A stretch of 42,417 bases of DNA from an uncultured bacterium (lineage in GTDB: Bacteria > Zixibacteria > MSB-5A5 > CAIYYT01). Of the stretch, positions 1-42,417 are shown piece by piece. Both the position numbers and the translations under genes were made by a program. The notes under the pieces are model-generated. The model was not told the DNA's origin. It did not search any database and saw only the letters and a list, made by a program, of their open reading frames with translations. The stretch spans positions 1 to 42,417 of the forward strand of contig CAIYYT010000048.1 in the NCBI GenBank assembly GCA_903930455.1, written 5' to 3'. Position 1 is the stretch's first letter. Every line of letters starts with the position of its first letter.

Positions 1-139
1 CGGCGGCGGTGCGACGAGTCTCTGGCCGCTTGTGCAGGGTAAGCTGGTAGTCGATTCGGGGTCAGCGGCAAACAGTGACGAGATATTCGTGACTGATACG
101 ACCGACATCAGAGTGGCTTGTAGAAAAGATACCGCTGGA
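1..139. repeat. Terminal direct repeat, left copy
   Basis: These 139 bases are identical to 42279-42417. Reading frame continues across the join without a stop, so this is the overlap of a circular assembly rather than two separate genomic copies. The unit genome is therefore 42,278 bp. A circular assembly fits a circularly permuted headful-packaged genome or a genome with short terminal repeats; the sequence alone cannot separate these. Confidence 0.95.
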
Positions 140-1225
140 ATTATGGTCGATCAGCAAATTATTGTCTGTCAGGGAGCGCACAAACCCATTGCTGTCGGCA
201 TATCGTCAGTGACCTATTCTGGTGCAAGGGTGTGGGTGACAGTGAACGCTCCGATGCCAAAAGCGTTTTCTGCTGCTGATACCGTGTACTTCATCGGTAA
301 CATCGCCAATGACTATGCAACGTTACCGGAAGTGGCTGATACGGTCCTTGGTCGAGATACCACTCAGTATCACGGTGACGCTACTATCGGCGGATCAATA
401 GTGTCCGGCGGATCAGGCGGTGGAGGTGGCATGACATTGGCGAAAGTCTGGCCGAAGTTGGATAGTCTTTCTGACAGCCTTAACCTCAAGCCCAATCGGA
501 CAGAGTTGCCGACCATCACTCAGAACGGATTGGATTCACTAAGAGCATTGGCGAAACGATTGAATGATTCACTTAGTTCGCAGGAATGGGCAGGTGGCGG
601 AAGCGGTACATGTTCCGGGACCGGAATCTACGACGATACCGTGTACGTGAGGGATACTCTGAACGATGTATTTGTCGCGGGAGCTAGCGTTGCATACGAC
701 ATAGGGGCAACCACCTTGTATGCAACTACGGAGCCAAGTGGATATGCTGTCTTTGCGGTGAACGCTGGGACCTACAGCGTTGCCGCCACTGACCCGCCAA
801 GCAACTACACCACGAAGTCGATTACTGTAGCTGGTTCTCGGAGAGACACTCTTGTAGGGTATGGGTATGTAACGATCGCGCCGTCTTCGCCGTCTATGTG
901 TTCATTCCAAATGGCACTCGATACCCTGAGCGGATTTGCTGACGCTCAAATATGGTTCTCGTTGATGCCAAAGAAGGATGACGACTTCTTCTTAGACAGC
1001 ACTTCAGGTTCAATCATCTCACCGGACATCTACACGTCTGCAAACTCAGTGGGCGTGGTCCAGCAGGATCTCAACAAGAACAAGAATATCAAATACTTCA
1101 AGAGCGGGGAGTATGGAAAGACCTACTGGCTGGTCCGAGTGGCCAAGCGTGGCGCCGATCTGTCCTCTCCAGAGTTGAAGTTCATCATCAACACGTCGGA
1201 CTCGACGAATTACAGGGTGAGGTAA
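1..1225 (+). CDS. Fiber-like secreted protein, C-terminal part (continues from 41254)
   Basis: This is the last 408 codons (including stop) of a 749-residue protein that begins at 41254 and crosses the circular join; the frame starts at base 2. After a Gly-rich linker come short heptad-like Leu/Asp stretches, then a domain resembling carboxypeptidase-regulatory-like beta-sandwiches (about 615-850, with G-A-x-V, T-x-P-S-G-Y-A-x-F and G-x-Y-x-V elements). A beta-rich C-terminal domain follows. The regulatory-like domain often appears in surface-exposed phage fibers. The product precedes the lysis genes with a 3-base gap. A tail fiber or receptor-binding role is inferred from position and composition; no catalytic motif is seen. 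Confidence 0.75.
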   Translation, partial: GGGATSLWPLVQGKLVVDSGSAANSDEIFVTDTTDIRVACRKDTAGIMVDQQIIVCQGAHKPIAVGISSVTYSGARVWVTVNAPMPKAFSAADTVYFIGNIANDYATLPEVADTVLGRDTTQYHGDATIGGSIVSGGSGGGGGMTLAKVWPKLDSLSDSLNLKPNRTELPTITQNGLDSLRALAKRLNDSLSSQEWAGGGSGTCSGTGIYDDTVYVRDTLNDVFVAGASVAYDIGATTLYATTEPSGYAVFAVNAGTYSVAATDPPSNYTTKSITVAGSRRDTLVGYGYVTIAPSSPSMCSFQMALDTLSGFADAQIWFSLMPKKDDDFFLDSTSGSIISPDIYTSANSVGVVQQDLNKNKNIKYFKSGEYGKTYWLVRVAKRGADLSSPELKFIINTSDSTNYRVR

Positions 1226-1228
1226 CTG

Positions 1229-1600
1229 ATGATATTCAAGAAGGACTCAGACAAGGCTGATTTCGGTTCTGGTAAGATCAAGCCGGCGTTGCATCGGCTG
1301 TTGGAGGGTCTGGACGCTTTCTGCGAAGAGAAGAAGTTGCCGGAATTGGTTGTCACTTCCTTGTGCTCTCCCGCTGACAAACACGAAACGGGGTCACAGC
1401 ACTATGCCGGAGAGGCTGCCGACGTGAGATCCAATACTCTGACGGCGTGGCAACTGGCGATGATGCTTAACTACGTACACGAAACCCACTGGAGGAATGA
1501 CGAGAACGTAGTCGGGCGACCGCTGCGTGCCGCCTACCCCGAAGGTGATGGAGCTAATTTCCACATTCATTTGTCGATTGACAAAGGAGAGAGACCATGA
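1229..1600 (+). CDS. M15-family peptidase, probable endolysin
   Basis: A 123-residue protein with the zinc-peptidase signature of the M15 (D-Ala-D-Ala carboxypeptidase / L-Ala-D-Glu peptidase) fold: SQH (His58), GEAAD (Asp65) and FHIH (His112, His114) supply the usual zinc ligands and catalytic region. Phage M15 proteins cut peptidoglycan stem peptides for host lysis. It has no signal peptide or cell-wall-binding domain, so it is a compact Gram-negative-type lysin that would need a holin. The start follows the fiber stop by 3 bases, with a GTGAGG-like site before it. The stop overlaps the next gene at an ATGA, and holin-like genes follow. Exact bond specificity cannot be read from sequence. 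Confidence 0.8.
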   Translation: MIFKKDSDKADFGSGKIKPALHRLLEGLDAFCEEKKLPELVVTSLCSPADKHETGSQHYAGEAADVRSNTLTAWQLAMMLNYVHETHWRNDENVVGRPLRAAYPEGDGANFHIHLSIDKGERP

Positions 1601-1812
1601 AGAAAGGCAACCCAGCCAAGGCTGACGATCCTTGGATTCACCGCAGTGCGGGAATGAAATGCCAAACCTGTATGTGGTTTGTTGCCAAAGAAGGCAAGAT
1701 CACACTGGGGCGTTGCAGACGACATTGCCCGACAATGAACGGCTACCCAGTAGTGTTCCCGAGTGACTGGTGCGGAGATCACAAACTGGACGAAACGAAG
1801 GTGGTAGTGTGA
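1597..1812 (+). CDS. Small cysteine-rich protein, probably zinc-binding
   Basis: A 71-residue protein with Cys22, Cys25, Cys40, Cys44, Cys59 and His62 spaced as CxxC...CxxxC...WCGDH. This is a compact metal-binding layout seen in small uncharacterised phage proteins near lysis genes. The start overlaps the peptidase stop (ATGA), implying translational coupling. No membrane segment is present. Function is unknown; a structural zinc site is inferred from cysteine spacing only. Confidence 0.75.
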   Translation: MKKGNPAKADDPWIHRSAGMKCQTCMWFVAKEGKITLGRCRRHCPTMNGYPVVFPSDWCGDHKLDETKVVV

Positions 1813-1874
1813 TGGCAATGAAGAACAAGGGCAAGAAGTCGGGCAAGATCATCAAACGCAAGGGGTGTGACTGA
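1812..1874 (+). CDS. 20-residue basic micro-ORF
   Basis: A 20-codon reading frame links the Cys-rich gene to the holin-like gene by two TGATG overlaps (1810-1814 and 1872-1876). The peptide is strongly basic, with nine Lys or Arg and one Cys. The exact stop-start joins on both sides support translation by re-initiation, but the frame is too short for sequence statistics to help. It may serve only to couple translation of its neighbours. Confidence 0.4.
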   Translation: MAMKNKGKKSGKIIKRKGCD

Positions 1875-2152
1875 TGGCACTAATGACTGGTGTTGACCTG
1901 TCGTTTTTCAAGGACGACGGGTTTAAGAAATGGGGCGTGATTCTGGGTGCCGAGCTTGGAATTATTATTTGGACGATGAAGGGATTGATGCCGGTAGCAC
2001 AGGGTCTTGAGTGGCTCATTACTCTTGTCGGTGCCTATGTCGGTATCAACCTTGGCAGTAAGGCGTTGGCAGGCATACAGGCTGCAAGAAACACAGTTAT
2101 CAAGGACGACAAAATCAAAGTAGAAGAAGAGAAAGCAAATGCCGGTAATTGA
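1874..2152 (+). CDS. Holin-like membrane protein
   Basis: A 92-residue protein with two predicted membrane segments (about residues 20-36 and 45-62) and a charged C-terminal tail rich in Lys and Glu. Size, topology and position just downstream of a lysin match class II-type holins, which form inner-membrane lesions to release the lysin. No family signature is recognised, so the call rests on topology and context. The start overlaps the preceding micro-ORF stop, and the next gene overlaps its end by 14 bases. Confidence 0.6.
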   Translation: MALMTGVDLSFFKDDGFKKWGVILGAELGIIIWTMKGLMPVAQGLEWLITLVGAYVGINLGSKALAGIQAARNTVIKDDKIKVEEEKANAGN

Positions 2153-2516
2153 CATTCAAAAACTGAAAGAGGGCTTGCATGGGTACTTCAGCACGCAACC
2201 ACTTGAAGATGCTCTTGCGATACTGAAGGCAGGATTTAAGATCGGCGCGTTGTTTGCGGTGATACGCGAAGTCGTGGTTGTCGCCGAGAAACTTGTTGCT
2301 GATATGGGCGATATGTCCGGTGGCGGTTCCGAGAAGAAGGAAGCCGTTGTGCAGTTCATCGACGACATTACCAACACGGGGATACTCGATCCATTCGACA
2401 AACCATTTATTTCGATAGGAATTGATGCGATTGTCGCCTGGAATAACAGCATATTCGGGCACAAATGGGCAGCCAAAATATCTTCGTCCGCTACCATACC
2501 ACCGACAATTAGTTAG
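2139..2516 (+). CDS. Holin-associated small protein
   Basis: A 125-residue protein with an amphipathic N-terminal half, a moderately hydrophobic stretch (about 30-50), a flexible GGGSEKK linker and a C-terminal helix ending in IDAIVAWNN. The linker-EKK-hydrophobic pattern with a terminal Asn resembles small holin or holin-accessory proteins of environmental phages, but I cannot assign a family. It overlaps the holin-like gene by 14 bases behind a GAAGAAGAG site, so both are probably made together. It is the last gene before the terminator. Confidence 0.5.
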   Translation: MPVIDIQKLKEGLHGYFSTQPLEDALAILKAGFKIGALFAVIREVVVVAEKLVADMGDMSGGGSEKKEAVVQFIDDITNTGILDPFDKPFISIGIDAIVAWNNSIFGHKWAAKISSSATIPPTIS

Positions 2517-2582
2517 CCCCTACTGCCCAATAGGGTGTTTCACTACCTTGCCCTCGGAGAGTTATGACCTCCGGGGGTTTTT
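2517..2582 (+). terminator. Rho-independent terminator after lysis genes
   Basis: A 9-bp stem (2551-2559 with 2569-2577, one G-U pair) is followed by five T residues. It closes the fiber-lysis operon just before the next promoter. A small CCC-AATA-GGG hairpin and a C4 run at 2517 that could pair with the G5 run make it longer than a minimal terminator. It shares TCACTACCTT with the loop of the element at 8230. Confidence 0.8.
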
Positions 2583-2621
2583 CTATGCTCAAACTTTCTC
2601 AAATAAATTTGAAAAAACTTC

Positions 2622-2650
2622 TTGACAACGCTAAAGTATGCGTATATATT
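2622..2650 (+). promoter_or_regulatory. Sigma70-type promoter for the rightward recombination module
   Basis: TTGACA (2622-2627) and TATATT (2645-2650) are separated by 17 bases, which is consensus spacing. The site lies between the lysis terminator and the first small gene of the recombination/replication region. It implies transcription by host RNA polymerase early in infection. Confidence 0.8.
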
Positions 2651-2783
2651 GGCGTCATGAAGAATATGATGGCGGTTGCAGAGCGAAGCTCGGTTAAGTC
2701 TGAGGTAAACATAGTTGGTAAAGAAATCCGGATGCACACCAAACCAACAACCGCCGTCTAAAGAAAACAAGAGGAAGGACGGT

Positions 2784-2957
2784 ATGACACCAAACAACAA
2801 GCCAAGACCTGAAAAGATGGTCTACCTCGGAGGCAAGGTCCCGTTTCAGTTACGGGAGGACTTGCGCCTTTACGCTCTACGCAAGGGCGAGAAGCAATAT
2901 GCCGTAGTCGAAAAGGCACTGACGGCGTACCTGAAAACACGTTTACTGAAACCGTAG
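2784..2957 (+). CDS. Ribbon-helix-helix DNA-binding protein
   Basis: A 57-residue basic protein. After a Lys/Pro-rich arm, the order is a short beta strand (VYLGGKVP), helix (QLREDLRLYALRKG) and a second helix (QYAVVEKALTAYLKTR), typical of Arc/CopG-type regulators that act as dimers. The start at 2784 was chosen because GAGGAAGG lies just upstream; an in-frame start at 2715 has no good site. It is the first gene after the 2622 promoter, as expected for an early regulator. Its operator is not identified. Confidence 0.65.
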   Translation: MTPNNKPRPEKMVYLGGKVPFQLREDLRLYALRKGEKQYAVVEKALTAYLKTRLLKP

Positions 2958-2986
2958 TCAACGGGAACCAAGAGAGAGGGAAAGTA

Positions 2987-3157
2987 ATGGCAAACGAAAA
3001 GAAAGCCGAACTGCTAGCCAAGGACATCTCAATCGAGATCGACTACCGCTACGAGCTACGGAAGGGGAAGATGCCCCTGAACCAAGCATCGTTGGCAGGG
3101 ATGATCCGTGAAGCGTTCCCCGGGCACGCGGCCAAGAAAGAGGCCAACAATGGCTGA
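2987..3157 (+). CDS. Small hypothetical protein (56 aa)
   Basis: A 56-residue charged protein preceded by a GAGAGAGGGAAAG site. The C-terminal half (NQASLAGMIREAFPGH) could form a helix-turn-helix-like pair, but this is too short to assign. Its last codons overlap the endonuclease gene start (ATG at 3150). I recognise no family. Confidence 0.5.
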   Translation: MANEKKAELLAKDISIEIDYRYELRKGKMPLNQASLAGMIREAFPGHAAKKEANNG

Positions 3158-3620
3158 ACTACTCCTGAGTAATGGAGGAGTCGCCATTGTAGACCCTTGG
3201 GATTATGAGTGGGCGCAATGGATACGGTGGCATCATGACGTCAATGGATATGCAAAAGCCCACCCAAACTTATACCTGCACAGGGCGATAGTCAATGCTC
3301 CTGCTGGCACGCAAGTAGATCATGCTAACAGGAATAGATTGGATGACCGTAGGGATAATCTGCGTTTCTGCTCTCGCGGCGAGAATATGTACAATGCGGG
3401 TTCTCGCGGTGGAAGTTCACGATATAAGGGCGTTTACTTGAAATCTAAGCGGAATTGGGTGAGATGGGCGATCAAGATGAGAATCAATGGGAAAGATATT
3501 CACCTCGGTTGTTTCAAGGACGAACTTAGTGCTGCTAAAGCATATGACGAAGCCGCCCTTGTTTATCACGGAGCCTTTGCAAAACTTAATTGTCCAATTG
3601 AGGAGAAAAAAGATGGATAG
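3150..3620 (+). CDS. HNH homing endonuclease with AP2 domain
   Basis: A 156-residue freestanding endonuclease. Residues about 41-83 carry the HNH_3-type motif LYLHRAIV...VDHANRNRLDDRRDNLR...N..N, with His58 and Asn70 in the metal-binding site. Residues 90-150 form an AP2 DNA-binding domain (SSRYKGVYL...W...I...HLGCF.DE..AAKAYDEAA...G..A.LN). Such genes cut DNA lacking the element and spread by repair. The start at 3150 is preferred to an in-frame upstream start at 3108 that lies wholly inside the preceding gene. It sits directly upstream of the exonuclease gene and overlaps it by 8 bases, so it is integrated into the operon. Confidence 0.85.
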   Translation: MAELLLSNGGVAIVDPWDYEWAQWIRWHHDVNGYAKAHPNLYLHRAIVNAPAGTQVDHANRNRLDDRRDNLRFCSRGENMYNAGSRGGSSRYKGVYLKSKRNWVRWAIKMRINGKDIHLGCFKDELSAAKAYDEAALVYHGAFAKLNCPIEEKKDG

Positions 3621-4614
3621 AGAACAATTCCTGATGGAGCGCCGGTCAGGCATTGGTGGGTCAGACATAGCGGCTATCTGTTCCGAGAACCCGTGGAAAA
3701 AGCCGATCGACGTTTACTTGGACAAGATCGGTATGTCTGCTGACCGCGAGACTACTGACCAAATGGAGATCGGCACCTGGATGGAGCCGAAGATTGTTGA
3801 TATGCTTGCCAAGAAGACAGGCAACCGGATGATCTACTTCGCTCAGAACGGACACCAGCCAGATTCGCCCGATGTCGTCTGTCAACCACAGAAGATGTTC
3901 CGGCACAAAGACCATGAGTTTCTTATGTGTCACCCTGACGCTTTCATTCTTGGTGACGGCGAACCGATCGGCGTAGTGGAGTGCAAGACAGCCGGAATCA
4001 GACAGTCAGCGTTCTACGGAGAGGAAGACACTGACGAAATGCCGACACAGTATCTTTTGCAGATGCAGTACACGATGGGCGTCTGCGCGAGTGAGCTTGC
4101 GAGGTTCCTACGTATCGGACACCTGCCCCTGATTCTCGACAACAAGTTTAAGTTCTACAAGGCGGACTACTCGCCGGAACTATTCAAGTCGATGGAGAAA
4201 ATAGCAATCGACTTCTGGAACGATCACGTCCTGAAGCTCATCCCCCCCGAGCCGGACAACTCTGAGCAGTACGCTACCTACCTCAAGAGCACGTTCAAAG
4301 ATGCTGGCACTGAGATTGTCGCCAACGAGGAAATCGAGGTCGCAATGATGACCTACGCCAAGATCAAGGAAGACCTCAAGGCGTTGGAAGAAGCTATGCA
4401 GTTCCGCAAGAATCAGATTAAGGCGTTTCTTGGCGACAACTCGGTGCTCAGGGGTCAGCGGTTTATGATGACGTGGAAAGCGGACAAGCCGAGTTTCGCT
4501 ATCAACTACAAGGCAATCTGCGATCACCTGCACGTTCCCGAAGATGTCATTGTGACGTTCACACACCAGAAAAATCCTATCCGGCGCTTGCTCGGGCCGA
4601 AGGCGGTTAAATGA
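3613..4614 (+). CDS. YqaJ-type (lambda-like) recombination exonuclease
   Basis: A 333-residue protein with the YqaJ/lambda-exonuclease core: RRSGIGGSDIAAI (residues 10-22), METGT-like MEIGTWMEP (51-59), CHPDAFI (Asp109), VVECKTA (Glu123, Lys125) and QYLLQMQYTMGV. The Asp...Glu-x-Lys triad is the PD-(D/E)XK nuclease site that digests one DNA strand to give 3' overhangs. Its partner RecT is encoded 200 bases downstream, completing a phage single-strand annealing system for repair, recombination and concatemer formation. The C-terminal third has a helical linker beyond the core. The start at 3613 follows a GAGGAG site and matches the conserved N-terminus. Confidence 0.9.
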   Translation: MDREQFLMERRSGIGGSDIAAICSENPWKKPIDVYLDKIGMSADRETTDQMEIGTWMEPKIVDMLAKKTGNRMIYFAQNGHQPDSPDVVCQPQKMFRHKDHEFLMCHPDAFILGDGEPIGVVECKTAGIRQSAFYGEEDTDEMPTQYLLQMQYTMGVCASELARFLRIGHLPLILDNKFKFYKADYSPELFKSMEKIAIDFWNDHVLKLIPPEPDNSEQYATYLKSTFKDAGTEIVANEEIEVAMMTYAKIKEDLKALEEAMQFRKNQIKAFLGDNSVLRGQRFMMTWKADKPSFAINYKAICDHLHVPEDVIVTFTHQKNPIRRLLGPKAVK

Positions 4615-4621
4615 CAGGACG

Positions 4622-4834
4622 GTGCAAGCGGATAAGGACGCTTCGTTATTGGATGAAGTGAATATCGACATCGCGCGTCAGATGGCGAAAGAGAAAAACT
4701 ATCAGATTTGGATGGAGTGCGTCGGCGACCGCGAAGACGCTACGGTCGTGATAGAGGATGGATCGGTGCTTTCACAAGAAGAACTAAAAATCAGACGGAA
4801 GGCAAAAGAACATGTCAACCCCAGCAGCAACTAA
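4622..4834 (+). CDS. Small acidic protein between exonuclease and RecT
   Basis: A 70-residue protein starting at GTG with an AGGA site five bases upstream. It is moderately acidic with no recognisable domain. It overlaps the recT start by 23 bases and follows the exonuclease stop by 7, so it is embedded in the recombination operon. A role with the exonuclease/RecT pair is suggested only by position. Confidence 0.5.
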   Translation: MQADKDASLLDEVNIDIARQMAKEKNYQIWMECVGDREDATVVIEDGSVLSQEELKIRRKAKEHVNPSSN

Positions 4835-5945
4835 ACAGGCAGCGGCCACGACCGCGTTGACGCCGTTCAACAAGGCGTATGTCGAAGTCAGGGATTCGAT
4901 CAAGAACGACCTTGACAGACTCCAGCGACTCATTCCTTCCTCGTGCGAGATGAAGGCCGATCAACTGATGATGGCTTGTCTTAACGCTATGCGGAAGAAC
5001 ACCGCTCTGGCTACGTGCAGCAAAGTTTCGTGGTTCAGGGCAATAACTAACTGTGCCAGCATTGGGCAGTTGCCAGACACACAGTTACAGCACTGTCACC
5101 TGATACCTTTCGGCGGAGAAGTCGTTTGGGTTCCGGGGTATCGCGGACTGATTGACCTGCTCGTCAGAAGCGGGGTCTGTCGCGCCGTCGCTTGTGGGGC
5201 TGTCTACGCTGATGAAGTTGCCGAAGGTCGGTTCAAATACTGGACTGATGAAACAGGACGGCACTTAGTACATAATCCCGATATCACCAAGCAGCGCGAG
5301 GACGTGAACGATTTTGTTGGCGTCTACGTGATCTTTCTTCCGCGTGATGCAAGTCAGCCCGGACAGTCGTACTACATGACCAAGCAAGCGATCCTCCGCA
5401 TCCGAAATCGGTCTGCTGCATGGAAACGTCAAGGAGAGAATAGTCCCTGGGGAACCGATCTTGTCCCGATGTCCTTTAAGACCGTCACCAAGCAGGGGGG
5501 GAAAGAAGTGCGTGTCAGTGCTGACGTGATGCGTGCTATCGAACTGGACAACGAAGCCGAGGCCGGAGAGCAAGGCAAGAAGCCGATTGACATTGAAATC
5601 TTCGGCGAAGAACCACCTGCCGGTGCACAGCTAGAAACCAAGACCGATAAGGTCGCCAACAAACTCGCGGAGAAGGCGGGGAAGTCGAAACCGGGGACTA
5701 CCGAAGCGTCGGGGGCACCGACCGCTGAGGCAAGCCATACGCCCACTGACCCGCCCTCTTACGCCTCTCCGTCCGATTGGGAGAAGTGCATCGCCTACGG
5801 CGACACTGCCGGTCTCGGAGAGTCTGGTTGCGAAGATGAGCTTGAGAAGGTGTTTCACCATTCACCGAACGAGATCCCGCTTGAGTTTCTGCCGCAAGTT
5901 ATAGAACACTTCAAGCAGATGGCAGAGAAAGCGCAGATGCAATGA
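4812..5945 (+). CDS. recT: RecT-family single-strand annealing protein
   Basis: A 377-residue protein. Residues about 15-230 match the RecT core: DRLQRLIPSSCEMKADQLMMACLNAMRKN, then TCSKVSWFRAITNCASIGQLPD, HCHLIPFGGEVVWVPGYRGLIDL and VYVIF. RecT coats and anneals the single strands produced by the exonuclease. The C-terminal region (about 235-377) is a Pro/Ala/Thr-rich linker followed by an acidic helical tail, longer than usual RecT proteins of about 270-300 residues. The tail may bind host single-strand-binding protein or the nuclease; this is speculation. The stop overlaps an ATGA. Confidence 0.9.
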   Translation: MSTPAATKQAAATTALTPFNKAYVEVRDSIKNDLDRLQRLIPSSCEMKADQLMMACLNAMRKNTALATCSKVSWFRAITNCASIGQLPDTQLQHCHLIPFGGEVVWVPGYRGLIDLLVRSGVCRAVACGAVYADEVAEGRFKYWTDETGRHLVHNPDITKQREDVNDFVGVYVIFLPRDASQPGQSYYMTKQAILRIRNRSAAWKRQGENSPWGTDLVPMSFKTVTKQGGKEVRVSADVMRAIELDNEAEAGEQGKKPIDIEIFGEEPPAGAQLETKTDKVANKLAEKAGKSKPGTTEASGAPTAEASHTPTDPPSYASPSDWEKCIAYGDTAGLGESGCEDELEKVFHHSPNEIPLEFLPQVIEHFKQMAEKAQMQ

Positions 5946-6151
5946 AACACAAACCCCAAGCGACTCCGTCAACTTCCTTAAATGGAAGCTCTGAACACTC
6001 ATGGATTAGACGGGGAACCCAGCCACAGGTGCCGAGCGGAGTGGACAGGCAGTCCGGATGCCTACGCGAAATACGAAGAGAAGCCGTGCAGGAAACGGAA
6101 CGACTTGGGGTAGAATTATTCAGCGCAGGGAAGCGAATCTTAGGGGCATGA
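5942..6151 (+). CDS. Doubtful small ORF after RecT
   Basis: A 69-codon frame whose ATGA start overlaps the RecT stop. Composition is unconvincing (many Arg/Ser, no clear domain). A different frame at 5982-6113 gives a 43-residue peptide with equally plausible composition but no ribosome site. At most one is real. The stretch also holds two hairpins (6143-6192), so it may be mainly regulatory. Confidence 0.3.
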   Translation: MKHKPQATPSTSLNGSSEHSWIRRGTQPQVPSGVDRQSGCLREIRREAVQETERLGVELFSAGKRILGA

Positions 6152-6192
6152 CGCCCCGTTGTTGGGGGACTCATTTACTGCGGGTGAGTCCC
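6143..6192 (+). promoter_or_regulatory. Two adjacent RNA hairpins before the next gene
   Basis: GGGGC (6143-6147) pairs with GCCCC (6153-6157) across a 5-base loop, then GGGACTCA (6166-6173) pairs perfectly with TGAGTCCC (6185-6192) across 11 bases. No T run follows, so this is not a standard terminator. It sits 30 bases before the 6224 gene and may process, stabilise or control the message. Confidence 0.5.
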
Positions 6193-6223
6193 TCGGCAAT
6201 TAGTCAACACGAAAGGAAGCGAA

Positions 6224-6793
6224 ATGAAGAAAGAACAAGAAGTCGCAACAGAAGCCCCGATCATACCGGAGCCACCAAAAGTCCATCTCGACAAAATCAG
6301 AATGAATCTCCAGTGCATCCTCAGCGCCGAGGAACTTGCTGAGCACTCTCAGCAAATGGCCTCAGCGTTCGCGGAAGTCACCAGATTTGAAGCTGACGCG
6401 AAGGCGGCCGCTAACCAATTCAAGGCACAGATCACAGGGGCAGAATCGAAGCTCTCCCTTCATTCGGGGTTGGTATTGAGCGGCAAAGAAATGCGTGACG
6501 TGTCCTGTGAGGTTCGCAAGGACTTCGGAACAGGCAAGTGCATTATCACGCGCACGGATACCGGAACAGTCGTATCGACTCGCGACATGACCACCGCCGA
6601 GATGCAGTTGGAAATGAAGCTCGATGCCGACGCGACCGGCGAAGCGGCGATTGCAACTCTACCGGAAGGGGAAGAGGATGACGGCGAAGCGGCGATTGCA
6701 ACTCTACCGGAAGGGGAAGAGGATGACGACGAAGCGGCGATTGCAACTCTACCGGAAGGGGAAGAGGATGACGACGAAGCAATCGTCAACTGA
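6224..6793 (+). CDS. Hypothetical protein with acidic tandem-repeat tail
   Basis: A 189-residue protein with an AAAGGAAG site. The middle is helical, followed by a small beta domain (KDFGTGKCIITRTDTGTVVSTRDMT) of a kind seen in other uncharacterised phage proteins of recombination regions. Residues 140-184 are three 15-residue copies of EAAIATLPEGEEDD(D/G), making a very acidic tail. The same DNA supplies ribosome sites and start codons for the next gene in another frame. Function is unknown. Confidence 0.75.
   Translation: MKKEQEVATEAPIIPEPPKVHLDKIRMNLQCILSAEELAEHSQQMASAFAEVTRFEADAKAAANQFKAQITGAESKLSLHSGLVLSGKEMRDVSCEVRKDFGTGKCIITRTDTGTVVSTRDMTTAEMQLEMKLDADATGEAAIATLPEGEEDDGEAAIATLPEGEEDDDEAAIATLPEGEEDDDEAIVN
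6641..6775 (+). repeat. Three tandem 45-bp repeats with dual coding
   Basis: Copies at 6641-6685, 6686-6730 and 6731-6775 are identical except for one base near the end of copy 1 (GGC for GAC). Each ends in GGGGAAGAGGATGAC, which holds a ribosome site and an ATG. In the 6224 frame each copy encodes an acidic 15-mer; in the next gene's frame it encodes a basic one (KRRLQLYRKGKR). The expansion keeps both frames open. Confidence 0.95.
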
Positions 6794-7151
6794 AATCCCC
6801 TACCAAGCGATTATCGACGACCTGAACGCTGTCTTGGGTAAGACCGGCAGGCGGCGAATACGACTCACTGGTGACGTTCGCAAGGCCATCCGCGCCCGTT
6901 TTACAGACGGATTCGACTTAGAGGACTTCCAGCACGTTCACCGGATCAAGTTCGCTGAATGGGGCGGTGATCCTGAATGGGACGGATACTTGCACCCAGA
7001 TACTCTCTACCGTCAGTCCAAGTTTCCGAAGTACGTCGCACAGGAACGGGTTAAGCAGACATTGACTCTCGAGCAGCGTCAGACGATGGAGGCAATGAAG
7101 GTTCAGGCGCGGTTGCAGGAACAGCCGAAGCGGATAGGGAACAATGGTTGA
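6768..7151 (+). CDS. Phg_2220_C-domain phage replication protein
   Basis: A 127-residue protein whose residues about 12-92 match the conserved phage C-terminal domain (Phg_2220_C / TIGR02220): IIDDLN..LGKTGRRR, KAIRARFTDGFDLEDFQHVHRIKFAEW, then YLHPDTLYRQSKFPKYV. This domain usually ends DnaD-like or replisome-organiser proteins; here it stands alone without the winged-helix N-terminus. The start at 6768 follows GGGGAAGAGG in repeat copy 3. Starts at 6723 and 6678 in copies 2 and 1 are in the same frame and would add 15 or 30 basic residues. A role in replication initiation or helicase loading is inferred from the family and the next gene. Confidence 0.75.
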   Translation: MTTKQSSTEIPYQAIIDDLNAVLGKTGRRRIRLTGDVRKAIRARFTDGFDLEDFQHVHRIKFAEWGGDPEWDGYLHPDTLYRQSKFPKYVAQERVKQTLTLEQRQTMEAMKVQARLQEQPKRIGNNG

Positions 7152-7707
7152 GTCCGAGCGCAGCAGCTTCATCGGCACCGTCATGCACAAACTCTGTGTC
7201 GTCTATCACAGGGCGAACAGTGCCGAGCTTGCCAACGTCTACTTTGACATTCTCCGTCCGTTCCCGATGACTGATATTTTAGGCGCTGTCCATATCTGGA
7301 TGTCGAATCAGGACAAGTGGCCGGCGCCGGTCAATCTGCTTGAGACTGTCCGAGTAATCGTCAATCGTAGGCCGCACACAGAGGCAGTCGAACCAGATAT
7401 GACCGACGAGGAGAAAACTCGCTGTCGAGTAGCCTTCGTCCTTTTCAAGTGGCTCTGGCTGCCTATCAGGATCGATGAACAGATAGCCAGGATGAAGGCA
7501 ATGGCCGGCGACAGAGAGCAAGTCGAATCGTGGTGGATGAAGGAAGTTGATCGGCTGTTAGAGTCGCCGGATGAAGTAGCGACGATGCAAGCCGAAGTGG
7601 AAGCAAGCAAGGCAGGATTCGCGGTGATGTTAAGTAGTTGTCAAACAGGAAGGAAGTCGAATGGCAGAATACAATCTAATCTACATGGGAAAAAAGATCG
7701 CCGGTGA
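7144..7707 (+). CDS. Possible helicase-loader-like protein
   Basis: A 187-residue helical protein. The N-terminal half (LANVYFDILRPFPMTDILGAVHIWMSNQDKWPAPVNLLETVR) resembles the helical domain of loader/inhibitor proteins such as SPP1 G39P, with an aromatic-rich helix followed by a W-P motif. The C-terminus is Lys/Arg-rich. It overlaps the Phg_2220_C gene start-to-stop by 8 bases, which supports a shared replication role. No helicase or polymerase is encoded nearby, so it would recruit host enzymes. The similarity is weak and seen by eye only. Confidence 0.5.
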   Translation: MVESERSSFIGTVMHKLCVVYHRANSAELANVYFDILRPFPMTDILGAVHIWMSNQDKWPAPVNLLETVRVIVNRRPHTEAVEPDMTDEEKTRCRVAFVLFKWLWLPIRIDEQIARMKAMAGDREQVESWWMKEVDRLLESPDEVATMQAEVEASKAGFAVMLSSCQTGRKSNGRIQSNLHGKKDRR

Positions 7708-7957
7708 GTACAACCGGAAGCCGTGTCTGATTATCGCTCAGGCCGGTGGCGACCGCGTCCAAGTCCTATTCGAGGACGGCAAGAAGCTGATGACTAGCCG
7801 GTTCATGGTCAGGTCCCGCGCCAAGTGGGAAGCCAAGCACGCCGAGCAGAAGATGGAACCCTGTCCGTTTTGCGGTGGCAAGGGGAAGGTTCCGGTCGAT
7901 GCTCCTTTTAAGTCGCTTGAAGATCGGCAGATAGTACAGGAAGAGGAGCCGTTCTAA
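7661..7957 (+). CDS. Small protein with single CPFCGG knuckle
   Basis: A 98-residue protein overlapping its upstream neighbour by 47 bases behind an AGGAAGG site. The N-terminal half is a small beta domain (YMGKKIAG...VQVLFEDGKKLMTSRFMV); residues 68-73 are CPFCGG, a zinc-knuckle half-site, so metal binding would need a partner or dimer. Function is unknown. Confidence 0.6.
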   Translation: MAEYNLIYMGKKIAGEYNRKPCLIIAQAGGDRVQVLFEDGKKLMTSRFMVRSRAKWEAKHAEQKMEPCPFCGGKGKVPVDAPFKSLEDRQIVQEEEPF

Positions 7958-8154
7958 TGGCAAAACCAAAGCCAATAGATGAAGTTATCGCTCGGACAGC
8001 CGACCTGAGCGAACGGCTGAGTCCTGTGTCCGCTGAGGTCGCTGACTTCACGCCACGACGCTACAGGGAACATCTAAGAACGTTGACAGAGATCGTTGGA
8101 GAATTGGCGATAGAGATAAAAAGAGGATTTCATGCCAAAAATGATGAGAAATAG
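7957..8154 (+). CDS. Small helical protein (65 aa)
   Basis: A 65-residue helical, charged protein starting on the last base of the preceding stop (TAATG). It has no recognisable domain. It is the last gene of the block before the hairpin leader of the second HNH-AP2 gene, so its downstream neighbour has probably been separated from the operon by that insertion. Confidence 0.55.
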   Translation: MAKPKPIDEVIARTADLSERLSPVSAEVADFTPRRYREHLRTLTEIVGELAIEIKRGFHAKNDEK

Positions 8155-8229
8155 CTTGGCAACAGACTTGAGATGATGTATGTTTTCCCTTGTGTATGTT
8201 AGTATCGTTCAATTTATTAGAATACAACA

Positions 8230-8304
8230 CCCCCTGAGGGTTTCGGGTCACTACCTTAACGGTGCTGACATACACACCGAAGCTCAACGGGGGTTCTTTA
8301 TTTT
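8230..8304 (+). promoter_or_regulatory. Nested hairpin leader before HNH-AP2 gene
   Basis: CCCCC (8230-8234) pairs with GGGGG (8289-8293), TGAG (8235-8238) with CTCA (8283-8286), and TTTCGG (8241-8246) with CCGAAG (8277-8282, one G-U). A T-rich tract (8294-8304) follows, then GGAGA and ATG at 8314. It looks like a long intrinsic terminator placed directly in front of a ribosome site. A second element of the same plan precedes the gene at 12694. Confidence 0.65.
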
Positions 8305-8313
8305 GGAGATTTC

Positions 8314-8829
8314 ATGAAAGAAATTCCATTAACACAAGGGAAGGTTACGATTGTTGATGATGACACTTATGAATGGGCATCACTAATGAAATGGCATGCT
8401 AATGGTGCTAAAAATAGTATGTATGTTGTTCATACATTCCGAAGAGGCGAGAATAAAAAAAGGGTGACTATTTTTTTACATCGTTTGGTTGCGGGGTTAC
8501 TCAACGACGATCCACGTGAGGCTGACCATCGGAACCATAACACGCTTGATAACCAAAGAGAAAATCTTCGTGTGTGTGTGCATCTAGACAATTGCCATAA
8601 CCATGTAAAACTTGTTGGAACTTCAAAATACAAGGGCGTTTGTCAGTATGATACAACGGGGAAATGGCGCGCTCAAATTTGTGTTAACCATATTGTGAAA
8701 CACTTAGGATGTTACATTAATGAGCTGGATGCGGCATTGGCTTATGATGTTGCTGCTCTCAGATATTATGGGGAATTTGCTAACCTGAATTTCCCAGTCA
8801 AGCAAGCAAGAATCAGGAAGGATGTATGA
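8314..8829 (+). CDS. HNH homing endonuclease with AP2 domain (second copy)
   Basis: A 171-residue freestanding endonuclease. HNH_3 motif: FLHRLVAG...EADHRNHNTLDNQRENLRVC...NCHNH, with His72, Asn84 and Asn96. AP2 domain from about 104 to 160: TSKYKGVCQ...W.AQI...KHLGCY..ELDAALAYDVAALRYYGEFANLNF. It shares the domain order with the protein at 3150 but is clearly divergent. The gene is more AT-rich than its neighbours and has its own leader, which fits a mobile insertion between the replication and nuclease genes. The ribosome site GGAGA sits 5 bases before ATG. Confidence 0.85.
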   Translation: MKEIPLTQGKVTIVDDDTYEWASLMKWHANGAKNSMYVVHTFRRGENKKRVTIFLHRLVAGLLNDDPREADHRNHNTLDNQRENLRVCVHLDNCHNHVKLVGTSKYKGVCQYDTTGKWRAQICVNHIVKHLGCYINELDAALAYDVAALRYYGEFANLNFPVKQARIRKDV

Positions 8830-8899
8830 GCGAGAAGAAACAGGCGAAGGTGACCAAATGACGACCCACGACCTCAAATCATGGCCGGAGGTTTTATGA
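8826..8899 (+). other. Two chained micro-ORFs (11 and 13 codons)
   Basis: ATGA at 8826 starts an 11-residue frame that ends at 8861; ATGA at 8858 starts a 13-residue frame that ends at 8899; ATGA at 8896 starts the nuclease gene. All three joins are exact 4-base stop-start overlaps. The peptides are too short to be recognised. The chain could carry ribosomes from the endonuclease gene to the nuclease gene. Confidence 0.4.
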
Positions 8900-9294
8900 G
8901 AAAGACGTTTCATAAGCCGATACGGGCGACGAAGACTTGGGAAACAATCAGGCAATTCATGGTCGGGATGGGCGTCTACTGGGATTCTAACGCAGAGCGA
9001 CAGTATTTCCATAACGTACTATGCAATCTGTTAAGTAAGCCAGAGATTATTATTAAGCCGATACCGTTGGAGATTGAGGGTGGTACATATCGACCGGATT
9101 TCCAAGTCATATTTTCTGACAACTCTGAGTATTACGTTGAGGTTAAGGGATCGGAGTCTCCGATGTGGCGACGCACAAGAAAGCAACTGCGAGAACGGTA
9201 TCCGTCGTTACGGCTCCTGATTGTCTTTGGCCGTGCCGACAAGAAGCGTGGATTTGTGACAACGAAGCAAGAATGGTTGAATGAGATAACCTAG
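8896..9294 (+). CDS. DUF1064-like PD-(D/E)XK nuclease
   Basis: A 132-residue protein with the layout of phage DUF1064-type nucleases: an early Glu (Glu34, SNAERQYF), then YRPDFQV (Asp68) and YYVEVKG (Glu82, Lys84), followed by a helix and a strand (LRLLIVF). The Asp...Glu-x-Lys set is the metal-dependent nuclease core. Related proteins act as Holliday-junction or branched-DNA nucleases, which would fit the recombination genes upstream. The start at 8896 follows GGAGG and the ATGA overlap; an ATG at 8881 is a less likely alternative. Confidence 0.75.
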   Translation: MRKTFHKPIRATKTWETIRQFMVGMGVYWDSNAERQYFHNVLCNLLSKPEIIIKPIPLEIEGGTYRPDFQVIFSDNSEYYVEVKGSESPMWRRTRKQLRERYPSLRLLIVFGRADKKRGFVTTKQEWLNEIT

Positions 9295-9344
9295 TCCACT
9301 CCCGCAAAGCCACGGACGGCAGCCGGGGTGAGAGAGAGGTGAGT

Positions 9345-9596
9345 ATGAGCGGAGAAACAGATAACCCGTTTTATCGTAACTTCCTATTCAGCGAGTTCGA
9401 TATTCAGCGGCATACTTTCAAGAAATGGCATCATCCAATTCTATGGCTAAAGCCTACATGGGTACAAATAGCAGACGGGTATGCGTTCTTCTACAAGCTA
9501 TCGGGGCATAGAATATGGCTCTGGGGTTATGAGCCATTGCCAAGATTGAGCATCCCCACTGCGGAGAGCGAGAAGGAAGGAGAACCCCATGAGTGA
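9345..9596 (+). CDS. Hypothetical protein rich in Trp/Tyr/Phe
   Basis: An 83-residue protein with very high aromatic content (PFYRNFLF, FKKWHHPILWLKPTW, YAFFYKLSGHRIWLWGYEPL), ending in an acidic tail. No membrane segment or known domain is clear. The start at 9345 follows a GAGAGGTGAG site, with a GTG at 9339 as alternative. Function is unknown. Confidence 0.5.
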   Translation: MSGETDNPFYRNFLFSEFDIQRHTFKKWHHPILWLKPTWVQIADGYAFFYKLSGHRIWLWGYEPLPRLSIPTAESEKEGEPHE

Positions 9597-9649
9597 ACTG
9601 ACCGCCGATACGCGAGAGAAAGGAGCAACCGATGAGCAAGTACGATGAA
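9590..9649 (+). CDS. 19-residue micro-ORF
   Basis: A short frame behind a strong AAGGAGAA site that overlaps the upstream stop and runs into the next gene. It contains that gene's AAAGGAG site, so translating it may open or couple the 9632 gene. Reality as a protein is uncertain. Confidence 0.35.
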
Positions 9650-9931
9650 GCGATTGAGAAAGTGGTAGATGAATTTTGGTCAGGTGATGCTTCCGATCAA
9701 ATCAAAGAGGTAAATCCTAAACTATACAACGAAATGCGCTTAAGGCATATTGCATTGCTCCACAAACATCTCGATCCCATCCTGACGCCGAAGTTTAAGA
9801 CGCCGGTGGAGAAAACATGGTGCGAGATTGACAACGGATTTTGGTATATCAGCAGCGACGGCACTTCGTTTACTGAAATCAGCTTGGAATTGGTAGCCGA
9901 CTTCATCAACCAATTCAGCGGGGAGAAATGA
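9632..9931 (+). CDS. Hypothetical protein (99 aa)
   Basis: A 99-residue mostly helical, slightly acidic protein behind an AAAGGAG site. No motif is recognised. It is the last rightward gene before the convergent terminator at 9987. Confidence 0.55.
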   Translation: MSKYDEAIEKVVDEFWSGDASDQIKEVNPKLYNEMRLRHIALLHKHLDPILTPKFKTPVEKTWCEIDNGFWYISSDGTSFTEISLELVADFINQFSGEK

Positions 9932-9986
9932 CCGTGAACCCTTCGTTGATAATCCTGCTGTGGCGGCACTGGCTGTACAAAAGAAG

Positions 9987-10014
9987 AGGCCGGAGCGGTT
10001 CTGTCCGGCCTTTG
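9987..10014. terminator. Bidirectional terminator between convergent operons
   Basis: AGGCCGGA (9987-9994) and TCCGGCCT (10004-10011) form a perfect 8-bp stem with a 9-base loop. On the + strand TTTG follows; on the - strand CTTCTTTT follows. It lies between the end of the rightward gene at 9931 and the end of the leftward gene at 10045, as expected for a shared terminator. Confidence 0.75.
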
Positions 10015-10044
10015 AAGCAACACAAGGTTGGTAACGTAGGAGGC

Positions 10045-10338
10045 TTATTGACCGTTGGCGAATCTCTCCTGCCAGACTTTCATCGAATCCCTTTGTTCGG
10101 CGTCGGGGATGTAGTTGTCATCCGATGGCCACAGGACTTTGTCGTAAACGTCCAGCTTGTGAGCCAGATAGATGCTCGAATTGATTTGTCGGTTTGACCA
10201 GTATTGTAGGTCGCCTTGCAGATCCGCAACTTGCCGGCAGAGTCGGTTGGTTCTGATTCCGAGACAGACTATCCAGACCAGCGAGACTAGCGCCCAGCCG
10301 CAGAGAGATAGGCCGACAATGATTCTAGTTTTCTTCAT
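10045..10338 (-). CDS. Membrane-anchored small protein
   Basis: A 97-residue protein with an N-terminal membrane segment (about residues 6-27) after two Lys and an Arg, then a helical segment able to form a coiled coil and an acidic tail. Topology suggests an inner-membrane anchor with the remainder in the periplasm. Candidates are a superinfection-exclusion protein or an inner-membrane spanin, but no family is recognised. It overlaps the upstream ribbon-helix-helix gene at ATGA and is the last gene of the leftward operon. Confidence 0.55.
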   Translation of the reverse strand: MKKTRIIVGLSLCGWALVSLVWIVCLGIRTNRLCRQVADLQGDLQYWSNRQINSSIYLAHKLDVYDKVLWPSDDNYIPDAEQRDSMKVWQERFANGQ

Positions 10339-10541
10339 CCCCTACTCTCGCTTTCGATCTTCGCTCTCCTTTGCAAATACTTCTTCATGGCCTCGTCAAC
10401 GATCTTTGATAGAGACCGGTTCTCCCGCACCGCAGCCTGGCGCATCTTCTGGAGCATATCATCCGATGGGTGATAGCTGACGCAGTTGGGCCGGCGCCGC
10501 GTTTGTCTAACTTTGGCTTCAATGCCATTTTCACTTAACAT
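10335..10541 (-). CDS. Ribbon-helix-helix regulator
   Basis: A 68-residue basic protein with a short strand (NCVSYHPSD) followed by two helices (MLQKMRQAAVRENRS and LSKIVDEAMKKYLQRR), the CopG/Arc pattern. The start follows AGGAGAA by about 8 bases. It lies in the leftward early-type operon and may control that operon or the late switch. The target is not known; the TACGTA repeats in this genome are one possibility. Confidence 0.65.
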   Translation of the reverse strand: MLSENGIEAKVRQTRRRPNCVSYHPSDDMLQKMRQAAVRENRSLSKIVDEAMKKYLQRRAKIESESRG

Positions 10542-10555
10542 TTGGTATCATTCTC

Positions 10556-10858
10556 CTATTTTGTGTCTGACGATTCCTGCGCCGTAAGGCGTTCGGTTTC
10601 TGTTGACGGTTTCAGGTCGTGCTTCGGTGCGGCCTGATTCTTTTTTGCTCTCCGATCAGTTAGGCACAGATGAGCGTTAAAGATTACTGACAGCGGACTT
10701 GCCAGCGCGTGCTTGGCTTCCCGTAGCTTCTCGGCGACCGGCTCGCTGTACGTGTGCGTCTTGGCCTTGTTGATCGCTTCGTCTACCAGCGCACCAGCTT
10801 TGAGATAGAGTGATCGCGCAAGGCTCAGGTCTTGAAGGATTTCGTCTTGGTTTGTCAT
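10556..10858 (-). CDS. Hypothetical helical protein (100 aa)
   Basis: A 100-residue protein, helical in its first 65 residues, with a Lys/Thr/Glu-rich disordered tail. It overlaps the upstream gene by an ATGA. No domain is recognised. Confidence 0.5.
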   Translation of the reverse strand: MTNQDEILQDLSLARSLYLKAGALVDEAINKAKTHTYSEPVAEKLREAKHALASPLSVIFNAHLCLTDRRAKKNQAAPKHDLKPSTETERLTAQESSDTK

Positions 10859-11115
10859 GGCTTCCTCTCGTTCAAAATTGCGATGAGTTTTTCGTTGAAC
10901 TCCGCACGTTCTTGGATCATGCGAGGAATGGCGTTGGCTTTGAATCGGTATAGTCTTTGCTCATGCTCCGGTGCAGTAGTCGATAAAGCCTCATAGGCCT
11001 TTTCGCGTTGACGAAGATCGTCAATTTCGCATTGGGTGTCGGCAATGTCCTTTTCAATTTCTGCGTCAGAAATATGAGCGTTGGCCGCTAAGATTTCTGG
11101 AGTTACTTTGAACAT
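10855..11115 (-). CDS. Hypothetical coiled-coil protein (86 aa)
   Basis: An 86-residue protein with a long charged helix (DAEIEKDIADTQCEIDDLRQ and onward) likely to form a coiled coil. The start at 11115 is chosen because GAGAGGT lies 6 bases upstream; that site overlaps the end of the zinc-ribbon frame at 11120. Function is unknown. Confidence 0.55.
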   Translation of the reverse strand: MFKVTPEILAANAHISDAEIEKDIADTQCEIDDLRQREKAYEALSTTAPEHEQRLYRFKANAIPRMIQERAEFNEKLIAILNERKP

Positions 11116-11119
11116 AGAT

Positions 11120-11302
11120 TTACCTCTCAAATCTGTGTTTCTGGTTGACGATCAATCCGTGCTGCACCAGGAACCGGCGCAAGTGCAGGTTGGCGTTGAT
11201 ATCGGTACGGCTGCAAATCCGGCAGCCTTCTTTGATTTGGCGGATGGCTCCGCTTACCGTTTGCGCTATGTTCCCGCAGTATGGGCAGGACCATCTTCGG
11301 CC
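11120..11302 (-). pseudogene. Zinc-ribbon frame without a start codon
   Basis: An open frame of 60 codons reads WSCPYCGNIAQ...KEGCRIC...RRFLVQHGLIV and ends at TAA (11122-11120), six bases before the next start. CPYC and CRIC form a convincing four-cysteine zinc ribbon. It has no ATG, GTG or TTG before the first cysteines and is preceded by TGA. An ATG at 11306 in the neighbouring frame reaches it by skipping one base at AAG-A-TGG. It is either a gene broken by an indel, a sequencing error or a frameshift product. Confidence 0.5.
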
Positions 11303-11583
11303 TCATCCTCATCGGCGTTGTCTTCGATGTATGCTTCTGCGATTTCATACCAGTTGACTTCAGAGAGTGCGCCGTTGAGCAAATCGGTATAAAGTCCAGC
11401 ATCGGGAAGCGGGTTACCTTCTTCGATGAAGTCCTGGATTTGCTTGGATAGCTTGTACGTGTCGGTAGCTTGGCGCCCCAAGCGGTTCATTTCCTCATTG
11501 GTTCCCTGATCGTTGTCGAGCCACAACTTGACCGCCCAAGTTTCGTAGTTCGTCCAGCCGTTGTAGGTTTTATCTTCAGCCAT
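11266..11583 (-). CDS. Small conserved-type protein with NGWTNYETW motif
   Basis: A 105-residue acidic protein starting MAEDKTYNGWTNYETWAVKLWLDND. This N-terminal pattern is common to small uncharacterised phage and plasmid proteins. The C-terminus is very acidic (EDNADEDEAED). The start at 11583 follows GGAAGG and overlaps the upstream stop (TAATG). The zinc-ribbon frame at 11120-11302 overlaps its last 36 bases. Function is unknown. Confidence 0.7.
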   Translation of the reverse strand: MAEDKTYNGWTNYETWAVKLWLDNDQGTNEEMNRLGRQATDTYKLSKQIQDFIEEGNPLPDAGLYTDLLNGALSEVNWYEIAEAYIEDNADEDEAEDGPAHTAGT

Positions 11584-11894
11584 TATGATATCCTTCCCAA
11601 TAGGGTGAGCACGTTGACGAGCACAAACAGCGCGGACAGCAGCCGGCAGTTGCGCGCGGTGGTGGGGTGGAAAGAAATAGGTAGGCTCCGATACCAACGC
11701 TCAAACAAGCGGAGACTACCGGAGACGTATACAAATGCGGGGGTCTTCCCAGCTACGCGATAGCACTGGGTGGCCGGAACGCCAGCGGTCAGGGTTACAA
11801 CGGCGTCAAATCCACGAGACTGCAAGTCTCTGGCGAAATTTGGCAACTTGCGCCAAAGGTCGTCAATAGTTTCGGTTTGCACTTCTATTTGCAT
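11583..11894 (-). CDS. Hypothetical protein with C-terminal membrane segment
   Basis: A 103-residue protein with a small mixed alpha/beta N-terminal part (MQIEVQTETIDDLWRKLPNF) and a hydrophobic C-terminal stretch (LLSALFVLVNVLTLLG) that may be a tail anchor. It overlaps the next start by one base. Function is unknown. Confidence 0.5.
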   Translation of the reverse strand: MQIEVQTETIDDLWRKLPNFARDLQSRGFDAVVTLTAGVPATQCYRVAGKTPAFVYVSGSLRLFERWYRSLPISFHPTTARNCRLLSALFVLVNVLTLLGRIS

Positions 11895-11902
11895 GGCTCC
11901 CC

Positions 11903-12085
11903 CTATTTCGTGTAAAGGTTAAGGCCGAGGATGAATTGCTTACCGTCAAACTCTGCCACTGGCTGGTTGCCGTGCGTCGATGCGATCACGATAGTCTTGC
12001 CGGATGCGGACCGCTGGCCGGATTGCGACAAGTCGATCTCGATGGTGAGCTTGTTCCCGGTCTGTTTGGTGATGATGTTCTGCAT
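11903..12085 (-). CDS. Small beta-rich hypothetical protein (60 aa)
   Basis: A 60-residue protein with alternating hydrophobic residues that suggest a small beta sheet (KLTIEIDLS...KTIVIAST...VAEFDGKQFILGLNLY). An AAAGGAGT site precedes the start. Its leader shares AGTCAACA-GAAACCAAA with the leader of the 12414 gene. Function is unknown. Confidence 0.55.
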   Translation of the reverse strand: MQNIITKQTGNKLTIEIDLSQSGQRSASGKTIVIASTHGNQPVAEFDGKQFILGLNLYTK

Positions 12086-12129
12086 GATTAAGACTCCTTT
12101 AAGTGTTTGGTTTCTGTTGACTTGGTTAC

Positions 12130-12414
12130 TTATCTTTGTTCTTTCAATTCGTCTGGATGATTTCCGGGAAGCCCGGCAGCTTTCATTTTCCGGTACGCTT
12201 CGTCGTTAGCAATCGCCAGTTTCACATTGTATCTATGAAGGTGGCCGGAATGAGCGGAATTTAGCCAGCAGCGGGAACATCTGGCGTCATAGTCGAATAG
12301 TTCGTTTGCTGTTGTGTCGTAGGGATCGAGTAAGGCAATATTGACAGTGCCGTCATGCTCGAAATAGCAACGTTGGCCGTCGATCAGCTTTTCGTTATAT
12401 TTACCTGTTATCAT
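12130..12414 (-). CDS. Small Cys/His protein, first gene of leftward operon
   Basis: A 94-residue protein with ARCSRCWLNSAHSGHLHR (Cys46, Cys49, His55, His58, His60), which could bind zinc. The start at 12414 follows AAAGGAGT and lies downstream of the mapped promoter; an in-frame start at 12462 would lie upstream of the -10 box and is rejected. It is the first leftward gene and so likely made very early. Confidence 0.6.
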   Translation of the reverse strand: MITGKYNEKLIDGQRCYFEHDGTVNIALLDPYDTTANELFDYDARCSRCWLNSAHSGHLHRYNVKLAIANDEAYRKMKAAGLPGNHPDELKEQR

Positions 12415-12451
12415 TTGAATAACTCCTTTGGTTTCTTTGTTGACTAATAAC

Positions 12452-12480
12452 AGTATCGGCAATTAATGAAGCATTGTCAA
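12452..12480 (-). promoter_or_regulatory. Leftward sigma70-type promoter
   Basis: On the minus strand TTGACA (12480-12475) and GATACT (12457-12452) are 17 bases apart. It drives the eight-gene leftward operon. It is divergent from the promoter at 12548. Confidence 0.7.
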
Positions 12481-12547
12481 GCATTTTCTTTCATAAAACA
12501 TCATAAATAGTGTACTATTATTGCGTATGAATACGTATAAAAATCCG

Positions 12548-12575
12548 TTGACTTTTTGTTGAGGATTTCTATATT
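12548..12575 (+). promoter_or_regulatory. Rightward sigma70-type promoter
   Basis: TTGACT (12548-12553) and TATATT (12570-12575) are 16 bases apart. TACGTATA (12532-12539) lies just upstream of the -35 box and resembles the repeats at 14312 and 16923. The promoter would transcribe the HNH-like gene and the genes beyond it. Confidence 0.65.
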
Positions 12576-12618
12576 GATGTCGTGAACGCTTATTCGATAA
12601 TCCAAAAGCAAAGATTAT

Positions 12619-12684
12619 GCCCCCAAACCGTGATCCTGTCTCATTCGAGTAGGTGTTCACACACGGCGAGGGGGCTTTTGTTTT
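12619..12684 (+). promoter_or_regulatory. Nested hairpin leader before HNH-like gene
   Basis: GCCCCC (12619-12624) pairs with GGGGGC (12670-12675), and CCGTG (12628-12632) with CACGG (12662-12666). CTTTTGTTTT follows, then GGAGA and ATG at 12694. The plan and the end sequence match the element at 8230-8308 before another endonuclease gene. It may be a terminator or translation control that limits the nuclease. Confidence 0.65.
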
Positions 12685-12693
12685 GGAGACAAT

Positions 12694-13029
12694 ATGGCCT
12701 ACAGACCTGATTGGAACGCATTTTTCATAGGCATGGAATGCAACAAAGAAGCGTTAAACAAAGAGTTTGAAAGAAATTATATTGGAGCAAGAAAGGGAAT
12801 ACTAAAAAGACGTGCTCACTACCTTGTTCACGTTGCATTGAAATCAGGGGCTCTCAAACAATTACCATGTGAGGATTGTGGGGATCAAAACTCGCATGGT
12901 CATCATGCTGATTATTTTAAGCCATTGGATATCGCTTGGTTGTGTCGTAAACACCACCGGGATCGACATCCGAGGTCTGGTTATCGTCGGGTTTCTTTCG
13001 ACAGTGCAATGGAGAGTATTGTTCAATAA
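12694..13029 (+). CDS. HNH-like zinc protein, probable endonuclease
   Basis: A 111-residue protein. Residues 59-92 read CEDCGDQNSHGHHADYFKPLDIAWLCRKHHRDRH in short segments: CxxC (59, 62), HH (70, 71), C (84), HH (87, 88), the pattern of small phage HNH-like proteins with a structural zinc. The N-terminus is a helical, basic region. It lacks an AP2 domain, so it belongs to a different family from the genes at 3150 and 8314, yet has the same type of leader. It is AT-rich relative to its surroundings. Confidence 0.7.
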   Translation: MAYRPDWNAFFIGMECNKEALNKEFERNYIGARKGILKRRAHYLVHVALKSGALKQLPCEDCGDQNSHGHHADYFKPLDIAWLCRKHHRDRHPRSGYRRVSFDSAMESIVQ

Positions 13030-13034
13030 ATAAC

Positions 13035-13066
13035 TTGACAATGTGCGTTGAACACTATTGTATATC
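13035..13066 (+). promoter_or_regulatory. Possible promoter before the paralog pair
   Basis: TTGACA (13035-13040) is followed by TGTATATC at 13059-13066. Spacing to TGTATA is 18 bases and to TATATC 20, so the -10 match is not ideal. It lies in the gap before the small paralog genes. Confidence 0.35.
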
Positions 13067-13070
13067 TGGC

Positions 13071-13301
13071 ATGGAATACAGACGACAAGCCGGATACTTG
13101 GGAATGAGAGCCAAAGAAGAGCCGGAAGTTAGACGGCTACGGCTGGCAGCGTACCGGCAAGGCAAGCAGAACGCGATCAAAAGCGGGGCCGCTGCACTGA
13201 TTGGGACAGACTACACGCGCCCAACGAAGCCGGAACCGGAATGGGTGGCGCCGTACCAGGCGAAGGTGTTGGCAATGGACTTCTCTAAGGTGACAGCATG
13301 A
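13071..13301 (+). CDS. Small basic protein, paralog A
   Basis: A 76-residue basic protein. Its C-terminal end (KPEPEWVAPYQAKVLAMDFS) closely matches that of the next gene (KPDPQWLIDYKAKVLKMDFS), and both share an R-Q-G-x-x-x-A-x-K-x-G segment before it. Start choice between 13071 and 13107 is open because no strong ribosome site is present. Function is unknown. Confidence 0.5.
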   Translation: MEYRRQAGYLGMRAKEEPEVRRLRLAAYRQGKQNAIKSGAAALIGTDYTRPTKPEPEWVAPYQAKVLAMDFSKVTA

Positions 13302-13453
13302 ACAGAAATCAAGGAATAAGGCAAGGCGTAGCGGCAGCCAAACGGAACGGGATTAAGGGCATCACCACCAAGAGCAAACCAGACCCGCAGTGGCTAATTG
13401 ACTACAAGGCCAAAGTGCTAAAGATGGACTTTTCAAAGGTCGTAACCCCCTGA
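13298..13453 (+). CDS. Small basic protein, paralog B
   Basis: A 51-residue basic protein starting at ATGA on the stop of paralog A. The shared C-terminal motif K-P-x-P-x-W-x-x-x-Y-x-A-K-V-L-x-M-D-F-S-K-V shows a tandem duplication. The shared end is the best conserved part and probably the functional one. No family is recognised. Confidence 0.55.
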   Translation: MNRNQGIRQGVAAAKRNGIKGITTKSKPDPQWLIDYKAKVLKMDFSKVVTP

Positions 13454-13455
13454 AT

Positions 13456-13514
13456 CCGCTGGATAGCGGGGCAAACAAGCCCCTTCCGGTAAGCGGGACG
13501 TGACGGCTCGCCGG
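13456..13514 (+). other. Hairpin-rich gap before the small terminase gene
   Basis: CCGCT (13456-13460) pairs with AGCGG (13465-13469), and GGGGC (13468-13472) pairs with GCCCC (13479-13483). They overlap by two bases, so only one can form fully. CCGG at 13486 and 13511 may close a further stem. No T run is present. The place directly before a small terminase gene would also suit a packaging site, but there is no direct proof. Confidence 0.35.
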
Positions 13515-13614
13515 ATGTGGATGTAATAGACGGTCACGCGCCCAGAGCTATCGAGTGTCCTACGATACCGGAGCCGCAACGATCCGCGTAGAGTTGGATA
13601 GCCCCGGCCTGAGA

Positions 13615-14310
13615 ATGGGAGTTGAAACAGTGCCCAGAGAAGAAACTAACAACGCCCAAAAAGGCAATATGTCAGCGAGCGACCCACCCACGTCTGACCA
13701 GGGGGGTATAATAAACCCAGACTCTCAACAGGGCATAACAGAGCAAACATATCCGCAATGCACAGAAATTGTGCAGCAAGATCAACCACTGAAAACTGAC
13801 AATGTGGCAGTTCAACCTGCCATATCGGCAGAACTCGTTGCATTCTACCACGCAATTAATGTCAACCTGAAGATTAGTCGATTTAACGGCATCCCCTGTA
13901 TACTTTGTATCCACCCCAAAAGATTAGAAGCAGATTCGACTTACTTACGGACACGTTCTATTGGCGAACTTGCTGAGACACTTGGAGTTGAGTATGGTCA
14001 AGCATATACTCACGTAAGACACAGCGGATTAATGGAGTATAACCGTAGTCGTGCCGGGATAGCTGCAACGGCTGACAGGTTTGTTCGGTCAGGACTAACA
14101 GCAGACGCCAAAGCATCGGACGGAGTGAAGGCGCTCGAGCTTATAGCACGCTTGGAGGGACATCTTAAGACAGACACCCAGGAGAGTACAGAGACCATAC
14201 TAGACGCTATACGCAAGCAGACAGGCAACAAGCAGCAAGGCGCCACTATCATAGAGGACGCTGAGTATGTCATAGTGGCAGACGACCTGCCAGTCGAGCA
14301 GGAGAAGTGA
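13615..14310 (+). CDS. Putative small terminase subunit
   Basis: A 231-residue protein. After a disordered Gln/Thr/Asp-rich N-terminus, the middle reads CILCIHPKRLEADS...RSIGELAETLGVEYGQAYTHVRHSG, the CxxCxHPxR plus helix-turn-helix pattern of proteins that recognise DNA for packaging or recombination. Helices and an acidic C-terminus follow. Position before the large terminase gene supports the small-subunit role. Start is uncertain: 13615 is used, while ATG at 13669 has the better site (AAAAAGG) and GTG at 13555 is possible. A 17-bp palindrome at 13759-13775 lies inside it. Confidence 0.55.
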   Translation: MGVETVPREETNNAQKGNMSASDPPTSDQGGIINPDSQQGITEQTYPQCTEIVQQDQPLKTDNVAVQPAISAELVAFYHAINVNLKISRFNGIPCILCIHPKRLEADSTYLRTRSIGELAETLGVEYGQAYTHVRHSGLMEYNRSRAGIAATADRFVRSGLTADAKASDGVKALELIARLEGHLKTDTQESTETILDAIRKQTGNKQQGATIIEDAEYVIVADDLPVEQEK

Positions 14311-14311
14311 C

Positions 14312-14337
14312 TACGTACACCACATACGTATATGCAA
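14312..14337. promoter_or_regulatory. TACGTA repeat site 1
   Basis: TACGTACA and TACGTATATGCAA are separated by five bases. A nearly identical arrangement occurs at 16923-16946 with three bases between. The intergenic position two bases after a stop, and the matching copy beyond the terminase gene, suggest an operator for a phage regulator. Confidence 0.5.
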
Positions 14338-14450
14338 ACAATTGTACACATTCAGGATCAAGAGGGTCAGGTTTAGTGCTGGTCGGGGAAAAGACAAGGG
14401 AATATGATTGACCAGACTCACGAAGAAATTTTTCCCCTTCTGGAGAAACG

Positions 14451-14729
14451 ATGACAAGACGTAGAGCGATATGGTTTAGGGTCTGCCATTTTGTAAGGGT
14501 TTGGTGGTACTGGTTATTTTCCATTTTTGAGCAAAGGCATTGGTCGATTGATCGTCACACTTTTGAGGGTTACTGGGACGACAATCCGAAAATCTGGCGA
14601 TACCTAGTTCCTCACCTGCTTTATACGTTTTGGATCCTTGATTCTCCGGAGGGTGCGATTCCTTCCTTGAGGGATTTTACATGGCACCCATACCGGGCAC
14701 TATCTAGATATGTCAAGGTTTGTAATTAG
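14451..14729 (+). CDS. Hypothetical protein rich in Trp and Arg (92 aa)
   Basis: A 92-residue basic, aromatic-rich protein (FVRVWWYWLFSIF, YLVPHLLYTFWIL) behind a CTGGAGA site. Two stretches could associate with membrane, but Arg and His spacing makes this unclear. It lies between the terminase genes. Function is unknown. Confidence 0.5.
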   Translation: MTRRRAIWFRVCHFVRVWWYWLFSIFEQRHWSIDRHTFEGYWDDNPKIWRYLVPHLLYTFWILDSPEGAIPSLRDFTWHPYRALSRYVKVCN

Positions 14730-14774
14730 AGATCGTTCGTAGAAATTTTTCCTCCTCCCAAGAATTGAGTTCGC

Positions 14775-14987
14775 ATGAACTTCTCGAAAATAATGGTTGA
14801 ACTAATTAAGGCGCTGAGGGCTGCTGAGGAATTAGGTGAGGCGGAGGTTGACATTGGATCAAAGTGGGTTGACGCGTATGTCTTGCGCATGTATAGTGAT
14901 GATTTGAGACAGACTATATCTGTGTTGGAGGTTGTATTGAGTCATGCCCGGATAGAGTCACAGTTAGAGCGAGGGATAGAGAACTGA
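14775..14987 (+). CDS. Small helical protein before large terminase
   Basis: A 70-residue acidic helical protein. Its stop TGA (14985-14987) overlaps the proposed CTG start of the large terminase. The ribosome site is weak. No domain is recognised. Confidence 0.5.
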   Translation: MNFSKIMVELIKALRAAEELGEAEVDIGSKWVDAYVLRMYSDDLRQTISVLEVVLSHARIESQLERGIEN

Positions 14988-16564
14988 CCGCAATAATCTC
15001 CGATCGCAAGCTGGTTGAGCAGTACTATCGTGCTTGGCAGAACTACCGGAAGTCATTTTGGCAGGTGTCGAAGTGGCTGAAGACACAGGATACTGAGCGC
15101 CGGCTGATACGTCCGTTCCCTGTTCCTGATGCCAGGTTTGTGAAAGCCGGTGTCAATGATGGGGCACAGATCGTTCCGTTCCTGGAGACGATGCGTAGGC
15201 GGTTCTACGTCGATTCTGTGCTGGCCTATCTCAAGAGTCGGCGGACGATGGCTACTAACACCACGGTGGCGTTTATGTGGCACGAGGCTACGTTTACGGA
15301 GAAGTCGTCTGACGAAGCGTATCTCGGGACGTTCTCTGCTGACCACAAGGAGAAGGCTGTTCGTGGACTGATGCGAATCAAGTCCTTCTATCACTTCCTG
15401 CCTGAGTGGATGAAGAAGTTCAATCCATTAGTGAAAGACAACGAGTTACATCTCAAATGGCAGAATGGTGCCGAGATCGTGGGGTATTCTTCGAATCCCA
15501 ACATGGATCGTATGGAAGGACCGTCCAGGGCGGTCAAGGACGAGTTCGCGTTTCATCCCGACTCTGACGAAGCCTATGTCTCTGTGTTGGGTTCCAATCC
15601 ACTCCATTTCAACATGATTTCAACACCGAACGGGAAGAACAATGCGTTCTATCGGTACTGTGCCGGCCATATAGCGCCAAATCCGAACGTGTTGAAGATC
15701 CATTGGAGTATCTTCCCTGACCGTGACGCGGCCTGGAAAGAGTGGATGCGGAAGGAGAAGAACTGGAGCGACGCTGATTGGCAACGCGAAATGGAGTTCT
15801 CATTTGAGTCGATGACCGGTCCGGCCATGTTTGAGTACGATCGTCCGCTTCACTGTCGGAAGTTCAGTTTCGACAAGCACTGCCGGCGCGGATATCGTGG
15901 ATGGGACATCGGGACTGAATACGCTGCCTGCATACTTTCCTTCCAGAACTCAGACGATCAACTCTGTATCCAAATGCCGATCGTCGAGTTTCGACTTCCA
16001 GGTGGGTTTCGGGCGTTCATAAAACTAGTCAAGGAGTATTGTGAGTCGTTGAACAAGAAGTTCGACTTCCCCGATGACTTCTGGACTGACTTTACACCCC
16101 ATGACACGACTCAGAACAGCACAGAGACCCGTATTTCCTACGAACAAATGTTCAACGAAGAGGGGATTTACCCCGAAGTCGTCGAAACCAGAGACACTTC
16201 TATCGGTTGGGACGCTATTCGAACTCTGATGAACCGGCGCTGGGATGGACGGCCCGGGATGATCTTCAACGAAGACGGTCTTTGGTTAGTTGGATCCCCA
16301 AAAAACGAGAATCCCGAGTGGAGAAACATCATCATTGAGGGATTGCAGGGTGGGTTCCAGCGCCAACAGCGCAAAACTGCCGAAGGTGTGCAGTTTTTGG
16401 ACAAACCACTTGAAACACGCCCATTTATCGACTGCTTTGACGCTCTCCGCTGCCTTGTAGTTGGACTATACCCAGATGTAGTTGAGAAAGTTGATGGACT
16501 GCACGACAGGACTGACGAAAACTTCAACGGCACGTTTGAAATCAATCAGCCAATCGGGCTTTAA
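14984..16564 (+). CDS. terL: Terminase large subunit
   Basis: The packaging motor: an N-terminal ATPase and C-terminal nuclease. Counting from the proposed CTG start (526 aa): SRRTMATNT near residue 85 occupies the Walker A place but lacks the usual GK(S/T); VKDEFAF carries Walker B (Asp186, Glu187). The nuclease domain has RGWDIG (Asp308), DFTPHD (about 369-373) and FIDCFDAL, giving three acidic metal-binding positions. The first ATG/GTG/TTG is GTG at 15065, but 27 upstream codons read as good coding sequence and CTG overlaps the preceding stop as CTGA with GAGGG before it. GTG 15065 would give 499 aa. Confidence 0.9.
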   Translation: MTAIISDRKLVEQYYRAWQNYRKSFWQVSKWLKTQDTERRLIRPFPVPDARFVKAGVNDGAQIVPFLETMRRRFYVDSVLAYLKSRRTMATNTTVAFMWHEATFTEKSSDEAYLGTFSADHKEKAVRGLMRIKSFYHFLPEWMKKFNPLVKDNELHLKWQNGAEIVGYSSNPNMDRMEGPSRAVKDEFAFHPDSDEAYVSVLGSNPLHFNMISTPNGKNNAFYRYCAGHIAPNPNVLKIHWSIFPDRDAAWKEWMRKEKNWSDADWQREMEFSFESMTGPAMFEYDRPLHCRKFSFDKHCRRGYRGWDIGTEYAACILSFQNSDDQLCIQMPIVEFRLPGGFRAFIKLVKEYCESLNKKFDFPDDFWTDFTPHDTTQNSTETRISYEQMFNEEGIYPEVVETRDTSIGWDAIRTLMNRRWDGRPGMIFNEDGLWLVGSPKNENPEWRNIIIEGLQGGFQRQQRKTAEGVQFLDKPLETRPFIDCFDALRCLVVGLYPDVVEKVDGLHDRTDENFNGTFEINQPIGL

Positions 16565-16567
16565 TAA

Positions 16568-16771
16568 CTATTTTCGATTGAACTGTAAGTTATTGACAGA
16601 TATAGTCTTCTCTTCAGCACACTCACGACAAAAAACCGCTTTTGGAAGACCATTTTGAGGAGGCCGGAAATGACACTTTTCGCCGGTCTTGATTTCCTGC
16701 CCACAACTCATGCACCAAGAATCGAACTTAGCTACGATCCACAGCCAGTAAAACCTCTTTTGTTTCGACAC
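16568..16771 (-). CDS. Opposing small zinc-ribbon protein
   Basis: A 67-residue minus-strand protein. Cys20, Cys23 (WCMSCGQEI), Cys33/His34 and Cys48, Cys51 (FCRECAEEK) make a convincing zinc ribbon with basic flanks. GTG at 16771 is chosen because GAGAG lies upstream; an in-frame TTG at 16888 would run through an AT-rich promoter-like region. It is transcribed against the terminase and portal genes and ends 4 bases from the terminase stop. A regulatory role at the terminase-portal boundary is possible but inferred from position only. Confidence 0.55.
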   Translation of the reverse strand: MSKQKRFYWLWIVAKFDSWCMSCGQEIKTGEKCHFRPPQNGLPKAVFCRECAEEKTISVNNLQFNRK

Positions 16772-16903
16772 CGAGTACTCTCTATCCCTATATACTCTAT
16801 ATCTTATAACTAATACACTAATCACAGGGCTATCGCCCCGTGACCCCTTAGGGGCCAAATTTAAAGGTAAAATGTATTTTCGCAACAAGTTTTTTTGACT
16901 TTT

Positions 16904-16946
16904 ATTAGGTATGGATTAGGTATACGTACAAACTACGTATATGCAA
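16904..16946. promoter_or_regulatory. Direct repeat plus TACGTA repeat site 2
   Basis: ATTAGGTAT occurs at 16904-16912 and 16915-16923. It leads into TACGTACA-AAC-TACGTATATGCAA (16923-16946), the partner of site 1 at 14312. The region is AT-rich and lies upstream of the portal gene, about 110 bases from its start. It probably controls the late structural operon, the opposing zinc-ribbon gene or both. Confidence 0.5.
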
Positions 16947-16985
16947 TTACTTGCAACAATTAGACAATATTCTTCAAAATATCTC

Positions 16986-17046
16986 TTGACAAAAAGTATT
17001 GAACAATATTCTCTAGTGACAACCGATCATGCACAATAATTGTGCA
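16986..17046 (+). promoter_or_regulatory. Late promoter candidate with 17-bp palindrome
   Basis: TTGACA (16986-16991) is followed by TATTCT 15 bases later (17007-17012), a short spacing that may need an activator. TGCACAAT-A-ATTGTGCA (17030-17046) is a perfect palindrome between this promoter and the portal start, overlapping the ribosome-site region. It looks like an operator or an RNA hairpin controlling portal translation. Confidence 0.45.
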
Positions 17047-17057
17047 AGGAGTGGAAT

Positions 17058-19082
17058 TTGGCAGAATACGACGAAATTGACGTGACCTCGCTACCGGCGG
17101 CGCTAAAGTATTCACTTCTTGACGACAAGAACGCTGCTGAGGTCGCTGACCTGTGCTACCAGCAGTGGAAAACCTACTTTGAAGCCAATGAGCGCAATGC
17201 TGCGGTCCGCAACTGGAAGAATCTGTGCAGTGAATCCGATGAACTTGAGGCGATTAAGGCCAAGCAGTCAGAAACTGGCAAAACACGGTCAACCTATTAT
17301 CGTTCAACCATCTTCCCGGCTATCATCAGCCGAACGGCCACCCTTCTTGACGCTGTAAACCAGAATAGTCCTCTCCTGAGCTTCAAGCCTGAGTTTGGGG
17401 CTGCTGCCGAGGGCGTTCTAAAGCAACAGGATGCGGTTAATCACTATCTCGAAAACGACGACTTCGCCATGAAGGAGATCGAATCGATTATCGACTCCGA
17501 AACCTTCAGATATTCAGTTACCAAATGCTCCGCCAAACCAATTTCCAGAAATACTCTCGTTCGAGAGGGCGCCGGGTCCATCGAACTCAATAGTGGCGGT
17601 GAACTTGACGTTGCCGACCTACGAGCGAACTGGCAAATGGCCAGAGGTGAGGACTTACCCAAGGAAGCACTGGAAGGTCTTGTCAGCCACAAAGCCAAGT
17701 TCGTGAAACAGGTTACTTCAGTAGTACCTACCCATGAAAATGTCCCATTCGGGCGATTCGTCTTCGACAACGAGATGAACTCCAAAGAACACTGGCGGTT
17801 CTGTGGTGACATCAGCCTTGTCCCATTCGTGAACGTCCTTGAAAATGAAGACATCTACGATAAAGACCGGGTGGAAAAGCTCTTTAAGCTCCTGAAAGAT
17901 AAGTCACAAACTGTCGGCCAGTACAACGACTTCTATTGGGAAGTGACTGAAGACTCTGAAGCCGACGCTCAGCGCCAGCAGACCGATCTTCTAGCCATCC
18001 TGGAACTCTATATCAAGACCATCGAAGACGGTGACGTGAAGATCAAGCGGATGCACATTGTCCTGAATCTGGACGATCCTGATGCCAAAACCAAGAATGG
18101 CGGCACCGCCAAGTTTGTCCTGAGCGCACCGCACGATAGCCCATTCCAACTCTTTGATTATCCATACGTCATGTCCTTCGCTTACAAGCTCCCACACGCG
18201 ATGCGCGGGATCTCAACCGCCGACCTCGGCGCTGACGGTTCCGATATGATAAACCAGTTCTGGAATCTGGCGATCGACAAGTGCCGGTGGACGATCCACA
18301 ACATGATCCTGATGCGCAAAGGCGTCAAGCTCTACAATACGTGGAAGCAAGTTCCCGGGCGACTCCATACTATGTCCGACATCTCCGAAAACTCTGTTCG
18401 CGTACTAAACGTCGGACAGGGCGGACCGAACGATATGCTCTCTCTGCTCGGCATGGCTGACGCCGACCATCGCAACCAAATGGCAGCTTCGGACATTATG
18501 CAGGCAGTAGAGGGGAACGGCTCCGAACAAGTTGGTGCCAAGAAGATGCGTTTCAATTCGTCGATGATCCGGCTGAACCTGACAGGAATCTATATCGCTG
18601 ACCGGCTATGTCAGATCGGTGCAATGTTCCGGGATATATGCGCTCAGATAGTGGCTTCCGGCCAGCCGATCAAGCTTGGCGGCCAAGACCTCGGTATTAG
18701 CGCCGAAGACTTCATGGAACGATCGACAGTCACAATCCTCAATATGATGCGCCTGGGACTGCGTGACGACGAATTGGTGAAAGCAAAAGAGTCAATGACC
18801 AGTTTCCAGTCGTCTCAAATCTATCAGCAAGCAGTCGCCAAAGGTGACTTCACGGGCGAATGGGAGTCGCTTCGTCGTTACCAGATAGCCCTTGGAGTTA
18901 GAGACGTTGAATCAATTATCGGTTCCAAGCCAGCACCACCTATGCCAGTACAACCGGCGTTGCCGCAGGCAGGCCAACCGGGAGGAAGCCCTCCAACAGC
19001 TACTCCACCTCCCGCTGAACCAGTGGCACCGGATCCTGAAATGCCAATGCAACCTGAACAACCTATGCCGCAGGGGGCTTGA
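17058..19082 (+). CDS. Portal protein
   Basis: A 674-residue protein, the size of podovirus portals, in the place after the terminase genes. Portals form the 12-subunit ring through which DNA enters and leaves the capsid. The N-terminal helices, a long mixed core with a YVMSFAYKLPHAMRGISTADLGADG segment and a Pro/Gln-rich tail fit the podovirus type. I see no short decisive motif, so the call rests on size, composition and order. The start is TTG at 17058, six bases after AAGGAG (17046-17051); the TTG at 17040 lies upstream of that site. The next genes follow without a gap. Confidence 0.8.
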   Translation: MAEYDEIDVTSLPAALKYSLLDDKNAAEVADLCYQQWKTYFEANERNAAVRNWKNLCSESDELEAIKAKQSETGKTRSTYYRSTIFPAIISRTATLLDAVNQNSPLLSFKPEFGAAAEGVLKQQDAVNHYLENDDFAMKEIESIIDSETFRYSVTKCSAKPISRNTLVREGAGSIELNSGGELDVADLRANWQMARGEDLPKEALEGLVSHKAKFVKQVTSVVPTHENVPFGRFVFDNEMNSKEHWRFCGDISLVPFVNVLENEDIYDKDRVEKLFKLLKDKSQTVGQYNDFYWEVTEDSEADAQRQQTDLLAILELYIKTIEDGDVKIKRMHIVLNLDDPDAKTKNGGTAKFVLSAPHDSPFQLFDYPYVMSFAYKLPHAMRGISTADLGADGSDMINQFWNLAIDKCRWTIHNMILMRKGVKLYNTWKQVPGRLHTMSDISENSVRVLNVGQGGPNDMLSLLGMADADHRNQMAASDIMQAVEGNGSEQVGAKKMRFNSSMIRLNLTGIYIADRLCQIGAMFRDICAQIVASGQPIKLGGQDLGISAEDFMERSTVTILNMMRLGLRDDELVKAKESMTSFQSSQIYQQAVAKGDFTGEWESLRRYQIALGVRDVESIIGSKPAPPMPVQPALPQAGQPGGSPPTATPPPAEPVAPDPEMPMQPEQPMPQGA

Positions 19083-19101
19083 TGGGTGAACCGTCACCGA
19101 A

Positions 19102-19224
19102 TTGGGGAACAAATCATACGGGAAGACCAAAGGGTCCACCGAGAATAAAGGTCGCAAAAAAGATAGGCCACCCAATAGGGCGGCGCTCAATGAGAAGAAG
19201 GAAGTCAAAAATGGCAAAAGATGA
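19102..19224 (+). CDS. Possible small basic protein (40 aa)
   Basis: A TTG-initiated 40-residue frame with many Lys, Asn and Arg (GNKSYGKTKGSTENKGRKK) directly after the portal. Its codon use looks better than that of the overlapping frame that extends the next gene upstream. No strong ribosome site is present. It is offered as an alternative reading of 19082-19210. Confidence 0.35.
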   Translation: MGNKSYGKTKGSTENKGRKKDRPPNRAALNEKKEVKNGKR

Positions 19225-19765
19225 AGTGAAACTTAGCCCTCCGTTGGTACAGTCGCCTCCAGTAGAGACGCCCGATCCGGTCGTTGATCCGTCACCTGTT
19301 CCGAAGGTCTGCCGCTGTCATGGCGATTTGGAAAAAGGATCTGTGATCGTTGGCGCTGACGGCAAGTGTCAGATGTGCGGTCGTCAGTTGTTTGGACAAC
19401 CGGCAGTTGCACCTACTGTCAAGACTGTCGAAGACGAAACCCCGAAGACCGAGGACATTTCGCGGGTGAAAAAGTTCACCAACGGCATGTATTTCGTCGA
19501 ACGGCTTCCCAATGGTGCCTTTGGCCGCGTAATCTACATCCAGTCGGCCGAGCCTAATCAAGTGACGTTCCGGGAAGTGGGTATGGAGAAAATACCCCGT
19601 CCTGAGTGGCAGATGAAGACGCCTGCTTTTAAGGATAGCCCGCACATCATCCGCGAGAAGGAATCTGCTTTTTGCAGTCCCGAAGCCTTTAGGGGTGTCC
19701 TGACCAACCAGCACTTTGAGCGCGTTATCAACGAAAATCTTGTACGAACACTGGCCGCGCAGTAG
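19211..19765 (+). CDS. Zinc-ribbon protein downstream of portal
   Basis: A 184-residue protein with a Pro/Val/Asp-rich N-terminus, then CRCHGD...GKCQMCGRQ (Cys34, Cys36, Cys53, Cys56) forming a zinc ribbon, and a C-terminal beta/alpha part (KFTNGMYFVERLPNGAFGRVIYI). The start at 19211 follows AAGGAAG. An upstream ATG at 19082, overlapping the portal stop, would add 43 basic residues including GRPKGPP, an AT-hook-like segment. Its place in the head gene block suggests a minor head or assembly role. Confidence 0.6.
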   Translation: MAKDEVKLSPPLVQSPPVETPDPVVDPSPVPKVCRCHGDLEKGSVIVGADGKCQMCGRQLFGQPAVAPTVKTVEDETPKTEDISRVKKFTNGMYFVERLPNGAFGRVIYIQSAEPNQVTFREVGMEKIPRPEWQMKTPAFKDSPHIIREKESAFCSPEAFRGVLTNQHFERVINENLVRTLAAQ

Positions 19766-19774
19766 GAGGATTGG

Positions 19775-20593
19775 ATGAAAAGAATACTTGGGGCACTTCT
19801 CATAGTTCTTGTTGTAGCGGTCGCCCTTATCGCTCAGGGTCCGAAGGTCTATACGGCATATCAAAACACTAAGATTTTGCATTTAACCGACACTATGGGC
19901 GGAATTGATACCGGAAGAATTGGTGGCTTTGATAGCACTACGGCAGCCAGAACCTTAGTAAAGGTCAAGGCGGGTGTGGGTGATACCACAAAACGAAGTT
20001 GGATCAAGTTCAAACCGAATTTGTCGATGGATGTGGAATCAACCGGCAAGGGGCCATTCACTTTCACTATCGACAGTCTATCCGGTCAATTTCCTGATTC
20101 TGGTTTCCGATTCACCTACGTGAAAGCGTCTTATACGGGTGTAAGGCAATCCGGCTTTGTGAATTGGAAATATACGATCAAGAGCGATTCCACCAGCTTC
20201 GTCTACAATGCACGCACTAACCCATCTGCGGGTGGAGACGAAACGATAGTTTGGGATACCGGCGATGTTTTCCAGATACCCCCGGCCAACTCCTATTTCG
20301 TTCAGTTTGCTTGTTACAAGATGAGCGAGAAGGACAGCACGGGGGCAAGAATGATTCTCCAAAATCGAATGTATATGGATTCGCGGCCTGGCGACAACTG
20401 GGCGAACGTCTGTAGTTCCGGTGTTTTCACCGACACTACCGCCCCCCTCGCCGATACCGCGAAGATTACACGAGACAACCTTGGGGAAGCGTTCAGGGTC
20501 ATCGCTTGGGATGTTGATTCACAGAGTGCGAAAGTGTACTACGGGAAGATCGACTGGTTCGGTCTGACGTGCCACATCGTCACTCGATACTAA
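19775..20593 (+). CDS. Exported protein of unknown function, signal peptide 1
   Basis: A 272-residue protein with a clear Sec signal: Met-Lys-Arg, then a hydrophobic core (LGALLIVLVVAVALIA) ending near residue 21. The remainder is beta-rich with many Asp-Thr and Asp-Ser pairs, like extracellular beta-sandwich proteins. AGGAGG precedes the start by 6 bases. It lies between portal and scaffold genes, where non-exported virion proteins are the rule. It could be a capsid or tail decoration made outside the cytoplasm, or a secreted host-modifying protein. No family is recognised. Confidence 0.7.
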   Translation: MKRILGALLIVLVVAVALIAQGPKVYTAYQNTKILHLTDTMGGIDTGRIGGFDSTTAARTLVKVKAGVGDTTKRSWIKFKPNLSMDVESTGKGPFTFTIDSLSGQFPDSGFRFTYVKASYTGVRQSGFVNWKYTIKSDSTSFVYNARTNPSAGGDETIVWDTGDVFQIPPANSYFVQFACYKMSEKDSTGARMILQNRMYMDSRPGDNWANVCSSGVFTDTTAPLADTAKITRDNLGEAFRVIAWDVDSQSAKVYYGKIDWFGLTCHIVTRY

Positions 20594-20611
20594 TTTGAAA
20601 GGAAACGAAAG

Positions 20612-21217
20612 ATGAAAACTAAACTTCTAATCCCTCTGTTAATGTTGGCTGTTCTCTTGCCGATTGCGGTGGGGTTTGCGGCCAACGCCACGATTGTGTC
20701 GGGAACCAAAACGGAACTGATTCCGTGGAAGATAACGTATCCATCCGACAACGTAGTGATCGGATACGGTTTGTGCAATCATGCGGTGCAAGTCGATTCG
20801 GCGTCTACGGCAGCTCGAAGTAATGCTACTGTCGAAATCATTCCCGCAACCGATGTCTCGGCTTACGACAAGGTTTGGTTGTGGGTTTCGCCTACCCAAC
20901 TTGGGGATAGTTGTTACACTCTTTCCGACACTGATACGTCTCGTGTTATCTTCGAGACGAGTTATGACGCCGTAAATTGGTTCAAGAACATCACCGGAAC
21001 TAATGGCGATACGGTCATAACGGCGGTGACAAAGAGGCCTACCTTCTATACGACCAACGATTCTTGTGCCGGCAATAACAAGAAGGGCGTATGGATTCGC
21101 GCTAGAGTATACTACAACCTTTCTGTTGGTGCGGCTATCCCCGTGGTCGGCACTCCCGCAAATGGGCTTTACAACCAGAAATACGCCTATGGCCTGAAAG
21201 CATGGCGAAGCAAATAA
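20612..21217 (+). CDS. Exported protein of unknown function, signal peptide 2
   Basis: A 201-residue protein with a strong Sec signal (Met-Lys-Thr-Lys, core LLIPLLMLAVLLPIAV, cleavage near GFA-A). The mature part is beta-rich with aromatic pairs (WLWVSP, VNWFKNITG) and resembles the neighbouring 19775 product in style, not in obvious sequence. AAAGGAAAC precedes the start. The two may be co-exported partners. Confidence 0.7.
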   Translation: MKTKLLIPLLMLAVLLPIAVGFAANATIVSGTKTELIPWKITYPSDNVVIGYGLCNHAVQVDSASTAARSNATVEIIPATDVSAYDKVWLWVSPTQLGDSCYTLSDTDTSRVIFETSYDAVNWFKNITGTNGDTVITAVTKRPTFYTTNDSCAGNNKKGVWIRARVYYNLSVGAAIPVVGTPANGLYNQKYAYGLKAWRSK

Positions 21218-21218
21218 C

Positions 21219-21521
21219 ATGAATGAGAATCTGAAAAGACAGGGTGAAGCCGAGCGTGCTATGCTCGAAGCCGACAAGAAACTTGCCGAAGCAGCGGATC
21301 ACTTACGCGGAAATCCCGACTTAGGTCTGATTCTCATTTCCTTCCTGAACAGGGCGGAAGAAATACGCACCTTCCTCTGTCAGCCATACGATCCATCGCT
21401 GCCAGTGGACTTTCAACACCTGCAACGCGCCGAATGGCGTGGCCGGGTGAGTGAGATCGAAGATTTACTTGACACCTTCAAAGAACAGGACACGGATACA
21501 GATGCTCAACACGATGAATAG
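21219..21521 (+). CDS. Small coiled-coil protein
   Basis: A 100-residue charged helical protein (residues 1-30 and 75-95 likely coiled coils) starting one base after the preceding stop. It ends in Asp/Thr-rich residues. It is placed just before the scaffold gene and could be an assembly chaperone; this is position-based. Confidence 0.55.
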   Translation: MNENLKRQGEAERAMLEADKKLAEAADHLRGNPDLGLILISFLNRAEEIRTFLCQPYDPSLPVDFQHLQRAEWRGRVSEIEDLLDTFKEQDTDTDAQHDE

Positions 21522-21551
21522 CGTCTACTGTCCCAACACTATTGAGGTAAT

Positions 21552-22763
21552 ATGTTTTTGAAAGAATTAACGCGGTTTTTCAGTCCAGAACCAGCCGGTG
21601 GCGGTGGCAACATTTCAGTTACCGTTACTCCGGGTGGCGAAACCAAGGGTGCCGACACACCCGATGATTCTGTCGATACTCCAGATTTTGGTCTCTCTGA
21701 ACTGGAATCCGGCGCTCCTAACGAAGAACTAAAGGAATTTACCAAAGTTGTTCGTGAGGAGCAGGAGAAAGACCCCACTCTAAAGCCTTTCGAGGTTGAC
21801 GAGCGGGATGTCTTGGAAGAGATTGAAGCAGGCACAAAGCCAGAAGCCAAGGAAGAACCTAAAGAACAGAAGTCTCCCGACACGCAATCGGAACTTTCCG
21901 ATGCCGAACTGGAGCAACTGAAGGTTCTCGGAAAACGGGCAATGGCTAAACACGGCAAGCTGAACCAGTACATACCAAACGGCGACATCTTTGAGGCTTT
22001 GACTCGATACAACGGTGGACTTGAAATGTTTGAACGCGCCCGTGCACTAGCCGGACGCGCAGGCATGAGCATACCTCAGCTTTTCGATTACGTCGAACAA
22101 GGCGTGACCGGAGCGCAGGAAATTCAGGCAGGACGCAAACCTGCTAATCCAGAACCGAAACCGAAAGAACTTGACAATGAGACTCTCGAGAAGCTCTCCA
22201 ACATTCTCGGTCTAACACCCGAAGAAGGCAAGAGCACGATTGATCTTCTGCGTCAGTCTCTCGGAATCTCATCGGTTGACCAGACGTTAACCGATCGTCT
22301 CGCTCGTCTTGAGCATGGACAGAATCTAACACAGGAACAGCAGAATCAAGCGTTTTGGAGCAATGAGTTTTCTACCTTTGCCAAGTCAAATCCGAAAGTC
22401 GAAAGTCTCAAGGACAAACTCGATTTCATTCTTGCTCAAGAGGAAGCATCCTCTCCGGGATTCTGTCAGAGAAAGCTCGACGAAAGTGTGGCTACGGGTG
22501 TGCGTCCCTACCAGTGGGCGTTACGTTACTACATGGCGAGTTATGCGACCCCCGAAGAGTTCATGCAATCTCTTGGTGCAGTGAAGCCGAAATCTGAAGC
22601 CCCCGTACCAGCTCAACGTGTCGTAGGCGCCGGCCATCTCGGTCCAAGTTCTTCTGACAATGATAACTTTGACCCTGAGAAGGCGACTCTATCTGAAGCA
22701 TCTGCTTTTCTGTCTAAGGCGTTGGGAAACAAAGTCCCAATACCGGGAGAGCGGTTCAGGTAG
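21552..22763 (+). CDS. Probable scaffolding protein
   Basis: A 403-residue acidic protein with a long disordered Glu/Pro/Lys-rich N-terminal region (to about 120), helical middle and a Ser/Pro-rich C-terminus. It is placed directly upstream of the major capsid gene. Composition and location are typical of scaffolds that guide procapsid assembly and then leave. No protease motif is seen. The Ser-rich minus-strand frame across it is a shadow. Confidence 0.7.
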   Translation: MFLKELTRFFSPEPAGGGGNISVTVTPGGETKGADTPDDSVDTPDFGLSELESGAPNEELKEFTKVVREEQEKDPTLKPFEVDERDVLEEIEAGTKPEAKEEPKEQKSPDTQSELSDAELEQLKVLGKRAMAKHGKLNQYIPNGDIFEALTRYNGGLEMFERARALAGRAGMSIPQLFDYVEQGVTGAQEIQAGRKPANPEPKPKELDNETLEKLSNILGLTPEEGKSTIDLLRQSLGISSVDQTLTDRLARLEHGQNLTQEQQNQAFWSNEFSTFAKSNPKVESLKDKLDFILAQEEASSPGFCQRKLDESVATGVRPYQWALRYYMASYATPEEFMQSLGAVKPKSEAPVPAQRVVGAGHLGPSSSDNDNFDPEKATLSEASAFLSKALGNKVPIPGERFR

Positions 22764-22790
22764 TAGTTCCTCCTTCTCGTTGAGGAAACT

Positions 22791-23969
22791 ATGGCACAGA
22801 TTACCAACACCGTCCTTGCCAACGCAATTCAGACGTTTTGGGACAAGGGCTTACTGAAGGTATACATCAAAACCCTAAAGGCTGGTGATTTCGCTTCTCA
22901 GCGTAAGATCACTAACGCCAACACCGTTCGTTTCGCCAGGTTTGAGAAGTTTGCACGTCCGGCCAAGATGACCGAGGGCGGTCTTCCTACTCCGCAGACT
23001 TTCTCTGTCAACTACCTTGAAGTCTCTCTCGACGAATATGCTCTGGCAGCCCAGATGACGGATTGGTCGATGCACGACAATGCCTTTGGCGACTTACTGG
23101 CGAAGACCACCGAAAGAGCCGGTATCGCTATGGCTGAGGGTGCGGACTACGTGACCATGAAAAAGATGTGTACTCACGCTTACCGCGTCCCTTCCGGTCT
23201 CGACCTATCCAGACGCGCTAAGGGTACGGCATCGTCCGGTTCGACTTCGACTCTTGTTTGCTCGACACTGGCAGGAGCCTTCGCTGACGACGATTTCAAC
23301 GGATCGACCTTGCTTGTGTATGAAGGCACGAACAAGGGCATTGCCAGAGAGGTCTACGACTTCACCGCATCAACCTGCACGTTTACGTTCACCGGGGACC
23401 TGTTCCCACAGGCGAACGATTCGACCTCGAAATTCATTTGCTGGAAGCGCAACGGTACTCTTGTTGCTCCCGATACCAATACGTTCCTCGTCATGGCGGC
23501 CATGGCTAAGTCGCATGGCCTGAAGAAGCCGGCAGGGGAAGTCGGTGTCCCGATATTGATTCCGTCTTCTTTCCTTCCCGAATTTTTCAAGGACACGATC
23601 TTCCAGACTCAACAGTTGAACATCCCGAACAATCACTATCAGGATGCTGATGTGAAGAAGTGGGGTTCGTTCCTGTTGATTCAGCACGATCAGCCATACG
23701 TGGAAGACGCCAGCGCTGCCGGTGCCGAAGCCGAGACTACGGGCAGCCGGTGTCTGTGCCCGGTCATTGGTGTCGATTCCTATTCGATTGCACGTCAGTC
23801 GAAGGGAAGTGGCAAGTTCGGTTTGGAGAACTTTGTCGTTGACCAGCCGGATCACACAAACATGATCATGGCCTACACCACTCTCGGATCGAAGCACCGC
23901 TTCGGTGTGGAAGTGATTAACGCCGAGAACCTGTTGGCGCTCGAAGTGCCTTACGTCAATTACGATTAA
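22791..23969 (+). CDS. Major capsid protein, N4-gp56 type
   Basis: A 392-residue HK97-fold-type capsid protein. Features of the N4-gp56 family are visible: the early FARFEKFARPAKMTEG segment, VSLDEYALAAQMTDWS, a helix after TTERAGIAMAEGADYVTMKKM, and the C-terminal GSKHRFGVEVINAENLLALEVPY. An inserted Thr/Ser-rich beta region lies at about 140-210. N4-type capsid proteins occur in many podoviruses besides Schitoviridae. GAGGAAAC precedes the start. A terminator follows, consistent with high-level independent expression. Confidence 0.85.
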   Translation: MAQITNTVLANAIQTFWDKGLLKVYIKTLKAGDFASQRKITNANTVRFARFEKFARPAKMTEGGLPTPQTFSVNYLEVSLDEYALAAQMTDWSMHDNAFGDLLAKTTERAGIAMAEGADYVTMKKMCTHAYRVPSGLDLSRRAKGTASSGSTSTLVCSTLAGAFADDDFNGSTLLVYEGTNKGIAREVYDFTASTCTFTFTGDLFPQANDSTSKFICWKRNGTLVAPDTNTFLVMAAMAKSHGLKKPAGEVGVPILIPSSFLPEFFKDTIFQTQQLNIPNNHYQDADVKKWGSFLLIQHDQPYVEDASAAGAEAETTGSRCLCPVIGVDSYSIARQSKGSGKFGLENFVVDQPDHTNMIMAYTTLGSKHRFGVEVINAENLLALEVPYVNYD

Positions 23970-23974
23970 GGGAT

Positions 23975-23998
23975 GGCGGGGTAACTCCCGCCTTCTCT
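23975..23998 (+). terminator. Hairpin after major capsid gene
   Basis: GGCGGG (23975-23980) pairs with CCCGCC (23987-23992) across 6 bases and is followed by TTCTCTT. The T run is imperfect, so it is probably a partial terminator that raises capsid levels over downstream genes. Confidence 0.55.
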
Positions 23999-24011
23999 TG
24001 GAAAGGATGAT

Positions 24012-24236
24012 ATGTACCTAATAGTCGTAAAAGAGAAAGGCGAGACGGGAAAGCCTATCTCGATGGCCGTTTTCTCCACGCTTGACAAGGTTGCTGATGT
24101 GAAAGCGATTGTTGTCAAGGAAAAGGAAGAAGACAAAGGCAAGACCATTGGCGAGTTGTACGCTCTCGATGTCTATGACATCGGTGACGTTGACGACTTC
24201 AACTTTTTCCAGAACACCACGACAAAGGTGGAATAA
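24012..24236 (+). CDS. Small virion-region protein (74 aa)
   Basis: A 74-residue protein with repeated I/V-V-V-K-E-K elements and an acidic C-terminus, preceded by GGAAAGG. Overlaps the next start by one base (TAATG). It could be a minor head protein; no family is recognised. Confidence 0.55.
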   Translation: MYLIVVKEKGETGKPISMAVFSTLDKVADVKAIVVKEKEEDKGKTIGELYALDVYDIGDVDDFNFFQNTTTKVE

Positions 24237-24712
24237 TGCCGATCTATGACCTTCAATGTGTAAGTTGCGAAACGCGCGAGACTGATGTTCTCGTTGGCTC
24301 TGGCGGTTTGAGTGCGTGTCCCAACTGCGGTGGGGCACGGACGATATGCTTTAAGAACATGACCGCTTCTGTGATTGTGAAGAACAGCATGACTCCACAA
24401 CAGCAGGAAGTCGAGCAGATGAAGGCCATACTGAAGCAAGCGGAGTCAAAGGGGCAGTTGTCGCCCGAAGTTCTCTCAATGCGGCCAGAGGATTTCGTGA
24501 TACCTGACACGCCCCTTACTCCACAGCAACGTGAATGGACGCAGGGGGAAGTGCAGCAACGCGCTTACGACTCCAAAGCTGAAGATCTCTCTCTCAAGAA
24601 AGAGAGCGAAGAGATTAGCAGGGCTTTCAATTCGTTAGGTAAGGAAAGTCAGAACGAAGTGGTGCAGGGGATGAATGGACTTCTCTACGAACCCGTTGAG
24701 GTGACAAAATGA
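24236..24712 (+). CDS. FmdB-type zinc-ribbon protein
   Basis: A 158-residue protein starting MPIYDLQCVSC, with Cys8, Cys11, Cys28 and Cys31 (SACPNCGG) as in FmdB-family putative regulatory proteins. The rest is a Gln/Glu-rich helix. The single-strand ribbon is at the N-terminus, and the tail is longer than free-standing FmdB domains of about 70-100 residues. It overlaps the next gene by 4 bases (ATGA). The function in phages is not known. Confidence 0.7.
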   Translation: MPIYDLQCVSCETRETDVLVGSGGLSACPNCGGARTICFKNMTASVIVKNSMTPQQQEVEQMKAILKQAESKGQLSPEVLSMRPEDFVIPDTPLTPQQREWTQGEVQQRAYDSKAEDLSLKKESEEISRAFNSLGKESQNEVVQGMNGLLYEPVEVTK

Positions 24713-25365
24713 GCATGACTGAAGACGAAGCCATAGCCCTCCTCTGCATGGCAAAGGGACAAGCTACCGAGGAAGTCAAGAAGGCTGCCAAGACTGCTCT
24801 ACTCCAATCTATGCACATGATCCTCGATAGCTCCGGCGTCGGTTGGGACTTCGAGAAGGTGAAGCTGACACTGACTACCATATTAGGCAAGACCACATAC
24901 TATTTGAATCGCCTTAACGACATGGTTGATATTGCCGCTGCCAGCATACTCAATCCGAATGACGATCTGGTCAGTGTCGTACACAATGCTTGGTACGGGA
25001 CCCAAAGACTACAGAAGATGGACGTTGACGACTTCCTGACTGAACACAATGGCAGTACTTCCACGGGGACACCTTCGGTAATCACGGCCTACGGCAATGC
25101 CATCGAAATCTATCCGATTCCTGACGGGGCTTACTCGTTGAGCTTTCTTGTCTCGAAGCATCCCAAGGGATTTGAGGCGATGTTATCGCGCAAGCAGTAC
25201 GCGCCAGTGTTCCTTGCCAGACAGTTGATGTTTGAACCGAACACGCCAGACTATCTCAAGTCGTCACAGTTGGCAGACAAAGCTATGGAGGCGTTCAAGC
25301 AGGGGGATGGTGTACTCGACATGAATGATGCCGTCGAAGGAGATTTCAGCTATGAAATGGAGTAG
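24709..25365 (+). CDS. Head-tail adaptor-like protein (cytoplasmic type)
   Basis: A 218-residue protein resembling podovirus adaptors (P22 gp4 / T7 gp11 type): N-terminal helices, then a beta segment (YLNRLNDMVDIAAASILN and IEIYPIPDGAYSLSFLVSKH), then C-terminal helices. Adaptors form a ring below the portal. It has no signal peptide. The next gene encodes a similar-looking protein that does have one, and the two overlap by 14 bases. The call is based on pattern and position. Confidence 0.6.
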   Translation: MSMTEDEAIALLCMAKGQATEEVKKAAKTALLQSMHMILDSSGVGWDFEKVKLTLTTILGKTTYYLNRLNDMVDIAAASILNPNDDLVSVVHNAWYGTQRLQKMDVDDFLTEHNGSTSTGTPSVITAYGNAIEIYPIPDGAYSLSFLVSKHPKGFEAMLSRKQYAPVFLARQLMFEPNTPDYLKSSQLADKAMEAFKQGDGVLDMNDAVEGDFSYEME

Positions 25366-26014
25366 TCGCGTCATACTGATAGTCCTGTTGCTCTCTGCGT
25401 GCGCCAACGGACTTAATCGTTCAGATATCAGAGTCAGGACAAGAACATATTGGGGGCAACTGTTTGCCGCTAACAGCAATCTCCCTGACAGTATTCTGGA
25501 CAATGCCACGAACACCGCCCAGGCGCTCGTTGCTCATATCGGACAGGCGAGAGAGAGGGATACGTCGATCACGCTGACATCAACGGCGACATCCTACTCT
25601 CTCCCCTCCGATTTTGATGGAGTTACCGGAGTCTACGGGACTACGCGAACGATAGCTCCCGCTGTTCTACGGTTCATGCCATACCGTGAGTTTACGATGG
25701 GGTACGCTGATAAGTCTCCAAGTGAGTATTCGATTCATAACGCACAGCTCTATGTTTGGCCGAAACCGAAAGACAACAAGGACTCTGTGCGGGTGCTGTA
25801 CTTCTCTACGGTTACGAAGATGGATTACGATACGGCTACCTGCCGGCTACCTGCTGTCTGGCATGAACTCATTCCCTTTGTTGCGGTCGAAGTGCTGAAG
25901 ATCCCCGATGTCGGGACTGTCGCGGCGATGCAAACGATCAACGATTTGATAATGGCTTGGAAACGGAACTATGTTGAGAAGTTATCTGAAAAGACTGTTC
26001 CTCAAGGTCAGTAA
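25352..26014 (+). CDS. Adaptor-like protein with lipoprotein signal
   Basis: A 220-residue protein. Residues 1-15 are MKWSS, a hydrophobic core (VILIVLLL) and LSAC, a canonical lipobox with Cys15 as the modified residue. The mature part has the adaptor-like pattern: N-terminal helix with DSILDNATNTAQALVAHI, then YSLPSDFDGVTGVYG, Y-x-I-x-N-x-x-L-Y-V-W-P-K-P-K and LPAVWHELIPFVAVEVLKI. GAAGGAG precedes the start at 25352; an ATG at 25325 lies inside the upstream gene without a site. A tail-ring subunit targeted to the membrane as a lipoprotein is very unusual. Confidence 0.65.
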   Translation: MKWSSRVILIVLLLSACANGLNRSDIRVRTRTYWGQLFAANSNLPDSILDNATNTAQALVAHIGQARERDTSITLTSTATSYSLPSDFDGVTGVYGTTRTIAPAVLRFMPYREFTMGYADKSPSEYSIHNAQLYVWPKPKDNKDSVRVLYFSTVTKMDYDTATCRLPAVWHELIPFVAVEVLKIPDVGTVAAMQTINDLIMAWKRNYVEKLSEKTVPQGQ

Positions 26015-28877
26015 TCTCGACTGGGGCGGAGTCCTTTTACTCCTCGCCATTGTCTTGGTTCTCTCTCTCATTATCGCTCTGGCAACTGCTGAAGGTGCTG
26101 AATTACAGTGGCAACAGCTTGGTGACTACTCTGGCGGGATTAACACCAAGTCTCCAAAGGGACAGTTGGCCGCTAACCAGTATCTCAGTCTTCAGAACTT
26201 CCTCATTGTCAATGGTGGATTAGAGTGCCGCAAGGGATTCTACAAGCTCCATTCCTTGTCAACGAGACCGATTACTTTTGTGGGCGTGTTTCACAAGAAG
26301 TCCGGGACAAATCACCTAATCATCGGCGACGGTCAACGGATATGGTCATCACTGGGGTTGATCGATACTCCGAAAGAATTGACGATAGGAACATACGATG
26401 TCAGCACCGTTGATGTCGATAGTGCCGTAAATCAGATTCATGGTAATTCCGTCAGCACGCAGAGGTGGTTGGCATGGCTTGGTTCTTGTGAGGGTTGTCC
26501 GATTACGGTTGGTGATACAGTCCGAACGATCAGTAAGATCGTTCTCGACACTTTGATTTATACGACAGTGGCATACAACAAAACTCAGAGTGCGGCCAGT
26601 TATTCTCTTGGAGCACTTGGGATCACTGTTAATCGTGGCCTGACGATCTCTGATAGATATTGGCTTTACACAACCAATGGTCGTTACTCTATGGATTCTC
26701 CAGACAGTGCCACGATCTCTCTCGGTGCATTGAATGGGACGCGGTATCAGATGTCAACCCCATACGTTGCACGAACGTGCTATAACAATAAGGCGAGTTT
26801 GAGGTTCACGTCTTCCGGTTTGAACACGGGACTGGCAGGATATTTCTTGCGACTCACAAGCGATCAAAGATCGAATGTGGCTCGCAATCCGATCCCTGCC
26901 GGTAGTTCATTCTACATGTCCTATCCCATCATCAACAGCAATGCGACACAGATCACTACGCAGGGAGCGGCCTTCATCCCTGATTCGACAGCAACCGGAG
27001 CCGAATATTTTACGGCGGTTTCTCTGACTCCATCCGCTGATAGTTTACGTCGGGTTGTTGTTGATAGTGTTGTGCGCGTTGTGCAGGATTCGGCGCAGTG
27101 GGAATGCACTGGAGACAGGGCGGTTTATTTGAAAGTGTATTGCGACTCCTGCCACTGGAAGTCGGACACGGCACGGTTCATTACCGGAGACTGTTTCGTT
27201 AGTCCCGAAACGGAAATTGGTTATCTGGGAAGTGTAAATCCCGGACTTGGTACGGGGCCTGCGATGACCAATAGAATTATCGGAGCAAAGTACAAAACGC
27301 CGGTGCAGGAACAGATTCGCGCTACGTCCATGACGGCGGCATTGAAATTTGGTGGTGCGGGTGCTTTCACGATCAAGGGTGCTGTCTATAACGCATCAAC
27401 AAGGGCACTGGTTGACACCACTCGGACTTTAGTGGACACGGCAGTTGGTACTTATACTCCAGCGACAATTACTCTGACCTTTGCAAGCGAAGTGCATTTG
27501 GATAGTAGCACCGATTACATCTTGTGTCTCTGGACAAGTCTGGCTTCGGCTACTTTTCGATATACTGCATCTTCCGGTGATTACGCCTACAAGCAATTCG
27601 GTCGCTCGCTGACATACACGGGCAGTTTTCCGGCAACTTTAGCCCCAACCGATTCAAGCTATTCGATCAATTTGGCGGTTTATGCCATGTTGAACTATTT
27701 TGAGAATGTCGATCCGAAGAGCAAGTCAGGACTGAACAACGCAGTTGCCTCAACTTGCTATCCAGTTGTCGGTGGTTACGTCACTTCCGATAGTGCCATT
27801 TTGGTTGCTTCTGATGTAACGGGATTCCCCGATCACGGACAGCGAAAGTTATCGTTTTTCCGCATGATTCATGGTGCGAGTGGATCGGCAATGATACTCG
27901 ATTCTACAAATTATGTGACTGTTGCTACTTTCGAGGGCAGGGTGTTCCACGTCTTAGCGAGCGCCAAACAGACAATCTATCGGTCTGATTTGTTCGACCC
28001 CGATTCGATTCTGGCGGCAACGATCATTCTGACCGATCCGTCCGGTGAGGACATAACCGCCATGCTCGGACAGTCGGAATACTTGAAGGTCTACACGGCC
28101 AACAATCGCTACGTGGTGACTTCGACTGACGGGTACACGTACACGATCAACAAGATCAGCTCTGGTGTCGGCTGTGTGGCGCCAAAGACTCTTTGCGAAA
28201 AGGACGGCGTTCACTACTACCTGCACTATACCGGCGTTTACCGCGACGACGGTACTCCCGACTTGGGACAGCCAATCAGTGCTCCGATCAACGACTGGTT
28301 CACTGACTCTATCGGGACTTCTCAGTACGATCAGGCAGTGGCTACGATCTATCAGGGAAGATACTGGATCAGCATAGTAACAAAGTCAAATCAGAAAAAG
28401 ACCTTCGTTTACGATATGACCGCGAACGCTTGGACGGATATGAGCGTGTTGTCGTTTGCTTCGGCAATCTCTTATGGCGGCGACATCGACAGTCTGCGAT
28501 TCATCTTTGGCTCTTCCGACACTGGCAACGTCTACGCATACGGGTCGCACTCGGACAGGGGCGATTCTATCTCTGCCGTCGTACAGAGTGGCTATCTCAA
28601 TCAGGACGATCCTACGGTTTTGAAGTCGTACAGGGAAGTGTTCGTCTCTGGTGAAAAGACATCCGGAGTCAAGTTCACCCTGTCGCTTTATCTCCAGCCG
28701 ACTGCTGTTTGGACATCAACTGCGATAGTCGGAACGTCAGAGGTCGGCAACTACCGAGTTAATCCATTGCAGACAACGGGCAAGTCTGTCTCTGTGAAGC
28801 TGACGATACCGAACGCCTATGGCTACAAACATTCATCTATGAGGTTGGGATATGTGGGTCAAGGCACTGCTAATTAG
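25971..28877 (+). CDS. Tail nozzle-like protein with N-terminal membrane signal
   Basis: A 968-residue protein. A basic start (RSYLKRLFLK) is followed by a hydrophobic segment (residues 20-40, ending ALATA-EGA), which reads as an uncleaved anchor or a long signal. Then comes LQWQQLGDYSGGINTKSP...LSLQNFLIVNGGLECRKGFY, the opening typical of podovirus tail tubular/nozzle proteins (T7 gp12-like). The long beta-rich body fits a beta-propeller nozzle. It overlaps the previous gene by 44 bases. Confidence 0.65.
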   Translation: MLRSYLKRLFLKVSNLDWGGVLLLLAIVLVLSLIIALATAEGAELQWQQLGDYSGGINTKSPKGQLAANQYLSLQNFLIVNGGLECRKGFYKLHSLSTRPITFVGVFHKKSGTNHLIIGDGQRIWSSLGLIDTPKELTIGTYDVSTVDVDSAVNQIHGNSVSTQRWLAWLGSCEGCPITVGDTVRTISKIVLDTLIYTTVAYNKTQSAASYSLGALGITVNRGLTISDRYWLYTTNGRYSMDSPDSATISLGALNGTRYQMSTPYVARTCYNNKASLRFTSSGLNTGLAGYFLRLTSDQRSNVARNPIPAGSSFYMSYPIINSNATQITTQGAAFIPDSTATGAEYFTAVSLTPSADSLRRVVVDSVVRVVQDSAQWECTGDRAVYLKVYCDSCHWKSDTARFITGDCFVSPETEIGYLGSVNPGLGTGPAMTNRIIGAKYKTPVQEQIRATSMTAALKFGGAGAFTIKGAVYNASTRALVDTTRTLVDTAVGTYTPATITLTFASEVHLDSSTDYILCLWTSLASATFRYTASSGDYAYKQFGRSLTYTGSFPATLAPTDSSYSINLAVYAMLNYFENVDPKSKSGLNNAVASTCYPVVGGYVTSDSAILVASDVTGFPDHGQRKLSFFRMIHGASGSAMILDSTNYVTVATFEGRVFHVLASAKQTIYRSDLFDPDSILAATIILTDPSGEDITAMLGQSEYLKVYTANNRYVVTSTDGYTYTINKISSGVGCVAPKTLCEKDGVHYYLHYTGVYRDDGTPDLGQPISAPINDWFTDSIGTSQYDQAVATIYQGRYWISIVTKSNQKKTFVYDMTANAWTDMSVLSFASAISYGGDIDSLRFIFGSSDTGNVYAYGSHSDRGDSISAVVQSGYLNQDDPTVLKSYREVFVSGEKTSGVKFTLSLYLQPTAVWTSTAIVGTSEVGNYRVNPLQTTGKSVSVKLTIPNAYGYKHSSMRLGYVGQGTAN

Positions 28878-29250
28878 TCTGTTGCTGTCTACTGTAGCTC
28901 TTGCTCAGGGGTCTGTCCCTATTGCCAGAGATACCAGTCGGGCATCCAAGAATCTGTTGAAAGAGTCAAAGATGATTCAGAGACAGATTGATGCTCTCAG
29001 ACAGTATATCGACTCTAACTTCGTTCAGTGGGGTATTGACACGATTGCTTCGCTTGATTCGGCTACGGTTACGATCTCGGTGGAATATGAGTCAGGGACG
29101 AGTTACGCTGCCGAGGCGATAGCGGAGATCAATCTTGCCAATGGCCTGTACTGCTCGACTCACACGGATTCGACATTCATTGTACACAATCAGAATAACA
29201 CGACAGTGATTTTTCGCTGGCTGGCCGCTGGGATAAGAAAGAAGGAGTAG
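28852..29250 (+). CDS. Small exported virion-region protein
   Basis: A 132-residue protein with a Sec signal (MWVKALLISLLLSTVALAQG, cleavage near ALA-Q), a helical segment (LLKESKMIQRQIDALRQYI) and a beta-rich C-terminus. It overlaps the nozzle gene by 26 bases. A tail-tip or periplasmic role is possible; no family is recognised. Confidence 0.65.
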   Translation: MWVKALLISLLLSTVALAQGSVPIARDTSRASKNLLKESKMIQRQIDALRQYIDSNFVQWGIDTIASLDSATVTISVEYESGTSYAAEAIAEINLANGLYCSTHTDSTFIVHNQNNTTVIFRWLAAGIRKKE

Positions 29251-29255
29251 GGAAC

Positions 29256-31256
29256 ATGATAACGTCTCCCATTAAACCAAAGACTATCGGACTCGCCGCT
29301 GCTGCCGGCCAGACGCAAACCGATAATCGCTTTGGTGCAAGAGGAATAGCACCATTGCAGAAGAACGCGGCCACAGTTCCCTATAAGACAAGTATCAGAC
29401 CGCAACTAACTCAGTTGCAGAAGACGTTAGGGCAACCGATCTCTGCACCGCAACCGATTCAGCCGGTGACGGCAGCCAACACCAATCAGTCAGCGAACGG
29501 AACTCCCCTGAATCAGACTCAGGCTCCGATCGGTACGCCACAGTTCCGCCCAAGACCTCAGTTCGATCCTAACGCTGTGAATGGTGCTCCCGTAACGCCT
29601 ACGGCGCCGATTCAAGCTCCGGCTCCGGCTACACTAGCGGAAAGCCTCAGTACGATGAACGCTAAGGCAACTACACCGACAACGAGCCTGAGCGCGACAT
29701 TGCCTACTACAACGACATTGCCATCGGGATCGGTTACTGCACCAATAACGAATGTGACTACCCCAGGTGCAACTTCTGGCGGGGTAACCACACAAGCAGA
29801 CGTTCCTTTTGGCGGACAGAAGCCATTCGGGATGAGTGACGGTCAGTGGGCACAGGTGATGGCTCAGTACAATCAGGAAAAGACCGATACCGCTGCACAG
29901 GCCACACAGCCCATTGATTCTCGCGTCGATACTGCAATGAATACATTAGCTCAAGGAACGAACATCAATGTGGTAGGGGATCAGCCTGTCAATCCGGGCA
30001 GATTTGATACCGCCGCCAATGCCTTCAATCCGAATGTCACCGGACAGGTCGCTGCTAATGTCAACCAGTTCAATCCTAACATATCTTCAGCGGGATCAAG
30101 TTTTCAAATCAGTGATCCGGGAGCAAGAAATGCGAGCTTCTTCGATCGGGCGACATCAGAATATGGAACCAACCAGCCAATAGCCCCCGGACAAGTTGCA
30201 GGAGTTACTAACCCGTCTACAGTTGGAAGAGAAGGCGGAATTGGTCAGACGGATGCGGAAAGGCAAGCGACAGAAGCGCAACTCAAAGTAGCTAACGCTG
30301 CTGCCGCAAACGGCGGGATGATGACCAATGAGCAGATTCAGGCTCAGATGGATCCGTACATTCGTGCGGCTCAGGCTCAGGCAGCCGATGCTTCGAGTCG
30401 CGGCAATGCTCTTCTTGCGAAGGCGTCAGGTGGCGCCGGACTCGACACTCAGTCGGTCGCTGACGTTGCGCGTCAGGCGTCTGATTCAGCCAACAACACG
30501 ATTGGGACGAAGTTCTCTGATATTATGAGCCAGAACCTTGCCAACCGTGGGTCGATGCTCAATACGGCGTCAGGGGCACTTTCTGACGTGGGCACGAGAG
30601 AAGCTGGCAAGTCTACTGCTGGTGCTCAACTTGGCGTCGAACAACGTGGTCAGGACGTGACACAGAGGTCGCAGGATGTTGAGTCGAACCTGACTCAGCG
30701 GACTCAGAATATCGGTCAGAGACAGGATGACATGAACTTCCTGACTCAGAACGCTAACCGACTTTCGAGTGACATGCTTGGTCTGGCCGGTCTGGACATC
30801 ACCAAGTATACCAGCGACGGCAATCTGAATGTTGACAAGTACAAGGCTGACATCACTCGCCAAATGCAGGATCGTGGCTTGAGTCTGGACGAGGCCAATG
30901 CCAAGACGGATCAGTATTTCAAGGCTCTGAACGCAACGATGGATATGACTCAGAGCGAGAAGGACAATCAGGTCAAGATGGCTGATTTGGCACAGAAAGC
31001 CGATCAGGGCGATGTACAGGCTACTTTGGAACACTCGAATCAGCTACTTCAGCAGGCGGTGTCTTCGGGTCAGTTGACCAACGATCAGACTCAGACGATG
31101 CTGAACAGCCTGTATCAATACTGGAATCAGCCACAGCAGTTGGCACTCGCCTACGCTGAACTGAAGAACAGATTGAAGGTTGCAGAGACGGGGAAGCAGG
31201 GCAGTAATGTCGGGATCAATGTTGGCGGATTTGGAATTAACATTCCGACAGGATAG
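29256..31256 (+). CDS. Internal virion protein, Gln/Asn/Thr-rich
   Basis: A 666-residue protein with a disordered N-terminal half rich in Pro, Thr, Ala and Gln, then a helical half with repeated Q/N/D patterns (TQRTQNIGQRQDDMNFL, LNSLYQYWNQPQQ). It has no signal sequence. It lies downstream of the nozzle in the order of podovirus internal or ejection proteins. The helical repeats could form an ejection channel, by analogy with T7 gp14-16. No motif settles this. Confidence 0.6.
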   Translation: MITSPIKPKTIGLAAAAGQTQTDNRFGARGIAPLQKNAATVPYKTSIRPQLTQLQKTLGQPISAPQPIQPVTAANTNQSANGTPLNQTQAPIGTPQFRPRPQFDPNAVNGAPVTPTAPIQAPAPATLAESLSTMNAKATTPTTSLSATLPTTTTLPSGSVTAPITNVTTPGATSGGVTTQADVPFGGQKPFGMSDGQWAQVMAQYNQEKTDTAAQATQPIDSRVDTAMNTLAQGTNINVVGDQPVNPGRFDTAANAFNPNVTGQVAANVNQFNPNISSAGSSFQISDPGARNASFFDRATSEYGTNQPIAPGQVAGVTNPSTVGREGGIGQTDAERQATEAQLKVANAAAANGGMMTNEQIQAQMDPYIRAAQAQAADASSRGNALLAKASGGAGLDTQSVADVARQASDSANNTIGTKFSDIMSQNLANRGSMLNTASGALSDVGTREAGKSTAGAQLGVEQRGQDVTQRSQDVESNLTQRTQNIGQRQDDMNFLTQNANRLSSDMLGLAGLDITKYTSDGNLNVDKYKADITRQMQDRGLSLDEANAKTDQYFKALNATMDMTQSEKDNQVKMADLAQKADQGDVQATLEHSNQLLQQAVSSGQLTNDQTQTMLNSLYQYWNQPQQLALAYAELKNRLKVAETGKQGSNVGINVGGFGINIPTG

Positions 31257-31266
31257 AGGTTAAAGG

Positions 31267-32508
31267 ATGCCATACAGACTAAACGAACAAGGCGACATGG
31301 TTTGGGACGATACGCCTCAGACTTATGAGCAGAGAACTTTGGCGCGTCAACCCCTTTCCTCTATTGATCCGGCACAAGGCCAGAAGTCGCTTGGTGATAC
31401 GCTGAAGGACATCTTCTCTAACGTCAGCGTGTCGTACCGGAACAAAAAAGGTGGCGGTGTCTCGTTTGATGGATCACGACTCAAACAGGGCATGGCCAAC
31501 AAGGAAGCTGATAAACAGCAGAAGGACAACGAGCGCTATCAGACAGAGAACTATGTCGCCAAAGCAATAACCGATCAGGTGGACGCCGAGAATAAGGTTG
31601 CTGTCAAAAAGAGAGAAGAAGAAACTCTCAAGGACAAAACCAATCTTGCCAAGTTGATAGCCGAACAGATCGCTACAGGGAAGACCGGTAAGGGTTTGGT
31701 CGGGCAGCCGGTCAATTCCGAATGGGGTGTGCAACCGCAACCGAATGAGGCCGGATTCCCTTCGGGACCTCAGACCACAGCCTACAATCAAGAAGGAGCA
31801 CAACGCACGACTCTCGGACAGATGGAGAATGTTCAGGTTCCGCAGACTCCCGCAGAACAGGCAAATCAGATACCGAACGCTGTTGCCGCAACTCAAGCGG
31901 CTTTTGCTCCAGAGAAACAGAAGGAACCAAGTCAGGCTGATTATGTCCGCAGTATGAAGCGTGAACGTGTTGCTGGTATTCGTGAAGCCGGTGGAAGCGA
32001 ACTCGTTTGGCAACGATCGTTACCCCCAGATCAGTTTGACGAAATGCTGGCGATGGGTGTGATAAAGGATTTGAGTGGGACGATGGCCGAAGAGAGTGCC
32101 AAGATTGATCGTGCTCTTGCCAAAGCCGATGCAGAATACACGCAAAACCTAAGGAGATACCAGAGACTTTCAGTTGGAACCAAGGCAAATAACTATGAAG
32201 ACGCTCTAACGAATGACGAAATAGAAGCTGCTGATCCTCAAGCTTGGAAAGCTAAAAACGAGGGATTGCCGACAAGAGATGATTTCCTGAACGAAAACCC
32301 GACGATCGCGCCAGAGACATACAAGCAGTTGAACAAGACTTCTATCCCGCCGCTTGTTGGGACTTCCGGGCAAGAAGCTCCGGCAGTAGGCCAATCAGCA
32401 CCGCAAGGTGGAACGCCATCCGGTTATGTGTCTCCGGAGCAGGAAGCCGCTATCAATCAACGTCTCGCTGCGATCAAGGCCAGAATTGCAGCGATAGAGG
32501 GCAAATAG
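31267..32508 (+). CDS. Internal virion protein (413 aa)
   Basis: A 413-residue charged protein, helical and Gln/Glu/Lys-rich, starting 11 bases after the previous stop and ending 4 bases before the next start. The middle contains long charged helices, and the ends are Pro/Gly/Gln-rich. No signal sequence is present. Probably an ejected or internal head protein by position. Confidence 0.55.
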   Translation: MPYRLNEQGDMVWDDTPQTYEQRTLARQPLSSIDPAQGQKSLGDTLKDIFSNVSVSYRNKKGGGVSFDGSRLKQGMANKEADKQQKDNERYQTENYVAKAITDQVDAENKVAVKKREEETLKDKTNLAKLIAEQIATGKTGKGLVGQPVNSEWGVQPQPNEAGFPSGPQTTAYNQEGAQRTTLGQMENVQVPQTPAEQANQIPNAVAATQAAFAPEKQKEPSQADYVRSMKRERVAGIREAGGSELVWQRSLPPDQFDEMLAMGVIKDLSGTMAEESAKIDRALAKADAEYTQNLRRYQRLSVGTKANNYEDALTNDEIEAADPQAWKAKNEGLPTRDDFLNENPTIAPETYKQLNKTSIPPLVGTSGQEAPAVGQSAPQGGTPSGYVSPEQEAAINQRLAAIKARIAAIEGK

Positions 32509-32511
32509 CGT

Positions 32512-35500
32512 ATGATGACGGTTGCGGAATATCAGTCGAAAGTTCAGGAACTCGATGCACTCGAAGCCGAACTGACTCAACTGGAAAAGGACAGATTGGG
32601 CGGGGTTATGCCTACCGATCCGACTCAGCAACGCCTCGGTACTGCCACGGCGCAGGCTCCGCTTGAGCAACCGCCTGTAACCGCGTCTACCGCTTCAAAA
32701 CCCCAGCAGTTGATAGGTGACTACGCCAAGCAACTTCAGGCGGGACCGCCGACCGCAAAGACACTGGCTGAAGAGATAACCCCTGTCAACTACACTGGCA
32801 ACTTCGCTCACGACGCCGGAGCATTGGTCACGAACCTCGGCAAGGATGCTCTCGGGCTGATTGCTGCACTACCAGAAATGGCAAAGACGGCAGTAAGCGG
32901 TACTGGCGAAGAGAAAATGAAGATGGCTCAGGACTTGATTGCGTTCTCGCCGGTGTCAGCTTTCCACCTGCTCAATGCTGCCAGGCTGATACCCCCGGCC
33001 ATGGCAATGTCACTCTACGACGCTACTACCGACAAGACGACTGCCGACATTGGGAAAACCGATCAGCAACGATATGAGGAGCTTGTAGGGCAATCGCAAC
33101 AGTATGTCGCACAGCATCCTATCGGGACACTTATGGGCGTGGCAATGGGTAAGGGCGGAATTGAGAAGATGCGACCAGCAGAAGCCCCAGCGATCGACAG
33201 TCCTGTCAATCCTGAACTGCTCAAGCCAGAAGCGAAAGCCCCGGTTGAACCGGCCCCTGTAGTAGAATCTCCGAAGCCAATGGAGCCGCCAAAGCGCGTC
33301 TATAAGCATCCTTACGATATGACACGGGCAGAACTGTCCGATGCTGTTTTCGATCAGGGCAAGTTGAGTGCTAATGAGGTCGCCAAGTTGTCACCGGATG
33401 AATTGATTTACGAGTTTACGGCTGGAAAGATGGGAAAGCAACGTGTGGTTCCTACGGTTGAGGAACTGCCACAGGTCGCGCCTGCCGAAGCGAAACCAGT
33501 ACCCCCGCCTGTCGAGACTCCCAAGCCCGAAATGGTCACAGAACCGCCTACGAAGCCCGTGGTTGAACCTGTTCCAGAGAAGATCGTTGTTGGCGCAAAG
33601 GATGAAGGTCTCAATGCGATTGAATCCAAGCAGAGAGAAATTGATGCTGCAAAGACACCGGAGTCGAGCACACCCAAAACTGTAAGCCAACCTGAACCTG
33701 TAACCTCGGCTCCGGCTGAATTGTCTTTTCTCGACAAGGCGGAGGCAGCCGCGAGAGAGAGACTGGCACAGAGACAGGGAAAGATTTCTCTTGGTGCTCT
33801 TGGCGATCCGAAAACAGCACTTGATCTAACTGACCATGCTATCATCGGAGCAGTCAAATTGGCTCGTGGAGTGGGTGAGTTTGGGCAATGGTCTGCGGAA
33901 ATGCTGAAGGAGTTTGGGGATGAAATCAAACCACACCTTCAGAAAATCTGGCGCCAGTCCCGACAGTTCCATGAAAAGATCAAGGCCGGTGAAGATCCCG
34001 CGACGTTCGTTGTTGAACAGCCGAAAGTTGAGAATACTGGTACGGCTCCGGTCGAAGTTGGACTGAGCAAAGAACATACTGCCGAATTGAGACAGGCGTA
34101 TGGTTTAGACCAAATTGACCAGACAAAAGCTAGATCATTCCTTGATGCTGCCAAGACCGCGAAGGACAAGGGACTCGATAAGGATGCCCTGAGTATCGCT
34201 AACGATGTTATGGCTACCAAGCGACCGATCACGATGGAAGAACATGCGGGACTGCACGCGAAAGCTCTTGACCTTGCCAACGAATACGACAAGGCCATTG
34301 AGACTTCCGCGAAACTGGTTGACGAGGGTAATCCTGAAGGTGCGGCGATAGAGCGCAATCGTGCCAATGCCATTGCCGGTGACATTGACCGGCTGACTTT
34401 GGCTACCGACTTGGGAACTGGAGAAGCTGCCCGTACTGTTTCGATTGCCCGGATGATGCAAAACCGTGAAGATTTCTCTATTTCCGCCAGCGTGCAGAAA
34501 GCAAAGTCCTTGAAGGGTGAACCGCTAACACCCAAAGAGACTTCGCGCATCGAAGAACTTGCTTTGAAGCACAAAGAGTATGAACGTCAGATTGAGGATC
34601 TTCGCGCCAAAAACGATCAGTTGATGACTGAACACGAAAAGGAAGTTGCCGCTGCCGTAGCGAAACGAATGGTGAGGCGGGAACGGATTACCGCGAAGAC
34701 TACTGAGTACAAGTCGAAGATTCTCAAGGAACGCGACAGTATCAAGAAGCAAATCGCCGACTTGGGATATCGGGTCAACGACGTTACCGGCGTCACTGCC
34801 GAAGGTTCTTACCTGATTGGCAAGTTGGCAGTCAACTACATCAAAGAGGGTGCTGTTAATCTTGCCGACGTGGTACAAAAGGTCATTGCCGACATTCCCG
34901 CCTTGACCGACAGAGACGTGTATCAGGCACTCATAGCGAAAGACCCCAAGAGACAGGGCATAGCCAGAAATGAAGTGACACAGCGTATTCGTCAGCTTCG
35001 CAAGGAAGCCTCACTAATGGCTGGTGACAAACTGGCTGAAGTGAAGTCTGAATTGGCGCGACTCGAAGAACAGCGGAAGACCGGAGATTTCGAGGTCAAA
35101 CCGAAGACAGAAGCCACAAAATTGTCTCCAGAGTTGGAGCGCAAGCAGATTGAACTCCTGATGGTTCGCAGGGAATTGCGGACGGCAATCAATCAGGTCG
35201 CTCCTACCGGAGTTCGTGGGTTCATTGACAAGAGCGTGAACACGTTGCGGACGGCCAAGGCGACTGCTGACATATCCGCCACGTTCAGACAGGGACTTGT
35301 TGAGAATGTTAATCAGGGTTTGAAACATCCCGTCAGAACACTTCGCAAGAACGCACAAGCGATCAAGGCGATGTTCTCCGAGTTCACAGCGGAGCAGATC
35401 GACAATGAGATTCGTACCTCGCCAACCTACTATCAGATGCAAAAGGCCAAGTTGCAGTTGTCCGATATGGATGGTAAGTTGAGCAAGCAGGAAGAATACT

Positions 35501-36330
35501 TCGCGTCGAATTGGCTGGAGAAAGTACCCGTGGTTAAAGCGATTGTACGTGCTTCTGACCGTCACATGACGACCTTACTGAACTCTCTGCGCTCTGCCGC
35601 CTTTGATGACTTCCTTGCCAAGTACCCCAATGCCACGGACGCACAACTTGCTTCGTGGGCTGACTACATTAACAAGAATACCGGCAAGGGTAATTTGGGG
35701 AGTATGGCTCAGGCAGCCAACGAACTCTCACTTGCTTTTTTCGCTCCGAAATTCGCAGTGAGTCGTATACAAACTCCGTTGGCACTATTCAAGAACCTGA
35801 AAGACCCGATTCTTCGCAAAGAGATTGCGTTGAGTTATGCCCGTGTAATCGGTGTTGGGTTGACGGCCATTGGTATTGCCAAGCTTGCTGGAGCCAAAAC
35901 GAGTAGCGATCCTGACAGTGCGGACTTTGGTAAGATCAGATACGGTGACACCCGCGTTGACATTTGGGGAGGATTCCAACAGCCGGCGCGTTTGCTTAGT
36001 CGCATAGCGATCGGTGTGTACGACAGGGTAAGCGGCAAAGAGAAGGTCGAAAATCCCCTTGAACTGATTACTCAATTTGCAACCTACAAGATGGGACCGG
36101 GCACGTCGTTACCGCTTGAACTGTATCGCGGCAAGACGATCATGGGTGAGCCTGTGACTTTGACTGAGACCGCTGCTGCTGCTGTTACTCCGATGGTATT
36201 GGCTGACTTCTACGACGCATGGAAAGATCAAGAAGCGGCTTCGGCAATAGTGTCTGGAGCTATGAGCGCTACGGGTATTGGTGTTAGCACCTATACTGAC
36301 AAGAAGAACAGAAAGAAGAATAGGAAATAG
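32512..36330 (+). CDS. Large polyvalent internal virion protein
   Basis: A 1272-residue multidomain protein, the largest in the genome. After an N-terminal helix and a membrane-active-looking region (about 100-175), it has a Pro/Glu-rich linker. Then comes a segment like large polyvalent protein domains (LTDHAIIGAVKLARGVGEFGQWSAEM), long coiled-coil helices, and a C-terminal domain with FFAPKFAVSRIQT and hydrophobic helices as in LPD38-type regions. Such proteins travel into the host with the DNA. No lytic-transglycosylase or protease motif is seen. It is made without a signal sequence. Confidence 0.7.
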   Translation: MMTVAEYQSKVQELDALEAELTQLEKDRLGGVMPTDPTQQRLGTATAQAPLEQPPVTASTASKPQQLIGDYAKQLQAGPPTAKTLAEEITPVNYTGNFAHDAGALVTNLGKDALGLIAALPEMAKTAVSGTGEEKMKMAQDLIAFSPVSAFHLLNAARLIPPAMAMSLYDATTDKTTADIGKTDQQRYEELVGQSQQYVAQHPIGTLMGVAMGKGGIEKMRPAEAPAIDSPVNPELLKPEAKAPVEPAPVVESPKPMEPPKRVYKHPYDMTRAELSDAVFDQGKLSANEVAKLSPDELIYEFTAGKMGKQRVVPTVEELPQVAPAEAKPVPPPVETPKPEMVTEPPTKPVVEPVPEKIVVGAKDEGLNAIESKQREIDAAKTPESSTPKTVSQPEPVTSAPAELSFLDKAEAAARERLAQRQGKISLGALGDPKTALDLTDHAIIGAVKLARGVGEFGQWSAEMLKEFGDEIKPHLQKIWRQSRQFHEKIKAGEDPATFVVEQPKVENTGTAPVEVGLSKEHTAELRQAYGLDQIDQTKARSFLDAAKTAKDKGLDKDALSIANDVMATKRPITMEEHAGLHAKALDLANEYDKAIETSAKLVDEGNPEGAAIERNRANAIAGDIDRLTLATDLGTGEAARTVSIARMMQNREDFSISASVQKAKSLKGEPLTPKETSRIEELALKHKEYERQIEDLRAKNDQLMTEHEKEVAAAVAKRMVRRERITAKTTEYKSKILKERDSIKKQIADLGYRVNDVTGVTAEGSYLIGKLAVNYIKEGAVNLADVVQKVIADIPALTDRDVYQALIAKDPKRQGIARNEVTQRIRQLRKEASLMAGDKLAEVKSELARLEEQRKTGDFEVKPKTEATKLSPELERKQIELLMVRRELRTAINQVAPTGVRGFIDKSVNTLRTAKATADISATFRQGLVENVNQGLKHPVRTLRKNAQAIKAMFSEFTAEQIDNEIRTSPTYYQMQKAKLQLSDMDGKLSKQEEYFASNWLEKVPVVKAIVRASDRHMTTLLNSLRSAAFDDFLAKYPNATDAQLASWADYINKNTGKGNLGSMAQAANELSLAFFAPKFAVSRIQTPLALFKNLKDPILRKEIALSYARVIGVGLTAIGIAKLAGAKTSSDPDSADFGKIRYGDTRVDIWGGFQQPARLLSRIAIGVYDRVSGKEKVENPLELITQFATYKMGPGTSLPLELYRGKTIMGEPVTLTETAAAAVTPMVLADFYDAWKDQEAASAIVSGAMSATGIGVSTYTDKKNRKKNRK

Positions 36331-36341
36331 AGGACGTTTAC

Positions 36342-36614
36342 ATGACTGACAACAAAGGAAACGAAATCAAGTTTTGGGCGATTATCCTACCCTGTGTCGT
36401 GGCAGCTCTCTCGCTTGGGTTAATGATCGGGCAGAACATACCGCGCACGCCCTATATCACTGAGGGAGCGCAAACACAAATCGCAAACATGCAGCGAGAG
36501 ATTACTACGGATAATAATCGATATGAGACCATTTTGAATAGCCTATCAAACCTCAACGGGCAAATTGTTGAGTTGAAAACGAAATTCGACGCCCACATAG
36601 GGTTGAAGCCATGA
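36342..36614 (+). CDS. Inner-membrane coiled-coil protein, possible spanin
   Basis: A 90-residue protein with an N-terminal membrane segment (about 11-30) and a C-terminal coiled coil (QIANMQREITTDNNRYETILNSL onward in short heptads). This is the layout of inner-membrane spanin subunits, which span the periplasm and fuse membranes at lysis. Spanins often sit near lysins, but here the lysin is across the join about 7 kb away. No outer lipoprotein partner is obvious next to it. It overlaps the next start by ATGA. Confidence 0.5.
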   Translation: MTDNKGNEIKFWAIILPCVVAALSLGLMIGQNIPRTPYITEGAQTQIANMQREITTDNNRYETILNSLSNLNGQIVELKTKFDAHIGLKP

Positions 36615-36712
36615 CCGACCGCGACAAGGGACAGGTGATGCTCTGCATAGCGATAATCGTGGTAGCGGCGGCAATGTGCGTCTGCTACTACGCTACGGGA
36701 GCGAAACCATGA
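36611..36712 (+). CDS. 33-residue membrane peptide
   Basis: A 33-residue peptide starting in an ATGA overlap with the upstream gene. Residues 9-27 are hydrophobic with three cysteines (LCIAIIVVAAAMCVCYY). It resembles a small membrane anchor. Not a full lipobox. Function is unknown. Confidence 0.5.
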   Translation: MTDRDKGQVMLCIAIIVVAAAMCVCYYATGAKP

Positions 36713-36722
36713 AGGAGGATTT

Positions 36723-36866
36723 ATGATAATCAATGACGCCATTACGTTAAGCAAAGTCGAACTCAGTCTGATTCTATTCATCGCCGCTTGTTGGGGACTC
36801 GATGTGTTTCGGAAGTGGCGGAACAAGGTGATGCAGACTCCGATCGAGGAACCCCATGACGACTAA
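36723..36866 (+). CDS. 47-residue membrane peptide
   Basis: A 47-residue protein with an excellent GAAGGAGG site. One hydrophobic segment (LSLILFIAACWGL) is followed by a basic patch and an acidic end, a small inner-membrane topology. It overlaps the next gene by 11 bases. Perhaps a lysis or export accessory; no family is recognised. Confidence 0.55.
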   Translation: MIINDAITLSKVELSLILFIAACWGLDVFRKWRNKVMQTPIEEPHDD

Positions 36867-37845
36867 AATGGCGAAGTCATTCTGTGGGATTACCGCCCTA
36901 ATCGGATTTATTCTCTACCTCTTTATGTGCTTCGGCGGTTGCACTCCCGCGCATGGGGATACTCTCGAAGTGGCGTTTGTCCCCGGAGTTACCAATGAGG
37001 AATACCAATATGGCATATATGCACCGGAACTGGGCATTATATTAGGTGATGTAACCCATAATACAGTGGAAAGATATTTGAATGTAACAGTGCCAAAATA
37101 TTCGACGATTGATTCGGCGGTGATATTCTTCTCGTATGCTGTTGGCAATGCCAATGCCTTAGACTTGCGCATAACCGCAGAGTATGTTGATAGTGCCAAT
37201 ATTCTACCAACTACTTACGCAAATTGGCTTTTGATGGCTGCAAATATGACGACCGCTCATATTGACTGGTCAAATATCCCAGAATGGACTTCCTATACTC
37301 AGTATGTCTATCAAAGTCCGGATTTTCATTCTGTGGTACAAGAGGTAGTGGATCGTAGTGGTTGGAAACCGGGGAATGCAATTAATGTCATCTTTTCTCC
37401 GATAAATGGGACCACAGGATATCGAACTCCAGACGGGGCACACATCAAACTACGCCTCGTATATCATTCTGGGGCTATTCCTCCTACAACCTTGATGTCG
37501 TGTGCGATAGATAACATTATTGGCAGATCCGACACCGCCTATTTCGTCTGGCAGACCGCAAATACGTCAGAGACGAATGATTATATCAGAGTGCGAATTT
37601 CCACATCCGGATATACCGATAGCGCATCCTATACGATGCAAATCGCTTATGTAAACAACAAGAAAGACTCAACTAAGATCGGGACATTAGGGACGGGAAC
37701 ATTCACAACCTATGCGTCTTCATGGGTGTGGGATAACATCAATTACTATTCGTCTCGATGCCAATCTACACGCACTTTTGTCTATGTAATTCCGCCAGTA
37801 ACTACATTCAATGGGCCGGTCATAGTAGGAGTTAGAAAAAAATGA
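36856..37845 (+). CDS. Exported DNRLRE-like beta-sandwich protein
   Basis: A 329-residue protein. The N-terminus has a hydrophobic core (ITALIGFILYLFMCFGGC) ending in GGC, a near-lipobox, so a lipoprotein or Sec signal is likely. Residues about 45-210 have the DNRLRE-type pattern: paired strands, W-x-x-Y-x-Q-Y-V-Y-x-S-P-D, then IQEVVDR-like VVQEVVDRSGWKPGNAINVIF and a final LRLVYH strand. Such folds occur in secreted polysaccharide-binding proteins. The C-terminal third is another beta domain. GAGGA precedes the start. It opens a four-gene chain of overlapping genes. Confidence 0.6.
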   Translation: MTTKMAKSFCGITALIGFILYLFMCFGGCTPAHGDTLEVAFVPGVTNEEYQYGIYAPELGIILGDVTHNTVERYLNVTVPKYSTIDSAVIFFSYAVGNANALDLRITAEYVDSANILPTTYANWLLMAANMTTAHIDWSNIPEWTSYTQYVYQSPDFHSVVQEVVDRSGWKPGNAINVIFSPINGTTGYRTPDGAHIKLRLVYHSGAIPPTTLMSCAIDNIIGRSDTAYFVWQTANTSETNDYIRVRISTSGYTDSASYTMQIAYVNNKKDSTKIGTLGTGTFTTYASSWVWDNINYYSSRCQSTRTFVYVIPPVTTFNGPVIVGVRKK

Positions 37846-38255
37846 AGAAGTACCTATCCATTATTGGGATTGTTTCCCTTTGCCTCTTAGCAATTATATG
37901 TGGATGCAAGCAAACACAGGCCGGGGCTACTACGGCAACCCTACACTGGACGGCTGTTGGTGACGATGGTTTAGTCGGTACGGCGTCACAATATGACATC
38001 CGATATTCAACCACTCCATTGACGGAAGCTAATTGGGAAGCTGCTGTTCAATGTACCGGCGAACCGGTTCCAAAGATTGCAGGTAGTGCCGAGATATTCG
38101 TCGTTACTGGTTTGACTCCGAGCACAACTTATTGGTTCGGGATGAAGGTTGCCGACGAAGTACCCAACTGGAGTGATCTATCGAATGTCGTCAGTATCAC
38201 GACTATCGACGGCGTCAGGCCATCTCCGGTATCCACGTTACAGGTGACACAGTGA
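37842..38255 (+). CDS. Fibronectin type III-like exported protein
   Basis: A 137-residue protein with a signal sequence (KKYLSIIGIVSLCLLAIICGC) whose GC end resembles a lipobox. Residues about 30-125 fit one FN3 domain: ATLHWTAVGDD, YDIRYSTTPL, VTGLTPSTTYWFGMKVADE and SNVVSITT. FN3 domains are common on exposed phage and bacterial surface proteins. ATGA overlap upstream, GTGA downstream. Confidence 0.7.
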   Translation: MKKYLSIIGIVSLCLLAIICGCKQTQAGATTATLHWTAVGDDGLVGTASQYDIRYSTTPLTEANWEAAVQCTGEPVPKIAGSAEIFVVTGLTPSTTYWFGMKVADEVPNWSDLSNVVSITTIDGVRPSPVSTLQVTQ

Positions 38256-40345
38256 AGTATCTTCCTATTATTTTTATTGCCATACTACTCTGGGCTCCGG
38301 CGCAGGCTGCGAAACACTATGTCAAGACTGACGGCAACGATGCACTCGATGGCCATTCTCTCGCCAACGCTTGGAAAACAATTTATAGGGCAGATACGAC
38401 GGTAGTTGCTAATGATACGGTTTTGATTAGCGATGGGACGTACTACCAGGGGGGGCAAACCCGTACATTTTACGGTATTACTTATTACTGTGTTCTTAGA
38501 CCCACCCATGGTGGAACTGCTGGACATCCGATAGTCTACAAGGGGAACGGTTGCCGACCCATTCTACGTGGTAAATACGGGGGTTCGGACAATCAGGATG
38601 GCACGGGTTCCATAACTGCCTACATGGACTATCCTTATATCACCCTTGATTCTCTTGATTTTCGGATTAGTAATTGTGGCGGAGTTGTAATAGACGCTGG
38701 ACATATCACGGTTAAATATTGCCGAATTGATTCAGTTTACATGATAAATCCAAGTGGGTTTGGTAATTGCGGAGGAACCGTAACTGGGAATGGATGGGCT
38801 GGGGGAGAAAGTGTCGGTGACTGTGCCGATATCTCAAATTGTGAAATATACCGAACTGGGCCTGTAAAAGCAGTCGGGTCAAGTGAGAATAACTATGATG
38901 GTGTAGTTTTCTATGATGGGGACACTGTTTGGGTTCACGACAATTACATCGAGGGAGTTTTGGGAGTTGGAATCAAACTAAAAAAAATCTATGGCTCCAG
39001 TCACGTGATCACGATTGAGAACAATACCGTTACCAGTCCGGGAATAGTTGGAATTGATTTGGGCCCGGCAGCCGAAGGCAATATTGATAGTATCGTGGTA
39101 AGGAACAACATCCTTTACAATATTGCCACTTTGGGCGGAACCGGAGCAGATGACCAAACACAATTCGGAGCGATTGTCCAAAATGATTTATCCAATTTGG
39201 GATATAACGACACTCGTGTTTGGGTCTATAATAATACCATCGACATGTATAGGACGGAATTTGGTTATCAAACTGGTAGATCGGTCGCTGGTAACGACGT
39301 TCATTTCTTCAATAATATCATCTGGGATCACCAACCGACCACGTCAATAAAGCCGATTGAGTCGGGTCTGCCCGTGGCTTCCTTTTACACTGACTACAAC
39401 TTGTTTTATGGCCGTACCTCGTCGGATGATCTGTTCTGGTATCCAAACGCTGATAACAATTATCACGATCACACCTCAGGAACTTATTACACCCTTGCTG
39501 AGTGGCAGGCCAACAATATAGCTGAAGTTACCGGAAAAGATGCTCACTCAACCATTGCCAATCCGCTGTTCGTCGATGGCGCAAATCACGACTATCGTTT
39601 GCAGGCTGGTTCTCCGGCTCTGACTGGGGGTAAGGGTGGAGCATATCCGACTTATCGGGGGGCATATGCGTTAGGCGAAGATTCATTGCCGCCGGTTGAT
39701 ACGACATTAACTGTCGCTCCCAATCCATTAGTCATAACACGAACGATCGGTGACGACAACGACAGCGCGATATTCGTTGTCAATACCGTGCCCGACGCTC
39801 CCGTTACCTATTCGGTATCACTGACTTCAAGCTGGATCGGCACTCCGGTTCTTACTGACGCGACAACACCCAATGGCAGTTTCTATATTCCCCTGTCGAT
39901 TAACGATCTCGACACACTGGGGCAATATCGGGACTCGCTGATCGTGCATTGTGCGGGAACAACGATACCGGATGCGATTGTACCGATCACCATGAATCTA
40001 ATCGACTCGTTTTTGGTGATAGACTCTACCAGTTTCACAATAGCTGGGGAAGTTGGTGGTGCAATGCAAGAGGTGATGTCACGCGCAGATTTTGAATCAA
40101 ACAAACACTTGGCAATATCTGTCGCCAATGATTCTTCTTGGCTAATATCGACATGCCTCGATTTCTGTCTGACCCCAACTTACATTATCGCAGACGTTGA
40201 CTACGGGGCGCGACCAGCTGGGGTTTACAAAGATACAATTACAGTAACTTGTGCTGGAGCGACTAACTCGCCTGTCAAGATACCTGTCACGCTGACTATT
40301 GGAGCCGCATCCACCGGCACACGCCTAATGCTGAGGAAACCATGA
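38252..40345 (+). CDS. Exported right-handed beta-helix protein with Ig/BACON-like end
   Basis: A 697-residue protein. The Sec signal (MKYLPIIFIAILLWAPAQA-A) is near ideal. Then comes a beta-helix start (HYVKTDGNDALDGHSLANAW) and pectate-lyase-type coils with repeated N-N-T and D-N-x-I runs to about 460. Two Ig/BACON-like repeats follow (TLTVAPNPLVITRTIGDD and DSTSFTIAGEVGG), ending in VPVTLTIG-type strands. Beta-helix proteins of phages are spikes or depolymerases; no catalytic pair is clear. The start is GTG in a GTGA overlap. Confidence 0.75.
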   Translation: MKYLPIIFIAILLWAPAQAAKHYVKTDGNDALDGHSLANAWKTIYRADTTVVANDTVLISDGTYYQGGQTRTFYGITYYCVLRPTHGGTAGHPIVYKGNGCRPILRGKYGGSDNQDGTGSITAYMDYPYITLDSLDFRISNCGGVVIDAGHITVKYCRIDSVYMINPSGFGNCGGTVTGNGWAGGESVGDCADISNCEIYRTGPVKAVGSSENNYDGVVFYDGDTVWVHDNYIEGVLGVGIKLKKIYGSSHVITIENNTVTSPGIVGIDLGPAAEGNIDSIVVRNNILYNIATLGGTGADDQTQFGAIVQNDLSNLGYNDTRVWVYNNTIDMYRTEFGYQTGRSVAGNDVHFFNNIIWDHQPTTSIKPIESGLPVASFYTDYNLFYGRTSSDDLFWYPNADNNYHDHTSGTYYTLAEWQANNIAEVTGKDAHSTIANPLFVDGANHDYRLQAGSPALTGGKGGAYPTYRGAYALGEDSLPPVDTTLTVAPNPLVITRTIGDDNDSAIFVVNTVPDAPVTYSVSLTSSWIGTPVLTDATTPNGSFYIPLSINDLDTLGQYRDSLIVHCAGTTIPDAIVPITMNLIDSFLVIDSTSFTIAGEVGGAMQEVMSRADFESNKHLAISVANDSSWLISTCLDFCLTPTYIIADVDYGARPAGVYKDTITVTCAGATNSPVKIPVTLTIGAASTGTRLMLRKP

Positions 40346-41190
40346 AACGACTGATATTGATTGCGCTACTGCTGGTCGCGGCGACGGCGTTGGGAGCAAC
40401 CAAGACATTTACCCGGCAATTTGTTTTGCCGCAAAGTGGGGGATCGACACAACATGGTGGAACAATCAAGCAGGACGCGGCGACAACTGCCTTCCCATAT
40501 ACAGAAGAAATGATATCTCCCGACAACTATGCGGTTCGGACATCGCTGAAATCGACAGCATCCCACAAAAGACTTGCTATCTTAGTCCTTGATTCAAACA
40601 ATATCTGGAACAACACGCCAAACGACTCTACTAATGGTCATATCCCGAGCAATTGGCAACTTGACCCGAGCTACGGGGCGATCACGGTAACGCTATACAT
40701 TGCAAACGGCAAAGATGCTATGAATTTGTACGTTCATCCAGCCTTGCGTAAGTTTGACGCATCGAGTGGCGGCACTTGGACGGCGGCTTCAACCGGGATA
40801 AACTGGACAGATGCCGGTGCGTGCGATCAAGGAGCTTCGGGGTGTTCCGAGGATGTGTCGGGGGCAGGAATATACACCAATACGAACAGTGGTACGGGTA
40901 AGGATCGTTACGACACCGATCTGGCAAATGTCTACTGCGAGGGGATTAACAATCCGTGGATTGTGACGTTTACGATAGACGATACGACTTGGATTGGCAG
41001 AACTCGGACTACAAGTGCAAATTCGTTTGCGCTGATCGTTGAGATGACAAGTGCGAGCGCTTCCGATTCTACTGATCTTTATATTAACACAAGACTGATT
41101 GATGAAATTACGTACAGGTCTTACGTCACGATCAACGCGGTGCGACCAGTGGTGGCTGGATCAAGTAGTGAGCGGAGACGCAGAAACTGA
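40342..41190 (+). CDS. Exported DNRLRE-like protein
   Basis: A 282-residue protein with a Sec signal (MKRLILIALLLVAATALG-A). The middle reads ITVTLYIANGKDAMNLYVHPALRKFD, then GTWTAASTGINWTDAGAC and a final strand set, as in DNRLRE-type carbohydrate-binding modules. Four Cys residues in the loop could form disulfides outside the cytoplasm. The C-terminus ends in SSSERRRRN, a basic tail. It overlaps the beta-helix gene by 4 bases (ATGA). Confidence 0.65.
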   Translation: MKRLILIALLLVAATALGATKTFTRQFVLPQSGGSTQHGGTIKQDAATTAFPYTEEMISPDNYAVRTSLKSTASHKRLAILVLDSNNIWNNTPNDSTNGHIPSNWQLDPSYGAITVTLYIANGKDAMNLYVHPALRKFDASSGGTWTAASTGINWTDAGACDQGASGCSEDVSGAGIYTNTNSGTGKDRYDTDLANVYCEGINNPWIVTFTIDDTTWIGRTRTTSANSFALIVEMTSASASDSTDLYINTRLIDEITYRSYVTINAVRPVVAGSSSERRRRN

Positions 41191-41253
41191 TGGGGAATGT
41201 ACCGCCCGCACTAATTGGCAGAGAAGCGTTTTGTATATTAGAAGGATATATCC

Positions 41254-42417
41254 ATGAAAAGATTAGCGATTTTGATACTGGTGGTGTTGGCGGTGTGGTG
41301 GACTGTCACCTATGGAGCGTCGTCTCTGGGGATAGTGACTCCCGCATCGCAGTTCAACTTGCCTTGCAGCGGAATTGATACACTGAATGGCCTTGAACGC
41401 AAGCCGGATTCAGTGCAGATTATCATCAAGTTTGGACGCACTGCCAATCTGACTTCTTACTTCCGTACTACGGGTTCGACAGTAGTGGGCGCGGACTGGA
41501 TTGATTCGACTCTTGACGGTGGTTGTCCAAGTTGGTACTTCCGCGACACGGTTGGGGAGTTCGACGCCGACTCTGGATCGGGACTGTACATGTTCAATCT
41601 CAGGTCGTTTTACCAGACAAAGCCGTTTACGCGAGAGTACACGTTCCAGCTACTTGCAAGCAAATCATTCGCTGCTGCTGTAGAGGCAATCCCTGATTCG
41701 TTACGGGATGTTGTGGGAGATACGTTCAATGTGGTGTCGGGTGTGCTTCCTGTCAACCTCACGCAGATCGACGGAGCAGCAACCAACGGGTATAATGCGA
41801 CGCTGAAGTTGAAGATGCTGGACATTAGCAATAATGCTGGTAACGCTGTTTCGTTAGTGAGTTCCGGTGGTAATGGTCACGGGCTGTACGCACTTGGGGA
41901 TGGCACAGGAGGTGGCATATACGGCAAGAGTGGAACTGGTGCTAATGCTCATGGAATTGTTGGTTATTCTCAAGGGTCAAGCGGTTTCGGTATGTACCTA
42001 TATGGAGTTACCGGAGGGATGAACGGACAAATGGGTTGGGGTGGTGCTGGTGTATACCCGCGAATAACAGGGACGGGCATAAGCAGCAACGGATTTGCTT
42101 ATGATGTTGCTGCTGCTGTTTGGGATGCGTTAAGGTCTGATCATGTTACTGATTCCACTTATGGAACGGGGTACAGGGACTTACAAACAAGGGCGGCAGC
42201 GATCAAAGCCAAGACGGACAAGCTGACGTTTAACGCTCAGGATTCACTAATTGCCGATTACTCGAATATGCCCGCTGGCGGCGGCGGTGCGACGAGTCTC
42301 TGGCCGCTTGTGCAGGGTAAGCTGGTAGTCGATTCGGGGTCAGCGGCAAACAGTGACGAGATATTCGTGACTGATACGACCGACATCAGAGTGGCTTGTA
42401 GAAAAGATACCGCTGGA
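41254..42417 (+). CDS. Fiber-like exported protein, N-terminal part (continues at base 2)
   Basis: First 388 codons as shown here (341 before the repeat is counted once) of a 749-residue protein that ends at 1225 in the circular genome. It has a Sec-type signal (MKRLAILILVVLAVWW, cleavage near YGA-S). A beta domain follows, then a Gly-rich repeat zone (GLYALGDGTGGGIYGKSG, GIVGYSQGSSG) like tail fiber shafts, and AAAVWDALRSDHV...IKAKTDKLTF, a linker common in phage fibers. AGAAGGATA precedes the start. No stop is met before the window end. Confidence 0.75.
   Translation, partial: MKRLAILILVVLAVWWTVTYGASSLGIVTPASQFNLPCSGIDTLNGLERKPDSVQIIIKFGRTANLTSYFRTTGSTVVGADWIDSTLDGGCPSWYFRDTVGEFDADSGSGLYMFNLRSFYQTKPFTREYTFQLLASKSFAAAVEAIPDSLRDVVGDTFNVVSGVLPVNLTQIDGAATNGYNATLKLKMLDISNNAGNAVSLVSSGGNGHGLYALGDGTGGGIYGKSGTGANAHGIVGYSQGSSGFGMYLYGVTGGMNGQMGWGGAGVYPRITGTGISSNGFAYDVAAAVWDALRSDHVTDSTYGTGYRDLQTRAAAIKAKTDKLTFNAQDSLIADYSNMPAGGGGATSLWPLVQGKLVVDSGSAANSDEIFVTDTTDIRVACRKDTAG
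42279..42417. repeat. Terminal direct repeat, right copy
   Basis: Exact copy of bases 1-139. It lies inside the fiber-like gene that starts at 41254 and ends at 1225 in the circular genome. Confidence 0.95.

Follow-up and report, generated by a model that had tools for sequence, protein, structure and literature searches.

Predicted export signals on the distal tail proteins of a lineage of podoviruses in Zixibacteria genomes

Genome organization

The window, by which we mean the whole stretch of DNA analysed here (42,417 bases), is the entire contig C48 of the 3.77-Mb MAG G000, whose phylum is Zixibacteria. It is without flanking host DNA, carries a direct terminal repeat of 139 bp and is a near-complete podovirus-like phage genome, encoding a T4-type TerL, an SU10-family portal, a capsid protein, two SU10-adaptor-type genes and a nozzle. 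The window has no recognisable gene for a sheath or a tape measure, and the phage is known here from sequence alone. All genes described below lie on the + strand.

The terminase large subunit (15065..16564) was identified as T4-like TerL by tblastn and matches PHROG 5989, and the portal (17040..19082) matches the Pfam model SU10_portal (PF23899, 2e-10, above the cut-off). After the portal come a 272-aa protein with the predicted signal peptide MKRILGALLIVLVVAVALIAQG (19775..20593) and a 201-aa protein (20612..21217) for which our rule calls a signal peptide with cleavage near residue 24-26. The scaffold-like protein (21552..22763) was assigned from its position and acidic composition, and the major capsid protein (22791..23969) from matches to PHROG 267/1357 with E about 1e-4. 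Adaptor 1 (24709..25365), presumed to be the head-side connector ring, gives a weak match to SU10_adaptor (4e-4), and adaptor 2 (25352..26014), of the gp11/gp4 type and with the lipoprotein-type signal LLLSAC, matches the same model (PF24175) at 7e-14. For adaptor 2, 25352 is a better start than 25325, where its longest frame begins. Its top Foldseek matches are the adaptors of SU10, KHP30 and T7; the AlphaFold model searched is of low confidence (pLDDT 49), so that this list was taken only as agreement with Pfam. The tail nozzle (25971..28877), also with a predicted signal, is T7 gp12/P22 gp10-like and matches phrog_3287 (2e-12) and phrog_511 (7e-9), the latter being matched in all three nozzles scanned; its AlphaFold model was discarded (pLDDT 29.5).

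The nozzle is followed by a 132-aa protein (28852..29250) with a signal peptide and a C-terminus that appears fibre/lectin-like by eye, and by three genes starting at 29256, 31267 and 32512 (together 29256..36330), whose position and composition suggest internal, ejection-type proteins; they contain no cysteines. A 90-aa protein (36342..36614) has one N-terminal TM helix, no signal peptide by the rule, and may be of the holin/spanin type. Further signal-bearing genes encode a lipoprotein-type protein that is CBM96-like through its counterpart in the related phage L080 (36856..37845), an fn3 lipoprotein (37842..38255), a right-handed beta-helix, tailspike-like protein (38252..40345; Pfam Beta_helix 8e-4, below the curated cut-off), a 282-aa protein called by the rule (40342..41190) and a 749-aa protein whose position suggests a fibre. 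For this last gene the start at 41254 given in the original prediction holds and its extent had to be corrected: since the window carries the terminal repeat, the gene runs across the contig end (41254-42278 plus 1-1225). Next to it lie a putative M15-type endolysin without a signal (1229..1600; motif seen by eye, no Pfam match) and a probable holin-like membrane protein (1874..2152; hydrophobicity judged by eye), and these two candidates make lysis likely.

Host of the phage

A MAG from Lake Erken that carries the label Gammaproteobacteria contains a 4,296-bp contig 99.98% identical to window positions 12628-16923, so the host is not fixed by binning alone. A comparison of 20 kb with five genomes from the family of the host gave no CRISPR spacer match. 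The Zixibacteria genome G117 encodes a 664-aa protein that has a signal and contains fn3 repeats, and the fn3 protein of the window shows 56-58% identity to these repeats, which supports Zixibacteria as host. This identity also suggests that at least one phage module was derived from secreted proteins of the host. The lipoprotein signal peptidase LspA is present in MAG G000.

Export signals in the virion block

Signals were called with a simple rule on the n-, h- and c-regions, using starts predicted from sequence; the rule recovers 14/14 textbook leaders, with M13 leaders among the positive controls. Ten signal-bearing starts had been claimed in the original prediction, and all ten N-termini are present (19775, 20612, 25352, 25971, 28852, 36856, 37842, 38252, 40342 and 41254), exactly these being called among the 23 genes of the virion block. 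They belong to the two genes that follow the portal and precede the scaffold gene, to adaptor 2, the nozzle, the post-nozzle protein, the CBM96-like, fn3 and beta-helix proteins, the 40342 product and the fibre-like protein. TerL, portal, scaffold, capsid and the three internal proteins, which had been described as lacking signals, indeed have none by the rule, and neither does adaptor 1, so that the boundary between signal-free head and signal-bearing tail proteins falls between adaptor 1 and adaptor 2. Each of the ten N-termini has a basic n-region, a hydrophobic core and either a small-residue cleavage site or a lipobox, the lipoboxes being three in number (LSAC at 25352, FGGC at 36856 and ICGC at 37842). 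Shine-Dalgarno-like stretches lie upstream of most of the ten starts. The signal-bearing set is only slightly richer in cysteine (1.22% vs 0.69%), with no clear pairing, and disulfide enrichment was set aside as a weak argument for periplasmic folding.

The 10/23 calls in the virion block compare with 0/23 among the other genes of the window and 1/81 among control virion genes from five podophages (T7, P22, SU10, crAss001 and a Manatee Spring podovirus; Fisher p = 4e-7), and the phage thus departs from a trait that is typical of its group though no formal requirement, namely tail proteins without export signals. Internal stretches of the same proteins gave a mean of 0.085 calls (maximum 2) and shuffled sequences a mean of 0.57 (maximum 4). 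In adaptor 2 the first in-frame start past the hydrophobic core is at residue 109, and in the nozzle at residue 66, beyond the conserved SGGINT motif; with no start that bypasses the core, the leader segment is obligatory in both proteins. The other eight signal genes have later starts nearer the core, and for them this argument is weaker. Since start codons are predictions, we considered an artefact of wrong starts, chance hydrophobic segments or host composition. Given the nulls near zero, the start-codon check, the lack of calls in the rest of the window and the conservation in five diverged phages described below, such an artefact is scarcely credible, and we rejected it, above all for adaptor 2 and the nozzle.

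The same N-termini might instead be hydrophobic parts of the virion, such as a tail-channel plug or a peptide that penetrates membranes at infection, as membrane-active proteins do occur in podoviruses. We regard this as very improbable: nothing in the analysis favours it directly, one n-h-c layout is shared by unrelated proteins (adaptor, nozzle, fn3 protein, beta-helix protein and fibre), three of them carry lipoboxes, and the ejection-type internal proteins are without such a segment.

Conservation of the signals in related phages

Close relatives of the phage were not found. Scans of IMG/VR with single proteins (TerL, nozzle and capsid of the window, and proteins of L008) gave no matches, and a scan of IMG/VR with a TerL alignment was likewise unsuccessful; relatives were recovered only through alignments and the Pfam SU10_adaptor model. 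Four distant members of the clade were obtained in this way. Three are fragments in Zixibacteria MAGs, namely L008 (G109:C81, JAGLON010000074.1, Candidatus Zixiibacteriota, from a class-mate genome of G000), L033 (G117:C42) and L035 (G079:C198), and the fourth, L080, is the IMG/VR contig 3300031539_000104. The window phage and L008 are 29% identical in TerL and 22% in the portal, and within the clade identity is 20-25% for the nozzle and 17-28% for adaptor 2. L009/L010 (G109:C64) and L060, taken up as possible relatives, proved to be unrelated siphophages and served as informal controls only.

A search for conserved signals in related genomes had been proposed with the original prediction, and it revealed that the signals are kept gene by gene in these four highly diverged phages and are absent from comparable podoviruses. 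Adaptor 2 carries a signal in 5/5 phages (window, L008, L033, L035 and L080) and the nozzle in 4/4 (window, L008, L033 and L080), the L035 fragment stopping before the nozzle; adaptor 1 is signal-free in all five. For adaptor 2 it is the export signal that is conserved across the clade and not lipidation. Other positions agree as well. L008 has a signal-bearing gene after the portal, as at 19775 in the window, and another in the post-nozzle position (14810), whose product is 21% identical to the 28852 protein. An fn3 protein with a signal recurs in L033 and L080, and L080 also has signal-bearing counterparts of the CBM96-like and fibre proteins, the leader of the former having an uncharged n-region and not passing the strict rule. 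The L033 stretch 845-1144 occupies the same position as the 36342 gene of the window.

Signals were found neither in 20 control adaptors (19 from phages outside the clade and adaptor 1 of L035) nor in 12 long downstream ORFs at the nozzle position of other podoviruses. The control adaptors came from SU10_adaptor scans of Zixibacteria and of 387 genomes, plus T7, P22 and L015, and the controls include six adaptors and three downstream ORFs from other Zixibacteria contigs. These downstream ORFs were taken as nozzles by position, and several of them show the GG-x-N start motif that is common to the nozzles of the clade and to others. In several phages outside the clade the motif itself opens the nozzle (MARNTKIAFFNDFTGGLN in L015, MSFEVYQNFDFSGGL in L049); in the nozzles of the clade a hydrophobic leader is fused just ahead of the conserved SGG(I/M)N start.

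The length of these leaders bears on how the proteins would be held after export. The window nozzle has a long leader of about 40 residues, possibly an uncleaved anchor, and that of L033 is long too, as would be expected if adaptor 2 and the nozzle formed an inner-membrane docking platform that captures heads, so that assembly is tethered to the membrane and does not take place free in the periplasm; export of the fibres is compatible with the same platform. The L008 and L080 nozzles and most of the other proteins, however, have short classical leaders with good cleavage sites, and we think a platform of uncleaved anchors rather unlikely.

Comparison with known phages

With SU10-like, T7-like and P22-like podoviruses the window phage shares the order TerL, portal, scaffold, capsid, adaptor, nozzle, internal proteins and fibres, the Pfam matches to SU10_portal and SU10_adaptor and, through the low-confidence model, the Foldseek adaptor matches; it differs from them in having a second adaptor gene. 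The virion genes tested from SU10, T7, P22 and crAss001 lack signals on adaptor, nozzle and fibres, whereas the window phage has them. The phage crAss001, whose host is Bacteroides, has at least two rings that separate the portal from the hub; the window phage resembles it in these multiple rings and differs in that none of the 22 crAss001 virion genes tested carries a signal peptide.

Virion proteins made with Sec signal peptides are known from filamentous phages (pIII and pVIII of M13). These phages lack an icosahedral head and are extruded as they assemble, with no lysis, whereas the window phage has a packaging head and an endolysin/holin-like set that points to lysis. An Inoviridae-like identity, with a Zot-type ATPase, a small genome and neither TerL nor portal, is ruled out by the TerL, portal and capsid genes. 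Exported lipoproteins encoded by phages also exist, such as the Rz1 spanin, Bor, Lom and Llp, which act in lysis or lysogeny; unlike adaptor 2 and the nozzle of the window phage, they are not core parts of the virion.

Another possibility is that the exported proteins work on the infected cell and not in the virion, forming a surface coat, serving as an adhesin or blocking superinfection. The fn3, CBM96-like and beta-helix proteins do resemble host surface proteins, and the identity of the fn3 domain to host secreted repeats agrees with such a role, which would still leave unexplained the signals on adaptor 2 and the nozzle, two core virion proteins whose genes stand at their usual position. 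A mere surface coat, one of the options put forward originally, fits poorly for the same reason, since in podoviruses with solved structures the head-tail adaptor and the tail nozzle are core virion parts; the other two options, tail assembly in the periplasm or at the membrane and exported fibres that join the particle later, both still fit the data. We consider a role outside the virion improbable.

Proposed assembly of the virion

An N-terminal Sec signal directs a protein across the inner membrane, and the conservation of such signals on adaptor 2, on the nozzle and on fibres indicates that the distal part of the tail is sent out of the cytoplasm. These predicted signals strongly support export of the module, and their presence on tail and fibre proteins and not on head proteins points to a tail built outside the cytoplasm. 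We infer the use of Sec by the leaders, the site of tail assembly and the route by which head and tail meet. In general form, our reading is that in this podovirus lineage from Zixibacteria genomes the distal tail module is exported and joins the heads late, which we hold to be probable.

More specifically, the virion would be built in two compartments, an arrangement to which we give an even chance. Heads, with portal, scaffold, capsid, TerL, adaptor 1 and internal proteins, would form in the cytoplasm. With their Sec signals, either cleavable or of the lipoprotein type, adaptor 2, the nozzle, the post-nozzle protein, the fn3 and CBM-like proteins, the beta-helix spike and the fibre would cross the inner membrane and then fold within the envelope, so that the tail would be periplasmic. 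DNA-filled heads ending in adaptor 1 would then join the exported tail, composed of adaptor 2, nozzle and fibres. This could happen at the membrane or upon holin opening, when holin lesions would let the heads reach the tails; alternatively, heads may dock on adaptor 2 held in the membrane. What counts against exported tails that join the heads late is that the two must meet across the inner membrane, by a mechanism that is only proposed; the modest cysteine difference, the unconserved lipidation of adaptor 2, the long leader of the window nozzle and a host assigned by binning also weigh against it.

Tailed phages are the most abundant viruses known, and the textbook view is that all of their assembly takes place in the cytoplasm and that they leave by lysis. 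The view that this pattern is not a described phage trait was borne out by literature searches, in which we found no tailed phage with exported tail proteins among open-licence papers. The plan of the virion is already known; the export signals are the new element, which would be highly surprising should protein work confirm them. If so, a conserved lineage that exports its nozzle, its second adaptor ring and its fibres would break the rule of cytoplasmic assembly, and one would have to ask how heads reach their tails across a membrane. It could also tie the evolution of phage tails to the secreted proteins of the host, as the fn3 module looks to have been taken from a Zixibacteria surface protein.

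In the window, the ORFs at 10045-12660 abut one another and run leftward, while the rest of the genome is read rightward, and the AT skew is flipped across this same segment, which is probably an early or regulatory operon. HNH/AP2-type homing-endonuclease-like genes were recognised by eye at 3108-3620 and 8314-8829, and the sequence at 6224-6793 encodes a C-terminal acidic tandem repeat (EAAIATLPEGEEDDD) that overlaps a basic ORF in a different frame.

Inspection by eye of two diverged phages of the clade, L033 and L080, showed a glycosyltransferase-like gene (L033 10370-11386; L080 5731-6660) placed between the capsid and adaptor 1 genes in both; the L080 copy has no Pfam match, and no gene of this kind was recognised in the window. 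In a podovirus-like module from another phylum (L056), a single signal-bearing gene (5577-6011) lies directly upstream of an adaptor.

A 664-aa signal-bearing Zixibacteria protein (contig G117:C131, L091 1730-3724) contains fn3 repeats that share 56-58% identity with the fn3 lipoprotein encoded by the phage at 37842, and this sequence similarity suggests that the fn3 module moved from host to phage. The contig L012 represents the same phage as the window and is 99.98% identical to window 12628-16923; it was binned with a MAG from Lake Erken that carries the label Gammaproteobacteria, which calls for caution in assigning hosts from bins.
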